Below, piece by piece: positions 1-64,000 of a stretch of DNA of 64,000 bases. How positions within the stretch are numbered: position 1 is the first letter of the stretch; each line of letters starts with the position of its first letter. The notes beneath the pieces were generated by a model. It was not told where the DNA came from. It was given only the letters and a program-made list of their open reading frames with translations, and did not search any database. Origin of the DNA: a virus; the IMG/VR virus record IMGVR_UViG_3300028920_001037, positions 1 to 64,000 of that record. One strand, 5' to 3'. The position numbers were made by a program, and so were the translations under genes.

Positions 1-164
1 GATTCGATTAATCCAAGATCTTTTAGTTTGGGATTGGGGCCATAAACTGTTTTCCAACCTTTAGGTGCAACTCCACCTGTAGGTATGTTCAAGTCATGTG
101 CGGCGGCTAAGCCAGCTACGTCTGCCCCCCATTGGCCACCTGAGATTGCTTTTTCGATTTTCAA
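1..164 (-). CDS. SLOG/YpsA-like 'putative molybdenum carrier' protein, N-terminal part
   Basis: The 3' end lies outside the window. The start is a TTG at 164-162, placed by a strong AGGAGGT ribosome-binding site at 177-171, seven bases upstream. The visible N-terminus reads KIEKAISGGQWGADVAG and then IPTGGVAPKGW. This matches the opening of the putative molybdenum carrier family (Pfam family of that name, related to the SLOG fold), whose GGQ-GAD and PTGG-PKG segments form a nucleotide-binding pocket. Members are expected to bind nucleotides or their derivatives, which would fit the nucleotide and NAD genes further along. No function has been shown for phage members that I know of. Only about 54 residues can be seen. 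Confidence 0.72.
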   Translation of the reverse strand, partial: MKIEKAISGGQWGADVAGLAAAHDLNIPTGGVAPKGWKTVYGPNPKLKDLGLIE

Positions 165-175
165 TAATGTACCTC

Positions 176-421
176 CTAAGATTGAACTCTACCACAATCA
201 ATACAAACATAATTCCATTCAGCATATCCCGGTCCACAAATACCATTTGAGCTAAGAGGTCTAGTATCACCACCACACCAACGACATTTAGGTCTCGGTT
301 TTGGTTTATTTATTTCTTTAATAGCTTCACGATGTTGTTCTTGATAAGCTTCAATCATTTCTTTAGGAACAGGTTTTCCTTTATTAAAAAATGTTCTTTG
401 TTCTTCTTCTAAAGGTGTCAT
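176..421 (-). CDS. small zinc-ribbon protein, unknown function
   Basis: 81 residues. The C-terminal half holds CRWCGGDT and later CIDCGRV, giving two CxxC knuckles about 25 residues apart, a zinc-ribbon pattern. The N-terminal half is charged and helical. The ATG overlaps the stop of the DUF488-type gene upstream (TAATG), so the two are probably translationally coupled. Its stop is 11 bases before the TTG start of the next gene. Such small ribbons in phages are often nucleic-acid binders or adaptors, but nothing here identifies a partner. Confidence 0.75.
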   Translation of the reverse strand: MTPLEEEQRTFFNKGKPVPKEMIEAYQEQHREAIKEINKPKPRPKCRWCGGDTRPLSSNGICGPGYAEWNYVCIDCGRVQS

Positions 422-753
422 TATAACTCCTTAACTTCAATTCCTAATTTTTCTTTAAACCAATTAGCAACTAGATTTCTATGACAGAATTGACCAGACT
501 TTTCAAAACACAATAGAATAGAGTCTTTACCAAGTTCATCATAAACTTCTTGAGGATCTAGTTTATCAAGAATATATTTTTTATATTCTATAACATATTG
601 TTTTGCGTCTCCGGTATACTTATATCTTTCTAGTATGCCAACAGTCGGAGCTAGTTTTGAATATTGTCTACCTTTGAACCAATGAGGTTTAAAACAAGCA
701 ATTGAAACAGCATTCGGATTATCTTTTGATTTACCAAAGTACGATGTGTTCAT
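421..753 (-). CDS. DUF488-like protein
   Basis: 110 residues. The C-terminal segment LLCFEKSGQFCHRNLVANWF is the typical signature of DUF488 proteins (C-x-E-x(5)-CHR), which include phage and bacterial members of unknown function. The CHR cysteine and histidine are intact. The domain is short but complete compared with other small members. The start overlaps the 3' end of the gene upstream by 4 bases, and the stop overlaps the start of the next gene, so it sits in a tight operon with zinc-ribbon proteins on both sides. Confidence 0.75.
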   Translation of the reverse strand: MNTSYFGKSKDNPNAVSIACFKPHWFKGRQYSKLAPTVGILERYKYTGDAKQYVIEYKKYILDKLDPQEVYDELGKDSILLCFEKSGQFCHRNLVANWFKEKLGIEVKEL

Positions 754-1154
754 TTACTATTTCCTTTGCACTTGTTCTTTTTTGCCAAATAATATTTTCT
801 TTTCCATTCATTTCTATGAGCAGGACAAAACTTAGGATAGATATAGATTGATGGATAAAGCATTAATGTATATTCTTCATTACAAGCATCACATCTTCTG
901 TTTATTTCAACTGCTTGAGTATGTTTATGTTTCATTGTAAAATTTGCAGTATTTTCGATAATAGACTTTTTCTTGGCTAAAATCTTATCTCTATCTATTA
1001 TTTTGCGATATTTGGGTTGTCTATGAACTTTACAGAACTTAGCTTTACCAATGCCAAAGAAAACTGTTTTACATCTTTTACCATCTAAATCAACAAACGC
1101 ACAACGCTTCTCATGAAGTCTTTCTCTCTTTTTTCTTTTCTTAGATTCGCTCAA
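750..1154 (-). CDS. basic Cys-rich zinc-finger-like protein
   Basis: A TTG start at 1154 is chosen because GGGAGG lies just upstream and the start then falls directly after the stop of the patatin gene. A longer frame reaching 1208 would overlap that gene and has no ribosome-binding site. The product has 134 residues and is very lysine/arginine-rich at both ends. It has two Cys/His groups: C...C...C-x-x-H (residues about 18-45) and CDACNEE...CPAH (about 88-115). This suggests two small zinc-binding modules and a nucleic-acid role. No family is recognised. Confidence 0.7.
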   Translation of the reverse strand: MSESKKRKKRERLHEKRCAFVDLDGKRCKTVFFGIGKAKFCKVHRQPKYRKIIDRDKILAKKKSIIENTANFTMKHKHTQAVEINRRCDACNEEYTLMLYPSIYIYPKFCPAHRNEWKRKYYLAKKNKCKGNSK

Positions 1155-1155
1155 A

Positions 1156-2058
1156 TTAAAACCTCCCGAGAATTGATATAATAGGATGTTCAGCCATGGT
1201 TTCACCATATTTTTTATATTGTTTCAAATACTTTATTTTATCCATACCATCATATTTTTTATCTATTTCAACATCCCAATAGTTAAAACTAATATTAGAA
1301 AAACTTCTAGCTAGTTTTTTCATCCTTGCTATCTTATCCTCACGACTTTGAGCTCTTGCTAATCCACCCTCAATAGGTTTAATAAAATCATACAGCTGGC
1401 GTATATTGTTTTCTTTGGTTGCTTCTTTGTATGGAATGGTTGAGTTAACAAAACCACTTCCAAATACATCAACTTGAATTTCTTCCTTTGCCCAACCAAG
1501 AAGTATAGCTTCCATTAATGCTTCTTCAAGACTAAGATTGCTAACACCACAACCACCATCAAACCAAACACATTGGTTAACAGGGTCATTGTATTGACCA
1601 AAATAAAATGGAGCTGCAAAAGACTTCATAACTTCAGTCACAAGTCTTTGTTTTCCATCTTTAGTCCATGATTTAAAATAATGGTTACGATCTGTACAAC
1701 GATTAACAGATGTAATAAGAAGTTTAGTTTTACATTGTTTCATCTCAATATCACCAATTAAATCTTTCCAAACACTTTCAAAATACTTTCGTTGATACTT
1801 AGGAAGTTTCCATCTTTGATACCAAGGTCTTTTCTTAAAGACTTTATGAAGCATGGCATCATAAACATTATCCATATCAGCTACAGTAATTCTTCCACTA
1901 GCAGCGGCAGCCACGTTGATACTACCAACTGATGTACCAACCATCAAGTCATAGTATTCATAAAGAGGGCCTACATGTTCTTCTCTTTTTTTAAGAGCGA
2001 CTATTTGGATTCGACCTTTACAGCCCCCTCCACTACATATACATATTTTTTTAGCCAT
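1156..2058 (-). CDS. patatin-like phospholipase
   Basis: 300 residues. Patatin-fold lipid acyl hydrolases use a Ser-Asp dyad. The sequence shows the oxyanion loop GGGCKGR (residues 10-16), the nucleophile elbow GTSVG (Ser43) and the catalytic Asp in DGG (Asp168), all in the expected order and spacing. There is no signal peptide, so it should act in the cytoplasm or at the inner face of the membrane. The family cleaves membrane phospholipids. In a phage this could help lysis, remodel membranes or counter a defence. The bacterial relative CapV is a defence effector, so a regulatory role is also possible. Length is normal for a single patatin domain. Confidence 0.85.
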   Translation of the reverse strand: MAKKICICSGGGCKGRIQIVALKKREEHVGPLYEYYDLMVGTSVGSINVAAAASGRITVADMDNVYDAMLHKVFKKRPWYQRWKLPKYQRKYFESVWKDLIGDIEMKQCKTKLLITSVNRCTDRNHYFKSWTKDGKQRLVTEVMKSFAAPFYFGQYNDPVNQCVWFDGGCGVSNLSLEEALMEAILLGWAKEEIQVDVFGSGFVNSTIPYKEATKENNIRQLYDFIKPIEGGLARAQSREDKIARMKKLARSFSNISFNYWDVEIDKKYDGMDKIKYLKQYKKYGETMAEHPIISILGRF

Positions 2059-2328
2059 TTATTTTTTATCTCTTTTATTAAATTTTGAGCAATGTCTTCT
2101 TAAATAATGACCACACTCAAAGGCGTGTGTACAATTCCTGCATTGTGAATCATTCCACTTATCTCTGAACTCTTGGCTGTTCTCATTAACCCATTGAAAC
2201 ACATAAGGTTCTCCTGGATCATTTTTAATTTTTTCACCCTGTAACCATTTATCTTTATTAATACATTCACGTTCTGCATGTAAAAATGCAGTAAACTCCT
2301 CCATATCATATAATGCTGATGTAAGCAT
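2059..2328 (-). CDS. small Cys-rich protein, unknown function
   Basis: 89 residues. The C-terminus holds CRNCTHAFECGHYLRRHC, giving four cysteines and three histidines that could hold one or two zinc ions. The N-terminal part is acidic, and no family is recognised. The ATG is preceded by GGGAGGG at a short distance. That purine run can pair with a CCTCC segment a few bases further upstream (hairpin of about 5 base pairs), so the ribosome-binding site may be partly masked. It is the first gene after the double promoter at 2373-2452. Confidence 0.7.
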   Translation of the reverse strand: MLTSALYDMEEFTAFLHAERECINKDKWLQGEKIKNDPGEPYVFQWVNENSQEFRDKWNDSQCRNCTHAFECGHYLRRHCSKFNKRDKK

Positions 2329-2502
2329 AAAGACCCTCCCTTTCTATCAGGAGGAAGATTTAAAGGATCAAATATTTATAAAGTTACAATTCCCCATTTA
2401 TGTTTACTATTATTTATGATATTAATATAATAAATTTATTTGCAAAAGTCAATTTAAAAATCATAAATATATTAATGTCAAAGAACAAATACAAAAAATC
2501 AT
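2329..2502 (-). promoter_or_regulatory. intergenic region with tandem early- and late-type promoters
   Basis: No ORF is seen in these 174 bases. On the minus strand there is TTGACT (2452-2447), a 17-base spacer and TATATT (2429-2424), a good sigma70-type promoter of the set found eight times in this window. Downstream of it lies the T4-type late octamer TATAAATA (2380-2373). Both point at the genes from 2328 downwards, which would give early and late expression of the same operon. The assignment rests on pattern alone. Confidence 0.65.
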
Positions 2503-3924
2503 TTACCAATTATGTAAATTTTCATGTCTATCTAATACCGCTTGAAATCCCCAATTCCAGTTAGGTTTAAGATCTTTGGAATGAGAAAGAAAAAGAACTT
2601 TAGCTTTTGGTTTTTTTGGTTCTGGAGCAAACATATCACTAAATATTACAACCCCATCACATTTAGTTTCATCAGCATAATCCAAGACCTCTTGAAAGTC
2701 TGTACCTCCCCTACCACAAATTTTAAAAGTCTTTTTGGCAGTCTTTAATTTAGTTTCTATTTGTTTTATCTCTGTATCAAACAGAACGTATATCAGTTCA
2801 GCATGTTTGATTATCTTATTAATTACAGCAAAGCCTTCAGCTAAATCATCATCACTCATGGAACCAGAAACATCAACTGCAAAAATAATCTTAGTCTTTA
2901 AGAATCTTCTATGACCAGGATAAAGCAGGTCGAATCTTCTATTTGCTTTAAGTCTTGAATTAACTCTTGCATATGTTTCAACGGACTTTTTAAATTTCCT
3001 TATGATTTCTTTATAGGAAATCTTAGGTTCGTTAGCGGCTAGAATTTCAGCAATATAATCTCCTGTATGTTTTCCCCATGCTTTAATTCTATCTTTGTTT
3101 TTATCTACATAGTTTTTAACATCAGCATCAAACATATCATTCTTTCCCCAACCATTATTTGCTGTTCCGTTAGGATCGAAATAGTCTTTGACACCTTCTT
3201 GTGTATTATCATATTCTTTAAAACCGTCTTTATCTTTGTTTTGACCTTTGCCTTGACCTTGACCTTCGCCTTCATCTTCACCATTCTGTTCTTCTTGGTC
3301 TTGACCTTTGCCTTCTCCTTTGTCTTGACCTTTGTCTTCCCCTTCTTGATCTTGACCTTCTCCTTGCCCCTGTTGAGCTTGTTGCTGAGCTTTGTCAATC
3401 ATTTCTTGCTTTTCTTCATCGGTCATTGAATCCCAGATTTGCTTTATCATTTCATTAATTTGTTGTTGTCTATCATAAAGCTGTCTGAAATATTCTTCAA
3501 AACAATCTTTTTCTGGAAGATTGAACTGTTGTGCAGTCGGAATTAAATCTTCTAATGAAGTATCACCCTGAAGAAAAGCCATTGTATTCTGGCGAATAAG
3601 TTCATCAATGGCAATGTTAGAAGACAACGCAGAAATTTGTCTTGGCTCCTTAAGCCTTGTTGTACAATGTCTTAATAAAACCTTAAAAAAAGTATGAACC
3701 ATAACCATCTCCAAATATTCAACTGGCATCATATTAACAAAATTTGGATTGAAAGTTATTACAGGATGACGACCAGTAATATTAATACCAAAAGTTTCTT
3801 GATTGGGATCTGGATTAAAGTTAAACTGTGATGCTATTCCTAATAATATTGCATCACTAGTAAACCAATCCATTAAAACTTTCTGTATTTTCTTTTCAGC
3901 TTTTTTTACTTTGTCTTCATCCAT
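2503..3924 (-). CDS. VWA domain protein with degenerate metallopeptidase-like N-domain (DUF2201-type)
   Basis: 473 residues. The N-terminal domain resembles the putative metallopeptidase domain that precedes VWA-like domains in DUF2201 proteins, but the usual HExxH is replaced by HTFFKVLLRH (residues 77-86), so peptidase activity is doubtful. A middle segment of about 70 residues is low-complexity and made of Gly/Gln/Asp/Glu/Lys. The C-terminal VWA domain has an intact MIDAS start DVSGSMS. It pairs with the MoxR ATPase directly upstream (start and stop overlap by one base). In bacteria MoxR-VWA pairs act as chaperone-like or metal-insertion machines. The phage substrate is unknown. Confidence 0.85.
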   Translation of the reverse strand: MDEDKVKKAEKKIQKVLMDWFTSDAILLGIASQFNFNPDPNQETFGINITGRHPVITFNPNFVNMMPVEYLEMVMVHTFFKVLLRHCTTRLKEPRQISALSSNIAIDELIRQNTMAFLQGDTSLEDLIPTAQQFNLPEKDCFEEYFRQLYDRQQQINEMIKQIWDSMTDEEKQEMIDKAQQQAQQGQGEGQDQEGEDKGQDKGEGKGQDQEEQNGEDEGEGQGQGKGQNKDKDGFKEYDNTQEGVKDYFDPNGTANNGWGKNDMFDADVKNYVDKNKDRIKAWGKHTGDYIAEILAANEPKISYKEIIRKFKKSVETYARVNSRLKANRRFDLLYPGHRRFLKTKIIFAVDVSGSMSDDDLAEGFAVINKIIKHAELIYVLFDTEIKQIETKLKTAKKTFKICGRGGTDFQEVLDYADETKCDGVVIFSDMFAPEPKKPKAKVLFLSHSKDLKPNWNWGFQAVLDRHENLHNW

Positions 3925-5141
3925 TACTTTAACCAGGGTTTATCATTATCATCGTCCGGATAACCATCAAGTCCTAAGTCACTATCGAAATCATTTTGAT
4001 CATTATCGTTCTCATGAATCATTCTTTCAACATCTTTCTCATGCTGGTCTTTACCTCTAACAACATCAACAAAGTAGTTAACAAGTTTGTCAGAATGTTC
4101 TAACAATGTATTCTGCCAAGTTTCTTGGTTGTTAGTTGCCTGATTGATAAGTCCAAAGAAGTGCGCGATAATCTCTTTAGGAACAGTACTAAGGTACTTA
4201 TAAACATTATGTGCATATTCTTCACCTGCTTTTCTTGCGATAAACAGACTATCGATATGCTGTTTAATATAGACTGCAAGTTCATCATTAATATTAATAA
4301 GATCCTGATTAGGTAGACTCTTAATTGTCTTTTCCAAATCCTTATTCCAATTAGTCACAATGAGACCAACATTAATACCCTTCATGTTTTCTTTAACATG
4401 CATACAGAACTTTGAAGCGGCGCCGATACCAACGATTGTGCTGGCAACCAGTTTTAATTTGTAATCTACATCTTGAAGAATTTCGGGATGGTTATTAATA
4501 ATATCAGAAAGTCTTTTCCAAGAACGGCGTGACTGATAGACTTCACCTGTTTTCTTTTTTGTTGGTGGGTCTAAATAGTTTGCGGAGTTCTTTGATATGA
4601 ATCCGATAACATATTTGTTAACCTTATTTTTAAGTGCCCAATCAATCCATTCTTCTTTATCGGGAAGAAAAGGAACTTTGTTAAATCTATCAAGAAGAGT
4701 GACTTCAAGTTCAGTAACATCGTAATCAGTATCATCACCGAAAGGATTGATAGCTGCGATAACTCTTGTTTCGGGTGGAAGTTTCTTTCCACAAAGTTTA
4801 CGGTTGAGAACCATATCTTGTACACATTGGAGAACTTCAGGCTTTGCACGGTTGAGTTCATCAAGAAAGATAACTACTTTCTCTCCTTCTTTCGGCCACC
4901 ACCAAGGTTGACAAAAGATTGTCACCTTAGTATGGTCAATCTCTGCACGGTCTGGCAAACCAATAAGGTCACCGGCATCAGCCATCTGTGAACAGAAAAG
5001 AATAATTACTCGGAATCCTTTTTCTTCCCAGTATTCTTTTACAAATTCTGATTTACCAACGCCGTGAATTGCCTCAAGCATGATTGCTTGGTCAGCAGGA
5101 GTCGTATCAAAGATCAGCTTCATATCTTTAATATTAGCCAT
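3924..5141 (-). CDS. MoxR-family AAA+ ATPase
   Basis: 405 residues. It shows Walker A GVGKS (residues 27-31), Walker B VVIFLDE followed by LNRA, sensor-1 region IAAINP and an arginine-finger segment LLDRF, in the order of MoxR/CoxD ATPases. A helical C-terminal half of about 200 residues follows and ends in an acidic tail. It is encoded immediately before the VWA protein, the usual partner, so the two probably work as one complex that remodels a target protein. Residues for ATP binding and hydrolysis are present. Confidence 0.9.
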   Translation of the reverse strand: MANIKDMKLIFDTTPADQAIMLEAIHGVGKSEFVKEYWEEKGFRVIILFCSQMADAGDLIGLPDRAEIDHTKVTIFCQPWWWPKEGEKVVIFLDELNRAKPEVLQCVQDMVLNRKLCGKKLPPETRVIAAINPFGDDTDYDVTELEVTLLDRFNKVPFLPDKEEWIDWALKNKVNKYVIGFISKNSANYLDPPTKKKTGEVYQSRRSWKRLSDIINNHPEILQDVDYKLKLVASTIVGIGAASKFCMHVKENMKGINVGLIVTNWNKDLEKTIKSLPNQDLININDELAVYIKQHIDSLFIARKAGEEYAHNVYKYLSTVPKEIIAHFFGLINQATNNQETWQNTLLEHSDKLVNYFVDVVRGKDQHEKDVERMIHENDNDQNDFDSDLGLDGYPDDDNDKPWLK

Positions 5142-5166
5142 TATAAACTCTCCTTCAATTTTTCAA

Positions 5167-5310
5167 TTAATATTTATTTTCAGTTATAATATCTTGATTC
5201 TCAAATTGCTTTAATGCTTTTTGAATTTTTTTATCTTGGTTTTTTCTTCTTTTAAACTGTGGGTTTTTTCTATATTTGTTTCCGTATTCGCCTTTGTATG
5301 ACTTACCCAT
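5167..5310 (-). CDS. 47-residue basic protein
   Basis: ATG at 5310, TAA at 5167, with AAAGGAG about 12 bases upstream. The product is highly basic in the middle (run of K/R around residues 13-30: KYRKNPQFKRRKNQDKK) and ends in an acidic tail. It is the first ORF after the double promoter at 5355-5396 and lies just upstream of the MoxR gene. Composition suggests nucleic-acid or ribosome contact, but no family is recognised. A good ribosome-binding site and promoter support it as a real gene. Confidence 0.65.
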   Translation of the reverse strand: MGKSYKGEYGNKYRKNPQFKRRKNQDKKIQKALKQFENQDIITENKY

Positions 5311-5354
5311 AAAATAATACTACTCCTTTGAAAAATGAAACTAGCATCTAGTAT

Positions 5355-5396
5355 TATTTATATACATAATATAATACATCTGCATAGATTTGTCAA
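5355..5396 (-). promoter_or_regulatory. overlapping early- and late-type promoters
   Basis: Minus strand: TTGACA (5396-5391), 17-base spacer, TATATT (5373-5368), then the late octamer TATAAATA (5362-5355). It should drive the 47-residue ORF, the MoxR gene and the VWA gene. It is the same double arrangement as at 2373-2452. Confidence 0.65.
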
Positions 5397-5406
5397 GTTA
5401 TTTAGT

Positions 5407-5556
5407 TTAGTCAGTCTTTTCTTCTTCTTCATTTTTGTTTTTTTGTTCTACGAATGGAACCCATTTACCGCATTTACAAAGTTTTTCTCTTGGTGCATTA
5501 TCAATTCTCATATCTGGTTCAGCACCGCAATCACACTTGGCTATGAAATAATTCAT
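5407..5556 (-). CDS. 49-residue CxC/CxC zinc-binding protein
   Basis: ATG at 5556 and TAA at 5407. The sequence has CDCGAEP near residue 8 and CKCGKW near residue 27, a two-knuckle zinc pattern, followed by an acidic tail (NKNEEEEK). AAAGGA lies upstream of the start. The stop lies just upstream of the 5368-5396 promoter. Unknown function. Confidence 0.65.
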   Translation of the reverse strand: MNYFIAKCDCGAEPDMRIDNAPREKLCKCGKWVPFVEQKNKNEEEEKTD

Positions 5557-5568
5557 AATAAATCCTTT

Positions 5569-5904
5569 CTAAATAACTTGAGGTAGCCAGACTATAAAGG
5601 CCATCCACAATATATGTAATATATTATCAGTAACTATTTGACTCCAAGGAAAACAAACATTAGTTGCAAATATATGTGAACCTTTTTTATCCATGAACCA
5701 CGATACAAAGTTAGTTCTGTCGATAATATAATGTTGAACTGCGATGGCTAGCAATTGCCACCATGCAAGACCACAAAGCAAAAAAGGTATCATATATGTT
5801 ACAACATGGAGAAAGCATTTCCATGAAGACTTCTTTTTGTTTTGTGCAACATCATCCCATTGTATGAGATAGTCACCAATCAAATGTGCATATATCCAAT
5901 GCAT
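5569..5904 (-). CDS. DUF3307 membrane protein
   Basis: 111 residues. The start HWIYAHLIGDYLIQWDDVAQNKK matches the DUF3307 signature (H-x-x-GD-x-x-x-Q...K). Three hydrophobic segments follow (about residues 30-55, 60-80 and 90-110), which suggests an inner-membrane protein. DUF3307 proteins are found in phages and bacteria without a known biochemical role. Length agrees with small family members. Confidence 0.75.
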   Translation of the reverse strand: MHWIYAHLIGDYLIQWDDVAQNKKKSSWKCFLHVVTYMIPFLLCGLAWWQLLAIAVQHYIIDRTNFVSWFMDKKGSHIFATNVCFPWSQIVTDNILHILWMAFIVWLPQVI

Positions 5905-5916
5905 AATTACCTCTTT

Positions 5917-6894
5917 CTAAGTACAACTCCAATATGTTATTTTTCTTTTAATATTACTTTCCATTCTATCTAGTCTTTCCATTAACATTTTAACAGAAAC
6001 ATATTCCGTATCTTGTTTTTGCATATTAGATTCTGAACCGTACCATTGTTCTATACAGTTAGCTAATAGTTTCTGGACTAGTTCTCTCTGTGGTCTTTCA
6101 GGTACAGCTTTACTATTCACAAAGACTGAATCAAGTTCTTTTAATCTTCTTTCAAAGAACTCTTCAAACTTAGTATAACTTCCCCATTCACCTGCACGCA
6201 TGGCTTTACATTCTTCTTTATTTCTTGTAAGGTCTAGATCACCTTCTGTAAGAAGTTGGTGTATAAGGTCAAGCAGTCTAAGAGAATGATAACTCATTTT
6301 AACATCATAACCATGCTTTTCATAAAGTGGTAGTCTGTTTGAGTTGTCGTTCTTATGTTCTGTTTCCCAGCGTACTGCTTCCCTTCTTATTCTCGCAAAT
6401 TGAGAATAAGCATAACCTTTAAATGATTGATACATTTTCTTTGAAAGGAATAACTTTCTTTGATCCCTTATCATCCAACCAATATCATGTGCATATGTAA
6501 CTAAGTTTCTCTTAACGAAAAGAACTTCCGTAAGGTTTGGAGAACCATTAGATACAAGATCAAAGAAATTGGTTAGTGAATGCCAAGCAGCTTCATAAAC
6601 TTTATCATGCTTGCCTTTAGTTATAACAAGTTTTTGGCCTTCACCTTTGCATTCCTTGTTCTTAAACTTAGGCACATTATTGTCATAACCAAGTATAAAT
6701 CCATAAGCCTGTGGATAAAGGCATTTATGTGGATCCATAACAACACCAACTATGTCATAGTCCGAATCCGGATTATTACATTCGTAGGCATGGCTACCCA
6801 TTATACATTCCATTAAAAGGTTATCAACCATCCATTGTTCTTCTGGTTTGAACCTTTGTTCTGCAAAATGTTGTGTTAATTTTTTGTCTTTCAT
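5917..6894 (-). CDS. RlaP-type nucleotidyltransferase
   Basis: 325 residues. The core GSHAY (residues 33-37) followed by NPDSDYDIVGVVMDP (residues 41-55) is the nucleotidyltransferase signature of the RlaP family (RNA-ligase-associated nucleotidyltransferase). The two metal-binding aspartates of DxD (Asp45, Asp47) are present. T4-like and other large phages carry members, often near RNA-repair genes. The window also holds a CCA-adding enzyme, a kinase and a HAD phosphatase, so an RNA-end function is reasonable, though no RNA ligase is seen here. Its start overlaps the end of the next upstream gene by 4 bases. Confidence 0.8.
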   Translation of the reverse strand: MKDKKLTQHFAEQRFKPEEQWMVDNLLMECIMGSHAYECNNPDSDYDIVGVVMDPHKCLYPQAYGFILGYDNNVPKFKNKECKGEGQKLVITKGKHDKVYEAAWHSLTNFFDLVSNGSPNLTEVLFVKRNLVTYAHDIGWMIRDQRKLFLSKKMYQSFKGYAYSQFARIRREAVRWETEHKNDNSNRLPLYEKHGYDVKMSYHSLRLLDLIHQLLTEGDLDLTRNKEECKAMRAGEWGSYTKFEEFFERRLKELDSVFVNSKAVPERPQRELVQKLLANCIEQWYGSESNMQKQDTEYVSVKMLMERLDRMESNIKRKITYWSCT

Positions 6895-7244
6895 AATTTT
6901 CCATTTGTAAATTTAGCTTCTGTATCTAAATACTTACCTGTATATAACCATACATCTTCAGCTATTTCTGTATATGATTCTTCATCATAAGGGCCACCAT
7001 GACCGCCCGAATGATATTCTGTTGTTCCAAATAATGCTGTATATTCGCAACCACAATCACTTACAAATTCTGTAAGGAAAACTCTATCTACAACATTATG
7101 TATTTTTCCTTCTCGCAACAATAATGATTTTTCAAAGACATTAAGTTCTTTATATTTCACATCAAATGGTATAAGGCTTTCATCATTAAATACTATAAAG
7201 CTAGATGATGAACTATTACTTACAAATCCTATTCTTACTTTCAT
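6891..7244 (-). CDS. GFVSNSSSSSF-family protein (copy 1)
   Basis: 117 residues. It begins MKVRIGFVSNSSSSSFIVF, the N-terminal signature shared by six proteins between 6891 and 9709. The rest is acidic and has no similarity to its siblings that I can see. It includes a CGCEY segment and a Gly/His-rich loop (SGGHGGPYDEE, about residues 75-86). There is no lipobox, long hydrophobic core or obvious signal peptidase site, so the N-terminus is not a normal export signal. Function unknown. Copy 1 is separated from the other five by an ASCH-domain gene. Confidence 0.85.
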   Translation of the reverse strand: MKVRIGFVSNSSSSSFIVFNDESLIPFDVKYKELNVFEKSLLLREGKIHNVVDRVFLTEFVSDCGCEYTALFGTTEYHSGGHGGPYDEESYTEIAEDVWLYTGKYLDTEAKFTNGKL

Positions 7245-7655
7245 TTAAATCTCCACATTAAAAATACCTTGTCTACCCTTGCAAGGTATTGGTTTTTCTA
7301 ATCTTACAACATCTGTTAAGAATAAACCAAATCGTTTTGTGTTAGTACAATCTATCAAAGCATATTTAGAATGTAGTCGGTTTAACCAACCTACATCTTC
7401 AACAAAAGCTGTACATACAATGTGACCACCGAAATATGCGTCCATACTTACAGCTAGAATTTTAATAGGCCTATCTTTTTTGAATAGCCATTTAAATGAT
7501 GACTTATAATCCTTATCAAATTTCTTAGAAGCATGAATAGCTATTCGTTGTCCTTTTAAATTTTTAAATCTATCATGAGTTCTCGTTTCAATGGTTTTAT
7601 AACCATGAGAAATCCAACATGCCCAAGGTTGCCATAAAGTAATTGCTTTCAACAT
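7245..7655 (-). CDS. ASCH-domain protein
   Basis: 136 residues. The start ITLWQPWACWISHGYKTIETR fits the ASCH domain (PUA-like RNA-binding fold) with its conserved W-PWA...G-KTIETR pattern. The domain fills the whole protein. ASCH proteins bind RNA or modified nucleosides, and one group are amidohydrolases of N4-acetylcytidine. It lies inside the GFVSNSSSSSF gene cluster and overlaps copy 2 by 7 bases, so it is part of the same transcript. Confidence 0.82.
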   Translation of the reverse strand: MLKAITLWQPWACWISHGYKTIETRTHDRFKNLKGQRIAIHASKKFDKDYKSSFKWLFKKDRPIKILAVSMDAYFGGHIVCTAFVEDVGWLNRLHSKYALIDCTNTKRFGLFLTDVVRLEKPIPCKGRQGIFNVEI

Positions 7656-7975
7656 TCCTCCCAGTCAAAATAAACTTTAGTTTTAGGATCTACTAAACTT
7701 TGAACTATTTCTTTTACTATTCGTTCAACATCTTCTTCAGCACCATATTCAATACTTTGAATTGTAATAATGCGTTTGTCTTTATATTTATCTAGTAACT
7801 CATTCAAACTATTTCTATCATATTCATCGTCTTCTTCATAATATTCGTTGTATTCCAAATACTTTTTCTTATTATATTCTTTCAATAATTTTGGATCGTC
7901 TTGGGCAAAATTATCAATAGAAACAATAAAACTACTACTTGAACTGTTACTTACAAACCCTGTTCTAATTTTCAT
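7649..7975 (-). CDS. GFVSNSSSSSF-family protein (copy 2)
   Basis: 108 residues. It starts MKIRTGFVSNSSSSSFIVS, then an acidic, lysine- and tyrosine-rich helical region (YNKKKYLEYNEYYEEDDEYD) and an RIITIQSIEYGAEEDVE segment. Only the first 17-18 residues resemble the other copies. The start overlaps the 3' end of copy 3 by 11 bases. Confidence 0.85.
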   Translation of the reverse strand: MKIRTGFVSNSSSSSFIVSIDNFAQDDPKLLKEYNKKKYLEYNEYYEEDDEYDRNSLNELLDKYKDKRIITIQSIEYGAEEDVERIVKEIVQSLVDPKTKVYFDWEEC

Positions 7976-8480
7976 CTTTATCCCCCTTCAGGAATTTTTG
8001 GAATTCTGAATATGATTTAAACTTATTTTTAATCTCCTTAATTGTTTCTTTCTTTGTAGTGTTAAATTTCTTATAAAGATATTTAACTACATCATCATTA
8101 TCAACTTCTTTCATAGAACAGATTGGACAAAACTCTTCTGGAAGACCACAATCTAAAATCCAATCACTAAAGGCCTCTTCAAGTTCTCCTTCTTCCATTC
8201 CCTCTATATCTTTAATTTCTTTTTCTTTATCATCGATATATTTACTTTTGTTGATTCTATCGATGATATATTTCTTTTTATCCAGGCCTATTTCATCATA
8301 ATCTATTTCGCTATAACTGCCTAATTTAGCACATGAGTTATGAAACTCATGACCATTAACACACATTGACATTTCCATATCTGATAAACTCATATCTCGA
8401 CCAGATTCAATCGCTCCACATACTGCACATATAAATGATGTTGTGCTTGAGTTACTTACAAATCCATATCTTTTTTTCAT
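7965..8480 (-). CDS. GFVSNSSSSSF-family protein (copy 3) with RING-like Cys/His module
   Basis: 171 residues. It starts MKKRYGFVSNSSTTSFICAVC, the most divergent tag of the set (TT replaces SS). The tag runs directly into CAVCGAIESG, with C and H residues in MCVNGHEFHNSC and later CPICSMKE. This gives an ordered Cys/His series like a RING or other cross-brace zinc module, interrupted by about 70 residues of acidic helix. A lysine-rich C-terminal helix ends the protein. It shows that the tag is fused to quite different bodies. Zinc binding is inferred from spacing only. Confidence 0.85.
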   Translation of the reverse strand: MKKRYGFVSNSSTTSFICAVCGAIESGRDMSLSDMEMSMCVNGHEFHNSCAKLGSYSEIDYDEIGLDKKKYIIDRINKSKYIDDKEKEIKDIEGMEEGELEEAFSDWILDCGLPEEFCPICSMKEVDNDDVVKYLYKKFNTTKKETIKEIKNKFKSYSEFQKFLKGDKDEN

Positions 8481-8481
8481 A

Positions 8482-8799
8482 TTAGTCTCCTATTGTTGCA
8501 TATGAGTCTTTTTGTTTTTTAATTAAATCTACAAATTTATATAATCCATCATAGGCTTCTTCCCAACCATCATCATCAAAACTACAATCATAGAAAAGAT
8601 CCTCAGTACATACTCGTTGAACAGATACTATTTTATTTTCTCCCATAACTTTTTCTTTTTTAAATCTAAACGTATCTTTAATAGCTTCTTGTTCTATTTT
8701 TGATAAGCTCTTCAAAATCTTATTATAAGTTTCTTTGGTTGTTATAACAACAAAAGACGAACTAGAACTATTACTTACAAATCCCATTCTGATTTTCAT
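8482..8799 (-). CDS. GFVSNSSSSSF-family protein (copy 4)
   Basis: 105 residues. It starts MKIRMGFVSNSSSSSFVVIT, then a helix, a basic stretch (FRFKKEKVMGENK) and an acidic C-terminal region (DCSFDDDGWEEAYDG). No known domain is recognised. Spacing to copy 3 is one base, so translation is probably coupled. Confidence 0.85.
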   Translation of the reverse strand: MKIRMGFVSNSSSSSFVVITTKETYNKILKSLSKIEQEAIKDTFRFKKEKVMGENKIVSVQRVCTEDLFYDCSFDDDGWEEAYDGLYKFVDLIKKQKDSYATIGD

Positions 8800-8811
8800 T
8801 TGGCCCTTCTT

Positions 8812-9354
8812 TCATATTTGTGAATCCTCTATAACTTTACATATTTTTCTAATCTCAGGTCTTTCAAAACTAAAATGAATAACAATATCTTTTATTATTT
8901 GTGGAATATCATTACATGAATTATGCATAACTGTCCAAGCATTTAAAACAACATTATCAAATTCTTCGGTAACATTTATATTATACATGTTTCCAAGAAT
9001 CCATTTGATTGCTGGAACTAATTCAACTACAAAGTTACCCTCTTCGTTTCCAGATGTATCTATACTGTTAATTGAACTTATTGTTTCTAAATGTTTAAGC
9101 TGGGATTTCATTTCATTTAAGTGTTTCTTATTACGAAAATGAAACTTACCGTTTTTATCTTTCCTTTCAGCTTCCAATCCTTCTTCATATTGTTCAATTC
9201 TTTCTTTCAAGTCTGTATAAAGAAAGTTAATATCAAAGTAATCAAAACCTAAAGCATGATATATTTCATGTATAAATTCTTCTGTGTTCATGTTGAACTT
9301 AACAACATAAGAAGCTGAAGAACTATTACTTACGAATCCAGATCTTATCTTCAT
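8812..9354 (-). CDS. GFVSNSSSSSF-family protein (copy 5)
   Basis: 180 residues from the ATG at 9354. A frame five codons longer exists, but the shorter start matches the siblings' MKIR start and follows directly on the stop of copy 6. The tag is MKIRSGFVSNSSSASYVV, with the final Phe changed to Tyr. The body is mostly helical with a charged coiled-coil-like segment around residues 45-90. No family is recognised. Confidence 0.82.
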   Translation of the reverse strand: MKIRSGFVSNSSSASYVVKFNMNTEEFIHEIYHALGFDYFDINFLYTDLKERIEQYEEGLEAERKDKNGKFHFRNKKHLNEMKSQLKHLETISSINSIDTSGNEEGNFVVELVPAIKWILGNMYNINVTEEFDNVVLNAWTVMHNSCNDIPQIIKDIVIHFSFERPEIRKICKVIEDSQI

Positions 9355-9355
9355 T

Positions 9356-9709
9356 CTATCCACACTCATGTAAAATTTCTATATTACCAGAATTATGAAT
9401 CAAATCATTAAGAACATCATCATGATATGAAACTTCAACAAGAGCTAATGTTTTATCAGTATCATCATATTTCTTAATTTTCTCAATAGATTTATCATCA
9501 TCATACCAACTAGCAAGTTCCTTAATAATATCGTCTTTACCTTCAGCAACAACATTGTTATCACTATTGTAATAAGAAGCTTTTTCAATTAGCTGTAAAA
9601 TATTCATATCACTTCTACCACAATGAGGGCACTTGTTTATATTTTTATCAACAGCAATAACAAAAGAACTTGAACTACTGTTACTTACAAAACCTGTACG
9701 AATTTTCAT
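9356..9709 (-). CDS. GFVSNSSSSSF-family protein (copy 6)
   Basis: 117 residues. It starts MKIRTGFVSNSSSSSFVIAV, followed by a CPHCGRSD knuckle and a long acidic, partly helical region, with H-E-C-G at the C-terminus. That end could complete a zinc site with the CPHC. It is the first copy transcribed and overlaps the QueC-like gene by 4 bases, so the tag family and that enzyme are in one operon. Confidence 0.85.
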   Translation of the reverse strand: MKIRTGFVSNSSSSSFVIAVDKNINKCPHCGRSDMNILQLIEKASYYNSDNNVVAEGKDDIIKELASWYDDDKSIEKIKKYDDTDKTLALVEVSYHDDVLNDLIHNSGNIEILHECG

Positions 9710-10341
9710 ATCGTCAACCTTTCTGAATCATCTTTAAGATATAAGTTACACATTTTCAACAATTTACATGGTCTACAATAACCACATGCTTTATTTTTCT
9801 CAGTTGGACATTCACAAGTCCAAACATATTTTTCTAGTTTATTATTTCTAATGTCTGCTATTATACTATGTTTATCTTTCCATTTAAGGGGAAAGTTAAT
9901 CCAAATCTTTTTATTTAAAGCTTCTAAAATAGTTTGACCCATACTTTCATATTTAGAACATTGGTGCCAAAAATCATCACCACGGTGAAATCCAAACGAT
10001 ATAGTTGCATTGTCCGGCACAAACCATAATGAGTTTAACATCCAAAATGTTTGTTGTGGTAATAAATTATCAGCATATAATTTACCATAGTCAATTTTAA
10101 TAATATTATCTATTATATTCCAATTTTTCTTTTTAGCAAACTCTATAAACTTCTTTCGGTAACTTAACTCCAAAATTCTTTTTTCTTTACTGATTCCCTT
10201 TAAATCAAAATAAAGGGTATGACAACAACCGTGTTCTTTTAAAATATCATATAAAATTAATGTACTGTCATACCCACCAGACCATACAACCCAATTAGTC
10301 TTGTTTGTTGTTAAACTAGAATTATATATTGCTTTACCCAT
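9706..10341 (-). CDS. QueC-like PP-loop ATPase
   Basis: 211 residues. It has the PP-loop SGGYDST (residues 21-27), which binds ATP in adenylating enzymes. The C-terminal CECPTEKNKACGYCRPC resembles the four-cysteine zinc site of 7-cyano-7-deazaguanine synthase (QueC). QueC makes preQ0, and phages use that pathway to modify guanine in DNA. However, no FolE, QueD, QueE or DpdA-type gene is seen in this window, and the central region is divergent. A different amide- or nitrile-forming reaction is therefore possible. It sits between a radical SAM enzyme and the GFVSNSSSSSF genes. Confidence 0.7.
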   Translation of the reverse strand: MGKAIYNSSLTTNKTNWVVWSGGYDSTLILYDILKEHGCCHTLYFDLKGISKEKRILELSYRKKFIEFAKKKNWNIIDNIIKIDYGKLYADNLLPQQTFWMLNSLWFVPDNATISFGFHRGDDFWHQCSKYESMGQTILEALNKKIWINFPLKWKDKHSIIADIRNNKLEKYVWTCECPTEKNKACGYCRPCKLLKMCNLYLKDDSERLTI

Positions 10342-10352
10342 TATTTAAATTT

Positions 10353-11390
10353 CTAAACATTATATATTGGACAATTCCTATGACAATCTAAAAGAGTCTT
10401 ACGAAACTTATTGACTCTTGGATGATTCCATATATCTCTAACAAAATCTTTGCATTCTAAAACATCAATACCATCAACCCATTCTCCAGAACCTTCGGCA
10501 AACGAACATGGAAAAAATTCAGCATTAACACCAATATACGAACTAAAACAACTTGATTCACAAGGTTCAGCCAACATTGCAAGTTCACCATAATCTTCTC
10601 GACCAGCAACTGCTTTGAGAAACTTATTAGCAGAACAACTGTCAAAACCAATCGGAACCTTTTTCTTAAATGCATAATCAATGAGTTTCTTAAACTCATC
10701 TTCTGTAACTGTATTGTATTTAGTTCCTCTACCCTTCTGTTTAAGTGAAAGGAATACAATAGCATTTAAACCTTTAATTCTTGGTTCATTCTTATAATCA
10801 TCAATAGTTTTAAACGCATCTTCATATGTTTCTTTACTTAACATATAATGAATATTAACCTGTTTCATTCCTCTATCGACTAGTTTCTTAACTGAATCAT
10901 AGCAAATATTATAGTTAGAATATCTTGATACAGCAACTGCTCCACATAGTTTGGCTAGCTTATCTGCTGTATCATCCGAAATATCAGCAACTGTTATATT
11001 AGGAACGATTTTCTTATACCTTGCATACTCCATCATCTTAAATAGTTCTGGATTAGATGTTGCTTGAGCGTCTGCACCAAAAGCTATTTGAGTTAATGTA
11101 TCTGGCATCTTATCCATTATCTTTTTGAATGTATCAAAAGACATATTAATTCCGTTAGGATTATTACTTTTGTAACAGAAAGGGCATAACTTTCCACCGG
11201 GTCCAGCACATTTAGTTGTAACTTCAATATCTAGAATCTCTGCACCGAATTCACAGAAGTCTGGATCTCTTTCCTTTGTACTTCCCCAACGAGCAAATAT
11301 ACCATTCTTCTTATTGAATACATAATTATATTCGGGTGAAGAAAGAATTTTATAAGTTTTATTTTCTTTAATCTCGTAAGTTGTTTCCAT
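10353..11390 (-). CDS. radical SAM protein with atypical CX7CX2C cluster and Cys-rich C-terminus
   Basis: About 345 residues from the ATG at 11390, which has GAGGAA at the right distance. An upstream ATG in the same frame lies deep in the neighbouring gene. The iron-sulphur motif is C61-x7-C69-x2-C72 (CAGPGGKLCPFC), longer than the standard CX3CX2C. The C-terminal third has further cysteines (CESSCF, FPCSF, CHRNC) like a SPASM or twitch domain that holds extra clusters. Such domains are typical of peptide- or protein-modifying radical SAM enzymes. It is encoded upstream of the PP-loop ATPase and the tagged proteins. The substrate is unknown. Confidence 0.82.
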   Translation of the reverse strand: METTYEIKENKTYKILSSPEYNYVFNKKNGIFARWGSTKERDPDFCEFGAEILDIEVTTKCAGPGGKLCPFCYKSNNPNGINMSFDTFKKIMDKMPDTLTQIAFGADAQATSNPELFKMMEYARYKKIVPNITVADISDDTADKLAKLCGAVAVSRYSNYNICYDSVKKLVDRGMKQVNIHYMLSKETYEDAFKTIDDYKNEPRIKGLNAIVFLSLKQKGRGTKYNTVTEDEFKKLIDYAFKKKVPIGFDSCSANKFLKAVAGREDYGELAMLAEPCESSCFSSYIGVNAEFFPCSFAEGSGEWVDGIDVLECKDFVRDIWNHPRVNKFRKTLLDCHRNCPIYNV

Positions 11391-11658
11391 ACTTAACTTC
11401 CTCATGTCTTGTATCATAAATTTCAAAATCTAACAGTTTATGTCTTGGTGTAGTAATTAACAGAAATAGACCATCATGGTCACCTTTCCAATTAATATCA
11501 ATGTCTATCCTAAGTAGTCCAAATCCTGTGTGCAATCGAAAACATTTCTTAGTGATAGTTATTTCACATCCGAAATTATAAACCGGATATTCATCCCAAT
11601 TTTTTTCCGAACATATTTCTACATGACAATTTTTACTAACTGGAAAATCAATATTCAT
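11368..11658 (-). CDS. hypothetical protein, beta-rich
   Basis: 96 residues. No family is recognised. Alternating hydrophobic residues (CEITITKKCFRLHTGFGLLRIDIDI) suggest beta strands. Its start overlaps the stop of PncB, and its 3' end overlaps the radical SAM gene by 23 bases, so it links the NAD gene to the radical SAM/tag operon. Confidence 0.7.
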   Translation of the reverse strand: MNIDFPVSKNCHVEICSEKNWDEYPVYNFGCEITITKKCFRLHTGFGLLRIDIDINWKGDHDGLFLLITTPRHKLLDFEIYDTRHEEVKYGNNLRD

Positions 11659-12905
11659 TAATAAACCGTCTCCACATCTGTTTGTTCAGGTTGAAAAATG
11701 CTCTGATACATTTGTATATAAGCTGGAGTTCCTGTTGCTTTCTTAATGTTATCGCTAAGCTTAACTGTTTGTTCTTCATTGACACCAGTTGCTTTAATAA
11801 CTATACTTAATGGTTTAATTCCAACAGAATTTGTAAGATCTGTTCCCCAACCGAAATATACTTTAAACTTATCTTTAAACTCTTCTTGTATTTTAACCAT
11901 CTTATCTACATTCAAACCATCCGAAAAGATAACCTTTTTCGTTTTAGTATCTATTCCGAACTTCTTATAATGTTCAATCATTTTATAACCGAACTTAATT
12001 GGGTCGCCCGAATCTTGTCTAACACCTACACATTTAGTTGCAAGTTCTTCGTCAAAGTCTTTAAGGAAAGCATTAGTTCCAAACGTATCTGTAAGCATGA
12101 TACTTAATGGTTCACCATAATAATCATACCATTCGTTCATAGCTTTCTTTTGGGCATCTAATAAACTCTTAGAATCAGGAAGAGTTAAACAATCTCCTGC
12201 ACTTCTTTCATACTCAATAGCTGCCCTAACCATAAAAAATTCATGAGCTTGTGTTCCTATTGGATTAAGACCAAGTTCTTTAGCCATTAAATAGTTCGAT
12301 GTTCCCAATATATTATTAGGACATTCATCTCTACAAATTTCAAGAATAGCTTTCTGCCAGTTACCCGAATGTCTTCGTCTTGTTCCAAAGTCTATAAACT
12401 TAATATCATGTTTTTTAATTATCTTTATTTTTTCTTGAAGCTTTCCAATAGCATCATTTCTCATTTTATAAATACAAGTATCGGTTAATCCTTCTAATAC
12501 CGATCTAGCAAACAGTTCGTTTATGATACCAAGAATCATTGTTTCATATAAAATCGAACATTGCCAACGATTAGTAAAATGCAAGTTGAGTTTATCATGT
12601 TGTAATTGATATGTAAATTCTGTATCATATTTTTGTCTTGCCAACATATTAATAAAATGGTCTTTATATTCTGGTTGGTTTTTTAAATATGTCAAATCAT
12701 CATAGCTAAAGCGCAGGCTTTTCATATGATTGATTTGTTCAACTAGTTCATCCATGTCAAGAAAATTGGCTAGTTTTATTGACATTGTTCTATTACTAAA
12801 CGAATAAGTAACTTTCTCATTTGGATACAGGTCATTAACAATTTGGCACATTGTTAGTTTATACTTATCCAAATCCAACATGCTATCAATAATAGGTTTA
12901 TCCAT
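11658..12905 (-). CDS. pncB: nicotinate phosphoribosyltransferase
   Basis: 415 residues, near the length of Escherichia coli PncB. It joins nicotinate to PRPP with ATP hydrolysis to give nicotinate mononucleotide. Visible family marks are DLDKYKLTM near the N-terminus, DFGTRRRHSG (about 172-181), GTSNYLMAKELGL and GTQAHE (His221, the histidine phosphorylated in PncB enzymes), RQDSGDP, and VIFSDGLN. These fit PncB rather than NAMPT: the aligned E. coli PncB blocks are collinear along the whole chain. AAAGGA precedes the start, and a strong early-type promoter lies at 12927-12955. With PncA, NadD and NadE it completes the deamidated NAD salvage route. Confidence 0.93.
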   Translation of the reverse strand: MDKPIIDSMLDLDKYKLTMCQIVNDLYPNEKVTYSFSNRTMSIKLANFLDMDELVEQINHMKSLRFSYDDLTYLKNQPEYKDHFINMLARQKYDTEFTYQLQHDKLNLHFTNRWQCSILYETMILGIINELFARSVLEGLTDTCIYKMRNDAIGKLQEKIKIIKKHDIKFIDFGTRRRHSGNWQKAILEICRDECPNNILGTSNYLMAKELGLNPIGTQAHEFFMVRAAIEYERSAGDCLTLPDSKSLLDAQKKAMNEWYDYYGEPLSIMLTDTFGTNAFLKDFDEELATKCVGVRQDSGDPIKFGYKMIEHYKKFGIDTKTKKVIFSDGLNVDKMVKIQEEFKDKFKVYFGWGTDLTNSVGIKPLSIVIKATGVNEEQTVKLSDNIKKATGTPAYIQMYQSIFQPEQTDVETVY

Positions 12906-12926
12906 ATAAAAATCCTTTCATATTAT

Positions 12927-12955
12927 AATATAATACAAAATGGGTTAAATGTCAA
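12927..12955 (-). promoter_or_regulatory. early-type promoter upstream of pncB
   Basis: Minus strand TTGACA (12955-12950), 17-base spacer, TATATT (12932-12927), followed by AAAGGA and the pncB ATG 22 bases on. It is one of eight sites with the same hexamers and exactly 17 bases between them. Confidence 0.7.
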
Positions 12956-12965
12956 GGTAAATATA

Positions 12966-13163
12966 TTAGTTACTTATTTTATTCTTTAGCCAGTAATCTC
13001 TAAATATAAAAAGCTTATCAGCAGCTTCATGTAGGTCTGCATCGGTAATTCCGTTGCCAACTTCGATTAATGTATCTAATACATCTTCAATAATTAGCCG
13101 GGCATCATCGTCTGTTAAATTCTTAACATCTTTATTTTTTTCTAAATCAAAAAAATATTTCAT
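12966..13163 (-). CDS. small acidic helical protein
   Basis: 65 residues, acidic (LTDDDARLIIEDVLDTLIEV), predicted helical, with a basic C-terminus. No family is recognised. It sits in a three-gene run (13599 down to 12966) with one-base spacing to its neighbour, upstream of the pncB promoter. Confidence 0.7.
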   Translation of the reverse strand: MKYFFDLEKNKDVKNLTDDDARLIIEDVLDTLIEVGNGITDADLHEAADKLFIFRDYWLKNKISN

Positions 13164-13424
13164 TTATTCTCCAATTGAGAGGTCAATTGTTTTATTAGGG
13201 TCATCAATATTAAAATCTTTAATTGGTGGGAACTGAATTAGTTGCAGACTTTCATCTTCAAAAAAGAAGTTTAGCTTTCCACTTCCATCACCATCAACGC
13301 TAATTTTAATATCACGACTAGCTCCCTGTCGGCCAAGACTTTGAATTGCAGAACATACTTTAAAGAATTCTGCAAGTTCAGTCTTACTACCCATTACAAT
13401 CATTTTAGCTTTAAGTACATCCAT
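13164..13424 (-). CDS. hypothetical protein
   Basis: 86 residues from the ATG at 13424, which has AGGAG four bases upstream. A longer frame to 13469 overlaps the upstream gene and lacks such a site. It includes a helix (KTELAEFFKVCSAIQSLGRQG) and a beta-like segment (RDIKISVDGDGSGKLNFFFEDE). No known family. Confidence 0.7.
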   Translation of the reverse strand: MDVLKAKMIVMGSKTELAEFFKVCSAIQSLGRQGASRDIKISVDGDGSGKLNFFFEDESLQLIQFPPIKDFNIDDPNKTIDLSIGE

Positions 13425-13425
13425 A

Positions 13426-13599
13426 TTATCTCCTAAAATATTTTCTATGTTCTTCTGGCACAAGTACATGAGAAATAGGTTTAACTATTTCCCCTGCTTC
13501 AGTTACTGGTATAGCAACTAATCTTTTAATATTATTAACAATTAAAAGTGTATATAGTTTATCATCCCTAGTATCTTTATATACTTTATATCTTTTCAT
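13426..13599 (-). CDS. small basic protein, possibly from a leaderless start
   Basis: 57 residues from the ATG at 13599 (MKRYKVYKDTRDDKLY). A start at 13617 would lie inside the promoter. The -10 hexamer of the early-type promoter ends at 13606, so transcription should begin at or very near this ATG, leaving no room for a Shine-Dalgarno site. Beta-rich with a basic end (EEHRKYFRR). Family unknown. Confidence 0.6.
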   Translation of the reverse strand: MKRYKVYKDTRDDKLYTLLIVNNIKRLVAIPVTEAGEIVKPISHVLVPEEHRKYFRR

Positions 13600-13605
13600 A
13601 TATAT

Positions 13606-13634
13606 AATATAATACATTATTATTTAAAAGTCAA
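13606..13634 (-). promoter_or_regulatory. early-type promoter upstream of the 13599 start
   Basis: Minus strand TTGACT (13634-13629), 17-base spacer, TATATT (13611-13606). It points at three small genes and is back to back with the plus-strand late-type site at 13644. Confidence 0.68.
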
Positions 13635-13643
13635 GTTAAAAAT

Positions 13644-13744
13644 TATAAATATATTAAAGTAGGGAGACAGATGGTTGCAACCATTTTCTTTGCCTGAACA
13701 AAGATTATCTCTACATTAACTTCAATCACCTTTCAGGAGGTATT
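13644..13744 (+). promoter_or_regulatory. late-type promoter and structured leader of the plus-strand nuclease
   Basis: TATAAATA at 13644-13651 on the plus strand is followed by a leader with two short hairpins: the palindrome ATGGTTGCAACCAT, then TCTTTG-6-CAAAGA. A strong CAGGAGG site follows just before the ATG at 13745. T4 homing nuclease genes also have late promoters and hairpins in their leaders. The promoter call is by pattern. Confidence 0.5.
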
Positions 13745-14650
13745 ATGTTTTCAACAGCGGATTTTATTAAAAGAGCTAAACTTATTCATGGTAATAAATA
13801 TGATTATTCTAAAACTAATCATATCAATTCAAAAACTAAACTTTGTATTATTTGTCCAAAACATAAAGAATTTTGGACTCTTCCACATAATCATTTAAAA
13901 GGTCAGGGTTGTCCAAATTGTTACAATGAAATTCGAGGAATCAAATCGAAAATATCTAAAAAATTTTTTATTGATTCTTGTAATAAAATTCATAATAACA
14001 AATATAAATATGATATAAATACTTTCAATGGAATGACTAGCCGTATTAAAATTAAATGCCCTATTCATGGTTTATTTTTTAAAATTGCATATGCTCATTT
14101 AACTTCTAAACAGGGTTGCCAAAAATGCTCTTATGAAAGCCAACTAAAACCTTTAAGCAGTTTTATAACCGAATCTAATAAAATTCATAATAATAAATAT
14201 AAATATAACAATTTTATTTATTTAGGAGCATTTAAAAAAAGTTATATAACATGTTATATACATGGCGATTTTTTACAAGATCCGCATTCACATTTAAAAG
14301 GCCATGGTTGCCCAAAATGTAATTCATCTAAAGGTGAATTAGTTGTTGAACAATATTTAAAAGAACATAATATTAAATTTAAACGTCAATATAAATTTAA
14401 AGATTGTAAAGATAAAAAACCTTTACCTTTTGATTTTTATTTGCCTAATTTTAATATATGTATCGAATATGATGGTGAACAACATTTTGGTAAATGGTTT
14501 ACAAAAATAAAAATAGATTTTAATATTATAAAATTACATGATAATATAAAAAACGAATATTGTAAAAATAATAATATTAAACTAATAAGAATACCTTATA
14601 CTAAAATAAATAAAATTAATACTATATTATCTAATATAATGAACTATTAA
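13745..14650 (+). CDS. homing-type endonuclease: zinc-finger repeats plus EDxHD/Vsr-like nuclease domain
   Basis: 301 residues on the plus strand, opposite to nearly every other gene. The first two-thirds hold three repeats of a 'CPKH...GCPKC'-type zinc module with I-H-x-N-K-Y-x-Y linkers (around residues 15, 88 and 147). These are DNA-binding modules common in free-standing phage nucleases. The C-terminus (DFYLPNFNICIEYDGEQHF...HDNIKNEYC...LIRIPY) is the Vsr-related EDxHD nuclease core with its D/E and H residues. It is very lysine/asparagine-rich. The 3' end overlaps the neighbouring gene by 20 bases. Likely a mobile element that cuts DNA to spread itself. Confidence 0.85.
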   Translation: MFSTADFIKRAKLIHGNKYDYSKTNHINSKTKLCIICPKHKEFWTLPHNHLKGQGCPNCYNEIRGIKSKISKKFFIDSCNKIHNNKYKYDINTFNGMTSRIKIKCPIHGLFFKIAYAHLTSKQGCQKCSYESQLKPLSSFITESNKIHNNKYKYNNFIYLGAFKKSYITCYIHGDFLQDPHSHLKGHGCPKCNSSKGELVVEQYLKEHNIKFKRQYKFKDCKDKKPLPFDFYLPNFNICIEYDGEQHFGKWFTKIKIDFNIIKLHDNIKNEYCKNNNIKLIRIPYTKINKINTILSNIMNY

Positions 14651-15107
14651 AAGCTTTATAAAATATATTAATAGCTTTTTGTTTTAACATATCATCAACA
14701 GTATCAAAATACCAACTTACCATATTACATATAAAAGGATGCTTTTTATATAGTTCATTATCGCTTATAAGAATAATAGGTTTCCTAAATTCATACGCAA
14801 AAGCTATTTCCATGATAGTTCCTAACATAGGTCTTTCAACACCAAAGTTTTCCATATAAGCTATAAACAAATCACATGTTTTAATAGCTATATAATCTTT
14901 ATCTAATATAGCTTTAGTTGGTACATTAGATGTTAATCCATCTGGTGATACATTATCTTCACCATTCAAAGGGTTTAAAAAACAAAGGTCACCATAATTT
15001 TTACCTGTATTTTTCCAGTTAGTATAATGTTTAATTACTTTATGGCGCCACTCTCTACATTTTTCAATATTTTTTCCATCGATTATACCCGCAAGATAAA
15101 CTTTCAT
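14631..15107 (-). CDS. nucleoside 2-deoxyribosyltransferase-like protein A
   Basis: 158 residues. It starts MKVYLAGIIDG, then has W-R-H near residue 22, KTCDLFIAYMENFGVERPMLGTIMEIAFA and KPIILISD. This is the nucleoside 2-deoxyribosyltransferase / SLOG-like fold pattern (Y-L-A-G, D-x-F-I-A, G-T-x-x-E-I). Enzymes of this group cleave the N-glycosidic bond of nucleosides or nucleotides. The glutamate in GTIMEI is the likely nucleophile. The next gene is a paralogue. Its 3' end overlaps the convergent nuclease gene by 20 bases. Confidence 0.78.
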   Translation of the reverse strand: MKVYLAGIIDGKNIEKCREWRHKVIKHYTNWKNTGKNYGDLCFLNPLNGEDNVSPDGLTSNVPTKAILDKDYIAIKTCDLFIAYMENFGVERPMLGTIMEIAFAYEFRKPIILISDNELYKKHPFICNMVSWYFDTVDDMLKQKAINIFYKAFNSSLY

Positions 15108-15109
15108 AA

Positions 15110-15634
15110 TTAAAACCTCCTTATATTAACATCGGCTCTTTCAATTGAAGCCTTTACTGTATCTTCTAATGTATTATGAATCTTTGGTATACTTACTTTA
15201 CCAAAACCTTTATCCAACCAAACAGCTTCCCACATAATATCTGAATAACTAATTCTATATGCATTATCAGGTCTACCATAAACAACCTTATATAGTTCTC
15301 TACCAATCCAATATCCCAGTTCCCAATTAGTTGTAAGTCCAATTAATTCTCTCGTTCTTGGAATCCAAAACAAAATACAATTGGCTCTTTTCAATCCATT
15401 AAACTCCCAAAGTGGAATCCAAGATTTGTTTTTATCTGATTCAGTTTTACTTACAAACTCGGGAACAACTAATGAACCGGTGAATCCTTGTCTTTCAAAC
15501 TCTTCAATAGCAGCGAATCTCCACGAAGTTAAATGGGTTTGGTTACCTCTAACAGTCGGCCCTGCCAAAAAAATAACCGGACCTTTTACATTTTTAACCT
15601 GTTCTTTTGATTGTTCATACCTGAATACATTCAT
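15110..15634 (-). CDS. nucleoside 2-deoxyribosyltransferase-like protein B
   Basis: 174 residues. VIFLAGPTVRG (residues 20-30), SWRFAAIEEF, VPEF, ILFWIPRTRELIGLTTNWELGYW match the second nucleoside deoxyribosyltransferase-like family (FLAGP-x-x-R, W-R, PR, T-x-x-E). The Glu in TNWELG is the candidate catalytic residue. It sits between IMPDH/GMPR and protein A, all tightly spaced, so the three probably act on purine nucleotides together. The exact substrate cannot be read from sequence. Confidence 0.8.
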   Translation of the reverse strand: MNVFRYEQSKEQVKNVKGPVIFLAGPTVRGNQTHLTSWRFAAIEEFERQGFTGSLVVPEFVSKTESDKNKSWIPLWEFNGLKRANCILFWIPRTRELIGLTTNWELGYWIGRELYKVVYGRPDNAYRISYSDIMWEAVWLDKGFGKVSIPKIHNTLEDTVKASIERADVNIRRF

Positions 15635-16743
15635 TATAACCTCACTCTTGTTTTACTTTCTTCCCAACCCTGATTAGTTATTTCAACAAATTTTACTTTC
15701 TTTCTAAACTCTTCCCAGTTTCTACAACCAGCATAATATGAAACAGCAGATTGTAAATTGCCAATAATGTTATTAACAATTTCTTTTGTTTCACCTGTAT
15801 ATGGGATTTGACCTGATTCACCTTCAATTGAAATCGCAGTCTTTTCACTTTTAAGTTTACTTGAAGCTTCCTTACTTGCCATTCCACTATATGAAACCCA
15901 TCTAATTTCTTTTGGATTCTCTGTTAAATCACCAGCTTCATCTAACTTATCTCCGTTAGAAAGACTAGTTGAGGCCAGCATCTTTCCCAACATACACATA
16001 TCTGCACCGGCAGCTATTGCTTTGCATATATCTCCCGGTGTTTCTATTCCACCATCGGCAATTAGATATGCTGTATCTTTAACTTTTGCACAATCAAAAA
16101 CAGAAGTCAATGTAGGTAATCCAAAACCAGTATTAGTTCTTGTTGTACAAATACTGCCACCACCAATACCAACTCTTATAAAGTTAGCACCAGCATCCTG
16201 TAGTCTTGCATATCCACTCCTTGTAGCAACATTTCCGGCCATGATATTTGTTGTTACCCAATTTGGACTGTTTTTTGAAATAAACTTAATAGTTTCAATG
16301 CTTGCTTTGGTATCTCCATTTGCAACATCAACAACAAATCCAAAATTATATCTATTGGCATTTTTATATTCTAATAATCTTTCAATCCATTTTCTCCATT
16401 TAGCAACTATTCCAACAGCCAAAAAAACTGTAGGTTGTTGTTCTTCTTTAAATTCACAATCTTCATAGAATTGGATTTGTTCATTAACATTTGCAAAACA
16501 TCTATCAATAGTTACTGGTAAATTAAATTCATGTGATAGACATTTAATCATTTTAACACTACAAACTTTATCCATTGGTGAATTAATAATTGGCGCCTTT
16601 ACTATAAAAGATTCACAGTTAGCTGGTAAGAAATCAGAACCATATTTATAGCTTATATCAGCATCCGTTAGATGATCTAAATTAGAATTTCTAGGAACCA
16701 ACAACACATCATTGTACGACAATACTCTACGAATGTCATTCAT
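15634..16743 (-). CDS. IMP dehydrogenase / GMP reductase family enzyme
   Basis: 369 residues, with no CBS domains. It shows the catalytic loop GIGGGSICTTR (nucleophile Cys199), preceded by the usual GNVATRSGYARLQDAGANFIRVG and followed by LIADGGIETPGDICKAIAAGADMCMLG. The C-terminal YSGMASKEA and PYTGE...NIIGNLQSAVSYYAG fit both IMPDH and GMPR. Length favours GMPR, but GESGQIPYTG and the C-terminal TNQGWEES look like IMPDH, so the direction (IMP to XMP with NAD+, or GMP to IMP with NADPH) is left open. Either links purine pools to NAD(P). Confidence 0.88.
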   Translation of the reverse strand: MNDIRRVLSYNDVLLVPRNSNLDHLTDADISYKYGSDFLPANCESFIVKAPIINSPMDKVCSVKMIKCLSHEFNLPVTIDRCFANVNEQIQFYEDCEFKEEQQPTVFLAVGIVAKWRKWIERLLEYKNANRYNFGFVVDVANGDTKASIETIKFISKNSPNWVTTNIMAGNVATRSGYARLQDAGANFIRVGIGGGSICTTRTNTGFGLPTLTSVFDCAKVKDTAYLIADGGIETPGDICKAIAAGADMCMLGKMLASTSLSNGDKLDEAGDLTENPKEIRWVSYSGMASKEASSKLKSEKTAISIEGESGQIPYTGETKEIVNNIIGNLQSAVSYYAGCRNWEEFRKKVKFVEITNQGWEESKTRVRL

Positions 16744-16745
16744 TT

Positions 16746-16940
16746 TTAATACCCCAATTCTCTTTCCGATATAAGTGTACGTGCATCATCAAACATTACA
16801 GCTAAACTATCATAAACTTCATAATCTTCATCAGAACAATCGTTCATAATTTCATGAACTTCATTTCTTTTATTTAAAAGATAACTTTGAACTTCCTGTT
16901 TAATTTTTTCAGCGTTTGTCATACTTTTATTTAAATCCAT
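16746..16940 (-). CDS. small acidic helical protein
   Basis: 64 residues from the ATG at 16940, chosen because GAAGGAG lies 9 bases upstream. A longer frame to 17012 runs far into the upstream gene. Acidic, helical (DEDYEVYDSLAVMFDDARTLI). It sits 2 bases from the IMPDH/GMPR start. Unknown function. Confidence 0.68.
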   Translation of the reverse strand: MDLNKSMTNAEKIKQEVQSYLLNKRNEVHEIMNDCSDEDYEVYDSLAVMFDDARTLISERELGY

Positions 16941-17250
16941 GTTTAATAACTCCTTCACCATGACAACATTTACAAGTATCATATCCATCAATATCATATG
17001 ATGATAACACACAATCCGTTGATGTTATTATTATTGTACCTAATGTGCAGTCTGAATTTCCAACATTGATAATTTCAAGTTCGCACCAACATATCCCACA
17101 ACCTTTAAGTTTAAGTAAAACAGATTCATCTATAAAACTACCTTTACCAGATTTTATTGAGTGTGAATATAACTTCCTATATTGTTTTGGTTTTATATTA
17201 TTACCATAACATATAGACGATACTTTAAGGTGTTGGTTCATTTCATTCAT
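16927..17250 (-). CDS. hypothetical protein with one zinc-knuckle half
   Basis: 107 residues. The C-terminus has CKCCHGEGVIKHG, like one CxxCxGxG unit of DnaJ-type zinc fingers. A CGICWCEL segment lies near residue 51, so a zinc site is possible. A beta-rich middle (LEIINVGNSDCTLGTIIITS) follows. No family is recognised. Confidence 0.7.
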   Translation of the reverse strand: MNEMNQHLKVSSICYGNNIKPKQYRKLYSHSIKSGKGSFIDESVLLKLKGCGICWCELEIINVGNSDCTLGTIIITSTDCVLSSYDIDGYDTCKCCHGEGVIKHGFK

Positions 17251-17252
17251 AA

Positions 17253-17657
17253 CTAACCTTTCTCATATGGAAAAACCACCCATTTTGTATTCATCTTAGC
17301 ATAGAAGTCCGGTTCAATTGGACTATCTTTATGTTTAAAAATGGTAGCTAACTTACATTTAGTCTTATCAAAGTTAAGTGAATTAATTGTTTCACCTGTA
17401 TCACAAATGTCATCGACTATCAACATATTATTACATAACCTACAGTTAAGAATCTCTACAAATTCTATACCTAATTGATGTGATATGATAGTTGCTGGAA
17501 ATAAACCTCCACGGGGTATGCCATATACGCAATCAAACTTACTTTTAGATTGTTTGATTTTCTTTATCAATCTATTAATATAATATATATATTCGTCCCA
17601 GTCAAGTAAAAATTTACCTTTACCTCGACTTAGACTTCTTTGTCTGGCATTTTTCAT
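17253..17657 (-). CDS. type I phosphoribosyltransferase
   Basis: 134 residues. The PRPP-binding motif is clear: NMLIVDDICDTGET (about residues 77-90). An upstream GIPRGGLFPATIISHQLG segment forms the hood-side loop seen in xanthine/guanine-type phosphoribosyltransferases. The protein is short, so the base-specificity region is small and the substrate cannot be named. Its place among purine and NAD genes suggests base salvage. The start overlaps the upstream gene by 38 bases. Confidence 0.8.
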   Translation of the reverse strand: MKNARQRSLSRGKGKFLLDWDEYIYYINRLIKKIKQSKSKFDCVYGIPRGGLFPATIISHQLGIEFVEILNCRLCNNMLIVDDICDTGETINSLNFDKTKCKLATIFKHKDSPIEPDFYAKMNTKWVVFPYEKG

Positions 17658-18393
17658 TTTGAACCTTTAAATTCAATATTTCATCAAAACTATCAGACCA
17701 ATTCTTTTTACAATAATCAGTTGTTACAAACCATTTAAGCCATCTACGATTAATTTCAGAAGTTTCAACACGAATATATTTAGGATTACGTTCTAATGTA
17801 TGTCCAACAAAACCATCTTTGTTTTCGTATTTCTTTCCATTTTTAAACATAAAATATTTCTGATGATTATTATATTCTTTTTTGGTTAGAAAATCTTCAT
17901 CAGTCCATTCACCATAAGTCTTTAAAAACTTTTTGCCGATATTAATTAACAATTCTTCATAAGTTCTACCATTAGCATCAACACCGTGATACAATTGCCA
18001 TTCTCTTATGTCATGATATTTTGATAAGTCTTTACCATGAAAAACTACAAAAGACATTTCGCCCCAGTATTCAACATGGTCAAACTTCCATTTCTCACCA
18101 TAAATAACTTCATAAGGAACATCAGCATATATTAATGCAGAGAAATCCTTTTCACCTGATTCTTTTAGTTCCTTATCAAAGTATTTTTTATACTTAGCAT
18201 AATTCTTTTTATTATAAGGAATATGAATTCCATCCTTACCAGCCCAATGTGAATAACCATGTTTACAAACTTCTTGTAGACTATGCCACAATAATTGCTC
18301 AACTGTATAAACAAGTGAACATGAAGTTGCTGGGTGCTGATTAAGCTTCGACAATATGTTATTATATTTTTTACATATCTTTCTAGTAATCAT
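17620..18393 (-). CDS. hypothetical protein, unknown family
   Basis: 257 residues. No domain is recognised. It is rich in aromatic and charged residues (WQLYHGVDANGRTYEELLINIGKKFLKTYGEW) and looks globular, with a lysine-rich C-terminus. It overlaps the genes on both sides by a few to 38 bases, so it is cotranscribed with the phosphoribosyltransferase. Confidence 0.72.
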   Translation of the reverse strand: MITRKICKKYNNILSKLNQHPATSCSLVYTVEQLLWHSLQEVCKHGYSHWAGKDGIHIPYNKKNYAKYKKYFDKELKESGEKDFSALIYADVPYEVIYGEKWKFDHVEYWGEMSFVVFHGKDLSKYHDIREWQLYHGVDANGRTYEELLINIGKKFLKTYGEWTDEDFLTKKEYNNHQKYFMFKNGKKYENKDGFVGHTLERNPKYIRVETSEINRRWLKWFVTTDYCKKNWSDSFDEILNLKVQNEKCQTKKSKSR

Positions 18394-18641
18394 ATTACAT
18401 CACCATTTTCCTTTATTTTTAGATCCTCATAATGTGCAAGTATTCTACGTTCAATTTCATTTGCACATTGTCTTAGTTCTCCAATGAAATTTTTATAGTT
18501 ATTATAACTTGGTTCAACAGTATCTTGACAGAATTTATATAGAACATAGTTAAGTTTACCATCAGGTTTGACACCAGTATGTATCATATTACGAACAACC
18601 ATATTCATTGTTGGTCTATCTTCTTTTTTAATATATGGCAT
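18390..18641 (-). CDS. hypothetical protein
   Basis: 83 residues from the ATG at 18641, with AAAGGAG at the proper distance. An apparent in-frame start at 18656 is a TTG that includes this Shine-Dalgarno site. Helical, with charged ends (CANEIERRILAHYEDLKIKENG). First gene after the promoter at 18661-18689. Confidence 0.72.
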   Translation of the reverse strand: MPYIKKEDRPTMNMVVRNMIHTGVKPDGKLNYVLYKFCQDTVEPSYNNYKNFIGELRQCANEIERRILAHYEDLKIKENGDVI

Positions 18642-18660
18642 ATTAACTCCTTTCAATTAT

Positions 18661-18689
18661 AATATAATATATTTCAATAGAAATGTCAA
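18661..18689 (-). promoter_or_regulatory. early-type promoter between the Nudix gene and the 18641 ORF
   Basis: Minus strand TTGACA (18689-18684), 17-base spacer, TATATT (18666-18661), then AAAGGAG and the ATG at 18641. The -35 box overlaps the stop of the Nudix gene. Confidence 0.7.
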
Positions 18690-19243
18690 GTGATATGATT
18701 TGTTCTAGCAAAATATTTCATTATCAATAATGCTTTAGCACCAAATTTTTTATCTTTTTGTAATAGTAATTCTTTAACTTCTCCTTGATTCAATAAGAAT
18801 TGTTCTATGTCTTCTGAAGCTTCTAAATTATTTATAGACAATTCTCCATTTGCTTTTACAAAAGCTATAGCAATACTTTCATCTGTAATACCAGGAGAAT
18901 TAAAAACAAATGGAGTTACCTCATAAATTAACTCAAGGTCTAATCCAGTTTCTTCTTTTAGTTCTCTCCTAATACAATCTTCAACGGGCTCGTTTTCATC
19001 AATGAGTCCAGCAGGGAATCCCCATTCATAATCTTTAATGGAAACCCTAAACTCTTTTATGATACATATCTTATTATTATCAGTTTCAGATTCAACAATA
19101 GGAATAATCATAACTGCTTTAATATTATTGGGTCTACTAACCCAACTCCATTCTTTATGATTACCTTCATTATCTTCATATTGAGTTGAATGAAGCTGAA
19201 GATATTTAGATACATTTCTGCAATCGTCTTTCCAAATTTTCAT
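18686..19243 (-). CDS. Nudix hydrolase, ADP-ribose pyrophosphatase-like
   Basis: 185 residues. The Nudix box is complete: it starts at G79 (GLIDENE), with REL at 93-95 and KEETGL ending near 101, giving the metal-binding REx2EE core. ITDESIAIAFV after the box fits ADP-ribose pyrophosphatases, which split ADP-ribose to AMP and ribose 5-phosphate. It is directly downstream of NadD (4-base overlap), and the NadD-Nudix pairing recalls fused NMN adenylyltransferase-Nudix proteins. It may recycle ADP-ribose left when NAD+ is cleaved. Substrate assignment is an inference. Confidence 0.85.
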   Translation of the reverse strand: MKIWKDDCRNVSKYLQLHSTQYEDNEGNHKEWSWVSRPNNIKAVMIIPIVESETDNNKICIIKEFRVSIKDYEWGFPAGLIDENEPVEDCIRRELKEETGLDLELIYEVTPFVFNSPGITDESIAIAFVKANGELSINNLEASEDIEQFLLNQGEVKELLLQKDKKFGAKALLIMKYFARTNHIT

Positions 19244-19830
19244 CGGTATAATCCATTCTGTTTAATATATTTTATAACATTTTTATACATAATTTTTTGT
19301 TGTAAGTCATTATCATTGTTAGCAATAGCTTCTCTTGCTTGTGTGGATGAATAATCTTTTTTGTGTTTTTTAAATACAACAGTAGATGGATCCCATTTCA
19401 ATTCTTCATCATTATAACCTTCACGTTGAAAAACTATAAAAGGAACAGTCTTTAAAAGATCTTCCCACTTATACCATTTATCAATTTCAATTGCACAATC
19501 CATTCCAATAATTACATAAAAGTTTATATGCTTATAAGATTCCATTAAACTTCTTATTGTATTATAAAATTTACCATCAGACTTCTTTTGAATTTCATGT
19601 AAACAAACCAACATATTATCTTTATGTTTTATTGAACGATAAATCATTTCTATCCTATGAAAAGAATCAGTAGATATTTTTCCAAGGTTATGAGAGAAAC
19701 ATGGCATAAACCAAACTTGATCAACCAAATCATATGATAAAACTGTTTCTGCAACTTCAACATGACTCTTAGTACAAGGGTTAAAAGATCCACCAAAAAT
19801 ACCTACACGTATCTTTTGTTTATTCTTCAT
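19240..19830 (-). CDS. nadD: nicotinate-nucleotide adenylyltransferase
   Basis: 196 residues. It has the nucleotidyl-transfer motif GGSFNP...H (residues 13-18, His23) and the second motif SSTQAR (161-166). VWFMPCFSHN and FYVIIGMDCAIEIDKWYKWEDLL line up with NadD, which adenylates nicotinate mononucleotide to deamido-NAD. Acceptance of NMN as well cannot be excluded. It overlaps NadE by 11 bases and the Nudix gene by 4, forming a NadE-NadD-Nudix transcript. Confidence 0.88.
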   Translation of the reverse strand: MKNKQKIRVGIFGGSFNPCTKSHVEVAETVLSYDLVDQVWFMPCFSHNLGKISTDSFHRIEMIYRSIKHKDNMLVCLHEIQKKSDGKFYNTIRSLMESYKHINFYVIIGMDCAIEIDKWYKWEDLLKTVPFIVFQREGYNDEELKWDPSTVVFKKHKKDYSSTQAREAIANNDNDLQQKIMYKNVIKYIKQNGLYR

Positions 19831-20713
19831 TGAAAATATCTTTCCTATTAATTACAATAGGCCAGTTTCTTTTAAAATGTGTTGCTTTATATCTTTTGAT
19901 AACTGGATGATTACTATATAGTTCTCTAAAATTAACAAAGCTTTCATAGTCTTCAAGTCTATTCTTATACTTCAACCAATCATCCCAAGTAAAACTATCT
20001 TGGTCTTTTGTTAACCAAGTTTTTAAAAGCAGATCAACTTCTTCATATGATTTTGCACCAAGTTGATCTAAATCTGAATTAGAAACACCAAGACCGTCTG
20101 TTGGATTTGCTTCAACACAAATTCCTAAAGATGTTATTTTGTCTTGATCTTTTAAACAACTATATTCATTAACAACAATCCATCTTGCAACTTCATATAC
20201 CTCTGTTTTCCAAAGCTGTTGAATCATTCCATAATCTCCAACATCACCACAAAGCGTCCAGAAACCTAAATAATATTCAGTTAAGTTATCAGTTGAAAGA
20301 ACTATTCCTTTTTTTACTTGTGCAAGATTATAAAGATAAATCATTCTTAATCTGGCTTTAATGTTACCTCTTCTTATCTTGTCGGCTTTAGAATCCCACT
20401 CGACACAATCATGTAAATCATCTGTCAATTGATAATAAGAATGTATAAGACTTTGATCTTCCAAGAAATCGTGACAAAAGGATTCTCCAACTAATTTTGC
20501 TCTTTCAATTTCGTCTTGTTTGTTTGACTCAATTGGAAGACTTCTACCAATAAGAGGAATATCCAATTCATCACAAACAGGTCTTGCTAATGCACAACAT
20601 AAAGCTGAATCAATTCCACCAGAAACTCCAATGACTAAAGATTTTATATCATATTTAATAATATAATCCTTTAATTCTTTTTGGATATTTTTAACAACCA
20701 GTTCACAATTCAT
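19820..20713 (-). CDS. nadE: NAD synthetase, ammonia-dependent type
   Basis: 297 residues. The ATP-pyrophosphatase loop SGGIDSA (31-37), RRGNIKARLRMIYLYNLA, STDNLTEYYLGFWTLCGDVGDYGMI and KTEVYEVARWI are the hallmarks of NadE, which amidates deamido-NAD to NAD+. There is no N-terminal glutaminase domain, so it should use free ammonia, as the 275-residue E. coli enzyme does. The C-terminal HFKRNWPIVINR fits the family end. First gene of the nadE-nadD-Nudix run. Confidence 0.92.
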   Translation of the reverse strand: MNCELVVKNIQKELKDYIIKYDIKSLVIGVSGGIDSALCCALARPVCDELDIPLIGRSLPIESNKQDEIERAKLVGESFCHDFLEDQSLIHSYYQLTDDLHDCVEWDSKADKIRRGNIKARLRMIYLYNLAQVKKGIVLSTDNLTEYYLGFWTLCGDVGDYGMIQQLWKTEVYEVARWIVVNEYSCLKDQDKITSLGICVEANPTDGLGVSNSDLDQLGAKSYEEVDLLLKTWLTKDQDSFTWDDWLKYKNRLEDYESFVNFRELYSNHPVIKRYKATHFKRNWPIVINRKDIFNEE

Positions 20714-20722
20714 ATTAATTTC

Positions 20723-20926
20723 TTACCAATCTTCTGAATGTGTTAAATCAAATTCTTCACCACAAGCACACTTAATAGTTTTAATACAACCAAGTCCTGT
20801 GGGTGTAAAACAATATGTAAATCTTCCACCAATTGCTCCCTGTTTCATTGGGTCTGCAAACGGGCAAGTTTTATTATGTTCTTCTTTCCAATCTTGCAGT
20901 TCTTTATTATCCATCCGAAATTGCAT
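20723..20926 (-). CDS. small Cys-containing protein
   Basis: 67 residues, with AAGGA upstream of the ATG. It has CPFADP, CFTPTGLGC and CACGEEF, five cysteines in all, so a small zinc ribbon is likely. No family is recognised. It sits 9 bases upstream of nadE. Confidence 0.7.
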   Translation of the reverse strand: MQFRMDNKELQDWKEEHNKTCPFADPMKQGAIGGRFTYCFTPTGLGCIKTIKCACGEEFDLTHSEDW

Positions 20927-20935
20927 ATTAGTTCC

Positions 20936-21247
20936 TTATGGCAATATGATTCCACTATCGGTTTTCTTTGCAGCTATTGGTGGTTGACCACCCTGAATAA
21001 CCTGAACTACTTGCTGTACATTATGATGAAGAACATTCATATTATTTGCAATGACATTAACCATCTGAGCTAATCCACCCATATCATTACCAATGAAATC
21101 AATTGCCTCAAGCAATTCACCTTTAGTAACAGTTTCATCGGGATTCTCACTAAGCTTCTTATGGAAAGCTTCATATGCTTTTTTATGTTCTTCCATTGCT
21201 TTTTTCATTTCTTCTTCAGTCATCTGTTTCTGTTCTTGTTTACTCAT
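20936..21247 (-). CDS. helical coiled-coil protein
   Basis: 103 residues. The first half is a charged helix rich in K/E/M/Q (EEEMKKAMEEHKKAYEAFHKKL). The second half has a regular hydrophobic helix (AQMVNVIANNMNVLHHNVQQVVQVI) consistent with a coiled coil. Possibly an oligomeric scaffold. Unknown function. The start overlaps the stop of the phosphoesterase gene. Confidence 0.7.
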   Translation of the reverse strand: MSKQEQKQMTEEEMKKAMEEHKKAYEAFHKKLSENPDETVTKGELLEAIDFIGNDMGGLAQMVNVIANNMNVLHHNVQQVVQVIQGGQPPIAAKKTDSGIILP

Positions 21248-21765
21248 AGTTTGCTCCTAACTAGATTAAAATTATCTGGTAATGTATTCATTTTATCTTT
21301 TACTTGTTCCCAAGAATATGGGTAAAAATTATTAGTATCTACTCCACAATCAAAACTTTTACCCCAAGGTTCTAACATTCCATGCGAGTGGCCATAAAGC
21401 GAAAAAGCATTATAATGAGATTTGTGCCATATCCTCATAGAACAATGAGATAAAGTTATATTTATTCCTTCTATTTTGGTATTTAATAATTGATTATATG
21501 AAGCAAATAAATGTTTACAGTTTTTAGTATTTTTATCATGAGAACCTAATATTAAATGAATATTGCCATTTAATCTTCTTAAATGTTTTTGAACGTCACC
21601 AAAAGCAAAATCACCTAAATGATATACTATATCATTTTTTCTGACTACAGAATTCCAATTTGTAATAATAACCTCATCGTGTTCTTCTATAGAACTAAAC
21701 GGTCTATTACAATATTTAATTATATTTCGGTGTGAAAAGTGCGTATCGGCTGTAAAATATATCAT
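21244..21765 (-). CDS. calcineurin-like metallophosphoesterase
   Basis: 173 residues from the ATG at 21765, which overlaps the GIY-YIG stop as ATGA. The metal ligands are visible: TADTHFSH, HLGDFAFG, GSHDK (usually GNHD, so the Asn of the catalytic motif is Ser here), SHCSM and YGHSHG. The family hydrolyses phosphomono- or diesters. The Asn-to-Ser change could lower or alter activity. The insertion of a GIY-YIG gene right at its 5' end may have replaced its native leader. Confidence 0.82.
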   Translation of the reverse strand: MIYFTADTHFSHRNIIKYCNRPFSSIEEHDEVIITNWNSVVRKNDIVYHLGDFAFGDVQKHLRRLNGNIHLILGSHDKNTKNCKHLFASYNQLLNTKIEGINITLSHCSMRIWHKSHYNAFSLYGHSHGMLEPWGKSFDCGVDTNNFYPYSWEQVKDKMNTLPDNFNLVRSKL

Positions 21766-22379
21766 AATTGTTTTCTCAATTTCCACAGGCTAATATTTAA
21801 TTTTCTACTGGCTTCTCTTAGCGATCCATATTCTATACCGTTTATAACTATTTGTATTGATTTTGGGTGTTCTTTTCCGGGTTTAAATGACGTTTTTAAT
21901 TTTTTTCCATATAAATAATGTTCTTTTCCTCTATGATAATATCTATTAGCTATTTTCTTTTTTGAATCTTTTGAATGATGTTTTCCATAAAAGGGATTAT
22001 TTTTTCCTAAAATATTTGGTCTTGGCCCCTTTAAGTTTTCAATATGTTTTTTTGATTTTGGTTTCCCTAATAAAGCCATTTTAATTTTTTGTTTATGAGT
22101 TTCTGATAAACTATCAACTCCATAACTTCCCAATCTCAAATTATAACCAATATTTGGATTAATAGATTTTAATTTTTTAATCCAATAAATTTCTCTTTCA
22201 TCAACTCCAGATATACAATGTTCAAGTATCTCTCTTTTAAAATTTTCTTTACCATATTTTTTAATATCTTCATTCAATTTAGATCCAGAACCTAAATATC
22301 CATCATCTGCACTACTATAATGTTTACCTACATAAATCTTTCCATTAACTAGATTTGTTGTTTTGTAAATAATACTCAT
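21762..22379 (-). CDS. GIY-YIG homing endonuclease with NUMOD repeats
   Basis: 205 residues. The N-terminal catalytic module has IIYKTTNL and KIYVGKH (the GIY-YIG pair, here I-I-Y and I-Y-V-G) plus R in FKREILE and E in DEREIYW. The middle has NUMOD3-like basic repeats (ETHKQKIKMALLGK, SKDSKKKIANRY). The C-terminus (VINGIEYGSLREASRKLNISLWKLRKQL) is a NUMOD1-type helix-turn-helix. This is the usual build of free-standing phage homing nucleases. It abuts the metallophosphoesterase gene (ATGA overlap) and has a structured leader. Confidence 0.9.
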   Translation of the reverse strand: MSIIYKTTNLVNGKIYVGKHYSSADDGYLGSGSKLNEDIKKYGKENFKREILEHCISGVDEREIYWIKKLKSINPNIGYNLRLGSYGVDSLSETHKQKIKMALLGKPKSKKHIENLKGPRPNILGKNNPFYGKHHSKDSKKKIANRYYHRGKEHYLYGKKLKTSFKPGKEHPKSIQIVINGIEYGSLREASRKLNISLWKLRKQL

Positions 22380-22485
22380 AAGATACCCCCGATTAAGGTT
22401 TAAGTTGGAGATACCGGATAATCCTAAATCGGATAGGAAAGGTGATCAAACCCTGTCTCCAAGTATCCTATAAGTATTTATTATT
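22380..22485 (-). promoter_or_regulatory. structured leader of the GIY-YIG gene
   Basis: 106 bases without an ORF. The RNA would contain TTGGAGA able to pair with TCTCCAA about 45 bases on, and CCGATT able to pair with AATCGG, which is joined to the GGGGG ribosome-binding site. Translation may thus be masked by structure, as reported for T4 homing-nuclease leaders. A late-like AATAAATA lies at its upstream edge (one base off the octamer). Confidence 0.45.
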
Positions 22486-22779
22486 TTAAACCAATCCGAA
22501 GTGAACCAATAATTCATCATCAATCTTTCTATCTGGATTTCTATCTTTAATTATTTTAAAACTGGAAAATTCTGCTTCTTTTAATTCATGTGTTATATAT
22601 TTATCACATATATGTAACAGTCGAGTACTAATTCTACCTGGTCGTGAATTATAAAGATCTGATGGACATACAAAAATTAATTCTTCATCGTTTTCACGAG
22701 CTTCTTCTCTTAATTTATATAAAGCTAAATCAAAATCTTTTACTAAAATATTTTTTAAATCATCCCAAGTGACTATCAT
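22486..22779 (-). CDS. hypothetical protein
   Basis: 97 residues. Unknown family, mixed helix/strand, acidic-basic pattern (LREEARENDEELIFVCPSDLYN). It follows the lipoprotein gene with one base between them. Confidence 0.7.
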   Translation of the reverse strand: MIVTWDDLKNILVKDFDLALYKLREEARENDEELIFVCPSDLYNSRPGRISTRLLHICDKYITHELKEAEFSSFKIIKDRNPDRKIDDELLVHFGLV

Positions 22780-22780
22780 A

Positions 22781-23074
22781 TTAACGACAACGACATATAC
22801 TATAACATTTACTAGAAGTTTCCCAACCTAAATATCTACACCCATTACTATAAGTATGAATAAAAGCCGAGTCACCAATACCAACATCAACTAAAGTATA
22901 TAGTATAAAAAATCTCTTATCAGTCTTAATCTGCATTTTAACAGGCTCATTCCATGAAGTCGGAACAACACTAGCATCTTTTATTATTCCAACATATTCC
23001 TTATTAACCATTATGGGTTGTTCAGAACAACCAATCAAAAACAATGCTACAACTAACAATATCAATTTCTTCAT
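22781..23074 (-). CDS. small lipoprotein
   Basis: 97 residues. A clean lipoprotein signal: MKK, a hydrophobic core LILLVVALFLI and the lipobox IGC with Cys16, followed by Ser/Glu. The mature part is beta-rich and ends with a cysteine cluster (CRYLGW...CYSICRCR). Phage lipoproteins in T5-like and other phages can block superinfection by masking receptors. That role is possible here but not shown. The Ser-Glu after Cys leaves the outer membrane as a plausible destination if the host is Gram-negative. Confidence 0.8.
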   Translation of the reverse strand: MKKLILLVVALFLIGCSEQPIMVNKEYVGIIKDASVVPTSWNEPVKMQIKTDKRFFILYTLVDVGIGDSAFIHTYSNGCRYLGWETSSKCYSICRCR

Positions 23075-23076
23075 AA

Positions 23077-23529
23077 TTACCTCAATCCATAGAAATAGAG
23101 TAAAGCCGCCCAGCCAGAGGGCAACATATTTGGAGCTTCTTTTAATTCTTTACCATATTTAATTGCCATTTCTAACATAAACTTTGCATGAAAGAAAGCT
23201 TCCAACAAAGGTCTTGTATTCTTTTCCCAATGTTTGCCATGAGAAAGATGCTTATGGTTGGTTCCGTTTTTAAATATTTCCATAAAGGTTTCATTAAACT
23301 TTGTATCTTTAGGAGCTAAAGATTTTAACACATCAACAATCTTAATAGTTAGGTTTTGAATGTAATAGACCTTAGCTGAATAATGATAAAACCTATAGAT
23401 ACTATCTTCATAATTCCAATGACTGTTAATATCATCCCATAAATTATCTAAATCAGATAATCTATTTTGGATATTAGTTAACAGTTCTTGATTGCGTTTG
23501 GCTAATTCTTCAAAGTAGTTATTGTTCAT
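23077..23529 (-). CDS. hypothetical helical protein
   Basis: 150 residues from the ATG at 23529, directly after the pncA stop. A frame five codons longer overlaps pncA. It is helical, with a conserved-looking segment HWNYEDSIYRFYHYSAKVYYIQ and LSHGKHWEKNTRPLLEAFFHAKFML. No function is recognised. Confidence 0.7.
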   Translation of the reverse strand: MNNNYFEELAKRNQELLTNIQNRLSDLDNLWDDINSHWNYEDSIYRFYHYSAKVYYIQNLTIKIVDVLKSLAPKDTKFNETFMEIFKNGTNHKHLSHGKHWEKNTRPLLEAFFHAKFMLEMAIKYGKELKEAPNMLPSGWAALLYFYGLR

Positions 23530-23531
23530 TA

Positions 23532-24071
23532 TTAAAAAACACATTTAACAAAGTGGCAACCGGCATCTTTCATTTCTTGAATAGATGTTTCTGTATTTTT
23601 TTCATCAACACCAGCGATGGCATTCTCAAAAATATATACATCAATATTTCTTTTACGGAGTCCAAGTGCCGCGGCCTTAATACATACATCTGCGGCTACT
23701 CCTGCCAGCCATACTTCTGTAACCTTCTTATCTTTCAACCACTTATCAATATCTTTGTTGCCAAGTTTTCCATCGAATACATCATAAGTTTTCTTATCAA
23801 AGTAAACAGCCTTTTTAGTTTTAGTCTTAGCTTCTGGAATAAGTTCAGCGCCTGGCGTATCTGTGATACAATGAGGTGGAAATGTTTTAAATTCGGGGTC
23901 AGAACTATCATGTTGGTCTTGTGTAAAGAAAATATCACATTTGCGCTGTACTGCAAAACTAACAAGGTTCTTTATATTTTTCTTAATGCTTGTCGCATTA
24001 GGAACATATAAATTTCCATTTTCATTCATAAAGTCATTCTGCACGTCTATGAAACCAAACACTCTGTTCAT
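23532..24071 (-). CDS. pncA: nicotinamidase
   Basis: 179 residues from the ATG at 24071. A TTG-started frame to 24086 includes the Shine-Dalgarno AAAGGGG, so the shorter start is chosen. It has catalytic Asp9 (FIDVQNDF), a candidate catalytic Lys (about residues 86-94) and Cys130 (GVAADVCIKAA). Metal ligands are Asp52 and His54 (TQDQHDSSDPEF), with FPPHC. The hydrolase turns nicotinamide into nicotinate, the substrate for PncB. Other isochorismatase-family reactions are possible, but DVQNDF, FPPHC and GVAADVC together favour nicotinamidase. Confidence 0.85.
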   Translation of the reverse strand: MNRVFGFIDVQNDFMNENGNLYVPNATSIKKNIKNLVSFAVQRKCDIFFTQDQHDSSDPEFKTFPPHCITDTPGAELIPEAKTKTKKAVYFDKKTYDVFDGKLGNKDIDKWLKDKKVTEVWLAGVAADVCIKAAALGLRKRNIDVYIFENAIAGVDEKNTETSIQEMKDAGCHFVKCVF

Positions 24072-24106
24072 ACGAACCCCTTTCAAATTGTTATATTTCT
24101 ATATAT

Positions 24107-24135
24107 AATATAATTCTTTTTAAACGAAAAGTCAA
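24107..24135 (-). promoter_or_regulatory. early-type promoter upstream of pncA
   Basis: Minus strand TTGACT (24135-24130), 17-base spacer, TATATT (24112-24107), with the pncA ATG 36 bases downstream. Confidence 0.7.
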
Positions 24136-24149
24136 GTCTTTTAGTTTAG

Positions 24150-24530
24150 TTATATTTTTAGATCATCAATTATCTTTTGTTGTTTTTCCATTTCAATTTC
24201 TGTTCTCTCTCTAGCCTGTTCGTTTCTCATATTTTCATATCTTGTTTCTAATTCTTGTAGCTTTGCTGTAGCTATTGCCATTTTAAAGATATTAGCTAAG
24301 ATAGCCATCGATTCTTTCTGCTTAACATTTTGTAGTAAATATAATAACATATCAAAAAACTTTACATATGTTAGTCTTTTACTTTTAAGCGATACAATTA
24401 TATTTGCAACTATTCTTTTTTGAACCGTTGCAAACCTTAAATTAACCTCAAGTTTCAAAAGATATTCTAAGAAGTCTTTTATATGTTCTTCTTTTGGTTT
24501 TAATGTTCTTGATACTCTTGGTATTTGCAT
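24150..24530 (-). CDS. helical protein with C-terminal coiled coil
   Basis: 126 residues, basic N-terminal half and a long charged helix at the C-terminus (ELETRYENMRNEQARERTEIEMEKQQKIIDDL). Hydrophobic heptad positions suggest a coiled coil. It is three bases downstream of the ligase C-terminal gene. Unknown function. Confidence 0.7.
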   Translation of the reverse strand: MQIPRVSRTLKPKEEHIKDFLEYLLKLEVNLRFATVQKRIVANIIVSLKSKRLTYVKFFDMLLYLLQNVKQKESMAILANIFKMAIATAKLQELETRYENMRNEQARERTEIEMEKQQKIIDDLKI

Positions 24531-24533
24531 TTA

Positions 24534-25373
24534 TTACATTCCTATCATTTTAAAGAAATCTTCCTCACTAATGATTCTAATTCCTAGTTGATTTGCTTTC
24601 TTAGTCTTTGAAGATGTTGAACTAGGATCTGCTTGAATTAATCCAGATACACCCTTCTTAACCGTCTTTTCACAAGAACCACCGTTCTCATAAACCAATT
24701 CCTGCAACATGTTTCTTGTGTACCTGTTTCCGTTTTCATCGATTCTCTGAACTGCACCAGTAAATACAAAAACTTCTCCATCCAATTGACTTGAACTCAC
24801 TTCAACCTCCTTAGGTTTTTCAACACCTTTTATTGTGATAACTTCCAATAATTTTTTAATTGTAGTTTTCTTTTTGGACAATCCATAAACAATTTCTTCT
24901 GCAACTCTATCACCAATTCCTTTAATACGGACAAGTTCTTCCTCACCTATATTTAACATTTTATCCAGAGTATCAATTCCATTTTCAATCAATAATTCTG
25001 CTCTAGACTTTGAAAAATTAGGAATGTTTAATCCATCAATGAAGGTTGCTAAATCTATTTCTTTCTTGTCATTAAAGTTCTTAATAATCTTCTTAGCTGA
25101 CTTAGTTCCCATGCCCTGAAGATTTGCTATTCTGTTTTCATCAAGTCGATAGAAATCTGAAGGGTCATAGACTATTTCAGCATTTTCAAACAATTCAATA
25201 GTCTTTATACTTATTGCATCAATGTCAAGTGCATCAACCCATTTCTGAAGATTGCCTATCCTTAATCCTTTACATTCAGTATTTTCACACATTAAATAAG
25301 TTCCGTCGTTATTTAATTCTTCATTACACATTGGACACCATAAAGGCGGTTTGAAATATTTTTTATTCTCCAT
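24534..25373 (-). CDS. ligA: NAD-dependent DNA ligase, C-terminal part (zinc finger, HhH, BRCT)
   Basis: 279 residues. It contains the parts of bacterial LigA that follow the OB domain: a four-Cys zinc finger (CPMC...CENTEC, residues about 12-33), the helix-hairpin-helix region (LQGMGTKSAKKI, RIKGIGDRVAEEI) and a C-terminal BRCT domain (GEVFVFTGAVQ...GGSCEKTVKKGVSGLI). In E. coli LigA the same order starts right after the point where the separate N-terminal ORF (25626-26753) ends. The two are probably one functional ligase made of two chains. Between them lies a small zinc-finger ORF. Confidence 0.88.
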   Translation of the reverse strand: MENKKYFKPPLWCPMCNEELNNDGTYLMCENTECKGLRIGNLQKWVDALDIDAISIKTIELFENAEIVYDPSDFYRLDENRIANLQGMGTKSAKKIIKNFNDKKEIDLATFIDGLNIPNFSKSRAELLIENGIDTLDKMLNIGEEELVRIKGIGDRVAEEIVYGLSKKKTTIKKLLEVITIKGVEKPKEVEVSSSQLDGEVFVFTGAVQRIDENGNRYTRNMLQELVYENGGSCEKTVKKGVSGLIQADPSSTSSKTKKANQLGIRIISEEDFFKMIGM

Positions 25374-25390
25374 AAACTATTCCCTTCTTT

Positions 25391-25522
25391 TCAAATATAA
25401 TTTAAACTCTTTTTCTGTTTTTCCTTTTTTACTAAACTAATTTTATGTTTTTTAAGATGCGCGTTAATTATTTGTTTAAATTTTTGACCACAAATTTTAC
25501 ATCTAACAAAATTTTGATTCAT
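25391..25522 (-). CDS. 43-residue C2H2 zinc-finger ORF inside the split ligase
   Basis: ATG at 25522 and TGA at 25391, with GGAGGT just upstream. The sequence VRCKICGQKFKQIINAHLKKHKI is a classic C2H2 finger (C-x2-C-x10-H-x3-H), followed by a lysine-rich tail. Similar fingers occur in homing nucleases and their fragments. It may be a remnant or minimal partner of a mobile element that split the ligase. Evidence is the intact finger, the strong ribosome-binding site and a late promoter upstream. Confidence 0.62.
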   Translation of the reverse strand: MNQNFVRCKICGQKFKQIINAHLKKHKISLVKKEKQKKSLNYI

Positions 25523-25622
25523 AAAACCTCCACATTAGGTTAATAGCAGGAAGCATAAAGTAATCCTTATGTGGAAAGGAAACGGAATGATCGCTAGTCC
25601 TTTATACTCCCTATTATTTATA
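25523..25622 (-). promoter_or_regulatory. late-type promoter and leader hairpin between the ligase halves
   Basis: TATAAATA (25622-25615) starts just after the stop of the ligase N-terminal ORF. The leader has arms at 25574-25565 and 25539-25530 (10 bases each, one mismatch), and the downstream arm runs into the GGAGG site of the C2H2 ORF. This could hold the ribosome-binding site in a hairpin in long transcripts that begin upstream, and less so in transcripts that start at the late promoter. No convincing group I intron core is seen by eye. Confidence 0.5.
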
Positions 25623-25625
25623 ATT

Positions 25626-26753
25626 TTACTCAATAATTTTTTCAATTTGTGGTATAACATCTCCACGTCTAGAAATTAAAACTTTTGCATTTTTATAAGG
25701 TTTAAGTTCATTAAAAACTTTTAAATTATGTAATGATGCTTTTGTTACTACTACACCACCAACTTTAACGGGTTTAAGTATAGCAACTGGTGTAATTCTA
25801 CCACTAGATCCAGTCTGCCATTCTATATTTTCTAAAATAGTTTCAGCCTTCATTGCACCGAATTTCCAGGCTATATGTGCCTTTGGATTTCCATTAAGTT
25901 CACCCAAAATTTTTTGTAATTTAACATTATTGCATTTTACTACGAGACCATCTATATCATATTTAGTTTGTGCCCTTAAATGGTCTTCATAATCATTATA
26001 AACATTAACAGCATCATTAACTGTTACTTTTTTATAATAACATGTTTTAATATTATTATCTTTTAACCATTGTAGTTTTTGTTCTTCAGTTTCCCAATCA
26101 CCTGTAATATCATAATACAATACTGTAAGGTATTCTGAATTAGTTCCATCATATCGTTTTGATATACCACTAGCTGCATTTCTTGGATTCTTCATTTCTT
26201 TTTCACATCGTTCCATCAAAATGAAGTTTAGTTTCTCAAAATCAGAAACAAGCATTATAATTTCTCCACGAAGGGAACCTGTAAAATTTTTAATGTTACC
26301 CAACACATTCTTCATTTTCCTAACATTGTTGAGTATATTTTCACCTTCAATTCCATCTCCACGGGTAATTGCCTTAACTAATTTGCCGTTTTCATACTCA
26401 AGGTCAACGCTAATTCCATCCAATTTATCCATGATTATATAGTGCGAATCTCCGATGGTATCAGACCATTTGATAAATTCTTCTTGCGTATTTACCTTAT
26501 TTAGGGAACACATGGGGATTTTATGGGTAGCCTTCTCCCATTCTGTGACACCAACTTTAGCTCCGATGCGATTAACGAAATCATCTGTGGGAAATCTTTC
26601 AGCATATATTTTAGTAGCTTCGTCAAACTCTTGGTCTGACATGGTTGGTTCTGATTTGTTATAATAGTGGTCGCTAGCTTCAAGTAGCATTTTTTTGAGG
26701 TCTTCTTGTTTCATATGTCTAAACACATCATATAAATTTATTACCGACATCAT
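25626..26753 (-). CDS. ligA: NAD-dependent DNA ligase, N-terminal part (Ia, adenylation, OB)
   Basis: 375 residues. It has the YY-containing Ia-like start (HYYNKSEPTMSDQEFDEATKIYAE), the adenylation motif KLDG (Lys110), TRGDGIEGENI, RGEI, NPRNAASG-like and AWKFGA segments, and ends in the OB domain at SRRGDVIPQIEKIIE. In E. coli LigA the zinc finger follows this point directly. Here a stop codon intervenes and the rest is encoded as a separate ORF from 25373. The NAD+ requirement links it to the salvage genes nearby. Confidence 0.92.
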   Translation of the reverse strand: MMSVINLYDVFRHMKQEDLKKMLLEASDHYYNKSEPTMSDQEFDEATKIYAERFPTDDFVNRIGAKVGVTEWEKATHKIPMCSLNKVNTQEEFIKWSDTIGDSHYIIMDKLDGISVDLEYENGKLVKAITRGDGIEGENILNNVRKMKNVLGNIKNFTGSLRGEIIMLVSDFEKLNFILMERCEKEMKNPRNAASGISKRYDGTNSEYLTVLYYDITGDWETEEQKLQWLKDNNIKTCYYKKVTVNDAVNVYNDYEDHLRAQTKYDIDGLVVKCNNVKLQKILGELNGNPKAHIAWKFGAMKAETILENIEWQTGSSGRITPVAILKPVKVGGVVVTKASLHNLKVFNELKPYKNAKVLISRRGDVIPQIEKIIE

Positions 26754-26781
26754 CTACAACTCCTTAATTTTTACAGTTATA

Positions 26782-26835
26782 ATATTCCTATGTGTGCCAT
26801 ATTCCTAATCAGTAATATTGCCCATATAGGAATAT
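26782..26835 (-). promoter_or_regulatory. long hairpin in the 5' leader of the ligase gene
   Basis: A perfect 10-base inverted repeat (ATATTCCTAT at 26782-26791, ATAGGAATAT at 26826-26835) encloses an inner arm pair of 8 bases with one mismatch. It falls in the RNA leader between the promoter at 26855-26883 and the ATG at 26753. It may control translation or RNA stability. Confidence 0.5.
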
Positions 26836-26854
26836 AGAATATTGACCATATAAT

Positions 26855-26883
26855 AATATAATAGTTTATTGTTGAAATGTCAA
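26855..26883 (-). promoter_or_regulatory. early-type promoter upstream of the ligase gene
   Basis: Minus strand TTGACA (26883-26878), 17-base spacer, TATATT (26860-26855). It is located directly after a terminator for the genes at 27.0-27.4 kb, so it opens a new transcription unit. Confidence 0.7.
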
Positions 26884-26884
26884 G

Positions 26885-26931
26885 GGAAAAATAAAGAAGG
26901 ATGTAACCCTCTCGTGAGTTAGGTTACATCC
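26885..26931 (-). terminator. rho-independent terminator
   Basis: A 10-base perfect stem (GGATGTAACC at 26899-26908, GGTTACATCC at 26922-26931) with a 13-base loop. On the minus strand it is followed by TTCTTTATTTTT. It ends the transcript of the 27-34 kb block just before the ligase promoter. Confidence 0.8.
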
Positions 26932-26976
26932 CATCTATGAATAACGCTCCGATGTCTATTACTCGTTGCGTAGTTC

Positions 26977-27369
26977 TTATCTTATCTCCATCGTTTTTGG
27001 TGATGCTGAAAGACTAAAACTAAAATTTTGGTCTAAGGTTAAGAAAGGTTTCTCACAGGGTCCACCTTTTCCCCCAAATTCTACATGATTACATCTATGA
27101 GCAGTTATCTGAGCTTTAGCTTTGGGTCCTATTAAACTTTTAATTGCATTAAATACTGCACTAGTATTGTTTTCATCCTCGTAAACTGCATCAATATAAA
27201 CTCCTGTTGATACTTCTTTTATTTTATTACTACCAAGAACTTGTGTTTTCAATGCTGGTTTAGATTGTTTAGTATCAGTTACAATATCAGTTGATGTATT
27301 CAAAATATTTTCAAGTTGAGAAAGTTTATTTTCTCCTTCAACATATCCTGTTATTCTTATTACTGCCAT
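26977..27369 (-). CDS. hypothetical protein
   Basis: 130 residues. No family is recognised. A Gly/Cys/His-rich patch (HRCNHVEFGGKGGPCEKP, about residues 90-108) could hold a metal. Last gene before the terminator at 26885-26931. It lies next to the tagged proteins but lacks the tag. Confidence 0.72.
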   Translation of the reverse strand: MAVIRITGYVEGENKLSQLENILNTSTDIVTDTKQSKPALKTQVLGSNKIKEVSTGVYIDAVYEDENNTSAVFNAIKSLIGPKAKAQITAHRCNHVEFGGKGGPCEKPFLTLDQNFSFSLSASPKTMEIR

Positions 27370-27371
27370 TT

Positions 27372-27575
27372 TTATTTTTCTTCGGAAATTACTTTATTAA
27401 TACTACTTAATATGGTATTTTTAACAGCGCTTGTACTTTCAATTCTGATGTCATTATCTTCGTTGGGAAGATATTTCATATTTGCCGCTACCTCACTAAC
27501 AACATCTTCTATATCTTGGTTATCGCGGTGGCTGATTGTCATTTTGATTTCAACATTGGATGTGGTAAGTTTCAT
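27372..27575 (-). CDS. small hypothetical protein
   Basis: 67 residues, beta-strand start (LTTSNVEIKMTI), then acidic helices. Its stop lies 2 bases before the next start and it follows the first tagged gene by one base. Unknown. Confidence 0.68.
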   Translation of the reverse strand: MKLTTSNVEIKMTISHRDNQDIEDVVSEVAANMKYLPNEDNDIRIESTSAVKNTILSSINKVISEEK

Positions 27576-27576
27576 A

Positions 27577-27951
27577 TTAATACATCTCTGAAGCTGGTGT
27601 TCCGTAGTCTTCGTCTGTTCCGTAACCTGCTGAAGCTAATGTATCGGCATCTGCTTCTACATCGCTCATATCAACAGGCTCATCATATTCTTCCTCTGCG
27701 CTAGATTCAATATAGCTTTTAAGAGCTGAAAGAATATTATAGTCATCATCAAAGACTTGTGGGTTAGCTGATTTCATATCACTAACAAAATCTGCTATAA
27801 TACTTTTAACATCACCCATCATTTCTTCAAGAGTGTTTTTCTTTTCTGTTTCCTTAGAGAGGTCTACGACTTCTTCAGGACCATCTTTTAAATTGAGATT
27901 AAGGTTTTCTTCTTGCGATAAACCTTCTTTTAAATATTTTTCGAAACTCAT
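27577..27951 (-). CDS. capsid-targeting-tag protein 1, acidic
   Basis: 124 residues. Begins MSFEKYLKEGLSQEE, matching the pattern M-[RS]-F-x-x-[FYL]-[YLH]-x-x-E seen in 17 proteins here and resembling the T4 internal-protein tag MKTYQEFIAE. A cut after LKE is predicted by analogy. The rest is strongly acidic and disordered-looking (DEPVDMSDVEADADTLA). No enzyme domain. Probably a packaged internal head protein. Confidence 0.75.
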   Translation of the reverse strand: MSFEKYLKEGLSQEENLNLNLKDGPEEVVDLSKETEKKNTLEEMMGDVKSIIADFVSDMKSANPQVFDDDYNILSALKSYIESSAEEEYDEPVDMSDVEADADTLASAGYGTDEDYGTPASEMY

Positions 27952-27952
27952 A

Positions 27953-28246
27953 TTAAATATCCTCTATTTCATATGCATTTAAATCCCAAATAAATTCTTT
28001 AATAGTTAAACCATGCTGTTCTAAAATTTTATTAATATCTTTTCTCATATTTATCATAAAAGCTTTTTGTTCTGGAGTTGGTTTATAATTTTTCATCGTT
28101 TGTCCAGTAACGCCGCGACCCATAAAAGCTTTTGTAAACCTATGTTCTTTTGGTCTAATTCGCATGGTAATATCATATTCTGCCACTTCTTCATTTGGAT
28201 TTATATCTGAGTATATATTTTCTTTTAAATATTTTTCGAAACTCAT
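27953..28246 (-). CDS. capsid-targeting-tag protein 2
   Basis: 97 residues, start MSFEKYLKENIYSD with predicted cut after LKE. The body (EYDITMRIRPKEHRFTKAFMGRG...) is mixed and has no known domain. One base from the gene on either side, so it is in the same transcript as tag proteins 1 and 3. Confidence 0.75.
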   Translation of the reverse strand: MSFEKYLKENIYSDINPNEEVAEYDITMRIRPKEHRFTKAFMGRGVTGQTMKNYKPTPEQKAFMINMRKDINKILEQHGLTIKEFIWDLNAYEIEDI

Positions 28247-28247
28247 A

Positions 28248-28892
28248 TTAATAGCCCCCTTCTTTATCTAGCTTATCACTTTTCTGATAAGTCATATGGT
28301 CTGGATTAGTTTTAATATCTTCTGGTTTTTCATAGACATCAAAAGTTTCTTCGTTGTCATTAAGTTTTGTATAGGCCATTTCCATTGAGGTCTGGTCTTC
28401 TTTGAGTTCTTCTCTTGTGAAGATAAATCTGTTATAAATCTTTTCTTCGCCTTCATCATTTGAAACATCATAGTTCTTATCTCTATCTTCAGTTATAGCA
28501 GATTCGTCTATAAAATTATAATCTTTAATTTTCTTCGCTAACGCTTTAGCAATATTATTATAGGCAGGATATTTTTCGGATGCTCTCCAGTAGAACTTAG
28601 TTGGGTTTTTAAGTTCAACCCATTCTGAAAGAGCCTCAACAAAAGCATTTTCAACTTCTTTTGTTTCTTCTATGGTTTCGGTATTGCCTAACCATTTCTT
28701 ACGGAGTTGAAGTTTCCATGCACCGTCATCATATTCTGTACCTTCTGATTCAGCTATACATGAATATGTTGTTCCACCAACTTTAAAATAAATTTCGAAC
28801 CCACCTTTCGCTCTATCAAACCAGACATTACATCTGCCCATTCTCATGTTTGGTGATTCTAATTCTTCTGTAAGATACTTTTGAAAACTCAT
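28248..28892 (-). CDS. capsid-targeting-tag protein 3
   Basis: 214 residues, start MSFQKYLTEELESP. The middle has beta-rich segments (RCNVWFDRAKGGFEIYFKVGGTTYSCIAE) with a helix (EVENAFVEALSEWVEL), and the C-terminus is acidic and lysine-rich. No family is recognised. First gene after the late octamer at 28936-28943. Confidence 0.75.
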   Translation of the reverse strand: MSFQKYLTEELESPNMRMGRCNVWFDRAKGGFEIYFKVGGTTYSCIAESEGTEYDDGAWKLQLRKKWLGNTETIEETKEVENAFVEALSEWVELKNPTKFYWRASEKYPAYNNIAKALAKKIKDYNFIDESAITEDRDKNYDVSNDEGEEKIYNRFIFTREELKEDQTSMEMAYTKLNDNEETFDVYEKPEDIKTNPDHMTYQKSDKLDKEGGY

Positions 28893-28935
28893 GTTGACTC
28901 CTTTAAAAATTAAAAGCTTATAACACTCTTTATTA

Positions 28936-28943
28936 TATTTATA
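28936..28943 (-). promoter_or_regulatory. T4-type late promoter octamer
   Basis: TATAAATA on the minus strand, in the 54-base gap before the gene starting at 28892, with a normal leader and AAAGGAG downstream. It drives three tagged proteins, in line with late, head-assembly expression. Confidence 0.6.
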
Positions 28944-28946
28944 ATA

Positions 28947-30131
28947 TTATATTTCAAGAAAATCAGCTAATCCCTTTTTTTGTCCGGTTTTTACAGGTTC
29001 TTTTTCAGGTTCATCCTCATGGAAACCAAACATATCTTTAACGTAATCAGCTGGTAACCTATTTTTATCCTTAGATTTAAGGCTTTTAAACACATCTGGA
29101 TCTTTATCAATTGCCATTCTCATTATATCAATATCAGGATCTTCTATATAAGTAACTGCATATGGATCAGCCTTAACAGCGGCTTGTTGAACTTCTCTTG
29201 GTGGATCTTTAATATTTTTAATTCCTAATGGCGATTTAGTAACTGCTCTAAGCATATCTTCTATTTCGACTTTTGCTCTTTCACTTTCAGCAGTTTTACC
29301 ATAAACATCTTTAACATAAGCTGCCCAAGGACCTCTTAAATCTTGACTAATTCTAGTAAGACCTTTATATGGATTATCAAAATAAAATGACATTGGATTA
29401 CTAATATATCTTTTATCATCTAGTATTTTTTTAATCCTAAATGAATCCAACTCTTTATTCTTTGTAAATATTGAACCTGTATTATGTTCTAAATCAAATA
29501 CATAATCCAAATATTCAAACTGTTTACGCTGGTTTACATTAGGAACATCTAATGCTTGAATAGCTGATTCCGCTATATTCTTCCACGCACTTCCACCATA
29601 TTGATCGCTTATCCAACCACTTCCATCTGCAAATGCAAACTTAGCAAACTCAAATAAATCAAAAGGTCTATATCCATATTTCTTCATAAATTCTTTTGTC
29701 ATTTCATAAACATCTTTATAACCTTGTGCATAACTTACTTTATGTGGTTCCAATATAAGTTTATCCGATGATGTTCTCTTGTCTGGGTCTGCAAAATATT
29801 TAACATAATCCAAGAAAAATTTCTTTACTCTATCTCCACCTTTTAACCATTTTGGTGGCTCACCTTCTAATGCTGATGGTTTTCTAAAATGTAAATAGTG
29901 CGCGATTTCAGCTGATATTGCTAATTTTAAATTATATAAAAGTTCTTTATACCAATAATCTATAATGGTTTTTTGTGCATCCTTTAAAGCATAAGCTAGA
30001 TCTTCATCTCTTAAAGAATCTGGATTTATAACAGACAATGCATAAAAATCATACATGGCAGAATAAAAGTCTTCTGGTTTATAATGCCAGTTAGAAAAAA
30101 GTTCTTTAAGATAATAATCTTTAAATCTCAT
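28947..30131 (-). CDS. capsid-targeting-tag protein 4
   Basis: 394 residues, start MRFKDYYLKELFSN. No enzyme domain is recognised in the rest, which is rich in aromatic and charged residues, with possible ordered helices throughout (SAIEIAHYLHFRKPSALEG-like stretch near residue 70, and DPYAVTYIEDPDIDIMRMAIDKDPDVFKSL near 325). A possible structural or effector internal protein. The stop/start overlap with the next gene is four bases. Confidence 0.75.
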   Translation of the reverse strand: MRFKDYYLKELFSNWHYKPEDFYSAMYDFYALSVINPDSLRDEDLAYALKDAQKTIIDYWYKELLYNLKLAISAEIAHYLHFRKPSALEGEPPKWLKGGDRVKKFFLDYVKYFADPDKRTSSDKLILEPHKVSYAQGYKDVYEMTKEFMKKYGYRPFDLFEFAKFAFADGSGWISDQYGGSAWKNIAESAIQALDVPNVNQRKQFEYLDYVFDLEHNTGSIFTKNKELDSFRIKKILDDKRYISNPMSFYFDNPYKGLTRISQDLRGPWAAYVKDVYGKTAESERAKVEIEDMLRAVTKSPLGIKNIKDPPREVQQAAVKADPYAVTYIEDPDIDIMRMAIDKDPDVFKSLKSKDKNRLPADYVKDMFGFHEDEPEKEPVKTGQKKGLADFLEI

Positions 30132-30388
30132 TTTTTATTCTCCATATATTTTTTATCTGTTCTTCTAACTATTTTATAACCTTTTGTATATAAATAATTT
30201 ATTATATTGCAAGATTCTTTAAATGCTGGATCTTGATTGTTAACTGCATATAACAAATCAACTTCGGCATTTTTAATAGCATCTATCATTATATTTCTAG
30301 TTTCTTCTATAATTTGAAGATCTATATCATCACTTTTACTTTCAAGTATTTCATTTTCTTTCAGTTGTAAAAAATCTTTAAATCTCAT
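30128..30388 (-). CDS. capsid-targeting-tag protein 5
   Basis: 86 residues, start MRFKDFLQLKENEILES. The body is a helix pair with a NIINYLYTKGYKIVRR end. Overlaps its neighbours by four bases on each side. Unknown function. Confidence 0.72.
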   Translation of the reverse strand: MRFKDFLQLKENEILESKSDDIDLQIIEETRNIMIDAIKNAEVDLLYAVNNQDPAFKESCNIINYLYTKGYKIVRRTDKKYMENKK

Positions 30389-30648
30389 TTTTTATTCTCC
30401 ATTCTCTTTTGACCTACTTTACCAAAATAACTTATTCCGTTTGCTAATGAATAAAGAACTATAACACTTTGTGGAATAGTTTGTATTGCTCCTTTACTTA
30501 AACACAATCCCGTCCAAACTCCCCAGAAACAAAGATTAGAAAGTACAACACAAGTTAAGAAACCAAACCTTACAGATGACCAATGTTCTCCACCATTCTT
30601 AAACATTGATGATAGTCTATGCAATAATGTATCGATAAATTGTTTCAT
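30385..30648 (-). CDS. small membrane protein, two predicted TM segments
   Basis: 87 residues from the ATG at 30648, with AAAGGA seven bases upstream. The longer frame to 30690 lacks this site. Two hydrophobic segments (FGFLTCVVLSNLCFWGVWTGL and SVIVLYSLANGISYFG) are joined by a short loop, with charged ends. Size and layout fit a holin or another small phage membrane protein, but no family can be named. It lies between a signal-peptide ORF and tagged proteins. Confidence 0.68.
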   Translation of the reverse strand: MKQFIDTLLHRLSSMFKNGGEHWSSVRFGFLTCVVLSNLCFWGVWTGLCLSKGAIQTIPQSVIVLYSLANGISYFGKVGQKRMENKK

Positions 30649-30659
30649 ATTTATATCCT

Positions 30660-30836
30660 TTACATAAATAAGTCTTTTATTTTTGACCAATTTGTTTTTG
30701 GTTGTTGTGGTGTTGATTTAGCTTTTTTAACTTTTGTTTGTAAAGTTTTTATAGTATCAACAGAATCGGATTTGATTTCCATTGAGTACGAAATACTTAA
30801 AAAAATTAAAGTAATTATAAGTATTATTTTTTTCAT
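30660..30836 (-). CDS. 58-residue protein with signal peptide
   Basis: ATG at 30836 overlaps the stop of the gene upstream as ATGA. The N-terminus MKKIILIITLIFLSISYS is a clear signal peptide with likely cleavage after SYS. The mature part is a short, lysine-rich, helical segment. It could be a secreted or periplasmic lysis accessory near the two-TM protein downstream, but no family match is seen. Confidence 0.7.
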   Translation of the reverse strand: MKKIILIITLIFLSISYSMEIKSDSVDTIKTLQTKVKKAKSTPQQPKTNWSKIKDLFM

Positions 30837-31132
30837 TTTGTAAATTTTCCTTTTAATTTTTTAGCTTCTTCTAGTGCTATTTTATATTCTTCATTTGTTG
30901 GAAACCTTTCGGTTAATCTTTTAATAGCATTTACAATCATCTTTTTATTTTCTTCATCTAGAAAACCACGACCAATCATAGTATAATAAAAACCATTTAA
31001 GATTTCATCAGAAGATAAATTACTATTATTAACTTCATCTAATTCTTTATCGGTTGGATCTCTGTATATAGTTTCATTAAATATACTAGGTTTGCTATTA
31101 ATGTTTTCTTTTAAATATTGTTTAAAGCTCAT
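30833..31132 (-). CDS. capsid-targeting-tag protein 6
   Basis: 99 residues from the ATG at 31132 (MSFKQYLKENINSK), which overlaps the stop of the CCA-adding gene as ATGA. An in-frame start four codons earlier would spoil the tag. The body is helical and charged, with no domain recognised. Confidence 0.75.
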   Translation of the reverse strand: MSFKQYLKENINSKPSIFNETIYRDPTDKELDEVNNSNLSSDEILNGFYYTMIGRGFLDEENKKMIVNAIKRLTERFPTNEEYKIALEEAKKLKGKFTK

Positions 31133-32580
31133 GATTCTTTCCAATCCTTAACTAGTTGTTCTATAGTTTCCATATCGTCTAATGGTATTTCATTATCCAT
31201 AACATAATCAGTTACGTCTTTAATAATGTCGCCCATTTTCGGTCCTGGTTTTATATCCGGGCGGATCCGCATAATCAATTTACCATTGATAACTTTTCTA
31301 ACAGCATCAACTGCGTCTTTACCTTTTGACCATTCTTTAATCTTATTTATCTTTTCTTGTATTTCATTCCACTCTTTCTGGTCATATAAACTTCCTCTTG
31401 CTTTAGTATCTGCCAATGCAACTTGTTGTAACACATCAAAATATGGAGATTTCAATAATTGTGCAATGGTCGAGTTACTCATCTTTGGAATATTAAAATA
31501 GTTCATATGATTACTAGCCGCAAAAATTAAAGCGTCTTTCATCTTATTTTGTAGTTTAAGTCTGTCTGCAATTTTTTCCAATATGCGTTTTGACTCTCCT
31601 TCATGACCATGATATGTATGAGTTCCTTTTTCTGTATCAAACTTATATGTTTCTGGTTTACCAACATCATGTAAAAGTATAGCCATATTAACTGTTGGGT
31701 CATTTCCTTTGTAAGTTCTAAGAGCTGCAATTGTGTGTTGAATGACGTTGCCTTCTGGATGGTGAGCAGGTGTATGCTGAAACCCTTCCATAACATCAAT
31801 CTCTGGAAGAATGTATTGTAATAGTCCAACATCTTTCATCATTAAGATGGCATCAGCAAATTTAGTTCCCGGTTCTTTAGCCATCTTTAAAACTTCTTTC
31901 ATTATTCTTTCGGCGGCTTGACCCTTAATTTTATCAGACTGTGATTGAATTGCTTTAAAAGTTTCTGGCTCTACATTAAATCCCATACGAGAGGCAAAAC
32001 GAATTGCTCTAAGCATTCTAATATAATCTTCTGTAAATCTTTCTTCTGGATTACCAACAGTTCTAAGAACTTTATCTTTAATATCTTTCTTACCATCAAA
32101 ATAGTCTAGAATATTTCCATCTCTATCTATTGCCATTGCATTAATTGTAAAATCTCTACGAGCAGCGTCATCTTTAAAGTCTGGAACTATTGTTACTTTA
32201 TCCGGATGTCTGCCATCAGTATACGTTCCATCTGAACGAAAATTAGAAATTTCAAAATTATAACCTTTATATTCTACAACCACAATACCAAATTCTTTAT
32301 TTCTTCCGATGTCATGTGATGGAAATAATCTATCGACAGTTTCCATAGGAACATTGGTTGCTATATCAACATCATCGAAATCTTTTCCTAATATAATATC
32401 TCTGACTGCACCACCAACGATATAGTTCTTTGAATCTGGTTTAGCTTTCTTTAGTTTATCTAATATTTCAACACCTGCTTTAAGTGGTGGAGTTTTTTCA
32501 ACGTATTCTTCCCAGTCACCAAAGCGATCTTCGTCTTCAATATAGCCTTCTTTAAAAATATAAAATTCTTTAAATCTCAT
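31129..32580 (-). CDS. tRNA nucleotidyltransferase (CCA-adding type) with HD domain and capsid-targeting tag
   Basis: 483 residues. After the tag MRFKEFYIFKEG and a linker of about 45 residues comes the class II nucleotidyltransferase head: YIVGGAVRD (about 53-61), DFDDVDIATN with the metal-binding Asp70/Asp72 pair, and RRDFTINAMAID. RNA-binding neck/body regions follow, then a complete HD domain with LLHDVGKP and HGHE. This is the architecture of CCA-adding enzymes with an HD phosphohydrolase domain, as in E. coli, but with an extra N-terminal tag. The tag suggests that the enzyme could travel in the head and act on tRNA ends at once after infection. Confidence 0.88.
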   Translation of the reverse strand: MRFKEFYIFKEGYIEDEDRFGDWEEYVEKTPPLKAGVEILDKLKKAKPDSKNYIVGGAVRDIILGKDFDDVDIATNVPMETVDRLFPSHDIGRNKEFGIVVVEYKGYNFEISNFRSDGTYTDGRHPDKVTIVPDFKDDAARRDFTINAMAIDRDGNILDYFDGKKDIKDKVLRTVGNPEERFTEDYIRMLRAIRFASRMGFNVEPETFKAIQSQSDKIKGQAAERIMKEVLKMAKEPGTKFADAILMMKDVGLLQYILPEIDVMEGFQHTPAHHPEGNVIQHTIAALRTYKGNDPTVNMAILLHDVGKPETYKFDTEKGTHTYHGHEGESKRILEKIADRLKLQNKMKDALIFAASNHMNYFNIPKMSNSTIAQLLKSPYFDVLQQVALADTKARGSLYDQKEWNEIQEKINKIKEWSKGKDAVDAVRKVINGKLIMRIRPDIKPGPKMGDIIKDVTDYVMDNEIPLDDMETIEQLVKDWKES

Positions 32581-32589
32581 TTTTATTCC

Positions 32590-33216
32590 TTAAAAAATAA
32601 ATTTATTTACTAGTGTATATCTAATATTAAAGATACCAAACAATATTTGAATCTCTTTAAGACATTCATTCATTCCACCACCACATAAAAGACAGTTATT
32701 AAAATCTCTTTTTAGTTCAGCTATATTTATATCTGGATTCCATATTGTTATACCTTCATCTTCTATAGCTTCAAATCCATTATTATAATCTTCTTCTGAT
32801 AATATATTCTTCCATTGATCTAAAGGTACATCTCTACTATCAGTAATTTTATTATTATACATATATCTTAAAGTTTGTTTAACTCCATTTTCACTAATAC
32901 CATGATCTAAAAAGTCACGAAAGAATGAATAACCTTTATCATAAAAATCAACATTATTCCAATCCCAATCAGTATAAAGACTTTCATTGTATTCTGCAAG
33001 CCAGCTTCTAATAACATCAGGTGAATCCTCACTTGCTATTGTTTCGGGGCCATTATAGAAATATAATATATTTTTCTTGATACTAGTTAAAAAATCTCCA
33101 AATTCTGTTAGGTCAAACTTAATATTATCTTTATATAAAGGTTGCACATCAACAACGACTAGGCTACGAAATGTGCTTCCCATACGTTCATTTAGATAAT
33201 ATTCTTTGAATCTCAT
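32590..33216 (-). CDS. capsid-targeting-tag protein 7, isochorismatase-like candidate
   Basis: 208 residues, start MRFKEYYLNERMGS. The next stretch SLVVVDVQPLYKDN resembles the first motif of isochorismatase-fold hydrolases (D-V-Q). A C-terminal LLCGGGMNECLKEIQ places a cysteine where those enzymes have their nucleophile. The central lysine motif is not clear to me. A hydrolase fold is therefore tentative, and the substrate is unknown. Confidence 0.65.
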   Translation of the reverse strand: MRFKEYYLNERMGSTFRSLVVVDVQPLYKDNIKFDLTEFGDFLTSIKKNILYFYNGPETIASEDSPDVIRSWLAEYNESLYTDWDWNNVDFYDKGYSFFRDFLDHGISENGVKQTLRYMYNNKITDSRDVPLDQWKNILSEEDYNNGFEAIEDEGITIWNPDINIAELKRDFNNCLLCGGGMNECLKEIQILFGIFNIRYTLVNKFIF

Positions 33217-33959
33217 TATTTACCGCGTCTCTTTTCTAACCAGTTAGAATACGACATATAGTCTTTTAAAAGTGTTATAACATCATTATATGTTTTAAGT
33301 TCGTTTAAATCTTTTATCTTTGCATATTTGCTTCTTTTGGTAAGGAAAAGTATTTGTTTAGGTAAAACCATCCAGTATCTTTGTATATCAAATATTATTT
33401 CTTCTTCACCACCAACAGGCGGAAGTTCATTATTATATTCCTTATATGTTTGATGAATCTTATCAAGAACATCGTTATATTCTTCTTCATTCTCAATATC
33501 TTTTATAGGTGTAGTTAAATCTCCCATATTTAATTCTTTTGGGCTTTTATCCGATAAGATTGCAATATCATTTGTAATTGGTGATACAAAAGACTTAAAT
33601 GGTTTAATTGGAACCATAATTCCTGGATTTCCAAAAACAGAAAAGGTATGTAATTTGTAAGTTGCAAATGCTGGTTTTCTAATTCCTAACTTTCTTCTCA
33701 CCATATCGGCTGCTAATTGATTTCGACCAACTAAAAAACTACCACGAAATACAACATCACCATCGACTTCTTTCCTATCATTAATAACTTCTACAGCAGG
33801 CCACGGCCCTCTATTTACAGAAAAGGATCTCCACACAATATCCTTATTTGATAAATCAAGACTATTAATATCATTAATTATCAATGGCAAACTATCGGTC
33901 AGCTTGCCTCGTTCTGGATAGACTATATCTTCTGATAAATAATAATCTTTAAATCTCAT
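33216..33959 (-). CDS. capsid-targeting-tag protein 8, possible ADP-ribosyltransferase-like fold
   Basis: 247 residues, start MRFKDYYLSEDIVY. Possible ADP-ribosyltransferase marks are IVWRSFSV (a candidate Arg motif) and GGEEEIIFD (an ExE-like motif near residue 190), but the S-T-S motif is unclear, so this is a weak reading. T4 Alt is a packaged ADP-ribosyltransferase with a capsid-targeting tag, which makes the idea worth testing. The protein ends with a basic helix. First gene after the late octamer at 33978-33985. Confidence 0.65.
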   Translation of the reverse strand: MRFKDYYLSEDIVYPERGKLTDSLPLIINDINSLDLSNKDIVWRSFSVNRGPWPAVEVINDRKEVDGDVVFRGSFLVGRNQLAADMVRRKLGIRKPAFATYKLHTFSVFGNPGIMVPIKPFKSFVSPITNDIAILSDKSPKELNMGDLTTPIKDIENEEEYNDVLDKIHQTYKEYNNELPPVGGEEEIIFDIQRYWMVLPKQILFLTKRSKYAKIKDLNELKTYNDVITLLKDYMSYSNWLEKRRGK

Positions 33960-33977
33960 ATACTTATACCTCTTATA

Positions 33978-33985
33978 TATTTATA
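33978..33985 (-). promoter_or_regulatory. T4-type late promoter octamer
   Basis: TATAAATA on the minus strand, 19 bases before the ATG at 33959, between the giant fibre gene and the tagged block. Followed by AGAGG as ribosome-binding site. Confidence 0.6.
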
Positions 33986-33989
33986 TTTA

Positions 33990-36900
33990 TTAGTTTAACA
34001 TCATAACACGATTATTTAAGGATACTACAGCACCTGAACTAGAACTTGATTCAGAAGACTCTGAACTGCTAGATTCAGATGAACTACTAGACTCTGAACT
34101 TGAGCTTTCAGATGATGAGCTAGATTCACTAGAACTAGATGATGAACTTGACTCGGATGATGATGAGCTAGATTCTGATGATGAACTTTCAGATGAACTG
34201 CTTGATTCGGAAGAAGATTCTTGTGCCAGTTCTAAATAAAGTTTACTTATATAAAATTCATGAAACTGACTTCCAGTAGATTCATGATCTATTCTTAATA
34301 TAATATCTCCAGCACTTAAATAATCAGAAGAATCTAAAAGACTAAATGCTGAAGTGTATGGAGAACTAGCATCTGGAAAATCTGTAGTTGCACTTGTTAC
34401 ATCATCCCATTGTGATAGAGTATAATTCCATTGTTTCAATTTTACATTATGTGATGGGCTTCCATCATAATATCCAGTAAAGTTTAAAATAATATCAGTA
34501 GATGGTACATCATCATATTCACCATATTTAAAATCATATACAAAACCTGGAGTACCACTAGTTTCACCCAATACTAAATTATTACTGCTACTTTCTTTAT
34601 ATACGTCTGATAATTGACCAGCCAGTATACTACCAACTACAACATTTAAGGATGAAGGATTCCACCAATTATCAGCCTCACTACTACTAGATTCAGAACT
34701 TGAGCTCGACTCACTAGAACTTGACTCTGAACTTGAACTTGATTCAGATGATGAGCTTTCTGACGAACTTGATGATTCTGAACTTGAACTTTCCGATGAT
34801 GAGCTAGATTCACTAGAGCTACTAGACTCCGAACTTGAACTTTCAGATGATGAGCTAGATTCACTAGAGCTAGATTCTGATGAACTGCTTGACTCACTTG
34901 AACTTGATTCAGATGAAGAACTTGACTCACTAGAACTCGACTCAGACGAACTTGACGATTCAGAACTACTTGATTCCGAACTAGAACTCTCTGATGAACT
35001 TGACGACTCAGAACTAGAAGATTCAGACGATGAACTAGACTCTGATGAACTAGAACTTGACTCAGATGAAGAACTTGACTCAGATGAACTAGATGATTCA
35101 GAACTAGAACTTTCCGATGAAGAACTTGATTCACTTGAACTGCTACTAGATTCGGAACTTGAACTTGACTCAGATGAGCTACTCGACTCAGATGAGCTAC
35201 TACTTGATTCACTTGAACTAGATGACTCAGATGAGCTACTACTTGATTCACTTGAACTAGATGACTCAGATGAGCTACTTGATTCAGATGAACTAGAAGA
35301 AGAACTTTCAGAACTAGAACTTGAAGATTCACTACTACTACTTGACTCAGACGAACTACTACTTGATGACTCTGAACTTGAGCTAGACTCTGAACTTGAG
35401 CTACTAGATTCCGATGAAGAACTAGATTCCGATGAAGAACTAGAACTAGATTCGCTTGAGCTACTTGACTCCGATGATGAACTAGACTCAGAGGAGCTAG
35501 AACTAGATTCACTTGAGCTAGATGATTCTGATGATGAGCTTGACTCAGAGGAACTAGAACTTGATTCTGAACTACTACTTGACTCACTTGAACTGCTAGA
35601 TTCAGATGAGGAACTAGATGATTCAGAACTAGAACTTGACTCACTAGAACTACTTGATTCTGAACTTGAGCTACTAGATTCACTAGAACTACTTGATTCA
35701 CTTGAACTAGATGACGAACTTTCAGAACTAGAACTAGACTCACTTGAGCTACTGCTTGATTCTGAACTGCTACTTGATTCAGAGGAACTAGAACTTGATG
35801 ATTCTGAACTACTACTTGACTCAGAACTAGAACTAGAACTTTCTGATGAACTACTTGACTCAGATGATGAACTTGACTCAGAGCTAGAACTCGATGATTC
35901 TGAACTGCTACTCGACTCACTTGAACTTGATGATGAACTTTCTGAACTTGAGCTTGATTCACTTGAGCTACTGCTTGACTCGGAAGAACTTGACGATTCA
36001 GAACTACTGCTTGACTCAGAACTGGAACTAGAACTTTCCGAACTGCTAGAAGATTCTGATGAACTTGATGATGAACTTTCTGAACTTGAGCTTGATTCAC
36101 TTGAGCTACTGCTTGACTCAGAAGAACTTGACGATTCAGAAGAGCTAGAAGATTCACTACTTGAACTTGATTCAGAGGAACTACTGCTAGATTCCGATGA
36201 AGAACTAGATTCCGATGAAGAACTAGAACTAGATTCTGATGAACTACTAGATTCACTTGAACTGCTACTAGATTCTGATGAACTGCTTGATTCGGATGAA
36301 GAACTAGATTCTGATGAACTTGAGCTTGACTCTGATGATGAACTTGACTCACTAGAGCTAGATGATGAACTCTCCGATGATGAGCTTGACTCAGATGAAC
36401 TAGAACTCGATTCACTAGAACTGCTTGATTCTGAACTTGAGCTAGATGACTCAGATGATGAACTTGATTCTGATGAAGAACTTGATTCACTTGAACTAGA
36501 ACTTGACTCCGATGATGAACTAGACTCACTCGAGCTACTACTTGATGATTCAGAACTACTACTAGACTCACTTGAGCTACTACTTGATTCCGATGAACTT
36601 GATGACTCAGATGAAGAACTAGAACTCGACTCACTTGAGCTAGATGATTCTGATGAACTAGATGATGAACTTTCCGAACTAGAGCTAGATTCTGAACTTG
36701 AACTAGAAGATTCCGAACTACTACTAGACTCACTTGAGCTACTGCTTGATGATTCACTGGAGCTACTTGATTCGCTAGAACTAGAACTTGATTCAGAACT
36801 ACTGCTAGATTCTGAACTAGAACTTGACTCTGAACTTGAACTACTAGATTCAGATGATGAACTTGACTCAGAACTAGAACTACTACTTGATTCAGATGAA

Positions 36901-39074
36901 GAACTAGACTCACTTGAGCTACTACTTGATTCACTAGAGCTAGACGATTCTGATGAAGAGCTTGAGCTAGACTCAGAAGAACTAGAAGATTCCGAACTAC
37001 TACTAGATGATTCACTTGAGCTAGATGACTCTGATGATGAACTAGAACTTGATTCAGAAGAACTAGAAGATTCAGATGAGGAACTAGATGATTCAGAACT
37101 AGAACTTGACTCACTAGAACTACTTGATTCTGAACTTGAACTTGATGACTCAGAAGAACTACTAGACTCCGATGAGCTTGATGATGAACTTTCTGAACTT
37201 GAGCTTGACTCAGAACTAGAACTACTTGACTCACTTGAGCTAGATGACTCTGATGATGAACTAGAACTTGACTCACTAGAACTACTTGACTCAGAGCTAG
37301 AACTTGAAGATTCCGATGAACTACTTGATTCAGAACTACTACTTGACTCTGATGAAGAACTTGATGATTCAGAACTACTACTTGATTCAGATGAACTAGA
37401 ACTTGACGACTCAGAAGAACTACTTGACTCCGATGAGCTAGAACTCGATTCTGATGAAGAACTTGATTCAGAACTACTACTTGACTCAGAAGAACTAGAA
37501 CTTGACTCGCTAGAGCTACTAGATTCACTAGAACTTGATGATGAACTTTCAGAACTAGAACTAGACTCAGAAGAACTAGAACTTGATTCAGAACTACTAC
37601 TTGACTCACTAGAACTACTTGACTCAGAACTTGAGCTACTTGATTCTGATGAGCTAGATGATTCTGATGAAGAACTAGAACTTGATTCACTTGAGCTAGA
37701 TGATTCTGATGAACTAGAACTCGATTCTGATGAACTACTTGACTCTGATGAACTAGAAGATTCACTACTTGAACTTGATGATTCAGAACTAGAGCTTGAC
37801 TCGGAAGAACTAGATGACGAACTTTCAGAACTAGAACTAGACTCACTTGAGCTACTGCTTGATTCTGAACTGCTACTTGATTCTGAACTTGAACTTGATT
37901 CTGATGAGCTACTGCTTGACTCAGATGAGCTACTTGATTCAGATGAACTAGAAGAAGAACTTTCAGAACTAGAGCTTGACTCAGAACTAGAGCTACTCGA
38001 TTGACTAGAACTTGATGACTCAGAGGAACTACTAGATTCAGACGAGCTAGAACTTGATTCTGATGAAGAACTAGATTCCGAACTGCTACTTGACTCAGAA
38101 GAACTAGAACTTGACTCGGAACTACTGCTAGATTCACTAGAACTAGATGAAGATGATTCGGAACTAGAACTTGATTCAGAACTACTGCTTGAACTTGACT
38201 CACTAGAACTGCTTGACTCCGATGACGAGCTTGATGACTCAGAAGAGCTACTTGATTCTGATGAAGAACTCGATGAACTCGATTCACTCGAACTTGACTC
38301 GCTTGAACTTGATTCAGATGAAGAACTTGACGAACTTGACTCGCTTGAACTTGATTCAGATGAAGAACTTGACGAACTCGATTCAGAACTTGAAGAATCT
38401 GCTGAAGCAATTTCAGGTCCTCCCTCGCTTACAAATGTCGGGCCACCACCAGCAGTAAAATTACCACCACTACCCATATTAGTGGTTCCCTGCGCTTCAA
38501 TATAAACAATAGGGGAATAACCACTTCCTGCGGTTGCAGGGGCTTTACCACTTAAATAGAAAAGGTCTCTGTTTGAAGATTGGGAAAGGTCAATATATGT
38601 ACCATGTATCTCCCATATTTCAGAAAGAGAACCTTTGAAGTCCTTTGTTACATTCGGAGCAGTACCAATGGAGTAGTTAATATATTTAAGGTCAATGGTA
38701 TCATTTGTATATGTGATGACGTTTAGCTCATCAACACCATCAACATACAGATGCCGTTTGCTTGTGTCAGACATATCCACTGAAAACATGAAGTGATGCC
38801 ATGCAGTATCAGTAAATGTGGATGTGCTTTTTAATTGAAGAATAGTACTACCAGAGGAATTTTTACCTATAATCTCTATTTTATCATCTGTTTGAAGTGA
38901 TACAATTCCTCTTGCATTGTTACCGCATAGACGTGCCAAAACACCATGATTACCATCACGCTTAAACCACAAAGATACAGTCCACAGCTTACTATCAGCA
39001 TCACCTGTAAGAGTACCACCCCTTACATACCTATCATTTACACCATCGTAATATACTGTATCTTTGAAAGCCAT
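33990..39074 (-). CDS. giant LamG-domain protein with Ser/Glu repeats (predicted fibre or adhesin)
   Basis: 1694 residues. Residues 1-230 form a LamG/concanavalin-type jelly roll (WTVSLWFKRD..., SDTAWHHFMFSVD-like, HLYVDGVDE, FKGSLSEIWEI). Residues about 231-1464 are almost pure Ser with single Glu every six to eight residues. About 1465-1618 is a second non-repeat domain (WWNPSSLNVVVGSI...). About 1619-1682 is Ser/Glu again, and a short hydrophobic tail follows. No signal peptide is seen. A surface fibre that binds carbohydrate at its ends is the best guess. The Ser run is a natural target for O-glycosylation, and glycosyltransferase genes flank it. It is followed by a collagen-like gene. 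Confidence 0.85.
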   Translation of the reverse strand: MAFKDTVYYDGVNDRYVRGGTLTGDADSKLWTVSLWFKRDGNHGVLARLCGNNARGIVSLQTDDKIEIIGKNSSGSTILQLKSTSTFTDTAWHHFMFSVDMSDTSKRHLYVDGVDELNVITYTNDTIDLKYINYSIGTAPNVTKDFKGSLSEIWEIHGTYIDLSQSSNRDLFYLSGKAPATAGSGYSPIVYIEAQGTTNMGSGGNFTAGGGPTFVSEGGPEIASADSSSSESSSSSSSSESSSSESSSSSSSSESSSSESSSSESSSSSSSSESSSSSESSSSSSESSSSSESSSSSSSESSSSSESSSSSSSESSSSSESSSSSSESSSSSESSSSSESSSSSSESSSSSESSSSSQSSSSSSESSSSSESSSSSSSESSSSSESSSSSSESSSSSESSSSSESSSSSSESSSSSESSSSSSSESSSSSESSSSSSESSSSSESSSSSESSSSSSESSSSSESSSSSSSESSSSSESSSSSSESSSSSESSSSSESSSSSSESSSSSESSSSSSSESSSSSESSSSSSESSSSSESSSSSESSSSSSESSSSSESSSSSSSESSSSSESSSSSSESSSSSESSSSSESSSSSSESSSSSESSSSSSSESSSSSESSSSSSESSSSSESSSSSSSESSSSSESSSSSSESSSSSESSSSSESSSSSSESSSSSESSSSSSSESSSSSESSSSSSESSSSSESSSSSSSESSSSSESSSSSSESSSSSESSSSSSSESSSSSESSSSSSESSSSSESSSSSESSSSSSESSSSSESSSSSSSESSSSSESSSSSSESSSSSESSSSSSSESSSSSESSSSSSSESSSSSESSSSSSESSSSSESSSSSSSESSSSSESSSSSSESSSSSESSSSSESSSSSSESSSSSESSSSSSESSSSSESSSSSSSESSSSSESSSSSSESSSSSESSSSSESSSSSSESSSSSESSSSSSSESSSSSESSSSSSESSSSSESSSSSESSSSSESSSSSSESSSSSESSSSSSSESSSSSESSSSSSESSSSSESSSSSESSSSSSESSSSSESSSSSSSESSSSSESSSSSSESSSSSESSSSSESSSSSSESSSSSESSSSSSSESSSSSESSSSSSESSSSSESSSSSSSESSSSSESSSSSSESSSSSESSSSSESSSSSSESSSSSESSSSSESSSSSSESSSSSESSSSSESSSSSSESSSSSESSSSSESSSSSSSESSSSSESSSSSSESSSSSESSSSSSSESSSSSESSSSSSESSSSSSSESSSSSESSSSSESSSSSSESSSSSESSSSSSESSSSSESSSSSESSSSSSESSSSSESSSSESSSSSESSSSSESSSSSSESSSSSESSSSESSSSSESSSSESSSSESSSSSESSSSESSSSSESSSSESSSSSESSSSESSSSSESSSSESSSSSESSSSSESSSSESSSSSESSSSESSSSSESSSSESSSSSESSSSEADNWWNPSSLNVVVGSILAGQLSDVYKESSSNNLVLGETSGTPGFVYDFKYGEYDDVPSTDIILNFTGYYDGSPSHNVKLKQWNYTLSQWDDVTSATTDFPDASSPYTSAFSLLDSSDYLSAGDIILRIDHESTGSQFHEFYISKLYLELAQESSSESSSSSESSSSESSSSSSESSSSSSSSESSSSSESSSSESSSSSESSSSESSESSSSSGAVVSLNNRVMMLN
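34680..38400 (-). repeat. 3.7-kb Ser/Glu-coding repeat tract with a 138-base higher-order unit
   Basis: The encoded pattern is E followed by 5, 6 or 7 S. A recurrent order of Ser-run lengths (5,7,5,6,5,5,6) equals 46 residues or 138 bases. At the DNA level, about 80 bases at 35923 recur at 36061, exactly 138 bases apart, with one mismatch. A stretch of about 75 bases near 35704 recurs near 37807. Serine uses both TCN and AGY codons intermixed, so DNA identity is low over most of the tract while the protein stays regular. Confidence 0.85.
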
Positions 39075-39127
39075 AGAATCTATCCTATATAAGAATAGTT
39101 TTAATTAAATAATAATTTACTTGACTG

Positions 39128-40186
39128 TTACTTTGTAAATGTTAAAGTTACAGCAAGTCCATTTGGAGGAGTTACGTTGACAGAATCTACATCAATATAC
39201 AGTTGGTCTCCAGTATTAACATCATCATTAGAAGTATCTATTACTCCATCTCTAGCAAAATATTCACCATTTGATAATGTAATAGGAGTGGATAACATAT
39301 CTACATCAGAACCACTTCTTTTTCTACGAATTTGTATATCTGTAGTACTTCCACCAGAACCCGCATCATATACAGTTGCTACTGCATCTGTCAATTTCCA
39401 CCCATTAATTTCTAATGGAACTCCGAATGCAATAGTACCATTTCCAGTTGAAATAGCCTGTGTAGACTCAAAAGGAGTTATACAAACAGATTTTGTATGA
39501 GTATGGTCGTCTAATGTATCAAAAGATTTTTGAATAGTATTATCGGCCGATGTAAGAATATCATCAAAATTATTTGTATCTACACTAGCTGATTTTGCTC
39601 TACTAGTTATTAATCTAATGGTATCATTTTCACCAAGACCGCCACCAAGAAATCCACTTTTAACGGTCATCAAATTCTGTTCAATAAAACTTAAAAATTC
39701 TCTTTTAAGGTCTTCATTTCCAGATAATAACTTCAGAAAACTTTCAACCGTCATTTTACCGGCTTTACCAGTCTTACCAGGTTTTCCATTCTTACCATCT
39801 TTACCCGGTGGTCCTGGTGGGCCTTGTGGGCCTTGTGGGCCTTCGGTTACTAAACCATCTTTACCCGGTGGTCCTGGTGGGCCTTGTGGGCCTGTTATAG
39901 AAAGTCCATCTTTACCAGGCGGACCTTGTTCTCCCTTAATTTTTTGTATAAAATCTTCGTGAGTATTAAGAAATTCTATAATAAAGTTTAAATCATTCTC
40001 TGTAAGAAGTGTTTTGCCTTTTAAATCTTCTCGGCCCTCTTTTATAAGAAAATAATCTAAAATGTCTTTTCTTACATTTTTAATTAATAATTCTTCTAGT
40101 GGAACACTTTCAAGAGATGATATTTCTTTTTTGCGGAGAAACTTTATTATTTGATCTCTCTCAAATTTTGGTATTCTTTTTTTCAT
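39128..40186 (-). CDS. collagen-like structural protein
   Basis: 352 residues. Residues about 85-145 are Gly-X-Y triplets ([20 protein letters not shown]) in two blocks with a short break. The C-terminal 200 residues are a beta-rich globular domain that probably trimerises or binds a receptor ([11 protein letters not shown]...). The N-terminal 80 residues are helical and may attach to the virion. Phage tail-fibre and spike proteins often use such collagen segments. A 40-base sequence of the triplet block is repeated with 60-base spacing (39794 and 39854). Confidence 0.85.
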
Positions 40187-40195
40187 AATGCAAAA

Positions 40196-40501
40196 TTAGA
40201 CCATTTGTTGAAGTCTTGTAAGTGCTTCTTCTGACTCAAGATACTGATTACCCTTCTCTGTAATTTCTTTCTCTTTAAGATATTCAAAAGCATTAAGCTC
40301 TTCAATGGCTTCTGCATATTTTTGCTCATCAAGATTTTCACCATTTGCCTTAACAACCAAGGCTACAAGTGCATTATCACTAAGCTCGCTTCTTAATAAA
40401 ACATGCTTTTTAATAATGTTTTTAAGCTCTGGATTCTCTTGAAGAATATTAACTTTGGGTGTATCTTTTGTGGCTCTGAAATTTTTAAAATTAGTTTTCA
40501 T
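40196..40501 (-). CDS. hypothetical helical protein
   Basis: 101 residues, mostly charged helices (ENPELKNIIKKHVLLRSELSDNALVALVVKANGE). It begins MKTNFKNFRATKD, which is only vaguely like the capsid tag, and it is not counted in that group. First gene after the late octamer at 40556. Likely a virion-related small protein. Confidence 0.72.
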   Translation of the reverse strand: MKTNFKNFRATKDTPKVNILQENPELKNIIKKHVLLRSELSDNALVALVVKANGENLDEQKYAEAIEELNAFEYLKEKEITEKGNQYLESEEALTRLQQMV

Positions 40502-40555
40502 TGAAACTCCTCCAGAATTTGTTATAAATTAAATACTTATATAGTACCTCTATTA

Positions 40556-40563
40556 TATTTATA
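40556..40563 (-). promoter_or_regulatory. T4-type late promoter octamer
   Basis: TATAAATA on the minus strand, 55 bases before the ATG at 40501. The leader also holds GGAGG just upstream of that ATG. It should drive the collagen-like and LamG genes downstream. Confidence 0.6.
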
Positions 40564-40567
40564 ATTT

Positions 40568-40915
40568 TTAATCTAACCTTCCACCAACAGTTCTTCTTAT
40601 AATATCAGGACCTTCCATAGATACCCAGTAAATCTCATAAACAACTGAATCTTTATTAGCCTTAAATTTGTGTATAAGTTTTGGTGGAACAGTTGATTGG
40701 TCAAAAGCCTTCAAGACTGTAGTTTCATTAATGCCGTTTTCCTGGAATATAGTAACTTCTATTTCACCACTCTCTACAAAGAATTGATTATACTTATAGT
40801 CATGGAAATGTTCACTACAATATCCACCTTTATCTATTTCTATTCGGTGGATTTCTACATTGTTAAGTTCAAATATTTTACTTGTTATTCCCCAAATTTT
40901 TGATTGTTTAACCAT
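40568..40915 (-). CDS. cupin-fold protein
   Basis: 115 residues. A small cupin barrel with metal-binding pattern EHFHDYKYNQFFVESGEIEV (His at about 36 and 38, Glu at about 48) and a second His in PPKLIHKF (about 82). In a sugar cassette such cupins may be isomerases or epimerases (for example the ketoisomerase partners of DegT-type aminotransferases), but this one is not typed further. It overlaps the oxidoreductase stop. Confidence 0.78.
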   Translation of the reverse strand: MVKQSKIWGITSKIFELNNVEIHRIEIDKGGYCSEHFHDYKYNQFFVESGEIEVTIFQENGINETTVLKAFDQSTVPPKLIHKFKANKDSVVYEIYWVSMEGPDIIRRTVGGRLD

Positions 40916-41781
40916 TATAAACTCCTTTTTTCCAATATTCTGGTAACTTTAATAGCAGTATCAACATTTGATAAATATTTATTATCTAATAAATCTTTAA
41001 AATATTCCATCGAATTTTTAAGGTTATTTTTTTCATCATACATCAAACCCTTTTTATCAGTTATTAAATCTTCTGAAAGATCCTTATACGTTTTATCATA
41101 CCAAGTTATCATCAATGGTATATCATCTAATGGATTATATCTAGCAAAAGCTTTAGTTCCATAAAAATTAATATTGAAATCCTTTTTATAATAATCTAAA
41201 CTTACATTTATTTTTACAGTTACTTTTTTATTTTTACAGGTAATAGACCCTGTTGTACAAATATTATTATTAAACATATAATCATCAAACTTATATTCAA
41301 ATGAATTCAAATCAAAAAACATATCCAATACGGATAAATGATGTGAAGCCAGTAACCAATAAACATCAAACTCCATAAATCTGCCAAGATGTTTAGTTGA
41401 CATTTCAATATATTTAATCTGACCAATATCATATTTTGAAAATTCTAATAAACACTTTGAAAACATTTGTGTATATTCAACTGCCAACTTCAATTGTTTT
41501 TCTTTAGCTATTTCTTTAAGCTCTATAGCTTCGTTTAAATGTAAACTAATAGGTTTCTCAACATAAACATTTTTTCCGTTTAATAAAGCTTCTTTAGTTA
41601 ATTTATAATGTGTATCTATTGGTGTTGCTATAATGACAGATTCAACTTCATTATCTTTCCATATTTGATTAAGATCAAATTTAGAATTAGCTATATACTT
41701 AACATCAAAAGATACATACATATAATTTAATATTTTACTGCCCCAATATCCACATCCAATTAAGGCTATTTTACTTTTCAT
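40915..41781 (-). CDS. GFO/IDH/MocA-family sugar oxidoreductase
   Basis: 288 residues. The N-terminal Rossmann start is IALIGCGYWGSKI (GxGxxG), with VIIATPIDTHY and the family hallmark VYVEKPIS (about 92-99, Lys for catalysis). The C-terminal substrate domain is short. NAD(P)-dependent oxidation of a sugar, likely a nucleotide-activated one, is expected. Together with the DegT-type aminotransferase at 62.9-64 kb it could make an amino sugar. Confidence 0.82.
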   Translation of the reverse strand: MKSKIALIGCGYWGSKILNYMYVSFDVKYIANSKFDLNQIWKDNEVESVIIATPIDTHYKLTKEALLNGKNVYVEKPISLHLNEAIELKEIAKEKQLKLAVEYTQMFSKCLLEFSKYDIGQIKYIEMSTKHLGRFMEFDVYWLLASHHLSVLDMFFDLNSFEYKFDDYMFNNNICTTGSITCKNKKVTVKINVSLDYYKKDFNINFYGTKAFARYNPLDDIPLMITWYDKTYKDLSEDLITDKKGLMYDEKNNLKNSMEYFKDLLDNKYLSNVDTAIKVTRILEKRSL

Positions 41782-42704
41782 AATTCTTCTATTATCCTTT
41801 TAAACTGTTCAAACCTATGATACTCTGTATGATTTTCTAAAACAAACTTTTTACCATTCTCTCTTATATGTTCATAATCTTCTGGATGATTTATAATATC
41901 TTTAATTGTTTTTTCAAGATTTTCCTCATTAACTTCTACATAATTGACTGATGGTATAAACCCAAGTTTCTTCATGTCTTCACATGTATCTGATAATAAA
42001 ATAGAACCTGTGGATGGTATTTCAAAGTTTTTTCTAACCGTATATTTATAAATTGAACAAGACGATAAACAACACAAATATTTATGTAAATGACTTACAT
42101 AATCATATTTAATTAATGGTTTTTTGGTAAACTTAGGAGTTTTTAAAATATCAATTAAATTGTCTTTACTTAAATATTTTGAAGCAAAGAATCTTAAAGG
42201 ATAATATTTTTTTCTTATTGCTCCAGATATAAGACATTTATTTATTGGATTTATATTCTCTGGCATTTTTTTTACAAAATCTGAAAGACTTAAAAATTGT
42301 GGTATCCACTCAGCCTTTTCAATAAATTGCGGCCATCTGTTTTTAAAAGCTTCATCATATGTATATACTATTTTATCACATCTTTCCATTAACTTAGAAA
42401 ATCGTTTTCTCCTTGTTTTTGTTGACGCTGTTCTATGCATATCTACAAAATATCCAATAACTTTAATATTTTTAGGAAGATTAAAAACAATATCTTCACT
42501 CTGAAAAACTTTAAGATGACTAGGAAATCTAAAAGTTATAACAACATCATAATCATATAATTTTTTAAAACTATCAGCATCTTGCCATATAATTCTTTCA
42601 AATCCTAAATTTTTCTCTATTAATTCAAATAATGGAACATATGCTCCATATCCACAATATCCACTGCCACCACGCAAATTAGGAATAAATATACAACCTT
42701 TCAT
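41778..42704 (-). CDS. GT-B glycosyltransferase (CgeB-like)
   Basis: 308 residues. The C-terminal half shows the CgeB-type pattern RKNFEIPSTGSILLSD...LGFIPSVNYVEVNEENLEKTIKDIINHPEDYEHIRENGKKFVLENHTEYHRFEQF. This is the sugar-nucleotide-binding domain of group 1 glycosyltransferases. The N-terminal half holds a PNLRGGSGY loop. Sits in a series of sugar genes with four-base overlaps. Sugar and acceptor unknown. Confidence 0.78.
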   Translation of the reverse strand: MKGCIFIPNLRGGSGYCGYGAYVPLFELIEKNLGFERIIWQDADSFKKLYDYDVVITFRFPSHLKVFQSEDIVFNLPKNIKVIGYFVDMHRTASTKTRRKRFSKLMERCDKIVYTYDEAFKNRWPQFIEKAEWIPQFLSLSDFVKKMPENINPINKCLISGAIRKKYYPLRFFASKYLSKDNLIDILKTPKFTKKPLIKYDYVSHLHKYLCCLSSCSIYKYTVRKNFEIPSTGSILLSDTCEDMKKLGFIPSVNYVEVNEENLEKTIKDIINHPEDYEHIRENGKKFVLENHTEYHRFEQFKRIIEEL

Positions 42705-42720
42705 TTATTAATCTCTCCTT

Positions 42721-43443
42721 TTATCTTTGCATATTAATATTAAATTCTTTATCAATAATTCTATAATGTTCAATATGAATAACTGCTGATAAATCAAAAA
42801 CAAGTTTTCTTTCTCCAATTCTATTTCTAAATCTTTTATCACTTCTAGTTCCCATAAATCCCATTGGTTTATCTCCATAATAATCTGGTCTTACATAAAA
42901 ACCTTTACCTTTATCAAGTATAACTTTTTTTCTAACTAATTGAGCACCTCCATTAGGAACTTTTCTCTTATATACTTTAGTAATACCAAACGATTTTGCA
43001 ACATCATAAGCGGAATCAATATACATTTTAAAACAATCAAAAAATTCATTAGCATTCTTTAATTTAGTATGAGCAGTTAAAGGAAAACCGATTACTCCTT
43101 GAAACTTAGGATCAAGATAATTTTTCATTCCTTTTAAAAAATATGGATCATATATAAGATCACTATCATTAAAAAATAACCATTCTTCTGTTGAATTTTT
43201 TACTTGTATATTTCTAATTAAACCTCTTGTTTTTAATTCTTCATCATAAGGTGTAAGTTTAAACTTCAATCCTTTTTGTTCATAAAATTTTACTATAGTT
43301 TCTATATCTGGACTTCCAATACCTTTAACATAAGCTACATTAATTATAAAATCTGGTGGGTCTATTTGTTGAACTAAAGATGAAAGTTGCATAACCCATC
43401 TTCTTTGAAAATTAGTACATACTGTACATATTTCAATTGTCAT
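42721..43443 (-). CDS. GT-A glycosyltransferase family 2-like
   Basis: 240 residues. Rossmann start IEICTVCTNFQRRWV and the metal-binding NDSD motif in EEWLFFNDSDLIYDP (about 92-106), followed by an acceptor region with HIEHY near the end. Typical of inverting GT2 enzymes, slightly short. Confidence 0.75.
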   Translation of the reverse strand: MTIEICTVCTNFQRRWVMQLSSLVQQIDPPDFIINVAYVKGIGSPDIETIVKFYEQKGLKFKLTPYDEELKTRGLIRNIQVKNSTEEWLFFNDSDLIYDPYFLKGMKNYLDPKFQGVIGFPLTAHTKLKNANEFFDCFKMYIDSAYDVAKSFGITKVYKRKVPNGGAQLVRKKVILDKGKGFYVRPDYYGDKPMGFMGTRSDKRFRNRIGERKLVFDLSAVIHIEHYRIIDKEFNINMQR

Positions 43444-44404
43444 TTTGCTCTTTTCCTTTTTGCAACAAATCAGTTAATATTTTATCATAAAAATTTAAAA
43501 ATTTTTCTGGGTTACTTCTTATTTCACCTTTCCAAGCATGATAATGAGCAGATTTATTATCTACCCAAACATTTTTTCTATGAATATCTTTATAATATTT
43601 TTCTGTATTAATAATATTTCTATCCATCAATCTTAAATCAAGTTCTTCTGCATGTTCAGGAAATTTTTTTCTTATTGTTTGTATAAATTTAGAATCTGCA
43701 TGTGGAAGTCTCCAAAAATTTTCATACCAAAGAGGAAGATAAATTTCTCTATATTTTTTCATATTAAAAACAACTAGCCCAACACTTACATTAGAATCAT
43801 CATAATAATTTGTTAGACAAAAAGTTTCTGTATTTTTATTAATTTCTTCTTGAATATAATCTGTACATTCGTTTGTACAAACTGTATCTATATCAGACAT
43901 TATTGCATATGGAGTCCTAACATAATTTAAACCATGATATTTTGCACGATAACCAAGTCCAAGCATAGAAACAGTTGGATTAACAGATAAACCACTTCTG
44001 TGCAAAGAAACATATTTATTACTTAAATAATTATAACTATTACTTACATGATCAATTTTAAGTTTAATCGGTTCTGGTACTTTTAAAAAATCTAAATTAA
44101 AATCTTCAAATAAATTTAAAAGATATTTTGGAAAAAGTTGAAATTTTCTTTCTGGATCTCTTCTAATAGAACGAGTATCTGTTGGAACATCCCATCCACA
44201 AATAATTTTTGGAACAGTTTTTTCATTAATAATAATACTTGACATTAAAGCTGCACCTTGAGCCTGTAAATCTTCAAAATCTGTTCGTCCTTTAATAATA
44301 CCAAAAGTCCAAGAAAGATTATTATTTATTGGTTTATCCAGTTGATTTGCAATCTTCCAAATCTCTTTTATCTTTTCATTAAAGTTTTCTGAAATAATTC
44401 CCAT
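43433..44404 (-). CDS. GT-A-like glycosyltransferase
   Basis: 323 residues. A DxD-like motif occurs in AIMSDIDTVCTNECTDYI, with AHYHAWKGE (about 293-301) recalling the His-rich end motif of GT8-type enzymes. The N-terminal 100 residues are unusual. Assigned to glycosyltransferases by these motifs and by the neighbours on both sides. Family number not certain. Confidence 0.62.
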   Translation of the reverse strand: MGIISENFNEKIKEIWKIANQLDKPINNNLSWTFGIIKGRTDFEDLQAQGAALMSSIIINEKTVPKIICGWDVPTDTRSIRRDPERKFQLFPKYLLNLFEDFNLDFLKVPEPIKLKIDHVSNSYNYLSNKYVSLHRSGLSVNPTVSMLGLGYRAKYHGLNYVRTPYAIMSDIDTVCTNECTDYIQEEINKNTETFCLTNYYDDSNVSVGLVVFNMKKYREIYLPLWYENFWRLPHADSKFIQTIRKKFPEHAEELDLRLMDRNIINTEKYYKDIHRKNVWVDNKSAHYHAWKGEIRSNPEKFLNFYDKILTDLLQKGKEQNDN

Positions 44405-45796
44405 TTAATTTCCTTTTATATTGTTTAATGCTTTTTTCCAACTCTCACTAATTTCTTCAACATTAGTTGTATGTTTGCTTTTACAATTACTATGACCACA
44501 ATATTTACATATGCTTTGTATTTGTTTTAATAAATTTTCTGATGTTATATCTTCAAATTTTTTAACTGCAATATCCATTTGAAATATTTTTGCTAATGAA
44601 GCTCCAGCACCACAAACAAAATATCCATTTGGCGTTAGGGCTATTCCACAACGCCAAGGAATTGAACAAGCCTTTATTTCTGTTTCACCATTATCTATCG
44701 GAGCAGAATTATAAGAATCAAAAGATTGTTCCTTACTTTTTTTATTAGAATTTCTTATACTAACCCAATTAGGTATTTCTTTTAACTTTTCAGTAACATA
44801 TTTACCTAATCCATTTGTACTAAATCTAATTTTACATTTTGGATTCCAATTCTTATATACTTTTATTATATCAAACATTTCTTTGAAATGTGGATAGTAA
44901 GTTGGTTCTCCACCTATAATATCTATACGCGACCATTTCTTACAGCTTTTGATTGATTTATCTACAAACTCTTCTATTTTATCTAATGGAATATATGATT
45001 TGTCTTTATATATTCCACAGTTCCTATCACAATTAAAACATCCCAATTGACAAAAAGATGTAACTTCAAGTTGTATATTATCAAGTAAATGGTCTCTTAA
45101 ATATTTATTATTACTATCAGCTGTAGCACAAACTCCTTCTCTTATTGCTTTCCATTTTCCAGAATGACCAACTCCACGCTTTCTAATATTTTTAGATCCC
45201 CAACTTCTATCAGTCATCCTATCTGCAAAATACCACAGAACAGTATCGTGACTCGGAACAGGAAGTCTATCTCCAAATTTGTTAGCTAATGTCTTTACAA
45301 ATTCGGTTTTATGAAGGCAACATATACTCTGTATTCTTTTTTCTGTATATCGTTTTCCATAATTACCTGTATCTTTACCTGTATAATATTTATCAAGTTG
45401 ATTTATCCAGTATCCAGGTTTCGTATATCCCCATCTATGAGAAACAACATCATGTCTAAAATCTTTCTTTACAAATACATCTTCAGCATTTGTAAAATAT
45501 GTATCAGCATCAATTTTAACAAAGTAATCAGTCTTAATATATTTAGCTGAACCTAATATAAAAGATGATAGCATTAGTTCTCTAACATTATCATATTCGG
45601 GCATATCCCAATTAATAAATTCTACATCAAAATGATCTTTAACAAAATTAAGGGGTTGTAAATTATCAAATCCATGGTGAAACAGAATTATTTTCTTATC
45701 TCTAAATTGTGGTTTAATATTCCAAGAAGGTAAACTCCATTTAAGTTTATCTATATAATTTGGTGTGCAGGCTGTTACTATTGTAAAATTCTTCAT
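44405..45796 (-). CDS. fusion: GT-A-like glycosyltransferase plus radical SAM domain
   Basis: 463 residues. The first 200 residues look like a glycosyltransferase: TPNYIDKLKWSL, YFVKIDADTYF with a DxD (Asp96/Asp98). Residues about 241-450 carry a radical SAM domain with C249-x3-C253-x2-C256 (FCQLGCFNC), GGEPTYYP and a Cys-rich C-terminal section (CSIPWRCG, CKYCGHSNC) like SPASM. I know of no common protein with this pairing. It may couple sugar transfer to radical chemistry on the same substrate. No stop or frame break separates the parts. Confidence 0.75.
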   Translation of the reverse strand: MKNFTIVTACTPNYIDKLKWSLPSWNIKPQFRDKKIILFHHGFDNLQPLNFVKDHFDVEFINWDMPEYDNVRELMLSSFILGSAKYIKTDYFVKIDADTYFTNAEDVFVKKDFRHDVVSHRWGYTKPGYWINQLDKYYTGKDTGNYGKRYTEKRIQSICCLHKTEFVKTLANKFGDRLPVPSHDTVLWYFADRMTDRSWGSKNIRKRGVGHSGKWKAIREGVCATADSNNKYLRDHLLDNIQLEVTSFCQLGCFNCDRNCGIYKDKSYIPLDKIEEFVDKSIKSCKKWSRIDIIGGEPTYYPHFKEMFDIIKVYKNWNPKCKIRFSTNGLGKYVTEKLKEIPNWVSIRNSNKKSKEQSFDSYNSAPIDNGETEIKACSIPWRCGIALTPNGYFVCGAGASLAKIFQMDIAVKKFEDITSENLLKQIQSICKYCGHSNCKSKHTTNVEEISESWKKALNNIKGN

Positions 45797-47499
45797 TTAT
45801 CCCTCTTTGGTAAATATTTTCTCAATTGTCTATCAAATTCAATATTATCCTTAATAAAATCTAATTCTTTAATCTTATCAAACTCTGCATACCATTTGTC
45901 ACTATTAAATATGTATTTTCCATCTTTATCTAATCTACAATGTTTTCTGCCATGAAAGTGAAGAATCTTTGTCTTTTTGGTAACTTTATCATATTTACAA
46001 CTTGTATTATAATCATTTGATACTATACTGTTTTTATATTTAGGTAATAGTAAATGACATGATTGTTCATCAGGTATAAACATATCTGTGCCATGCTTGG
46101 CATAGTCAAACCAATGTTTCATTAGTTCGCTGTCTTTTTTAAAGGCATATACACCAACATTAATTGAGGCTCTTGGTTCAAGAGCTTCATCCATCATATC
46201 TGGAAATATTTCTCTAAACTCAAGAATTCTTTTCTTTATTACACTTCTTTGGTTCGTCCAATCAGAAAACTGTGTTACGACAAACTCATTCTTATCAGCA
46301 GCGTCATGAAGTTCATCAAAACTTTTTAAAACGATTGTATCAGAATCTATGAATATTGTATTCTCATATGGTGTGTATGTATGTGCTAAACATTTATTTA
46401 AAAGGATTTCTTTACGATTAAGTTTCTCTAAATCAATGATTTTTATATTAACTCCAAAATGTTTCGCTATTTTTTTACATTCATCATATCCACCATAATC
46501 TGATAGTATTGTTATTTTTTCTTTGGGGTAATGGTTTACACAAGTTGATAGAGAAACTGCAAGTCTAACCAATGCACCCTTACCAACATTATAATAAATT
46601 AATCCACATGAACCTTTAATGGGTTTTTCTGATTTTTTAATTTTTTCAATCTTGACTTTTATATCTTTATCTTTTTTATTTTGTTTTTTATCATTTTTCT
46701 CGGCGTCAAATCTATCGTACATTCCCTCAACCTTTTCTGTTTTTATATCTGGAAAATTCTTTAAAGATAATTTAATAGCTTCATCAAAATCTATAAAAGG
46801 AAAAACTTTAAGCTCTGAATCGGGATTGCAATTGTAAACATGAAAATCATTTTTTTCAAAAATGGGCTGAAGCTGAATATATCTTTCATTCATTTTATTA
46901 TATGAATTGTTATTTTGTTTAATCGAACCTGTACTTCTTGTCTGATTCCAAGAATAATTTGCTTGACCACCTTTCATCTTGAAATCACAACCAAGAAGAA
47001 AGACATTTTTAAAACCAAGTACATAACACATTTTAAGAACTGCCATCATTATACTACGACCACCACCATATTTTTTATGGTTTCCCCAATTAATAGTCTT
47101 TTCAGTTAAATATGTATCTTTATTGAAGTGTTCATTTCTATGATAGTAAATTACATTAGGGCAATCCATAACTCTTAATTCTGTTTTTTTCCAATTAAAA
47201 TTATCAAATAAAGTGGTATCAGATTTAGTTATAGGAACAAACTTAGTAATATTAGGGTCTTTCCAAACACTAATCATAAACCTTGATGGATGGTCAACAC
47301 ATGACCACAAATTAGGTCTAAAGGTTTTTGCAGAATTATTTACACCAAATGTTATTATACCGGGTTGTTTAAGTTTATTCAGGTCATGATTATTTAATGA
47401 AGGTCCAGATAAAACCAAGAAGCATGATTTATTTTTATAATGGTTTTCAATTGGAATTGGTTTCTTGTCAAATGTACTAAAGGTCAACTCATCACTCAT
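45793..47499 (-). CDS. two-domain protein: DUF115/MptE-like domain and GT8-like glycosyltransferase
   Basis: 568 residues. The N-terminal 230 residues resemble the DUF115/MptE-like fold, with SGPSLNNHDLN (about 31-41), NNSAK, YGGGRSIMMAVLKMCYVLGFKNVFLLGCDF. A lysine-rich linker (KKQNKKDKDIKVKIEKIKKSEK) leads to a GT8-type domain with FIDSDTIVLKS (DxD) and ILHFHGRKHC. Members of DUF115 occur in glycan and flagellin-modification loci. It is transcribed first in this cassette, behind a double promoter. Confidence 0.75.
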   Translation of the reverse strand: MSDELTFSTFDKKPIPIENHYKNKSCFLVLSGPSLNNHDLNKLKQPGIITFGVNNSAKTFRPNLWSCVDHPSRFMISVWKDPNITKFVPITKSDTTLFDNFNWKKTELRVMDCPNVIYYHRNEHFNKDTYLTEKTINWGNHKKYGGGRSIMMAVLKMCYVLGFKNVFLLGCDFKMKGGQANYSWNQTRSTGSIKQNNNSYNKMNERYIQLQPIFEKNDFHVYNCNPDSELKVFPFIDFDEAIKLSLKNFPDIKTEKVEGMYDRFDAEKNDKKQNKKDKDIKVKIEKIKKSEKPIKGSCGLIYYNVGKGALVRLAVSLSTCVNHYPKEKITILSDYGGYDECKKIAKHFGVNIKIIDLEKLNRKEILLNKCLAHTYTPYENTIFIDSDTIVLKSFDELHDAADKNEFVVTQFSDWTNQRSVIKKRILEFREIFPDMMDEALEPRASINVGVYAFKKDSELMKHWFDYAKHGTDMFIPDEQSCHLLLPKYKNSIVSNDYNTSCKYDKVTKKTKILHFHGRKHCRLDKDGKYIFNSDKWYAEFDKIKELDFIKDNIEFDRQLRKYLPKRDK

Positions 47500-47522
47500 A
47501 TAAACTCCTATCTATTTCAAGA

Positions 47523-47558
47523 TATTTATAATATAATATATTATTCGTAAAAAGTCAA
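47523..47558 (-). promoter_or_regulatory. overlapping early- and late-type promoters
   Basis: Minus strand TTGACT (47558-47553), 17-base spacer, TATATT (47535-47530), overlapping the late octamer TATAAATA (47530-47523). It starts the 40.6-47.5 kb sugar cassette. Confidence 0.65.
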
Positions 47559-47585
47559 CTTATGTTTGAAACTTAAATAATATAT

Positions 47586-48197
47586 TTACCTATTGTCAAA
47601 TCTTTCATCCTGTTCGGTTTCAACCGGAATTGCATTTATCAAATTATAAATAATATCTTTTTGTTCATCTGTAAACTTCCATCTTTTATTTACATTTTTA
47701 TCAGCCCAGTCTTTAACTGAAGAGCCTTTTTCTTCTGACATTGCTAACCAATCAGCCATCATCTCAGCAACATATATATCAGGCATTTTAGTTGCATCGA
47801 CTAATTGATCTGGTACGGCATCTCTATCTTTTGTATTAATGTTTGCTGTATCTCCAGCCCAACATTCCGGATGATGTTTATTAACCTTAACATGATGTAA
47901 AGTTGCCTCATTACATTTATCCTTAACTCCATCTGGCATTGTATAGTCTTTACCCAAGTCTTTACAATGATAATCCCATGAGATGAAGATATAAGGAATT
48001 TTCTCTACATCATCTTCAAGTTTACTTTTATCATGTTCTTCAGTTTGTTTTGATAAACCTTCATATCGTTTATCATAGTCTTCAATTTTCTTTGCATATT
48101 TTTGAACTCGACCAATGTGTTTTTTAGTTCTTTGTTCAAACCAGTCTTTCATTTCATCAGTATAATTCATACTTTCATAAAAACTTTTAAATGTCAT
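47586..48197 (-). CDS. DUF5662-like HD-type protein with weak capsid tag
   Basis: 203 residues. The start MTFKSFYESMNY keeps F-x-x-F-Y-E of the tag. The body has HIGRVQKYAKKIED, EEHDKSKLEDDVE, HHVKVNKHHPECW and ADWLAMSEEKGSSVKDW, which matches DUF5662 (HD-like metal site with paired HD and HH motifs). Possibly a phosphohydrolase. Unknown substrate. Confidence 0.72.
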   Translation of the reverse strand: MTFKSFYESMNYTDEMKDWFEQRTKKHIGRVQKYAKKIEDYDKRYEGLSKQTEEHDKSKLEDDVEKIPYIFISWDYHCKDLGKDYTMPDGVKDKCNEATLHHVKVNKHHPECWAGDTANINTKDRDAVPDQLVDATKMPDIYVAEMMADWLAMSEEKGSSVKDWADKNVNKRWKFTDEQKDIIYNLINAIPVETEQDERFDNR

Positions 48198-48207
48198 ACT
48201 AACTCCT

Positions 48208-48831
48208 TTATTTTTCTCCTACTTTAGATGATCCTCCACCCATTTTCCATGCATGTTTTGTCCAACCTGTTTGAGGGCTTCCACTCTTTTTTTCTTCACC
48301 TTCTTCTGGTGAGGTAGCTGCCATTATTTTTTCGTCATCTGAATCTGTTTCGGATTTTCCTATATTAGTTTTATCAAGTAAAAGTTTCATAACTAAGTAT
48401 ACAACATCACCATCAGTTTCTGTATTTTTACTTAAAATTTTATTAAGTTTATAATATCCACCTATACTCGGTTCTGTTTCTAAAAATATTTCAAATTTAG
48501 CAACTTCTGGTTTAATAAAACTTTCAATTGCTTCTTTAACATCATCAACATTTGAGTTAACTTTTTCTGCTAAATTTGAAAGATTAATTTTTTGTATAAG
48601 TTTAATAGAATTTCCTTGTTTACCATCAAACATATAACCATCTATTTCTGGTTTTTGGAATTCTTCATCTTCTTTACCCCATAAATTTAATGCATGAGAA
48701 TCGTCTACTTTAATTAATGTAAAGTCTTTTTGCCCCTCTTGTTGTGGTGCTAAATATGGTTTAAGTTGATCTTTAACATCTTCAAAAAAAGTATTAAGTT
48801 TATTATACAAAAATTGTTTATGTTCCCTCAT
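48208..48831 (-). CDS. hypothetical protein in tagged block
   Basis: 207 residues. No clear tag and no known domain. The C-terminus is Gly/Ser-rich and ends KMGGGSSKVGEK. Acidic middle. GGAGG upstream of the start is shared with the 3' end of the 56-residue ORF. Confidence 0.7.
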   Translation of the reverse strand: MREHKQFLYNKLNTFFEDVKDQLKPYLAPQQEGQKDFTLIKVDDSHALNLWGKEDEEFQKPEIDGYMFDGKQGNSIKLIQKINLSNLAEKVNSNVDDVKEAIESFIKPEVAKFEIFLETEPSIGGYYKLNKILSKNTETDGDVVYLVMKLLLDKTNIGKSETDSDDEKIMAATSPEEGEEKKSGSPQTGWTKHAWKMGGGSSKVGEK

Positions 48832-48988
48832 TATTTCCTCCCAAGTTTTCTAAAAATGATAATTGTTTATCTACATACCAGTTATATTCTAAATAATTAT
48901 TAAATTGTTTATCTCTAGCATTAACATCTTCATTAATACTTTTATCGTCATTCATTTTTTCATTTAAATATTTATCAAAGTTTTCCAT
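48818..48988 (-). CDS. 56-residue protein with capsid-targeting-like tag
   Basis: ATG at 48988, TAA at 48818. It begins MENFDKYLNEKMNDD, with a predicted cut after LNE. The rest is acidic and asparagine-rich. It overlaps the downstream gene's start by 14 bases and provides its GGAGG site, so the two are coupled. Likely a small internal head peptide. Confidence 0.65.
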   Translation of the reverse strand: MENFDKYLNEKMNDDKSINEDVNARDKQFNNYLEYNWYVDKQLSFLENLGGNNEGT

Positions 48989-48989
48989 A

Positions 48990-49964
48990 TTAAACCGATA
49001 CCTTTTCTTTTTCTTTAGATGTTACAAATTGTTTTCTAGATTCTCTTATTTTATTTATAAAACCTCTCAAAATATCTTCTAGATTATCTTTTTTAATTTC
49101 ATATACTATTGATGTATTTGTTTCGGGATCTGTAAACTGTGCCATATTAATATAACTATAACCAGGAGGAATATCCCAGAAACCATCAAACTTTAATCCT
49201 GTTTTATCAGCTAAGTATTTAGCTATCTGAACAATACTTGTATCAATTTTTTCAATTCCATTTTCTTCTGTAAGCAATCTAATACTATTATTTTTACTAT
49301 AAAAAGATAACATTTTTTCAGTTATATATTTTTCATAATTATTTACAGACTCTTCCTTTTCTTCTTCATCTTGTAATTCAGGTTCAAGTTTATCTTTATA
49401 AGGATAAAGGTCTATTTTAAAGAAGTCTGTATCTTCAAATTTAATGAATTCAGCTTTTTGGTCTTTATCTTCAATCTCTATTTTTTTCCAATCACCTTCT
49501 TCGTCCATATATTCTTTAACTGCATCTATAGGAACATTGGCAACAAACACAATGCTAACTTCTTCATCTTCTTCCATATCAGCAGCTTTAGAAGGTTCTA
49601 ATGTTGCCATAACATATTTACCTTCTTCAAAGTCTTTGTATTTCTCTTTATCTTTAACACCATAGTAGAAATCAAAAAGTTCACCTTCAATAGCCTTTTC
49701 TGGTTCTGGTTGAGCAGCTGGTGCTCCCATACCAGGCATATTTTTTCTTTTCTTTGCCTTATCATATTTACTAGTTTTCTTTTTCTTTCTAGCCAAGTCG
49801 ATTGGTTTATATTTCATTTGTTCTTCAGGTGCCAAAGACTTAATCTTAACATAATGCATTTCACCTGATTTGGTTCTGTGCCAAACTCTTCTTTCGCGCC
49901 ATGCGATTGAAGGTGGTTTATAGTCTTTTGAATACTCGTTTAATAAATGATCTAATATACTCAT
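48990..49964 (-). CDS. hypothetical protein with divergent capsid-like tag
   Basis: 324 residues. Start MSILDHLLNEYSKD ends in LNE like the other tags, but the F-x-x-[FY] part is changed. It has a basic segment (ARKKKKTSKYDKAKKRKNM, about 58-76) followed by a long acidic region (MEEDEEVSIVF...) and a second tag-like KYITEKML near residue 210. The basic patch would fit DNA or RNA binding in the head. Confidence 0.72.
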   Translation of the reverse strand: MSILDHLLNEYSKDYKPPSIAWRERRVWHRTKSGEMHYVKIKSLAPEEQMKYKPIDLARKKKKTSKYDKAKKRKNMPGMGAPAAQPEPEKAIEGELFDFYYGVKDKEKYKDFEEGKYVMATLEPSKAADMEEDEEVSIVFVANVPIDAVKEYMDEEGDWKKIEIEDKDQKAEFIKFEDTDFFKIDLYPYKDKLEPELQDEEEKEESVNNYEKYITEKMLSFYSKNNSIRLLTEENGIEKIDTSIVQIAKYLADKTGLKFDGFWDIPPGYSYINMAQFTDPETNTSIVYEIKKDNLEDILRGFINKIRESRKQFVTSKEKEKVSV

Positions 49965-49975
49965 TTGTTATCCTT

Positions 49976-51337
49976 TTATAATTCGAATTCGTTTATATCT
50001 GTAATATCAGCTTCTACTTGGAAAAATTTTAAAAAGTAACCCAATCCTTTCTTAATAATTTGAACTATGGCGTTGTAAATTCTTTTCATAAAATTAACAA
50101 CTACAGTACCATACTTTTTAATTTTATCCATAAAACCTTCATTAAGATCTTCTGTAATTAAATCACAATCTATTCCTAATGATTCGGCATATTCAAATAA
50201 TTTACAAACATTTATTTCAGTTGTTTCTTTCTTTACAGGCACTTCTTGAACATCAAGAATAGTTGAAGAACCGCTGTTACCACTAGTCTTCCAATTAACC
50301 AAAATCTTAACTTGATTAGCTAATTTTTTAATTTTACTACTAATAATTGCAAACTCAATTACTGATGCATCACTATTAAATTTTAAAAAGTAGTTTGCCT
50401 TTGGTGGTTGTTCAATGAATTTTAAATCTCCGGTAACGGCCTCTTTAATAAATTCTTGTTTAAATCGACTATTGTTTGCTACAATATTATTTAAAATTCT
50501 TTCAAACTCTTTGTGGTTTAATCCTATTTTTGTTTTAGCTTCTAAATCTTTTACATTTCTTCCTAATAAAGCTTCTTCACTAGATTCTGGTTTAACCCAT
50601 TTATCTACGGTTTTAATAAATTCATCACCAACATTTGCCTTATTTAAAGCATTATAGATGAGAGCTTGACCTTCACCATGTATTACCTGTGGTGATGCTA
50701 AACGAATTCGACCAGTTTTACTCATTAACTTTAATGACATTCTATATGCTTCACTAATTAAAACGTCAGTTTTTGGCGTTCTATCTGGTGATCTTTTTGA
50801 ATTTACCAATGATACATATTGTCTACTCAATTGATAATTTTTATTGGCTCCTATATTAATAGCTGGTTGATTAGTTTTAATTTGTTTATCAATATAATCA
50901 GCTATTTTTTTACCAACAGTATTATCCATTGATGTTGGTTCTTTAACTTTGAATTCCTTAATATGTTTTTTATTCCAAGCATTAGTTATAGCAGCTTCAT
51001 ATGTTGTACCTTTTTCTAAAGATCTTGATACGAATTCCTTTGTCTTAACTATATGTGCTAATCTATATTTTTCACCATCACTACCTATAAATAAAATATT
51101 TTTAATATTCTCATCTCTATCTTTTAACATTTTAATTGCTTTTGAATTTAAATTTACAGGGAAAGTAATTTCTTTAGTTTCACCTTTTTTTCTTATGGCA
51201 AATTTCGATTCATCTTTAATCTTTTTTAAAAATGTATCGACTCTACCAGGTCTATTAAATAAACTTACATAACTAAAAGTACCACGACCAGCATGTTTGT
51301 CTTCGGACTCAGTAAAATAATGTTCTCTAAATCTCAT
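49976..51337 (-). CDS. capsid-targeting-tag protein with C-terminal amphipathic helices (paralogue A)
   Basis: 453 residues, start MRFREHYFTESEDK. The centre has a segment shared with the next gene (NSRFKQEFIKEAVTGDLKF...PPKANYFLKF). The end (GFMDKIKKYGTVVVNFMKRI, IVQIIKKGLGYFLKFFQVEADI) is strongly amphipathic/hydrophobic and could insert into membranes. A packaged and injected pore or channel component is one possibility. No enzyme domain is recognised. Confidence 0.75.
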   Translation of the reverse strand: MRFREHYFTESEDKHAGRGTFSYVSLFNRPGRVDTFLKKIKDESKFAIRKKGETKEITFPVNLNSKAIKMLKDRDENIKNILFIGSDGEKYRLAHIVKTKEFVSRSLEKGTTYEAAITNAWNKKHIKEFKVKEPTSMDNTVGKKIADYIDKQIKTNQPAINIGANKNYQLSRQYVSLVNSKRSPDRTPKTDVLISEAYRMSLKLMSKTGRIRLASPQVIHGEGQALIYNALNKANVGDEFIKTVDKWVKPESSEEALLGRNVKDLEAKTKIGLNHKEFERILNNIVANNSRFKQEFIKEAVTGDLKFIEQPPKANYFLKFNSDASVIEFAIISSKIKKLANQVKILVNWKTSGNSGSSTILDVQEVPVKKETTEINVCKLFEYAESLGIDCDLITEDLNEGFMDKIKKYGTVVVNFMKRIYNAIVQIIKKGLGYFLKFFQVEADITDINEFEL

Positions 51338-51346
51338 TGTTACTCC

Positions 51347-52435
51347 TTATAAATCTGTAAAATCAATAGGTTCAGCTTCTATTACTGGAATTATTCCCCA
51401 AAAATTACAAAAATCGTCAAAACCTTTTTTAAGCATGTTTATTAATTTATTAAAAATATTCTTAAAAAAGTCCCATATTTTTTGTAATACTCCTTGTTCT
51501 TCTTCATTTAACAAAGATAATTCTTTATCTAGATATTTATATTCCTGTACAAGAAAATCATTCCAACATGTTGCTTCCTTAGTTGGGTCTTTTGCTTCAT
51601 ATCTATGTGATGTTCTATAATATAAATTGGATGGGTCATGTTTATCCTTATCCGTTTTATATGAAATTCTAAACTTAGATTTCTGCATTACCTTATCTAT
51701 AAAATTATCATCTGTTAAAATATCATAATATCCTATTTTCTTAGCATCATTTGTAAAAGAAAGCATTTTATAGGCCGCGGCTTTTGGTTCTGTTGATGAA
51801 AATTTAATTTGTCCTGACAAAGCTTCCTTAACAATATCCCTATTAAATTCCTCATTTTGAAATATATCTTTTAACATAACCTGTATTTTATCATCAAGTT
51901 CTTTTGTTTTATCTGCTATTTCTTTTTTACGACTTGCCGGTGCCTTAAATCTATCCATAAATCCTTGTTCCATAGTTCTATTTAATTCTACAACTTGGTT
52001 CTGTAATCCTTGATATAGTTCCTTTTTGCTGTTCATAACTGCAAAAAACAATGCCATAGATTCTGTTTTGGCTCCACTTGAGAGTGTTGACTTCTCACCC
52101 TTTGCACCAGCTTTAAGTGATAGATTAATCTGTTTAGGACTGTTAACTACTATGTCGGATTTTGATTTTGATTTACCAGCAGGATATTCAGTTCCTGTTT
52201 CTGGATCAACAAATGCAAATGCTTTACTTACTTGAAATGGTACCGGACCTATAGCTTCGGATTCTACATCTCCAGTTATATTTTCTCTTTTAAAAAAGTC
52301 TTCACAAACTTTTTTAGTCGCTTCTGCAAGTTCTGGAAATGATTCAACACGACCAGTATTTAAATATTCATTGACAGTAACTTCAAATTGATCACCAATA
52401 GTTGCTTCTGTTAAATAAAATTCCTTAAATCTCAT
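51347..52435 (-). CDS. capsid-targeting-tag protein with C-terminal amphipathic helices (paralogue B)
   Basis: 362 residues, start MRFKEFYLTEATIG. It shares with paralogue A the pattern NEEFNRDIVKEALSGQIKF...PKAAAYKMLSF and an ending of amphipathic helices (KIWDFFKNIFNKLINMLKKG). The two probably arose by duplication. A beta-rich N-terminal domain with GTEYPAGKSKSKSD lies before a helical middle. Function unknown. Confidence 0.75.
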   Translation of the reverse strand: MRFKEFYLTEATIGDQFEVTVNEYLNTGRVESFPELAEATKKVCEDFFKRENITGDVESEAIGPVPFQVSKAFAFVDPETGTEYPAGKSKSKSDIVVNSPKQINLSLKAGAKGEKSTLSSGAKTESMALFFAVMNSKKELYQGLQNQVVELNRTMEQGFMDRFKAPASRKKEIADKTKELDDKIQVMLKDIFQNEEFNRDIVKEALSGQIKFSSTEPKAAAYKMLSFTNDAKKIGYYDILTDDNFIDKVMQKSKFRISYKTDKDKHDPSNLYYRTSHRYEAKDPTKEATCWNDFLVQEYKYLDKELSLLNEEEQGVLQKIWDFFKNIFNKLINMLKKGFDDFCNFWGIIPVIEAEPIDFTDL

Positions 52436-52439
52436 CGGA

Positions 52440-53912
52440 TTAACCTTTCTTTGCCATTGCCCATCTATGTGCTAAAGCTTTACTTGTTTTTATCTTCTCA
52501 CCCTTCTCAGCGGCTTCTTTTGCTTTCTCAAGTGTTGCTTTTAGTTTTGACCACTTATCAATACCTGATTGCTTTCCCTTACCAGCTGTAACAGCAGCCA
52601 CAGCCGCTTCCATATTCTTTTCAAACTTTCCTGTAAGAGAATCAATCGATCTTGCTATACCAAGTTTCGATGCTTCGGCTTCTCCACCAGCTTGATATTC
52701 TTTTCCATAAGTTTCTAAATCCTTAATGAAGTTTGCAACATCCAATTTTCCAGAAACTAACTTTACAAATAAGTCTATTCTATCTTTTCTGATAGGAACA
52801 AGATGCATTAATTCTTGACCCAATTCCTTATCTTGATAAACAATCTTATATAAAGATTCTGCCTTTTCAGGAACAGTTTGGTCTGAATTGACTATATTCA
52901 CAAACTCAGGGTTATTTACAACAGAACTAATAATCTTCTCGACTCTATTATCATACTTTGTTCCTGCACCATGAATAGGAAGAAAGATATGTTTCTTTTC
53001 TTTCTTCTTACAATAGTTACACTTTCTACAGTCACCTATACAATGACGAGCAATTGTAACTGGTGAACCATAATACTCTTGACCTTTAATAGTTTTGTCT
53101 TTAATCTTCTTCATTATGTCAATGAATTCATCATACTCGACTGCTATAAATGCATTATCTAACATATACTGTGAACCATTAACACATACATTAGGTCCTA
53201 AATCTCCAACATCTAAATCGGTTCTATGTGTATATGTGTATATTTGTAAAGGTGAACCTATGTTATTTAGTTCTGCTCCGACTTGTGCAAGTTTTTTAAC
53301 ATCATCTGCTGTTCCTATTTTTGCTTTCATCTCATCAGGAACTTTTGCTAGAAGTGCAGGGTCAGTTGGAATATTTCTAAATTCACCTGCTTCATTGACT
53401 CTTACATACTTAATCTTCTTTAAAGCCTTTGCAATCTCATCTAATCCTTTTGCAATACCAGCTGGAGTCAAACATGCCCATTGTTTTTCATGTCTTATAT
53501 TCTTTGCTAATGGTGATCCTGGTTTATCCCCCCATCTCTTTTCTGGAGCCAATGCATAACAATTACCATCAGCGGCTAGTTTACACAAACCAATCTTGGC
53601 AGACATACAATCCGTTGCTGTTGACATATTCATTAAAATAGTATCGCCACCTATTTTAATATTACCTTTACCAACTTCAAAGTGTCTTTCTTCTCCTGTG
53701 TCCGGGTCTTTATAAGTTATTGACGGAGATTTATACTTATCATCTTTTTCTTCTGTAAGAGTTATTTCCTTTAATGCCCCTTCTTTAATAAGAGTTGGAA
53801 AATATTTGTCAGGAATTCCAATGTGCAACTTTCCACTTTCATCAAAATAACAAAGTTCAAAATGAATAGGAATGTTAAGTTCAGGCTGATTATAATGTTC
53901 TGTAAATCTCAT
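52440..53912 (-). CDS. Cys-rich protein resembling the GP88 family, with degenerate tag
   Basis: 490 residues. It begins MRFTEHYNQPELNI, where the tag loses its clear L-x-E. The body has CMSAKIGLCKLAADGNCYALAPEKRW and later CIGDCRKCNYCKKKEKKH, the cysteine series of phage 'gene product 88' proteins, which are thought to be radical SAM-like. The Cys spacing could hold an iron-sulphur cluster. A helical C-terminal third follows. Function unknown. Confidence 0.72.
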   Translation of the reverse strand: MRFTEHYNQPELNIPIHFELCYFDESGKLHIGIPDKYFPTLIKEGALKEITLTEEKDDKYKSPSITYKDPDTGEERHFEVGKGNIKIGGDTILMNMSTATDCMSAKIGLCKLAADGNCYALAPEKRWGDKPGSPLAKNIRHEKQWACLTPAGIAKGLDEIAKALKKIKYVRVNEAGEFRNIPTDPALLAKVPDEMKAKIGTADDVKKLAQVGAELNNIGSPLQIYTYTHRTDLDVGDLGPNVCVNGSQYMLDNAFIAVEYDEFIDIMKKIKDKTIKGQEYYGSPVTIARHCIGDCRKCNYCKKKEKKHIFLPIHGAGTKYDNRVEKIISSVVNNPEFVNIVNSDQTVPEKAESLYKIVYQDKELGQELMHLVPIRKDRIDLFVKLVSGKLDVANFIKDLETYGKEYQAGGEAEASKLGIARSIDSLTGKFEKNMEAAVAAVTAGKGKQSGIDKWSKLKATLEKAKEAAEKGEKIKTSKALAHRWAMAKKG

Positions 53913-54403
53913 ATAAGTTCGAATCCTTCCTCTTTTATTTTTGATTTGGTTTCTTCAAACTTCTTTTGCATTTTATCTATAATATGGTCAGGTACATCTG
54001 ATCTATCTTTACCTGCTTCAATATCTTTTCTAATTCTTCTTTTCGATTCTTCTGGGTCAATTTCAAAAATTTTTGCCTTAAGTTTAATATCTTTTGGCAT
54101 TTGTTTAATTAGACTTCTTCTTTTTTCTGTATCAACATTGGTTGCATCATATATTACAGAATCTCCACCTTCCAAGAATCTCTTGGTTGCTTCTTCTGCC
54201 ATTTGAAAGACTTGAGCATTCATTGACTGGTCTGAAATATCGTCTGCCATTTCGCGTCTTATTTCATCAGGTGAAACAATTTTATATTTATTACCTTTAT
54301 TGAATTCCTTTATCCAAGTAGACTTACCGGATCCAGGAATTCCAATCGGAAGAACTAGTTCCGGTTTATCATCTTCAGTATAAAATTCTTTAAATCTATT
54401 CAT
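53909..54403 (-). CDS. P-loop kinase (AAA_33, polynucleotide-kinase-like) with capsid-targeting tag
   Basis: 164 residues, start MNRFKEFYTEDD. P-loop GIPGSGKST (residues 21-29), then SPDEIRREMADD, VIYDATNVDTEKRRSL and a KRRIRKD patch, as in T4-Pnk-type 5' polynucleotide kinase domains and related AAA_33 kinases. It lies close to a HAD phosphatase, the other half of Pnk enzymes. No Shine-Dalgarno site precedes this ATG, and the late octamer sits 6 bases upstream, so it may be made from a nearly leaderless late RNA. Confidence 0.82.
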   Translation of the reverse strand: MNRFKEFYTEDDKPELVLPIGIPGSGKSTWIKEFNKGNKYKIVSPDEIRREMADDISDQSMNAQVFQMAEEATKRFLEGGDSVIYDATNVDTEKRRSLIKQMPKDIKLKAKIFEIDPEESKRRIRKDIEAGKDRSDVPDHIIDKMQKKFEETKSKIKEEGFELI

Positions 54404-54408
54404 AAATA

Positions 54409-54416
54409 TATTTATA
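54409..54416 (-). promoter_or_regulatory. T4-type late promoter octamer next to a start codon
   Basis: TATAAATA on the minus strand at 54416-54409. The ATG of the kinase gene is at 54403, so the start of transcription would fall at or close to the start codon. Confidence 0.5.
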
Positions 54417-54422
54417 ATTTAA

Positions 54423-54689
54423 TTAATGTGATAGATATAAGTCTATAGTTTTCTTATCAAAACCAATATCTATTAAATATTTCTCTTGTGCTTCCGATAA
54501 TCTTTTAACTGCCACAAACATATTTTCATTATTATTATTTAAATGTGTAACTTTTACCCATCCTTTTTGTTCTAACTCTTGTTCTGTAAATCCAATTTTT
54601 TCTGAAAACTTAACATGTTCACCATAACCACAAGGATAAAAATTGCCATCTCTATCTATCCACCCTGTTGTTGGTGTTGTTTCTTTCAT
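54423..54689 (-). CDS. small hypothetical protein
   Basis: 88 residues. DRDGNFYPCGYGEHVKFSEK suggests a small metal or peptide fold, and the C-terminus is helical (SEAQEKYLIDIGFDKKTIDLYL). Overlaps the HAD gene by 38 bases. No tag. Confidence 0.68.
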   Translation of the reverse strand: MKETTPTTGWIDRDGNFYPCGYGEHVKFSEKIGFTEQELEQKGWVKVTHLNNNNENMFVAVKRLSEAQEKYLIDIGFDKKTIDLYLSH

Positions 54690-55191
54690 ATTTGTCTAGC
54701 TCCTTAATTGTATCATTAGTTGATTTGTGTAGTAATCCAATACCTCCAGCTTTTTCCCACCTGTCTATATTCCCTTTCATATCATCAACTAATATACTTT
54801 TATTATCAGCATATTTTTCTTTATTTCTGTCTATTATATATTCAACATCATTTCCTAACTCTCTTTTAATCCAATCTATTTTACCTTTCTTTACAATATC
54901 AATATTTTGAGTGCCTGGAGATGATAGTATTATTGGATTAAATTGTTTCAAAAAATCCCACAGTTCTTTTCCATCTTTAGTCCAGGGAAGATTTGCCCAC
55001 CAATCTGAACCTGCATCATGAATTAATTTCCACGCTTCAACATCTTTACCTTCAGCTTCCCATTCATCCATAGTTTTACCTGGACTTAATTTATCAAACC
55101 CATCAACCCAACTTACAATAACACTATCCATGTCAACATATAACTTATAGTTTTTTAAATCTTCTGTAAAATAAAATAGCTTAAAACGCAT
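54652..55191 (-). CDS. HAD-superfamily phosphatase (5'(3')-deoxyribonucleotidase/Pnkp-like) with capsid-targeting tag
   Basis: 179 residues, start MRFKLFYFTEDLKN. HAD motif I is DMDSV (Asp20, Asp22), motif II is ILSSPGT and motif IV is ILVDDMKGNI. Motif I has Ser instead of Gly after the second Asp. The pattern fits nucleotidase or 3'-phosphatase HADs such as the C-terminal half of T4 Pnkp. With the kinase two genes downstream it may form a split end-repair pair. It has a late promoter at 55223-55230. Confidence 0.8.
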   Translation of the reverse strand: MRFKLFYFTEDLKNYKLYVDMDSVIVSWVDGFDKLSPGKTMDEWEAEGKDVEAWKLIHDAGSDWWANLPWTKDGKELWDFLKQFNPIILSSPGTQNIDIVKKGKIDWIKRELGNDVEYIIDRNKEKYADNKSILVDDMKGNIDRWEKAGGIGLLHKSTNDTIKELDKYERNNTNNRVDR

Positions 55192-55222
55192 GTATCTAAT
55201 CCTTTATATAATATGCTATATA

Positions 55223-55230
55223 TATTTATA
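55223..55230 (-). promoter_or_regulatory. T4-type late promoter octamer
   Basis: TATAAATA on the minus strand, 32 bases before the ATG at 55191, with AAAGGA downstream. It drives the tagged block from 55191 down. Confidence 0.6.
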
Positions 55231-55249
55231 ATAATATTGAAAGGATGTT

Positions 55250-55537
55250 ATGTACTATTGTGAATTGTGTGACTATAAAACCGAGAACAGGAACAATATT
55301 GAGTATCATCATATAGTTCCTAAGGAGTTAGAAGGTTCTGATAAATTGTTTAATCGTGTATATCTATGCCCCAACCATCATAAAATGGTCTACATAGAAG
55401 ATAGTAAGGCAGGAATTCACTCGATTAGGAACAGCGACTCTATCATTATAAGGGGTTGGTTTAAGTCAACTACAGGTGATGTTCTACTAACAGAAGCGCA
55501 AGGCATTGAAAAATATATAGACCGAAAGAATTTGTAA
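55250..55537 (+). CDS. HNH-type nuclease
   Basis: 95 residues on the plus strand. Zinc/HNH signature: CELCDYKTENRNNIEYHHIVPKE (His20-His21), then LFNRVYLCPNHHKMVY with the second CxxH pair. Its GAAAGGA ribosome-binding site lies 6 bases before the ATG. It is one of only two plus-strand genes and, like the other, a likely mobile nuclease. It ends one base before the 39-residue ORF on the other strand. Confidence 0.8.
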   Translation: MYYCELCDYKTENRNNIEYHHIVPKELEGSDKLFNRVYLCPNHHKMVYIEDSKAGIHSIRNSDSIIIRGWFKSTTGDVLLTEAQGIEKYIDRKNL

Positions 55538-55657
55538 CTATAATTTTTTTCTTCTTTTGTTTTTAATTTTTTTAATTAGTTTAATAAATCCCCTAATCTG
55601 TTTAGGCAGAGTTAAGGGATTTATACTAATTGTAATTTTTTCTACAGGTAATTTCAT
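55538..55657 (-). CDS. 39-residue basic protein
   Basis: ATG at 55657 overlaps the TGA of the gene upstream (ATGA), TAG at 55538. The C-terminal half is very basic (FIKLIKKIKNKRRKKL). Translational coupling supports it. Its sequence includes an imperfect inverted repeat (55583-55622) that could also be a hairpin. Function unknown. Confidence 0.6.
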   Translation of the reverse strand: MKLPVEKITISINPLTLPKQIRGFIKLIKKIKNKRRKKL

Positions 55658-55983
55658 TTCTTTTTAAATAAGCCTATGATTTTTGAGAAGTTAATGAGAA
55701 GGTCGAGAGAATATTCTACAATTTGTTCTACTTTGTCATCTTGTAAATCTATTTCTTCCTTTACCATATTACAAAGATCGGCTCTCTCATCGTCTGTAAG
55801 ATCCATAAACTCTTCAGGAACTTCCTGTATTCCGTTAACTGCCTTGATTGCTTTAGGTAAAAGCTTGGTAACTTTTGGAAGAATAGTAAGAATGTTTAAT
55901 TTCTTGCCCTTAAGTTCATCAACCATTTTTCCGGTAGCTGCTAAAAAAACTACTACATCTTTTGTTTCATCAATACCCTTCAT
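55654..55983 (-). CDS. hypothetical helical phage protein
   Basis: 109 residues, nearly all helix, with VPEEFMDLTDDERADLCNMVKEEIDL as a charged amphipathic stretch and a hydrophobic end (LLINFSKIIGLFKKK). Late octamer at 56011-56018 upstream. Unknown, possibly a virion or chaperone subunit. Confidence 0.72.
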   Translation of the reverse strand: MKGIDETKDVVVFLAATGKMVDELKGKKLNILTILPKVTKLLPKAIKAVNGIQEVPEEFMDLTDDERADLCNMVKEEIDLQDDKVEQIVEYSLDLLINFSKIIGLFKKK

Positions 55984-56010
55984 AGAATCCTCCTTAGTTT
56001 GATTCTTATA

Positions 56011-56018
56011 TATTTATA
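56011..56018 (-). promoter_or_regulatory. T4-type late promoter octamer
   Basis: TATAAATA on the minus strand, 28 bases before the ATG at 55983, with AGGAGG between. It separates the sugar cassette (56.0-64 kb) from the tagged block. Confidence 0.6.
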
Positions 56019-56022
56019 TTTT

Positions 56023-56649
56023 TTATTTAGTTGCATCTTTAAATTTCTTATTCAATAATTTAATAGCTTCTTCTATATTATCTGGTAAGGAAACATTTTC
56101 TAATAACATAAGTTTACAAAAAGCTCCACTAAATAAAAAATCAAAATCTTCCATTTTTAAACTATTGTCTAACAAATCACCAAATATATCTATAACATCT
56201 TCTTTTGTTAAATCCCATTTTGGATAATTAGTTGGAATACAAGTTATGTTTTGTCTTGTATATAATCTTGTTTTTACAGTTTCTATTGGGTTTCTAATTT
56301 TAATTCTTCTTATAGGACTTCCAGCATAAACGGAATCTTTATTTAATTTACCAGAAACCACACTAGACATTCCTATTAAACACCTTCTTTCAATAGTTGT
56401 TCCCGGTACAATAGAAACTCCATATCCTATCCACACATCTTTCTCTATATTAGTTTTTAATCTTTCAATTGATATTCCATTTATTGGGCAATGTGTTGCA
56501 ACAAAGGATCCTCCACCTAAAGTTGAATAATCTCCAATACTTACACATTTAAAATGTTGGTCTATTGTACCCCATATTCGGGCTCCTTTACCTATTTTGA
56601 AACCCATTTTTCTATATGATTCGTTTGTGTTGTGTGTTAGTGATGCCAT
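56023..56649 (-). CDS. left-handed beta-helix (hexapeptide) acyltransferase
   Basis: 208 residues. Hexapeptide-repeat pattern (GKGARIWG, CVSIGDYSTLGGGSFVATHCP, EKDVWIGYGVSIVPGTTIERRCLIGMSSVVSG) with loop NKDSVYAGSPIR, as in O- or N-acetyltransferases of sugars. The C-terminal 70 residues are an added helical region. Part of the second sugar cassette; its start overlaps the radical SAM stop. Confidence 0.8.
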   Translation of the reverse strand: MASLTHNTNESYRKMGFKIGKGARIWGTIDQHFKCVSIGDYSTLGGGSFVATHCPINGISIERLKTNIEKDVWIGYGVSIVPGTTIERRCLIGMSSVVSGKLNKDSVYAGSPIRRIKIRNPIETVKTRLYTRQNITCIPTNYPKWDLTKEDVIDIFGDLLDNSLKMEDFDFLFSGAFCKLMLLENVSLPDNIEEAIKLLNKKFKDATK

Positions 56650-57791
56650 TATTTACCCTTCTTATAATATGTTTCATTTATTTCTAAACCCATTCGATTA
56701 CATCTTAATCCTTTATCAAAACACATTTTTTTACAATCCCAATTTGGATTATAATTATCCATAATCATTTTATTAAATTCGTCTAAATCATAAGTTACCT
56801 TACCAATTCTACATTGTTTTCCGGTTGGTGTTGCAACTGTACTACATTTATATACATATCCATCTGCACCAATTGTAATCTGATAATATCCATAAATACA
56901 TTGTTTAAAATTAAACCTATCTACATCTGTAAATTCGGGTCCGGTATAAAATATATATGGTTTTTCATTTTGGTTTTTTGATAAATATGGTTCTAATCTA
57001 TTATAATAATTATCATTATCCGGAAGCTCTCTATTATATTTATACTCTCTTACCTTATCAAATGTTTGATTATAATTTGCAAAAGGAATGGAAAACCTTA
57101 AACTGTCGGCTCCTATTCTTTTAGCGTGTTCTACAATTGCTTTAAAGTTTTCATCATTATCACTATCATGAGATATAAGATAACACATTCTTATAGCATG
57201 ACTTGGTTTACCAACTTTATCACGAATACTAGCAGCCATTTCAAGACCCTTAATAATTTCATCATTAAATATATAACTCTTTTTTGTTCCTTTAGTCTTA
57301 GCCCAAGACTCAGACAATCCAGCATCAATACTCACAGAAAGATAATCAACATCATCTGTTGAAATTCTATTCAACTCGGTCAAGAACCCTATACTATTTT
57401 CAAGTGTTGCTAAAAGACTTCCATTAGTGTGAATTCCAAAATGATTTCCATAATACTTAGTTGTTGCAAGATAAGCCATATAATATGGATTCATCATGGG
57501 TTCTGTATATGCACCGCCGTAAATATGGAAAGGAATTGCACCTTTAAGTTTGTGTAACAAATCTAGCCCTTCAATTTCCCAATTTCCTAAAGATTTATCA
57601 AATAATTTTCCAGCGCAATGAGGACAATGAAGATTACAAGATCTTTTATGATCGGCTGGTAAATGTATTTCAAACTGTCTTGGATACACTAATTTACCAT
57701 TAAAAAATACATCTTCATTATTGTTAAGATGTTTCATTAGCTGTTTATAATAATGATAAACTTCTGGTCTTGTATCTTTCATTTTATTCAT
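56649..57791 (-). CDS. radical SAM protein, SPASM-type
   Basis: 380 residues. The cluster motif C52-x3-C56-x2-C59 (SCNLHCPHC) is standard. A GGAYTEPMMNP loop, IHTNGS and SIDAGL fit the TIM-barrel core. The C-terminal CSTVATP...CRIGK...DCKKMCFDKGLRCNRMG has the Cys content of a SPASM domain with auxiliary clusters. Such enzymes act on peptides, proteins or sugars. It is next to acyltransferase and glycosyltransferase genes, so a sugar or glycopeptide substrate is plausible. Confidence 0.82.
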   Translation of the reverse strand: MNKMKDTRPEVYHYYKQLMKHLNNNEDVFFNGKLVYPRQFEIHLPADHKRSCNLHCPHCAGKLFDKSLGNWEIEGLDLLHKLKGAIPFHIYGGAYTEPMMNPYYMAYLATTKYYGNHFGIHTNGSLLATLENSIGFLTELNRISTDDVDYLSVSIDAGLSESWAKTKGTKKSYIFNDEIIKGLEMAASIRDKVGKPSHAIRMCYLISHDSDNDENFKAIVEHAKRIGADSLRFSIPFANYNQTFDKVREYKYNRELPDNDNYYNRLEPYLSKNQNEKPYIFYTGPEFTDVDRFNFKQCIYGYYQITIGADGYVYKCSTVATPTGKQCRIGKVTYDLDEFNKMIMDNYNPNWDCKKMCFDKGLRCNRMGLEINETYYKKGK

Positions 57792-59448
57792 CCTTTAAAA
57801 AATTGTTCATATAATTTAGAAAATTAACTAGTTCATCTTTCTTGCATTTATAAACTTTCTCAAAAAAATCATCCCATATTGGTTGAGTTTTTTTCCAACT
57901 AAAATTTTCTTCAACATAATTACGGTTTCTTATTCCAACTTCTTTTCTTTTTCTATGATTTTTAAACAAATAATTTAATCTTTCATTTACCTGTTTAACT
58001 ACTTTTTCTTCTGGGTTTACATCAACTATCCATTCCTTACCAAGAAGCATACTTATACAACCAACATTAGTTGCAATGACTGGTAATCCCATTGACATTG
58101 CTTCTAATATAACTCTAGGCATACATTCAGTGTTACTAAGTAAAATTAAAACATCAATAGATTTATAAAATTCTTTCATATGGTCTTGTGTTTTCTTAGT
58201 CCAAAATTTACTTCCCCAATCACATTTTTTAATAACAGGAAAATCTAATCTTGAAAATAAATGTATTCTTTTCAAAGGAACTGTACTTCCAGCATATCCA
58301 ACATTAAATCTTTTTTTATCAAAAATTACATCAGAAGAAAAATAATTTGTATCAATTGATTCGGGTAAAAATACTATCGGTTTTTTATAATTCTTCTTTG
58401 CAAAATCATATGTTTCTGGTGATATTGTTGCTATAACATCGGCATATGGATATGTAGAATTAACCATTCCACCATAACCACCAACAATGGGAATACCCCT
58501 ATCCCTGCAGTTTTGTATCAATACATCTGTAGTCTTAGGATGCATATCAGGGCCATGAAAATACATTACATCTATATTATCTAAATTGACTGTTACTTCA
58601 TTATATTTTTGTAAAATAATATTATGTTTTGTATATCTTTGCTGTTCTATACCAATATAATAATAAGCCCAACCCCATTGGTCTATAATTTTAACTATGT
58701 TTAATTTTTTTGGTCTTTCATTCATAAATGTCTTTATTTTTATAAATTCATCTTTTTTACCATCAACATAGCTTTTTTCTTCATTGTCTATATCTTTTTT
58801 AATAATACTAGTATATGCACCAAGTAGTGCATATAAATTTTTTTTAGATGGATTTTTCTGTAAAATTCTTAACAGTTTATTAGGTATATTAGCTAACCAA
58901 CTATATTCATATTTTTTATATTTTTCCATCAAATTATAATATCTTTCAAATATATTATCATCTGTCCACTTAGGACTATGATCTCCCAACACTATTTCTT
59001 TAGTTATAAATTTATAACCACGACTTTTCATTCTATTAGTCTGTTCAACCTCACACGAAAGACACGATAAGTTATATGGAAAATTTTTAAATATTTTATG
59101 TTTATATATTTTGACTCCATCTATAATAAAATCTAAATGAATATCTTTAAGTTTAAAACATATCATTGCTTCTTTTTTATCAGAATTGATTATAGCATTA
59201 TACATAGTTTCAATAGAATTAGGATACATAATCATATCATCATCAACCTGAATATAATATGGCGTTTTACAATTATCAATCATTTTTTGAAATGCTCTAG
59301 ACATTGGATAAAAATTTCTAATAACAACAATATTAAATATTGAATTTTGACTTTTTAAAGCCTCGATACAATCATTATAATTAACACTTCTATCAGTTGT
59401 AATAACAAAAACTGTTAACTCGTTTGTCAAATCAATACTAGACATCAA
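57784..59448 (-). CDS. bifunctional glycosyltransferase (GT2-like plus GT4)
   Basis: 554 residues. Residues about 1-110 form a GT-A start with YYIQVDDDMIMYPN (DDD). The C-terminal half is a GT-B group 1/4 enzyme: FNVGYAGSTVPLKRI, FYKSIDVLILLSNTECMPRVILEAMSMGLPVIATNVG (the E-x7-E signature). It may add two sugars in turn, or the N-domain may be structural. Stops eight bases inside the radical SAM gene. Confidence 0.85.
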   Translation of the reverse strand: MMSSIDLTNELTVFVITTDRSVNYNDCIEALKSQNSIFNIVVIRNFYPMSRAFQKMIDNCKTPYYIQVDDDMIMYPNSIETMYNAIINSDKKEAMICFKLKDIHLDFIIDGVKIYKHKIFKNFPYNLSCLSCEVEQTNRMKSRGYKFITKEIVLGDHSPKWTDDNIFERYYNLMEKYKKYEYSWLANIPNKLLRILQKNPSKKNLYALLGAYTSIIKKDIDNEEKSYVDGKKDEFIKIKTFMNERPKKLNIVKIIDQWGWAYYYIGIEQQRYTKHNIILQKYNEVTVNLDNIDVMYFHGPDMHPKTTDVLIQNCRDRGIPIVGGYGGMVNSTYPYADVIATISPETYDFAKKNYKKPIVFLPESIDTNYFSSDVIFDKKRFNVGYAGSTVPLKRIHLFSRLDFPVIKKCDWGSKFWTKKTQDHMKEFYKSIDVLILLSNTECMPRVILEAMSMGLPVIATNVGCISMLLGKEWIVDVNPEEKVVKQVNERLNYLFKNHRKRKEVGIRNRNYVEENFSWKKTQPIWDDFFEKVYKCKKDELVNFLNYMNNFLKDE

Positions 59449-59464
59449 ATTATCCTTTAAAAAA

Positions 59465-60445
59465 CTATAACCATTTTTCTTTTACCGCATTCAAAACTTT
59501 TAATACTCTTTGTTTTGTGGTATGATTTTCAGCAATTAATTGTTTACCATTCCAAGCAATTAATTCAGCTTTTGGATTATTAAGCCAATTAAACTGACTA
59601 TTAAAATTATCATAATTAATAGGTATATAATTTTCATATTCTATTAAACCTAATTCATTAAAGTCTTTTGTTTTTTCTAAGAATCCCAAACAACCCATTC
59701 CTAACGATTCATAAACCTTTTTTAATGTATAATCCAATGGATGTTTAATCTTTGGGTCATATCCAGGACTTCCACCAGAAGCCGTTGTAGCTATCATTCC
59801 TTTAAATGTAGCTATATATTCAAGAAAATTCTTTCCATGATATTTGTGTAAATACTTACCATTATTATAATCTTCTTTTCTACCAGTATTATAACCGCTA
59901 TGCGGTAAAATTTCAAGTAAGGAATGGGGTGATGCTTTAATTATTTGTCTTAATTTATAAAACTTACTATCAGCACCTGAAAATAAAATATTGTGTTTTT
60001 TTTGATTCCATTGAATATTAAAATCTATCATTCTTTCGGGTAACCACCAGAACAAAGAAACAAATTTATTTTTAAATTCTTTAAAAACATCATATGCTAT
60101 AGTAGTTCTATAATACGGCGTGAAAATTAAGTCATGTTCTTTAAATAATTTTAATCTCATTTGTAACTGTGATAAATACCACCAATGTATATCTGTAATT
60201 AATATAGCTTTTTTAATTGATTTAGAATTATCATTTAAACCATTACCCCAGTAATTTAAAATTCCATCAACTTGTACTCCAGATTTAATTAATTCTTTTG
60301 ATGATACATTTTCATGATATACAATATCAATACCCATTGTATTAGCTAAATCATTATATTTTCTTAAACCTTCAAATAAATCTGTAACATTTAAAGATAA
60401 ATCATTTATAAAGCTATTAAAATTCAATACGTGTAATTTAAACAT
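59465..60445 (-). CDS. GT-B glycosyltransferase (CgeB-like)
   Basis: 326 residues from the ATG at 60445, eight bases after AAAGGA. The ATG at 60451 is too close to that site. The C-terminal half (LKKVYESLGMGCLGFLEKTKDFNELGLIEYENYIPINYDN) is the group 1 sugar-binding pattern. Related in style to the gene at 41778-42704. Confidence 0.75.
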   Translation of the reverse strand: MFKLHVLNFNSFINDLSLNVTDLFEGLRKYNDLANTMGIDIVYHENVSSKELIKSGVQVDGILNYWGNGLNDNSKSIKKAILITDIHWWYLSQLQMRLKLFKEHDLIFTPYYRTTIAYDVFKEFKNKFVSLFWWLPERMIDFNIQWNQKKHNILFSGADSKFYKLRQIIKASPHSLLEILPHSGYNTGRKEDYNNGKYLHKYHGKNFLEYIATFKGMIATTASGGSPGYDPKIKHPLDYTLKKVYESLGMGCLGFLEKTKDFNELGLIEYENYIPINYDNFNSQFNWLNNPKAELIAWNGKQLIAENHTTKQRVLKVLNAVKEKWL

Positions 60446-60447
60446 TA

Positions 60448-60876
60448 TCATTTTCCTTTAAACTGTTTCATGTGTTCAATAAACTTTTGATGCCTTTTTA
60501 AATCTTTTGAATTTTCGTTTAATTTTCTAACAATTCTTGGTGGATTTCCAACAACTAATGACCAATCTGGAATTGAATGAGCTTTAGTAACAACCGTTCT
60601 TGCTCCTACAACACAATTGTTTCCTATAACAGAACCCGGTAATATTAAAGCATTCCAGCCAATATAACAATTATCACCAATCATAATTGAATTCCATTCA
60701 CTAGAATAACCATGACATAATAAATAAGCCTGTGAAGCTATTAAACAACCAGAACCAATTGTAATAAGTTCAGGTTTATCTAAATCCAATATTCCAAATA
60801 TTAAAGTACCATCACCTATTTTTGCTCCTCTTGATCTGGCTTCACTAGCTTTAATTATTGGGTTATTATTTGACAT
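60448..60876 (-). CDS. hexapeptide acyltransferase (LbH)
   Basis: 142 residues. Repeated left-handed beta-helix turns (KIGDGTLIFG, ELITIGSGCLIASQAYL, IMIGDNCYIGWNALILPGSVIGNNCVVGARTVVTK) end in VVGNPPRIVRKLN, as in sugar O-acetyltransferases of the WbbJ/NodL type. The product should be an acylated sugar in the same glycan as the sulfotransferase next to it. Confidence 0.85.
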   Translation of the reverse strand: MSNNNPIIKASEARSRGAKIGDGTLIFGILDLDKPELITIGSGCLIASQAYLLCHGYSSEWNSIMIGDNCYIGWNALILPGSVIGNNCVVGARTVVTKAHSIPDWSLVVGNPPRIVRKLNENSKDLKRHQKFIEHMKQFKGK

Positions 60877-60878
60877 TT

Positions 60879-61463
60879 TTATTCCTTATAATAATTAAAA
60901 TCATCCTTATATATATCTTTTATAACTTTCTTCATTTCTTCATCATATAAAGACATATAATCTTTTTTATTTTTAGTTGCGTTTAAATGTGGTAATTGTT
61001 GATCAACTTTTAATAAATTAGTTAGTTTTTTCCAATCTTCTTGTAAATTTTCATATTTACCTATAAAATCTAATTTATATTGGTCATGATTTATAAAATA
61101 ATTTAAAGGTAAAATATGATAAAATTGTTTGGATAATTCATATTTTATTTTATAATCAATTTTTTCAGGTAAAAATTTATATAAATTTAAAACAAAATCT
61201 TTAAATGTTTTACTTTCTGAAAACATTTTTTTCTGCACATAAGTTTGAATCTTTGTTCCATAATATGCTGATGCTATTCTAGTATATGGATTTCTTATGA
61301 ATGCCCATTTTATAAAATTAGGATTAAAATTACTTTCTTTAGATATATTATAAAAATTAATATGGCCGTTTCCACCTACAAAATACAAATGTTCCATCGA
61401 TGATCCAGCACATTTAGGTATGTGTATAAACATATTTTTATATTCAACATTAATAAAAGACAT
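60879..61463 (-). CDS. carbohydrate sulfotransferase
   Basis: 194 residues. The PAPS-binding 5' loop is FIHIPKCAGSSM (residues 12-23) and the 3'-phosphate site is FIRNPYTRIASAYY (residues 55-68), both as in the sulfotransferase-2 family that adds sulphate to sugars. It lies between an acyltransferase and glycosyltransferases. It implies that the phage makes or remodels a sulphated glycan. It depends on PAPS from the host. Confidence 0.85.
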   Translation of the reverse strand: MSFINVEYKNMFIHIPKCAGSSMEHLYFVGGNGHINFYNISKESNFNPNFIKWAFIRNPYTRIASAYYGTKIQTYVQKKMFSESKTFKDFVLNLYKFLPEKIDYKIKYELSKQFYHILPLNYFINHDQYKLDFIGKYENLQEDWKKLTNLLKVDQQLPHLNATKNKKDYMSLYDEEMKKVIKDIYKDDFNYYKE

Positions 61464-62158
61464 TATCCACCTTTATAAAATTCTTTATGTTTAATTTTTA
61501 ACTGTTCTTTAATTTCATTAACATGAAGATGAGAAACAGAATCGATCATAGTTTCGTTTGTTCTTCTATATAGTAAATGTGTTTTTTCACATTTTTTAAA
61601 ATTAAATCCTAATTTAGCTGCTCTTAACCAAAAATCATAATCTTCAGAACCATATATAAAAGATTCATCATATCCACCAACTTTTTCCCATACTTCTCGT
61701 CTATACATAGCAGCACAATGAATAAAATTATTTTGCCTTAATATTTCTATATTAAAATTAGGCCAATTAAATCGTTTATTTATTGTACCAAAACATTGTG
61801 AATCTGAATATGAAATGTCTACTCCATTATCTATAATTTTAATATTCTCTTGAATATAATTATCGGGAATTAAATCATCGGCATCTAAACATATTATATA
61901 ATTACCATTTGAATTTTTAATACCTTTGTTTCTTGTATAAGGAAGTTTTTTATTAATATCATTTTTAATAACCTTACAAAAATTAAAAGTCTGTTCTAAT
62001 TTTTTAGCTATCTCAAAAGAGTTATCTGTACTTGCATCATCAACTATAATTATCTCAATATCCAAATCAGTTACATTATTAATTACTGATTTAACACATT
62101 CTTCAAGATACTTACCATAATTATAACAGGGTATTATTATTGACATTAAATTGTTCAT
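61463..62158 (-). CDS. GT2 glycosyltransferase
   Basis: 231 residues. Clear GT2: SIIIPCYNYGKYLEECVKSV at the start, IIIVDDASTDNS, ICLDADDLIP (DxD), and EDYDFWLRAAKLG for catalysis. Complete domain. Single-base stop/start overlaps with neighbours on both sides. Confidence 0.88.
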   Translation of the reverse strand: MNNLMSIIIPCYNYGKYLEECVKSVINNVTDLDIEIIIVDDASTDNSFEIAKKLEQTFNFCKVIKNDINKKLPYTRNKGIKNSNGNYIICLDADDLIPDNYIQENIKIIDNGVDISYSDSQCFGTINKRFNWPNFNIEILRQNNFIHCAAMYRREVWEKVGGYDESFIYGSEDYDFWLRAAKLGFNFKKCEKTHLLYRRTNETMIDSVSHLHVNEIKEQLKIKHKEFYKGG

Positions 62159-62877
62159 TAATGACTTCCACTATAATAATATAAAGGCGCATCTATGACT
62201 ACATGAGATTTAAGATAGTATAATGCTTCCATATTAAACTCATAATCTTCTGTTTTTGTTCTTGGATGTGGCGCAAAAAGCAATTCATTTGGACCTTTCC
62301 ATTTTATTTTTTGTAAAACTTCTTTTCTAATAGATACTATACCAGCATGTACCGGAAAATTAAAACCGCCACCAAAAGCTCCGGTATATTTTAAACAATC
62401 TGTTAACTTATTTTCTGGAAAATAACGATTATAAAGTTCATTAGAATATACTTCTTTAATTTTATCAAAATTATTATTAATTTTTTCATTATTAAGTACA
62501 AAAGAATGATTTAATAATAAAATTTTAGAATCATTTTCAAAATATTTTTTAACTATTTCAACTCTTCTTTTATGTGGCAAATCATCATCATCTTGATATA
62601 AAATAATATCACCGCTACATAAATTAGCAGCCATTTGTCTATTTGGCCCGGCATATAATCTTTCTTTTATTAAATTTAACATTACTTTATCATGATATTT
62701 ATTTACAAAATTATTAATAATTATAGGATCTATTTGTTGAAACATAGACAAATTAACAATAATTTCATCTGGTTTAATAGTTCCGTTTAAATAAATATCA
62801 ACAATGTTAAAAACATTATTAAAATTTTTAGGAATACTTGGTATAAAAATTGATGTTTTCACATTTTCTCTTTTCAT
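62158..62877 (-). CDS. GT-A glycosyltransferase
   Basis: 239 residues. A GT2-like start (SIFIPSIPKNFNNVF), metal site LYQDDDDLPHKRR and TEDYEFNMEALYYL near the end, with order as in GT2. Precedes the GT2 gene in the transcript by one overlapping base. Slightly divergent. Confidence 0.78.
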   Translation of the reverse strand: MKRENVKTSIFIPSIPKNFNNVFNIVDIYLNGTIKPDEIIVNLSMFQQIDPIIINNFVNKYHDKVMLNLIKERLYAGPNRQMAANLCSGDIILYQDDDDLPHKRRVEIVKKYFENDSKILLLNHSFVLNNEKINNNFDKIKEVYSNELYNRYFPENKLTDCLKYTGAFGGGFNFPVHAGIVSIRKEVLQKIKWKGPNELLFAPHPRTKTEDYEFNMEALYYLKSHVVIDAPLYYYSGSH

Positions 62878-63983
62878 TTTGTTTTGTAATTATTTAGAAC
62901 CTTTATTAGTTGGTCTATATCATCGTCCATAAAAGGGTGTATTGGTAAACTTATGGCATGGTCACAATAAAAATTTGTTCTTTTATTTTCATATGGTGTT
63001 AAAAACATCTTCATTTTTTCAATTGGGATTGGATAATGAATATTTGATTGTACATCATTTTCATTCAAATAATTTTGAAAGTGTTCTCTGCTTTCTACTG
63101 TTACAAATAACACATGGTAAACATTATTTGTGCAATAATGTGGAGTTTTCATAAATGTTAAGTTTGAATTAACAGTCTCTGTAATTATTCTTTTCGCAAA
63201 TTCAGTTCTTCTTTTATTCCATTCATCAAGATATTTTAATTTTTCATCTAGTATTATTGCTTGTATCGTATCCAGTCTGTGATTATGCCCTAGTGTTACA
63301 TGATTAAATTTTTCTATAAAACCAATATTTCTTTTTTTTAAAATTATATTATAAAATTTATCACTATTAGTAGTTATAACACCAGCGTCTCCAAATGCTC
63401 CTAGGTTCTTTCCTGGATAACAAGAGAATCCATTTACAACACCAATATTACCAACCTTTATATTATTACACTCAGCACCATGAGCTTGTGAACAATCTTC
63501 TACAATGAAAGCATTATACTTTTTAGCAATTTTCGATAACGAATCTATATCACATGCCATACCAAACATATGTACAGGAGTAATAATACAATCATCCCAA
63601 TTATTTCTGTTTTCTTTTAATATTTGTTCAAGAGCTTTACAATCCATCTCATAATATTCATCAACATCACAAAAAATTATATCAGCATTTGGATAAGAGT
63701 ATTTCGCAGCCATAGCAGTCGCCACATATGTATTTGCTTGAATTATAATACCAACTTTACCTTGAAGTTCTAAACTCTCATAACATAATTTTAAAGCATC
63801 AGTACCATTTGATACACCAATAGCATATTTTGTTCCTATAAATTTTGCAAAGTTTTCTTCAAATATCTTAACATCAGGTCCCAAAATATAAGAACTCGTT
63901 ACAAACAAATTTTCAAGGCGCTTATTAGCTGATTCTTTTATATAATTCCATTGTTTATTTAAGTCATTAAATCTTATCATCAT
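62874..63983 (-). CDS. DegT/DnrJ/EryC1-family sugar aminotransferase
   Basis: 369 residues. The PLP lysine is Lys192 in SCYPGKNLGAFGDAG, with VEDCSQAHGA (Asp163, His168) and SNGTDALKL for the cofactor phosphate. The family moves an amino group to a nucleotide-linked keto-sugar. GGAGG precedes the start. The second ATG (63980) would also fit the spacing. With the MocA-type oxidoreductase and the cupin it could make a 3- or 4-amino sugar for the glycan. Confidence 0.9.
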   Translation of the reverse strand: MMIRFNDLNKQWNYIKESANKRLENLFVTSSYILGPDVKIFEENFAKFIGTKYAIGVSNGTDALKLCYESLELQGKVGIIIQANTYVATAMAAKYSYPNADIIFCDVDEYYEMDCKALEQILKENRNNWDDCIITPVHMFGMACDIDSLSKIAKKYNAFIVEDCSQAHGAECNNIKVGNIGVVNGFSCYPGKNLGAFGDAGVITTNSDKFYNIILKKRNIGFIEKFNHVTLGHNHRLDTIQAIILDEKLKYLDEWNKRRTEFAKRIITETVNSNLTFMKTPHYCTNNVYHVLFVTVESREHFQNYLNENDVQSNIHYPIPIEKMKMFLTPYENKRTNFYCDHAISLPIHPFMDDDIDQLIKVLNNYKTK

Positions 63984-64000
63984 GCCTCCAATATTTGTGT

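Follow-up and report, generated by a model that had tools for sequence, protein, structure and literature searches.

Six neighbouring genes of this virus share a 17-residue N-terminal tag, which is very likely recognised, and most likely also modified, by a dedicated radical-SAM enzyme whose gene is located at 10353-11390. The basis for this assignment is a conserved tag at the extreme N-terminus, constraint at the protein level, unrelated protein bodies, tag variants that are linked to enzyme clades and not to bodies, neighbouring positions of both partners on one strand, and their co-occurrence whichever of the two is searched first. We infer from these comparisons a direct action of the enzyme on the tag; the site within the tag, the chemistry and the role of the modified proteins are proposals.

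Within the window, i.e. the whole stretch of 64,000 nucleotides that was analyzed, six minus-strand ORFs between 6891 and 9709 start with M-K-x-R-x-G-F-V-S-N-S-S-x-x-S-[FY] and continue with unrelated bodies. All six had been described in a sequence-only reading and were found again, and they are exactly the tagged proteins of the whole 75-kb virus record. The ORF of the radical-SAM protein is located upstream of the tagged genes, in the same minus-strand gene run and just beyond 6891-9709. The features are as follows:

6891..7244, minus strand: tagged protein 1, MKVRIGFVSNSSSSSFIV; tag at 7194-7244; body relatives in L007 and L076 (cluster 14)
7245..7655, minus strand: untagged ASCH-like ORF within the tagged cluster; phrog_3193 (2e-28), Pfam ASCH weak; at most a candidate member of the system
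7649..7975, minus strand: tagged protein 2, MKIRTGFVSNSSSSSFIV; tag at 7925-7975; body weakly linked to clusters 9 and 0
7965..8480, minus strand: tagged protein 3, MKKRYGFVSNSSTTSFIC, with a Cys/His body; tag at 8430-8480; body family of 29 members
8482..8799, minus strand: tagged protein 4, MKIRMGFVSNSSSSSFVV; tag at 8749-8799; no body relative found
8812..9354, minus strand: tagged protein 5, MKIRSGFVSNSSSASYVV; tag at 9304-9354; body relative in L107 (cluster 20)
9356..9709, minus strand: tagged protein 6, MKIRTGFVSNSSSSSFVI, with a CPHC body; tag at 9659-9709; body relatives in L009, L080 and L133 (cluster 9)
9706..10341, minus strand: QueC-like ATP-PPase, flanked by the enzyme gene and the tagged genes; Pfam QueC (9e-10), phrog_1550
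10353..11390, minus strand: radical-SAM protein of about 346 aa, proposed tag-acting enzyme; phrog_7293 (1.6e-125), Pfam Radical_SAM (3e-4, below the cut-off)

A degenerate tag pattern matched five of the six window ORFs exactly and none of 100 dinucleotide shuffles; the remaining ORF, tagged protein 5, is off by one Ala. An earlier in-frame ATG is present in this gene at 9369, and the tag starts from the ATG at 9354. The start codon of the enzyme is uncertain, with an ATG at 11390 and possible upstream starts to 11426.

The suspicion that similar N-termini occur in other proteins was confirmed by an exact pattern scan of IMG/VR and GTDB. The tag, with the general 17-residue form M-K-[IVT]-R-x-[GD]-F-[VI]-[ST]-N-S-S-x-x-S-[FY]-[IVC], is carried by at least hundreds of uncharacterised phage proteins and some bacterial proteins. 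The IMG/VR matches are a lower bound, the GTDB genomes contributed 35 stretches, and the GTDB scan revealed very diverse hosts among both bacteria and archaea. The tag is located at the extreme N-terminus in every parsed tagged protein (n about 320, among the matches listed). Using the tag alone as query, tblastn gave no match, probably due to the low-complexity filter. The consensus is polar and Ser-rich without a fixed Cys, hydrophobic core or lipobox, which agrees with the earlier view that it is too polar for a signal peptide, and it does not resemble a lipoprotein signal either. Other proteins of the same phage carry a separate N-terminus, MRFKEYYLTE..., resembling the T4 capsid-targeting sequence.

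Conservation of the tag had also been noticed at the DNA level, and this holds within the window, where GTAAGTAA is kept in all six genes, but not elsewhere. Across 314 tags the codons are mixed: AGY and TCN serine codons alternate at each Ser position, all Ser codons are used, and all four codons of Gly and of Val occur. This free synonymous variation indicates that selection acts on the tag peptide and not on the DNA, and a role for the conserved tag DNA is unsupported because the codons vary freely outside the window. The idea that conservation concerns an element of DNA or RNA, such as a recombination site or a regulatory motif, which is translated by chance, could explain the conserved stretch in the window genes; it is contradicted at the sequence level by the codon usage, and the upstream signal of tagged genes is limited to a Shine-Dalgarno-like purine bias, which leaves this idea with a negligible chance of being correct.

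Behind the tag, at least ten body families were distinguished at the profile level, and the tagged proteins have a median length of 134 aa (range 72-691). The earlier statement that the bodies differ completely is true at the profile level, but individual window bodies have relatives in other phages, with window members in clusters 3, 9, 14 and 20. A common origin of all bodies was considered and rejected, as the profile-profile probability between families after removal of the tag was about 14% or less; weak single-sequence links exist between clusters 0 and 9, 1 and 5, 2 and 10, and 6 and RB43. Searches against Pfam, NCBIfam and PADLOC yielded single and mostly weak matches to known families, with the exception of one DUF4325 match, and a PDB search with two body families gave no convincing match. 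The family phrog_7397 matches 82 of 141 tagged proteins, and in five window proteins the match covers the tag region. Furthermore, when DNA patterns built from body motifs were used for scans that ignore the tag, all 11 full-length matches carried it.

The radical-SAM family was compared on the basis of 80 sequences. The three cysteines for the Fe-S cluster of the radical-SAM core are 97-100% conserved, arranged as CX7CX2C in the window enzyme and as CX3CX2C in bacterial members, and the SPASM-like C-terminal cysteines are conserved as well. The SPASM model TIGR04085 scores above the cut-off in five bacterial members but not in the window enzyme, which reached no NCBIfam model, including no QueE model. 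The best-scoring models of bacterial members are MftC, WgkB and GeoRSP, and these members also match SkfB and PqqE chains. A PqqD-like RRE was not among the matches of a general Pfam and NCBIfam scan of enzyme neighbours.

Evidence for a functional connection comes from the joint occurrence of both partners. Using profile A8, the enzyme family was detected in 44 of the 48 viral records that bear the tag (of these, 42 at E<1e-50, leaving six records without a strong match), whereas random contigs gave no strong match (0/32) and two weak partial ones. Cellular tag loci contain the enzyme in 25 of 35 cases, compared to 0 of 81 random loci. Enzyme and nearest listed tag are on the same strand in all 37 cases and within 5 kb in 29 of them, and the distance is 640 bp or less in 22 of 24 measured cellular loci. 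The reverse direction led to the same result, since enzyme-first searches found the tag in 10 of 10 cases (6/6 viral records and 4/4 further Lachnospiraceae enzymes), and among deposited phages the enzyme and a tagged body family are each present in 172 records, and the numbers per organism almost agree. In further sets, a strong enzyme match is missing in 11 of 16 viral records and 7 of 19 cellular assemblies; many enzyme-less records are fragments, yet some viral ones span 114-261 kb. As the tag nearly always travels with one radical-SAM family, it is most likely the site that this enzyme recognises and probably modifies.

As internal negative controls, two other neighbours were searched for in these 48 tag-bearing records. 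The QueC-like family was found in 13 of them, mostly with weak matches, so the QueC-like protein is probably not an obligatory part of the system. A MoxR-VWA (DUF2201) remodelling partner, hinted at by the neighbourhoods in the window and in RB43, was present in 7 and was likewise rejected.

The tag also co-varies with the enzyme. The variants GFVSN, GFVTN..T and DFVTN, which differ at residues 6, 9 and 14, sort by enzyme clade and not by body family, and this match holds also within one body family. Residue 9 is Ser in 54 of 54 cases in clade A and Thr in 9 of 11 in clade B and 12 of 12 in clade C (raw counts that ignore shared ancestry); support for clade A in the enzyme tree is low (0.21). 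Transport, packaging or modification had all been suggested as the purpose of the tag, and the modification part is favoured because most records with the tag also encode the radical-SAM family, and because both vary together. The objection that the tag might be widespread among proteins whose fates have nothing in common applies only by half: it is common, yet its carriers share a partner enzyme.

We assume that the enzyme, which has SPASM-like C-terminal cysteines, would contact the tag through its basic and hydrophobic residues (K2, R4, G/D6, F7), and that the 5'-deoxyadenosyl radical may then alter residues in N-S-S-x-x-S-F; oxidation, epimerisation and cross-linking to Phe are conceivable examples. 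In this way, several small acidic phage proteins that are unrelated in their bodies could receive an identical N-terminal modification from a single enzyme. An early role of these proteins during infection is probable.

It is conceivable that tagged genes and radical-SAM gene merely form a mobile module and that the tag is read by another partner, such as a host or phage binder. The operon-like gene arrangement would fit, binding of the tag by the enzyme is only putative, and enzyme and tags are about 20 kb apart in RB43, which has two tagged proteins, and in RB16. However, residues 6, 9 and 14 vary with the enzyme clade and not with the body family, the neighbouring QueC and DUF2201 genes lack a comparable linkage, and co-occurrence is kept even where the genes are far apart, and we regard this explanation as unlikely. 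A function in packaging or injection, with the tag directing its carriers to the capsid so that they are delivered together with the DNA, as known from the T4 capsid-targeting sequences, is in line with the T4 internal proteins, which likewise combine a fixed N-terminus with variable bodies, and with the many large tailed phages among the carriers. It seems very unlikely in view of the missing [LI]xE cleavage site, the tags in bacterial operons adjoining STAND NTPases, and the T4-like N-terminus on a different gene set of the same phage, and the packaging and transport part of the earlier suggestion found no support.

The position of the window enzyme next to a QueC-like gene could also point to a QueE-like enzyme that modifies nucleic acids or nucleotides with the tagged proteins as accessories, and one of the RB43/KP15-like phages has DNA with an unexplained resistance to restriction (PMC5219037). 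The absence of a QueE model match and the rare and mostly weak QueC matches in tag-bearing records do not fit a QueE/7-deazaguanine pathway; together with the examined bacterial pairs, which adjoin STAND and not deazaguanine genes, they make this highly improbable. The same low probability is assigned to a degradation, translation-start or localisation signal for a universal host factor, to which the enzyme link would be secondary: the spread of the tag across very different bacterial and archaeal hosts is compatible with it, but such a reader explains neither the clade-specific variants nor the radical-SAM partner.

Modification by the radical-SAM enzyme would offer a testable biochemical role for hundreds of unannotated phage proteins as well as for the unnamed family phrog_7293, including the isolates RB43, RB16 and KP15. 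Bacterial tag-enzyme pairs are often located beside NACHT/STAND, NLR-like genes, and those of clade B directly adjoin NACHT/STAND NTPases with trypsin-like or SMEK N-terminal domains, which suggests a tie to phage-host conflict. One might speculate, with rather modest expectations, that phages and bacterial immunity have one protein-modification system in common, in which the same N-terminal mark is placed on many unrelated proteins, the bacterial marked protein belongs to NACHT/STAND operons and phage marked effectors engage or evade that machinery.

In the literature searched, the tag string had no match, and a search without most subscription papers and all preprints found no description of protein tagging by phage radical-SAM enzymes. 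The PHROG families of the window enzyme (phrog_7293) and of the tag region (phrog_7397) are both listed as of unknown function, and the link between the two is new here. The passages on FtsH ternary conflict systems with a radical-SAM gene (Kaur et al., 2020, PMC7159879) do not describe the present tag. The clade B loci resemble bacterial NACHT/STAND (NLR-like) anti-phage operons in the directly adjoining NTPases, whereas no such NTPase was noted beside phage tag copies, and a defence activity of the bacterial copies is putative. With the T4 capsid-targeting sequence the tag shares a short fixed N-terminus on unrelated bodies, but its sequence differs, its consensus contains no Glu and thus no [LI]xE prohead-protease site, and it is present in bacterial genomes too. 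A further parallel are the radical-SAM/SPASM RiPPs (mycofactocin MftA/MftC, streptide, the sactipeptide SkfA/SkfB, PqqA/PqqE), where an enzyme gene likewise lies beside substrate candidates with a leader-like fixed N-terminal sequence and a variable remainder. In contrast to these systems, the candidate substrates are far larger than the usual short precursors (median 134 aa), no NCBIfam equivalog was reached and no export or protease gene was identified; the candidates belong to at least ten unrelated body families, with several candidates per genome, and occur in phages. If many unrelated proteins indeed receive the same mark from one enzyme, this would represent a portable N-terminal labelling chemistry, unlike classical RiPP maturation.

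All six tagged ORFs of the sequence-only reading were confirmed, and the 75-kb virus record contains no seventh:

6891-9709, minus strand: six ORFs with the tag M-K-x-R-x-G-F-V-S-N-S-S-x-x-S-[FY], each beginning at the ORF's own start codon

The degenerate tag pattern is matched exactly by five of the six ORFs and in none of 100 shuffles, so the tag is not due to chance. An ASCH-like ORF within the cluster (7245-7655) lacks it. The impression that similar N-termini occur in other unannotated proteins was also right, as exact-pattern scans found at least 120 stretches in IMG/VR and 35 in bacterial and archaeal genomes (one genome per species), including Firmicutes, Treponema, Deltaproteobacteria, Verrucomicrobia and Sulfuricurvum as well as Loki-, Heimdall- and Thermoplasmata archaea. 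Among about 320 parsed tagged proteins both AGY and TCN codons are used at every serine position of the tag, which indicates that selection acts on the peptide. Over all loci the start codon lies exactly five codons 5' of G/D in 457 of 466 matches, and the remaining nine begin with MAKxR or MTKxR. K2, R4, G/D6, F7, N10, S11, S12, S15 and F/Y16 are invariant or almost so; positions 13 and 14 tolerate other small or polar residues. The invariance of N10-S11-S12 and S15-F16 next to these tolerant positions suggests that only some of the tag serines matter.

Records carry 1-11 tags, successive tagged genes are at most 30 bp apart in 115 of 172 pairs, and strands are mixed at no locus. Tagged proteins range from 72 to 691 aa with a median of 134, and their bodies, net acidic in 288 of 294 cases, sort into about 10 larger families and many single ones. 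A profile comparison of the body families without the tag gave no matches between families. Very distant phages share bodies of the same family, usually with a single copy per genome, and motif scans restricted to body sequence added 11 new full-length members, all 11 of them tagged. The bodies are thus mutually unrelated, but no untagged one was found. Several otherwise unrelated body families have a short acidic motif towards the C-terminal end, in forms such as [YF]SDNDGxxxxxLEHG or SDDSGDGLE, which is possibly a shared body feature missed by the profile comparison.

In bacterial loci a protein of about 350 aa with the N-terminus YNYxFNxxxGxFxRWG...GPELLDI..T.C is encoded before or after the tagged gene, and the window has a member of the same family:

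10353-11390, same strand as the tagged genes: radical-SAM protein (phrog_7293)

The gene lies upstream of the tagged genes with a QueC-like ORF as the sole ORF in between, and its product matches phrog_7293 (unknown function) at 1.6e-125. The family has the conserved cluster cysteines and additional C-terminal cysteines, its sequence matches to solved structures include SkfB, PqqE and the radical-SAM protein 5v1q, and a SPASM domain is above the NCBIfam cut-off in five bacterial members. The predicted middle promoters around the enzyme gene of phage KP15 suggest early to middle expression.

A profile of this family (A8) found matches in 44 of 48 tag-bearing viral records, 42 of them at E<1e-50, leaving six without a strong match; 32 random contigs gave no strong match, and the QueC-like and DUF2201 families, two other neighbours in the window, occur in 13 and 7 of the same 48 records. 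The enzyme gene shares its strand with the nearest listed tag in 37 of 37 viral records, 29 of which have the two within 5 kb of each other, and in all 24 measured cellular loci, where the distance is mostly less than 420 bp; some of these cellular loci are near-duplicates. Searches starting from the enzyme revealed tags in 6/6 viral records and with 4/4 further enzymes of Lachnospiraceae genomes. Among 50,697 deposited phages the enzyme and one tagged body family each occur in 172, with almost identical organism counts, the matches being mostly RB43/KP15-like T-even phages and thus one lineage; their annotations read hypothetical or "radical SAM protein". In further tag-bearing sets no strong enzyme match was found in 11 of 16 viral records and 7 of 19 cellular assemblies. 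Most of these, but not all, are fragments. The DUF2201 gene of the window (VWA-like/putative metallopeptidase) adjoins an AAA_5 ATPase (2503-5141), and the tagged gene of RB43 has a nucleotidyltransferase and a VWA-like gene resembling sll0103 nearby.

A midpoint-rooted FastTree of the enzymes has three groups, A, B and C, of which B (0.96) and C (0.99) are well supported and A just at 0.21. Clade A enzymes are accompanied by GFVSN tags at 54 of 54 loci, clade B by GFVTNSSST (Thr9 in 9/11, Thr14 in 11/11) and clade C by [GD]FVTN (12/12, Asp6 in half). Even among bodies of a single family (cluster 0), the tag changes with the enzyme clade, with Ser9 in 22/22 cases for A and Thr9 in 13/15 for B and 2/2 for C, and the Cys/His and LEHG bodies accompanying clade C enzymes have Thr9 tags too. 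If the enzyme did not read the tag, this co-variation, in counts that ignore shared ancestry, would be difficult to account for. Of the roles in transport, packaging or modification considered in the sequence-only reading, modification is favoured by the linked and co-varying radical-SAM family, and the tag most likely serves its partner enzyme as the site of both recognition and modification. By comparison with known radical-SAM peptide chemistry, candidate reactions would be oxidation of serine, epimerisation, or cross-linking with F7 or F16. A literature search, with subscription papers mostly and preprints wholly outside its scope, found no description of the tag system, which is weak evidence for novelty.

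In the window a second N-terminus, MRFK[ED][YF]Y[LF][TSN]E, is common to about nine proteins whose bodies are unrelated (28947-55191, minus strand):

28947-30131, 31129-32580, 32590-33216, 33216-33959, 49976-51337, 51347-52435, 54652-55191, minus strand: examples of ORFs with the MRFK-type N-terminus

It resembles the T4 capsid-targeting sequence. Its carriers include one tRNA-nucleotidyltransferase-like and one deoxyribonucleotidase-like protein, and one carrier matches the internal head protein family phrog_5750 weakly. Furthermore, a 1694-aa ORF (33990-39074) consists largely of (S)nE repeats. By eye, NAD-salvage-like genes (NAMPT-like, Nudix, NadD-like, NadE-like) are located at 11658-12905 and 18686-20713, and an NAD-dependent DNA ligase is apparently split into two ORFs (24534-25373 and 25626-26753), separating adenylation from zinc-finger/HhH/BRCT parts.

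Several clade B loci have the gene order NTPase, small ORF (roughly 135 aa), tagged gene and enzyme. The NTPases have NACHT or NPHP3-type STAND matches, mostly weak, and several have N-terminal trypsin-like or SMEK domains:

L128, L131, L132, L135, L141, L147, L148, L154: tag-bearing bacterial loci with NACHT/STAND-type NTPases

The combination of trypsin-like or SMEK domains with a STAND NTPase is known from bacterial NLR-like defence. At L128, L131, L132, L141, L147, L148 and L154 the four-gene operons look like undescribed NLR-like conflict systems. Bacterial members of the enzyme family fall near the mycofactocin, WgkB and GeoRSP maturases in NCBIfam, but far below the cut-offs. For FtsH ternary conflict systems, Kaur et al. 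(2020, PMC7159879) mention a radical-SAM domain whose likely role is the modification of a peptide effector.

Follow-up and report, generated by a model that had tools for sequence, protein, structure and literature searches.

A major way in which bacteria resist phages is to deplete NAD+: NADase defences (TIR, SIR2 and similar) split NAD+ into nicotinamide and ADP-ribose, and two routes are known by which phages rebuild the cofactor. NARP2, the KVP40-type route, consists of the NAMPT NadV and an NMN adenylyltransferase (NadM/NatV or NadR); NARP1 (Adps and Namat) pyrophosphorylates ADP-ribose and then adds nicotinamide. The genes analyzed here likewise are phage genes that would make NAD+ from nicotinamide and PRPP, and they share with NARP2 a link to Nudix enzymes, some of their relatives having a NadM-Nudix fusion, but they employ PncA, PncB and NadE in a four-step route via deamidated intermediates. 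With NARP1 they have in common the proposed purpose and the starting NADase products, whereas their Nudix enzyme would degrade ADP-ribose. The four families are those of bacterial Preiss–Handler salvage (PncA, PncB, NadD, NadE) and presumably catalyze identical reactions; in bacteria, however, these genes are unclustered near related NadE, while the phage genes form a neighbourhood. A jumbo-phage review (PMC7824862) and a survey devoted to the NAD+ systems of viruses (PMC9503650) cover NadV, NadM and NadR types only; the survey puts the share of jumbo phages that have NadV at about 33%. For Rheinheimera phage Barba19A an "NAPRTase" is described together with a PRPP synthetase (PMC6715854), a pair that looks like NARP1 rather than the deamidated module.

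The window, by which we mean the whole analyzed stretch of 64,000 nucleotides, comprises the first 64 kb of a linear IMG/VR virus record of 75,062 bases that is probably a fragment. Neither a tRNA nor a known RNA element was found within it, and most genes around the NAD set lie, like the set itself (Table 1), on the minus strand. Terminase_6N has no match in the window's own record and scores over cut-off in the closest relative G002 (124 kb, NadE 58% identical) and in seven other module-bearing records; the assignment to a phage therefore relies on the IMG/VR status, on phage-type genes and on G002.

Table 1. Predicted enzymes of NAD+ synthesis and use in and around the NAD set of the window.
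Feature	Position	Strand	Length (aa)	Basis of assignment
pncB, nicotinate phosphoribosyltransferase	11658-12905	-	415	TIGR01514 and NF003704 over cut-off; all solved relatives NAPRTases
IMPDH/GMP reductase-family enzyme	15634-16743	-	369	PF00478
Nudix hydrolase, ADP-ribose/ADP-sugar pyrophosphatase-like	18686-19243	-	185	closest to NUDT5/NudE ADP-sugar hydrolases
nadD, nicotinate-nucleotide adenylyltransferase	19240-19830	-	196	TIGR00482 narrowly over cut-off; NadD structure 1kam
nadE, ammonia-type NAD+ synthetase without glutaminase domain	19820-20713	-	297	TIGR00552 over cut-off; Bacteroidota-type NadE
pncA, nicotinamidase	23532-24071	-	179 (from ATG at 24071)	PF00857; nicotinamidase structures 1im5/1ilw, 3pl1
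NAD+-dependent DNA ligase, C-terminal half (Zn finger, HhH, BRCT), NAD+ user	24534-25373	-		Pfam HHH/BRCT
NAD+-dependent DNA ligase, N-terminal half (adenylation, OB), NAD+ user	25626-26753	-		sequence

By family, a nicotinamidase, a NAPRTase, a NaMN adenylyltransferase and an NAD+ synthetase, which together make up the Preiss–Handler pathway, are all encoded here, and the four ORFs run uninterrupted over the coordinates in Table 1; a TTG at 24086 offers an alternative start for pncA, from which the reading frame is likewise open. With the NCBIfam profiles, PncB reaches 343.5 bits for TIGR01514 (cut-off 269.6) and 409 for NF003704 (cut-off 379), NadE 119.3 bits for TIGR00552 (cut-off 63.7) and NadD 115.9 bits for TIGR00482, a slim margin over its cut-off of 112.45; among solved structures NadD matches 1kam with an E value of 9e-25. 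PncA is assigned through Pfam (PF00857, 114 bits, cut-off 27) and, with a score of 58.5, stays below the 174 required by the NCBI equivalog for PncA, its best solved relatives being the nicotinamidases/pyrazinamidases 1ilw/1im5 (E 2e-20). Residues D9-K87-C130 and D52/H54/H67 of PncA, which we take from alignment to the Pyrococcus enzyme and from general knowledge to be the catalytic triad and the metal positions, respectively, are kept in 87-93 of the 93 phage PncA sequences that were aligned. In the PncB alignment H221/E222 and GTRRR are invariant, the H221 region presumably corresponding to the phosphorylated histidine of NAPRTases. NadD contains GGSFNPxTxxH and SSTxxR and has a threonine in place of the first histidine of HxGH, an accepted variant within its superfamily, and NadE contains SGGIDS and STDNxTE. 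NadE scores best against the solved structure 3fiu, presumably the Francisella enzyme, with other leading matches nearly equal. Together, these features predict the activities listed for the four enzymes.

The Nudix gene overlaps nadD by 4 nt and nadD overlaps nadE by 11 nt (computed), while the four NAD genes as a whole span 12.4 kb and form no single tight operon. A phosphoribosyltransferase and two deoxyribosyltransferase-like proteins are interspersed among them. The two ligase halves both match one single ORF in two of the surveyed viral loci (L108 and L109). An earlier note on this DNA had proposed a complete PncA/PncB/NadD/NadE set with intact catalytic motifs in a phage, accompanied in the same region by an ADP-ribose-type Nudix enzyme and an NAD-dependent ligase: The set is borne out by three enzymes above NCBIfam cut-offs and by PncA above that of Pfam, the motifs by alignments and solved relatives, and the Nudix enzyme, whose substrate is predicted from its likeness to NUDT5/NudE, by the gene overlapping nadD, whereas the ligase is present but split across two ORFs.

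The same note had set the deamidated route apart from NARP1 and NARP2, and the gene content agrees with this distinction. The sole phrog_448/PF04095 match in the window's record is PncB, a NAPRTase by NCBIfam, and the PRPP-synthetase family (PF13793) has no match in the 75-kb record, which may be a fragment. Membership in NARP2 was rejected for want of a second NAPRTase/NAMPT-family gene in the record, and membership in NARP1 for want of a PRPP-synthetase-family gene. We then compared 28 records, namely that of the window, 26 bearing the PncB family, and G002, which lacks PncB: A separate NAMPT-type gene occurs in none of them, as all phrog_448 matches fall on PncB, and only two have a gene of the PRPP-synthetase family. 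Set against the share of jumbo phages with NadV, and with the two samples differing, this suggests that the deamidated route replaces NARP1/NARP2 in its carriers.

Single-sequence scans of IMG/VR recovered almost nothing, and alignment-based scans, used instead, yielded 265 confirmed PncB relatives and 41 NadE relatives. We surveyed the surroundings, within 10 kb, of the best 80 of the 265 PncB relatives with profiles trained on the recruited loci and compared them with 80 viral loci that had been recruited through another gene of the window phage, one of the poly(A)-polymerase family. Among the PncB-recruited loci NadE is found in 51, PncA in 54 and a strictly defined NadD in 17, and PncB, NadE and PncA co-occur in 40/80; the control loci, a conservative comparison as part of their seed was drawn from NAD loci, contain NadE in 10, PncA in 7 and PncB in 6. 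The differences for NadE (51/80 vs 10/80, Fisher p 2e-11) and PncA (54/80 vs 7/80, p 5e-15) carry p values that are optimistic, near-identical contigs having been retained in both sets. An annotation-blind clustering of all ORFs returned PncB, NadE, PncA and Nudix as the commonest families in NAD loci, with NadD fifth. The Nudix family, fourth in frequency (36/120 NAD loci vs 5/80 control loci, p 3e-5), is, in 25 of its 36 loci, no more than 500 nt away from a NAD gene and shares its strand, and in three loci (L092, L096, L221) adenylyltransferase and Nudix are fused into one protein (NadM-Nudix); the Nudix gene is thus a probable fifth member of the module. L221 belongs to the control set, yet itself bears the module. 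Recurrence relative to the control set excludes chance, and together with the family cut-offs and motifs it rules out chance or misannotation as an explanation.

The gene set also recurs across many unrelated large phages. By tblastn, PncB is present in 13 annotated phage records, some of which are bacterial contamination: Acinetobacter "phage MD-2021a" was dropped as a supporting case because its contig holds bacterial chromosomal genes, and we left out short records of Listeria, Enterococcus and Salmonella on suspicion of the same. The cultured Sinorhizobium phage Phosso and Agrobacterium phage Atu_ph07 carry the enzyme families of the window phage: NadE-PncB-Nudix-NMNAT-PncA inside 6 kb in Phosso, with a deoxyribosyltransferase in the same run, and PncA-NMNAT-Nudix-PncB inside 6 kb in Atu_ph07, where a glutamine-type NadE lies elsewhere in the genome. 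The PncA of Phosso is annotated as "hydrolase". The families also occur in the huge metagenomic phages LR756500, LR756501 and LR756511, the last having no Pfam match for PncA, as well as in the faecal phage MT835470 and the IMG/VR contig G001. All four are found in six of seven fully searched phage records other than that of the window, with the adenylyltransferase scored by the broad Pfam family PF01467, which does not fix its substrate in each record.

The Atu_ph07 paper mentions pncB solely as a PCR marker and does not describe the pathway (PMC6102473). In the accessible passages of a 2023 wastewater study, four genes leading from nicotinamide to NAD+ in the huge phage 5-SewaE are presented only as auxiliary metabolic potential, the enzymes being given without names and no counter-defence reading being attached (PMC10747093). 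The earlier note knew of no description of this route as an anti-defence pathway in phages. A counter-defence account was not found in the open-licence papers searched, but a four-gene set had already been noted in 5-SewaE.

Bacteroidota enzymes, at ~50% identity, are the nearest relatives of the window's NadE, which has no firm sister group in the NadE tree. Phage NadE forms several lineages there, glutamine-type among them; the set thus appears to have been assembled independently more than once. Bacterial loci with a related NadE contain PncB in 4/80 cases and PncA in 4/80, i.e. without clustering, which points to assembly of the cluster by phages. The NadE affinity suggests a Bacteroidales host.

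How could such a module act? After cleavage of NAD+, PncA would convert nicotinamide into nicotinate, which PncB would join with PRPP to NaMN; NadD would adenylylate NaMN to NaAD, and NadE would amidate the latter to NAD+, so that the inputs of the whole route would be nicotinamide, PRPP, ATP and ammonia. ADP-ribose, its probable substrate, would in turn be split by the Nudix enzyme into AMP and ribose-5-phosphate, from which host PRPP synthetase could regenerate PRPP for PncB. As a net result, NAD+ would be rebuilt from both NADase fragments and the NAD+ users of the phage (LigA and the IMPDH-family enzyme) would be kept supplied. We lean, with moderate confidence, toward a phage Preiss–Handler module that rebuilds NAD+ after host NADase cleavage and feeds phage NAD+ users. 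Restoration of NAD+ after NADase defence is our leading candidate for the selected role, and it is plausible because Nudix and PncA fit both NADase products, ADP-ribose and nicotinamide. Two points count against it: Many hosts own NadD and NadE and often PncA and PncB as well, so that the phage genes might merely raise flux; and nicotinamide is a product inhibitor of NADases, so that its conversion to nicotinate could oppose rescue.

A general metabolic supply, in which the set boosts NAD+ for replication (DNA ligase, IMPDH-family enzyme, redox) independently of defence, is possible, if rather unlikely. It would account for the NAD+-dependent ligase and the IMPDH/GMPR-family enzyme within the same 15-kb region and for the nucleotide enzymes interspersed among the NAD genes; the IMPDH family, a possible NAD+ user, is moreover tentatively associated with the set (9 NAD loci vs 0 control loci). 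Left unexplained are the recurrent Nudix partner and the retention of PncA/PncB, that is, of nicotinamide recycling, instead of de novo genes. An improbable alternative is complementation of a host that often lacks nicotinate salvage, the phage adding the missing step for nicotinamide recovery. The Bacteroidota-like NadE speaks for it. Of 198 Bacteroidales genomes, only 62 encode any member of the NAPRTase family, with strong matches of the PncB type in ~46; if the host belongs to the Bacteroidales, most such hosts lack PncB. However, the set also occurs in phages of Sinorhizobium and Agrobacterium, and it includes NadD and NadE although nearly every host has them; besides, complementation is compatible with counter-defence rather than exclusive of it.

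Somewhat more doubtful still is an amidated shortcut, in which the last two steps are swapped, with NadE acting on NaMN as an NMN synthetase and the adenylyltransferase on NMN. The top rank of 3fiu among the NadE structures would fit, as would the pairing of PncB/NadE with the NadM-Nudix fusion in the three loci mentioned above; but the other top structures match almost as well, and the partner in the window is of the NadD family, which as a rule prefers NaMN. In Francisella, NadE is an NMN synthetase partnered with NadM (PMC3376133). That the four enzymes are separately acquired passengers without a joint pathway, as their non-contiguous arrangement, the other bacterial roles of each family and a closest relative seemingly with NadE alone might suggest, is highly improbable in view of the strong clustering of the same families relative to the control, in many gene orders and several gene lineages. 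The 12.4-kb spread and the sighting of NadE without PncB or PncA in G002, a possibly incomplete genome, also count against the module reading.

Returning to the Preiss–Handler module, we see in it a variant of NAD+ salvage in phages that recurs, is insufficiently described and has a wider spread than the earlier note could know. More tentatively, and with slightly more doubt than conviction, we propose a third, widespread route in which PncA, PncB, NadD/NadM, NadE and Nudix of large phages rebuild NAD+ from both NADase products via deamidated intermediates, replacing NARP1/NARP2 in their carriers. If true, this would give phages, the culturable Phosso and Atu_ph07 among them, a third means of evading several NADase defences in one stroke, its genes being physically linked to that of an ADP-ribose-type hydrolase. 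Surveys that count only NadV, NadM and NadR miss such phages, a gap that the module would fill.

The NAD+-dependent DNA ligase is divided between two ORFs at the OB/zinc-finger boundary, and the gap of about 250 nt that separates them contains a small zinc-finger-like ORF; an Rfam search returned zero matches for this split-ligase region. In the compared loci L008 and L069/L070, genes related to the one for the radical SAM protein are found close to the NAD genes. Relatives of the calcineurin-like phosphoesterase occur in about 15 further loci recruited by PncB or NadE: Because the family is also present in 7 control loci, which were recruited by the poly(A)-polymerase-family gene, it may merely be a common phage gene. 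Two nuclease genes, both likely mobile, break up the metabolic region; one of them probably encodes a homing endonuclease of the GIY-YIG type. Among the compared records, the contig CAKLQH020000008.1 (L014), named 'Acinetobacter phage MD-2021a', was rejected, as it resembles a bacterial chromosome and carries phoB, phoR and psd.

Features of the window outside the NAD genes
Feature	Position	Strand
Six small adjacent genes opening with the leader MKIRxGFVSNSSSSSF	6891-9709	-
QueC-like protein adjoining radical SAM protein	9706-11426	-
Second likely mobile nuclease	13745-14650	+
Calcineurin-like phosphoesterase	21244-21786	-
Probable GIY-YIG homing endonuclease	21762-22379	-
NAD+-dependent DNA ligase, two ORFs	24534-26753	-
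At least 12 proteins with an N-terminus like MRFKEYYLxE	28251-55203	-
1694-aa protein, mostly serine runs interrupted by glutamate	33990-39074	-

The proteins behind the MKIRxGFVSNSSSSSF leader differ from one another, and the leader itself recurs in the compared loci L069/L070, L074 and L180. The serine-run protein, which is adjoined by a large glycosyltransferase cluster, is possibly a glycosylated fibre. The MRFKEYYLxE-like N-terminus, found also in L002 (12202-14940), is carried by a poly(A)-polymerase/CCA-type enzyme among others and is absent from the NAD genes. It resembles the leader that directs the internal proteins of T4 to the capsid, and the proteins that bear it may be packaged and injected.

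Follow-up and report, generated by a model that had tools for sequence, protein, structure and literature searches.

The window analysed in this study is a 64,000-nucleotide stretch (positions 1 to 64,000) of the 75-kb virus record IMGVR_UViG_3300028920_001037, whose source is an uncultivated, probably T4-like phage. Every tagged gene listed in a preliminary description of the window is encoded on the minus strand, which makes the coordinates given there stop ends; genes are named here by their low coordinate, and the short N-terminal tags sit at the high end of each gene. The series begins with a strongly tagged, acidic protein of 124 aa (27577..27951, MSFEKYLKE, with LKE at 9), followed by proteins of 97 aa (27953..28246, MSFEKYLKE) and 214 aa (28248..28892, MSFQKYLTE), both recognised by translation, tag score and cut motif; a TATAAATA late-promoter-like box on the minus strand (28936..28943) precedes the latter. 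Translation and tag score also identify proteins of 394 aa (28947..30131, MRFKDYYLKE), 99 aa (30833..31132, MSFKQYLKE, the tag beginning at an internal ATG, 31132, of the ORF 30833-31144), 208 aa (32590..33216, MRFKEYYLNE) and 247 aa (33216..33959, MRFKDYYLSE), the last with a minus-strand TATAAATA box (33978..33985) 26 nt before it. The same stretch holds an 86-aa protein with a fair tag (30128..30388, MRFKDFLQLKE) and a tagged CCA-adding enzyme or tRNA nucleotidyltransferase (31129..32580, MRFKEFYIFKE) assigned by Pfam, phrog and PDB matches.

Further along the window are a DUF5662 protein with a weak tag (47586..48197, MTFKSFYES), a gene starting MREHKQFLYNK (48208..48831), and a 324-aa protein whose weak tag rests on tag score and cut motif (48990..49964, MSILDHLLNE). 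These are followed by two paralogues, 49976 (49976..51337, MRFREHYFTE), which has homologues in Kyanoviridae, and 51347 (51347..52435, MRFKEFYLTE), recognised by tag score and its likeness to 49976, and by a 490-aa protein identified by tag score whose tag, MRFTEHY, is without an LxE site (52440..53912). The last two genes in the series encode a predicted Pnkp-type 5' polynucleotide kinase (53909..54403, MNRFKEFYTED; PF13671 and PDB matches) and a HAD 5'-3' nucleotidase/phosphatase (54652..55191, MRFKLFYFTE; phrog_2643), with minus-strand TATAAATA boxes 13 nt (54409..54416) and 39 nt (55223..55230) before them, respectively. Beyond the window, the same record contains one weak tag (71861-72199, P 0.011) and two strong ones, on a cytidylyltransferase (72201-72803) and on 73680 (73680-74939).

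The preliminary description had proposed a family of 17 tagged proteins, and tag-like gene starts were found by translation at 16 of the 17 coordinates; the other, 48818, is no gene end, and the actual gene is 48208-48831. Each tag was scored by its likeness to the remaining tags, with 1500 random internal 11-mers and the 85 other N-termini of the record as controls. What stood of the family were 13 strong tags, which outscored all controls (1500/1500 and 85/85), one fair tag (30128; P 0.0013, 0/85 other N-termini as good) and two weak ones (47586, P 0.013, and 48990, P 0.015, each with 1/85 controls), while the tag of 48208 was not supported (P 0.077, 5/85 control N-termini). Both 47586 and 48990 had been called weak at the outset, as had 52440, which scores strong. 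Counting the window and the sequence beyond it, approximately 16 tags are supported in the record. A strict tag pattern, drawn up after the tags had been viewed, gave 13 matches against 0.27 expected, a count that is partly circular, as are the per-tag scores, because the set was chosen by likeness. This circularity does not apply to a motif-free test, in which 17 of the 105 proteins in the record had at least two N-terminal look-alikes on unrelated bodies, compared to 0.01 expected from 200 column shuffles. Look-alike pairs inside the record (733 per 100,000, a second leader family included) are far more frequent than those between the record and 11 other genomes (3-83 per 100,000). The second family starts MKIRxGFVSNSSSSSF and accounts for at least 5 of the 14 look-alike proteins listed. 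The bodies of the 20 tagged proteins are unrelated, as first described, except for the pair 49976/51347 (24% identity over 200 aa, E 1.4e-8). One short N-terminal leader common to unrelated bodies is a feature that the record shares with the T4 internal proteins and their capsid-targeting sequence (CTS). No DNA similarity to phage records was found for 27001-52000. Among viral contigs, the strict pattern had 0 matches and a looser one matched 43 stretches, 17 of them open for at least 60 codons and 26 with an early stop.

Most tags had been described as ending in L/F-x-E. Within the first 13 residues, [LIF]xE occurs in 16 of the 20 tagged proteins but in only 3 of 85 others, and [LI]xE in 11 of 20 tagged versus 0 of 85 other genes. 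Four of the 20 leaders have no [LIF]xE within 13 residues, and five of the 16 that do have F-x-E, which goes beyond the L/I-x-E of T4. Of the nine leaders starting MRF, six have L or F at position 8 together with E at 10. The leader comprises 9-12 extra residues ahead of the homologous domain (20-23 for 31129). In alignments, residue 15 of 53909 falls opposite residue 3 of T4 Pnkp, and residue 16 of both 54652 and 72201 opposite residue 4 and residue 7, respectively, of untagged relatives. In relatives that lack the tag, these domains begin close to the N-terminus; here the leader is added in front of them. In line with the late promoters suggested earlier, intergenic TATAAATA was found 10 times on the coding strand compared to 1.05 expected (0/500 shuffles) and once on the opposite strand. 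Four of the 10 boxes directly precede tagged genes, and these predicted sites are consistent with late expression from TATAAATA promoters as in the T4 CTS.

The pattern used for comparison with other phages was shaped on this record, also with S-CREM2 in view. In T4, a first, stricter version matched no ORF, while the later version matched 2 of 251 ORFs, both MKTYQEFIAE, the IPII/IPIII leader, and missed Alt and Ip1. The later version matched 0 of 343 ORFs in a phage without the T4 portal. According to PMC9026906, 10 residues of the T4 IPIII leader suffice, with residues 4 and 7 serving targeting and 8 and 10 processing, and the T4 protease cuts after L/I-x-E. The leaders of this record fit the IPIII rule. 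As with IPI-III and Alt of T4, which are processed by gp21, leaders of approximately 10 residues stand on unrelated bodies, with a hydrophobic-x-E close to residue 10 and T4-type late promoters (PMC9026906 and PMC12373910). The record differs from T4 in its own leader sequence, with F-x-E in some cases, in a cargo that includes recognisable nucleic-acid enzymes, and in number, with approximately 16 supported tags in 75 kb versus three in T4; at least 10 such proteins are reported for related phages (PMC12373910). The ejection proteins of phiKZ and SPN3US are packaged with DNA and cut at x-x-E by a distant gp21 relative, but several of their propeptides exceed 100 residues and are cut at S/A-x-E (PMC5694885 and PMC9026906), whereas the shared leaders here are short, at approximately 10 residues, and carry [LIF]xE.

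Similar leaders also occur on virion-detected proteins of cyanophages (PMC10665884, Table 3; PMC9602691; PMC9146016, Table 1). In S-CREM2, where the pattern was partly tuned, five of six matches are among the 52 proteins, out of a total of 219, that published mass spectrometry detected in virions (P 0.003), while a broader tag rule gave no significant excess (4/28 non-structural virion proteins versus 8/167 undetected, P 0.075). With the pattern frozen, published virion mass spectrometry included both matches of S-SCSM1 (2/2) and one of four in S-SZBM1, which jointly is a weak result (3/6, P 0.045). The S-SZBM1 count depends on gene starts: annotated starts give four matches, and longest-start calls give one, gp80, not virion-detected. 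In addition, S-SZBM1 gp191 and gp192, which have classic-looking leaders, are absent from its 30 virion-detected proteins, and the virion-detected, Cas9-like gp12 of S-CREM2 is without a leader. Virion-detected cytidylyltransferases with leaders were found in S-CREM2 (MKNFSSFLTE), S-SCSM1 (MKSFLQFLKE) and S-SZBM1 (MRFRQFIIE), and 72201 is a tagged cytidylyltransferase in this record. The likeness to the virion cytidylyltransferase/NMNAT and kinase proteins of these Kyanoviridae covers both the kind of enzyme and a similar leader, although the leader sequences differ; the virion detection applies to those phages. In the portions consulted, the authors of PMC10665884 and PMC9602691 leave open whether virion enzymes are carried or carried over, and the leader is not mentioned.

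Neither a gp21-like (S77) prohead protease nor a T4 portal gene was found in the 75-kb record, which says little because the record is a fragment. Of the 16 records in a mixed set, partly recruited by chance pattern matches, 9 contain an S77 protease, as do all 6 records of a further set. In the motif-free test, 9 of 14 genomes, T4 among them, were without a leader family, and all four other genomes with one (G001, G002, LR756500 and S-CREM2) carry an S77 protease. The 26 look-alikes of G001, of which those listed start like MN[LI]xEAxxLL, were judged to be of another kind and left out of the targeting-leader count. In LR756500, a 462-kb phage, another leader stands on approximately 29 genes, and the homologue of 73680 bears that phage's own leader, of different sequence. 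Between whole genomes, leaders follow the genome. At the level of loci this was not supported in 49 contigs of the 73680 family (same/different-locus ratio 1.4-1.9), and the ratio was 0.9 for 13 non-redundant loci.

The earlier reading of a T4-type capsid-targeting system is supported by the fit to the IPIII rule and by the similar leaders on virion-detected proteins of relatives; a system of this kind, with its own leader sequence and an enlarged, enzyme-rich cargo, is the best available reading and a likely one. "T4-like" is apt for the system, while the leader sequence is the phage's own. Since the record is a fragment without a prohead protease or portal gene, we infer packaging, cutting and injection in this phage. 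Under such a system, the tagged proteins would be produced late in infection, and their first approximately 10 residues (MRFKEFYLTE or MSFEKYLKE) would presumably bind the prohead core. The prohead protease would then cut most leaders after the [LIF]-x-E ending at residues 8-11, freeing the body within the head, to leave it alongside the DNA when the next host is infected, so that ready-made enzymes would enter together with the viral DNA.

Several other explanations may be considered. It is unlikely that the leaders mark prohead-core (scaffold) proteins consumed in assembly, few of which would remain in the mature head or be injected: the tagged set does include small, acidic proteins such as 27577, but several of its members are recognisable enzymes, and purified virions of S-CREM2 are reported to contain enzymes that bear leaders. 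Slightly less likely still, the leader might steer proteins to another cell site or partner, such as a phage compartment, the membrane, or a replication or transcription complex; the cargo enzymes could also work within the infected cell, and the record has a second leader family as well. Against this, similar leaders stand on virion-detected cyanophage proteins, the T4 control picks only two proteins, both with the internal-protein leader, and the cut motif ending at residues 8-11 would be left purposeless. A translation or mRNA feature, a repeated start region copied around the genome with no protein-level function, is very improbable. The fairly uniform codons of the nine MRF leaders (mean DNA identity 71% over the leader) speak for it. 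Against it, likeness over the 30 bases upstream is just 34%, silent codon differences occur (F3 TTC 1/9, K4 AAG 2/7 and several Leu codons), and the LR756500 homologue of 73680 has a different leader sequence.

Turning from leaders to cargo, 31129 matches PF01743 (6.4e-33), HD (4.2e-7), phrog_2244 (9.3e-79) and PDB 1miv (1.3e-47). Its matches H1, H2 and H10 were rejected, as they lie on bacterial-looking contigs and have no tags, and related-locus searches with 31129 and with 49976, each alone, found nothing. The putative Pnkp-type kinase 53909 matches PF13671 (5.2e-23), 4gp7 (1.1e-10; presumably a bacterial Pnkp kinase domain), Pnkp1 4xrp (2e-8) and T4 polynucleotide kinase 1ly1 (2.4e-7), while 54652 matches phrog_2643 (1.7e-24), a 5'-3' nucleotidase family, with no match among PDB sequences at E 0.1. 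Distant homologues of 28947 occur in LR756511, a 595-kb phage (E 1e-6), and Salicola phage SCTP-2 (E 2e-3). A tentative ADP-ribosyltransferase assignment for 33216 was dropped, as it matched no family and, at E 0.1, the phage collection held no relative of it. The Kyanoviridae homologues of 49976 start MQGFKTFLSE in phage Melnitz, which fits the pattern, and MLSFTGYSNLSE in HTVC008M, which does not; 49976 also has a weak match to phrog_5750, "internal head protein" (E 0.0028). The 51347 family comprised 80 retrieved loci, and AlphaFold2 of 51347 with 49976 gave a mean pLDDT of only 34.6. The 73680 family is encoded by at least 557 viral stretches. Among 70 distinct members of the family, K56 is conserved in 69, D58 in 69, G59 in 70, R75 in 69 and E140 in 68; E388 (67), G389 (68) and K400 (67) are not independent evidence because these residues lay in the search patterns. 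We take KxDG, E, EGxV and K to be nucleotidyltransferase motifs of RNA/DNA ligases; Pfam and PDB profile searches with the family gave no ligase match (best PDB E 0.52).

As a hypothesis, the sequences of the tagged Pnkp-like kinase, HAD phosphatase, CCA-adding enzyme and KxDG ligase-like protein suggest an RNA-end-repair kit. A broader and rather doubtful proposal is that T4-like phages, especially very large ones, use genome-private "postal codes", with the posted cargo here including such a kit for mending host tRNAs. Each genome's leader would be placed on a dozen to several dozen proteins and decoded by that genome's own prohead core and protease. From the first minute of infection, ahead of phage gene expression, the posted kit (5' kinase, HAD phosphatase, KxDG ligase-like enzyme, CCA-adding enzyme and cytidylyltransferase) would repair tRNAs that defence nucleases had cleaved.

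Were the leader readable from sequence, it would become possible to predict the injected proteomes of T4-like phages that have not been grown. Such predictions, if true, would name for each genome the proteins acting before transcription, in anti-restriction, tRNA repair and NAD supply, and would account for the metabolic enzymes that recur in cyanophage virion proteomes. In addition, genome-specific leaders would constitute orthogonal packaging signals with which heads could be loaded with chosen proteins.

Of the 17 coordinates given in the preliminary description for proteins sharing a short N-terminal tag, 16 mark the stop ends of minus-strand genes with starts as described, whereas '48818' corresponds to gene 48208-48831, the start of which is not tag-like. 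Each N-terminus was given a score for its likeness to the remaining tags. By this measure 13 listed tags exceeded all controls (1500 random internal 11-mers and 85 other N-termini), these scores being partly circular because the set was picked by likeness. Tag 30128 was graded fair, 47586 and 48990 weak (as anticipated), and 48208 unsupported; 52440, also called weak beforehand, is one of the 13. Beyond the window, the same record contains two strong tags (72201-72803 and 73680-74939) and one weak tag (71861-72199), so that, of the 20 tags examined, 15 are strong, 3 weak, 1 fair, and 1 unsupported. A motif-free test, which looks for similar N-termini on proteins whose bodies are unrelated and uses 200 column shuffles as its null, identified 17 of the record's 105 proteins (0.01 expected). 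A second leader family, located at 6891-9709, accounts for at least 5 of the 14 proteins that it listed. The tagged bodies are unrelated, as described, with the exception of the related pair 49976/51347. Nine MRF leaders are 71% alike but the 30 bases upstream of them only 34%, and the leaders show some silent codon differences, indicating likeness at the protein level. The alignment with T4 Pnkp pairs its residue 3 with residue 15 of 53909, and in alignments with untagged relatives residue 16 pairs with residue 4 for 54652 and with residue 7 for 72201; from these offsets, the leader is an addition of 9-12 extra residues. On the coding strand, the sequence TATAAATA was counted 21 times where 11 are expected (no more than 18 in any of 60 Markov simulations), and between genes 10 times (1.05 expected; 0 of 500 shuffles as high; 1 on the other strand). 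Four of these intergenic sites directly precede tagged genes (28248, 33216, 53909, and 54652), in agreement with the late promoters proposed for several tagged units.

In T4, the first 10 residues of IPIII are enough for packaging, with residues 4 and 7 governing targeting and residues 8 and 10 processing, and gp21 cleaves after L/I-x-E (PMC9026906). L/I-x-E ends at residue 9-11 in 11 of the 20 leaders compared to 0 of 85 other N-termini, and F-x-E ends at residue 8-11 in 5 more leaders and 3 of the 85; [LIF]xE is present in 16 of 20, in keeping with the L/F-x-E said to close most tags. The leaders were also described by a pattern (M, 1-2 residues, F/L/Y, 1-3 residues, F/Y, L/I/F, 1-2 residues, E), which matches 13 of 105 proteins in this record, 3/115 in genome G002, 1/60 in G003, 2/199 in Melnitz-3, 1/594 in G001, and none in HTVC008M (0/181), G004 (0/29), or Tunturiibacter phage Tunturi_5, which lacks a T4 portal (0/343 ORFs). 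In T4, the pattern matches 2 of 251 ORFs, both starting MKTYQEFIAE, and misses Alt and Ip1; a first, stricter pattern matched no T4 ORF.

Published cyanophage virion proteomes link this pattern to virion-detected proteins. Among translations of all 219 annotated S-CREM2 genes, 6 match, 5 of which (SAM hydrolase gp6, gp13, kinase gp14, gp136, and cytidylyltransferase gp154) are among the 52 virion proteins (PMC10665884 Table 3; P 0.003, not blind, as the pattern was composed with these proteins in view); with the broader rule that preceded it, P was 0.075. The pattern was then frozen. In S-SCSM1, 2 of 282 proteins match, both marked as virion proteins (48 marked in the sequence record, 45 in PMC9602691), and in S-SZBM1 4 of 218 match, one being on the list of 30 detected proteins (PMC9146016 Table 1); together, 3 of 6 matches are virion-detected (P 0.045). 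The virion-detected cytidylyltransferase/NMNAT bears the leader in all three phages. The virion-detected Cas9-like gp12 of S-CREM2 (OR473000: 7704-10313) lacks a leader; the adjoining gp13 starts MKDLHSFLTE.

The sequences suggest that a leader belongs to its genome, with other genomes having other leaders: MGKFKEFFxE in G002, MKxFxxFLTE in S-CREM2, and MKYIKEYEEFLxE in 29 of 516 genes of LR756500 (L149-L168 stretches; 400 kb examined of a 462-kb phage). Look-alike pairs per 100,000 number 733 within this record (second leader family included), 254 within LR756500, 214 within G002, and 34 within S-CREM2, compared to at most 83 between these genomes. The LR756500 homologue of 73680 (E 2.6e-79) bears LR756500's own leader. 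A comparison at finer scale, run on 49 contigs, showed no such tie of leader to genome, and leaders such as MIKLKDLLKE recur across different contigs of the 73680 family. In LR756500, the motif-free test identified 41 proteins (null mean 3.0, maximum 9), and [LIVF]xE lies at residues 9-15 in 18 of the 29 leader genes versus 65 of 487 others; judging by these leaders, its injected set is possibly larger than that of the window. Several of its leader proteins have leucine-rich-looking bodies. Genome G001 (400 kb examined of a 415-kb record), a jumbo phage, has 26 proteins with N-terminal look-alikes, those listed starting like MN[LI]xEAxxLL, a different family. Near the terminase gene of Salicola phage SCTP-2 (L009:413-3272), neighbouring genes start MKINDLLKEN, MKVNDILKEN, and MKINNLLNEN, likely another leader family.

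The motif-free test detected no leader family in 9 of 14 genomes, T4 included. All four other genomes with such a family (G001, G002, LR756500, and S-CREM2) have an S77 prohead protease, which was detected in 9 records of a mixed set of 16 and in all 6 of another. The gp21-like protease sought beyond the window was not found: no prohead protease of T4 type and no T4-type portal turned up in the 75,062-base uncultivated virus record, of which the window is bases 1-64,000, and the record is therefore taken as a fragment. Almost all genes of the window lie on the minus strand; no tRNA genes were found in it, and 27001-52000 has no DNA-level match to phage records.

By sequence match, the tagged cargo includes a CCA-adding enzyme (31129), a Pnkp-type kinase (53909), a HAD 5'-3' nucleotidase (54652; no PDB match), a cytidylyltransferase (72201), and, with a weak tag, a DUF5662 protein (47586). 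Homologues of 49976/51347 directly follow the replicative helicase gene in HTVC008M and Melnitz; the Melnitz start matches the pattern and that of HTVC008M is merely similar. The KxDG protein 73680 is one of a family for which viral contigs contain at least 557 coding stretches. Of 70 distinct members (73680 and those from the best 80 loci), 68-70 conserve K56, D58, G59, R75, and E140, and 67-68 conserve E388, G389, and K400, the latter three being part of the search patterns and hence not independent. The order of these positions resembles RNA and DNA ligase motifs; no sequence search returned a ligase, so the ligase-like step is inferred. The relatives are mostly longer than 73680 (72/79 exceed 550 aa), and a crude motif search found a cytidylyltransferase in 18/79 and a P-loop in 7/79. 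Pfam searches of four such proteins identified kinase plus cytidylyltransferase in two, a sub-threshold cytidylyltransferase in one, and nothing in one; Pfam also assigned a cytidylyltransferase to the longer proteins from Mel-JY01 and LR756508. Genes annotated as terminase, prohead protease, and capsid are all found less than 12 kb from the fused gene of Mel-JY01. A loose leader pattern matches 40 of 68 distinct family starts, a count without a control. Given these fusions, the kinase, nucleotidyltransferase, and ligase-like parts may cooperate on nucleic-acid ends. RNA repair by the cargo, as part of the reading with genome-private leaders, seems rather unlikely, having been marked down because 3 of the 8 conserved positions are not independent of the search. 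DUF6267 of T4-like marine phages (L006:6788-8020, L007:7067-8314) contains the motifs KWDG and EG[YF]V, and its alignment to the 73680 family is weak (hhalign E 0.00085, probability 24%).

The second leader family (MKIRxGFVSNSSSSSF[IV]V and variants) comprises six neighbouring minus-strand genes (6891-7244, 7649-7975, 7965-8480, 8482-8799, 8812-9369, and 9356-9709) with no Pfam match at 0.001; the string FVSNSSSSSF was not found in open-licence literature. None of four NAD/purine supply genes carries a leader: NAPRTase-family (11658-12905), IMPDH-family (15634-16743), NadD-like nucleotidyltransferase (19240-19830), and NAD synthase (19820-20713). An NAD-dependent DNA ligase is split across 24534-25373 and 25626-26753. 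By reading of sequence, extended series of sugar- and glycosyltransferase-like genes (40568-47499 and 56023-70123) flank the tagged clusters and adjoin a LamG-like fibre gene of higher GC (33990-39074, 1694 aa).

Capsid-targeting sequences (CTSs) on unrelated injected proteins are already known in T4-like phages. PMC12373910 gives three CTS proteins in T4, where Ip1-3 block type IV restriction, and at least 10 in related phages, many found through the signal sequence; according to a suggestion in PMC9026906, it is by means of the CTS that T4-like phages can package various proteins. Compared to the three of T4, this record has 15 strong and 1 fair, with a private leader. The set size and enzyme content were rightly called unusual: as far as searched, the accessible open-licence literature, exclusive of preprints, holds no equal set, private leader, or RNA-repair-like cargo, and the tie between leaders and virion-detected metabolic enzymes of cyanophages is likewise new within that literature. 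The leaders probably target the tagged proteins to the capsid; the 16 with a site would likely be cut after [LIF]xE, and by analogy with T4 the proteins would then be injected.
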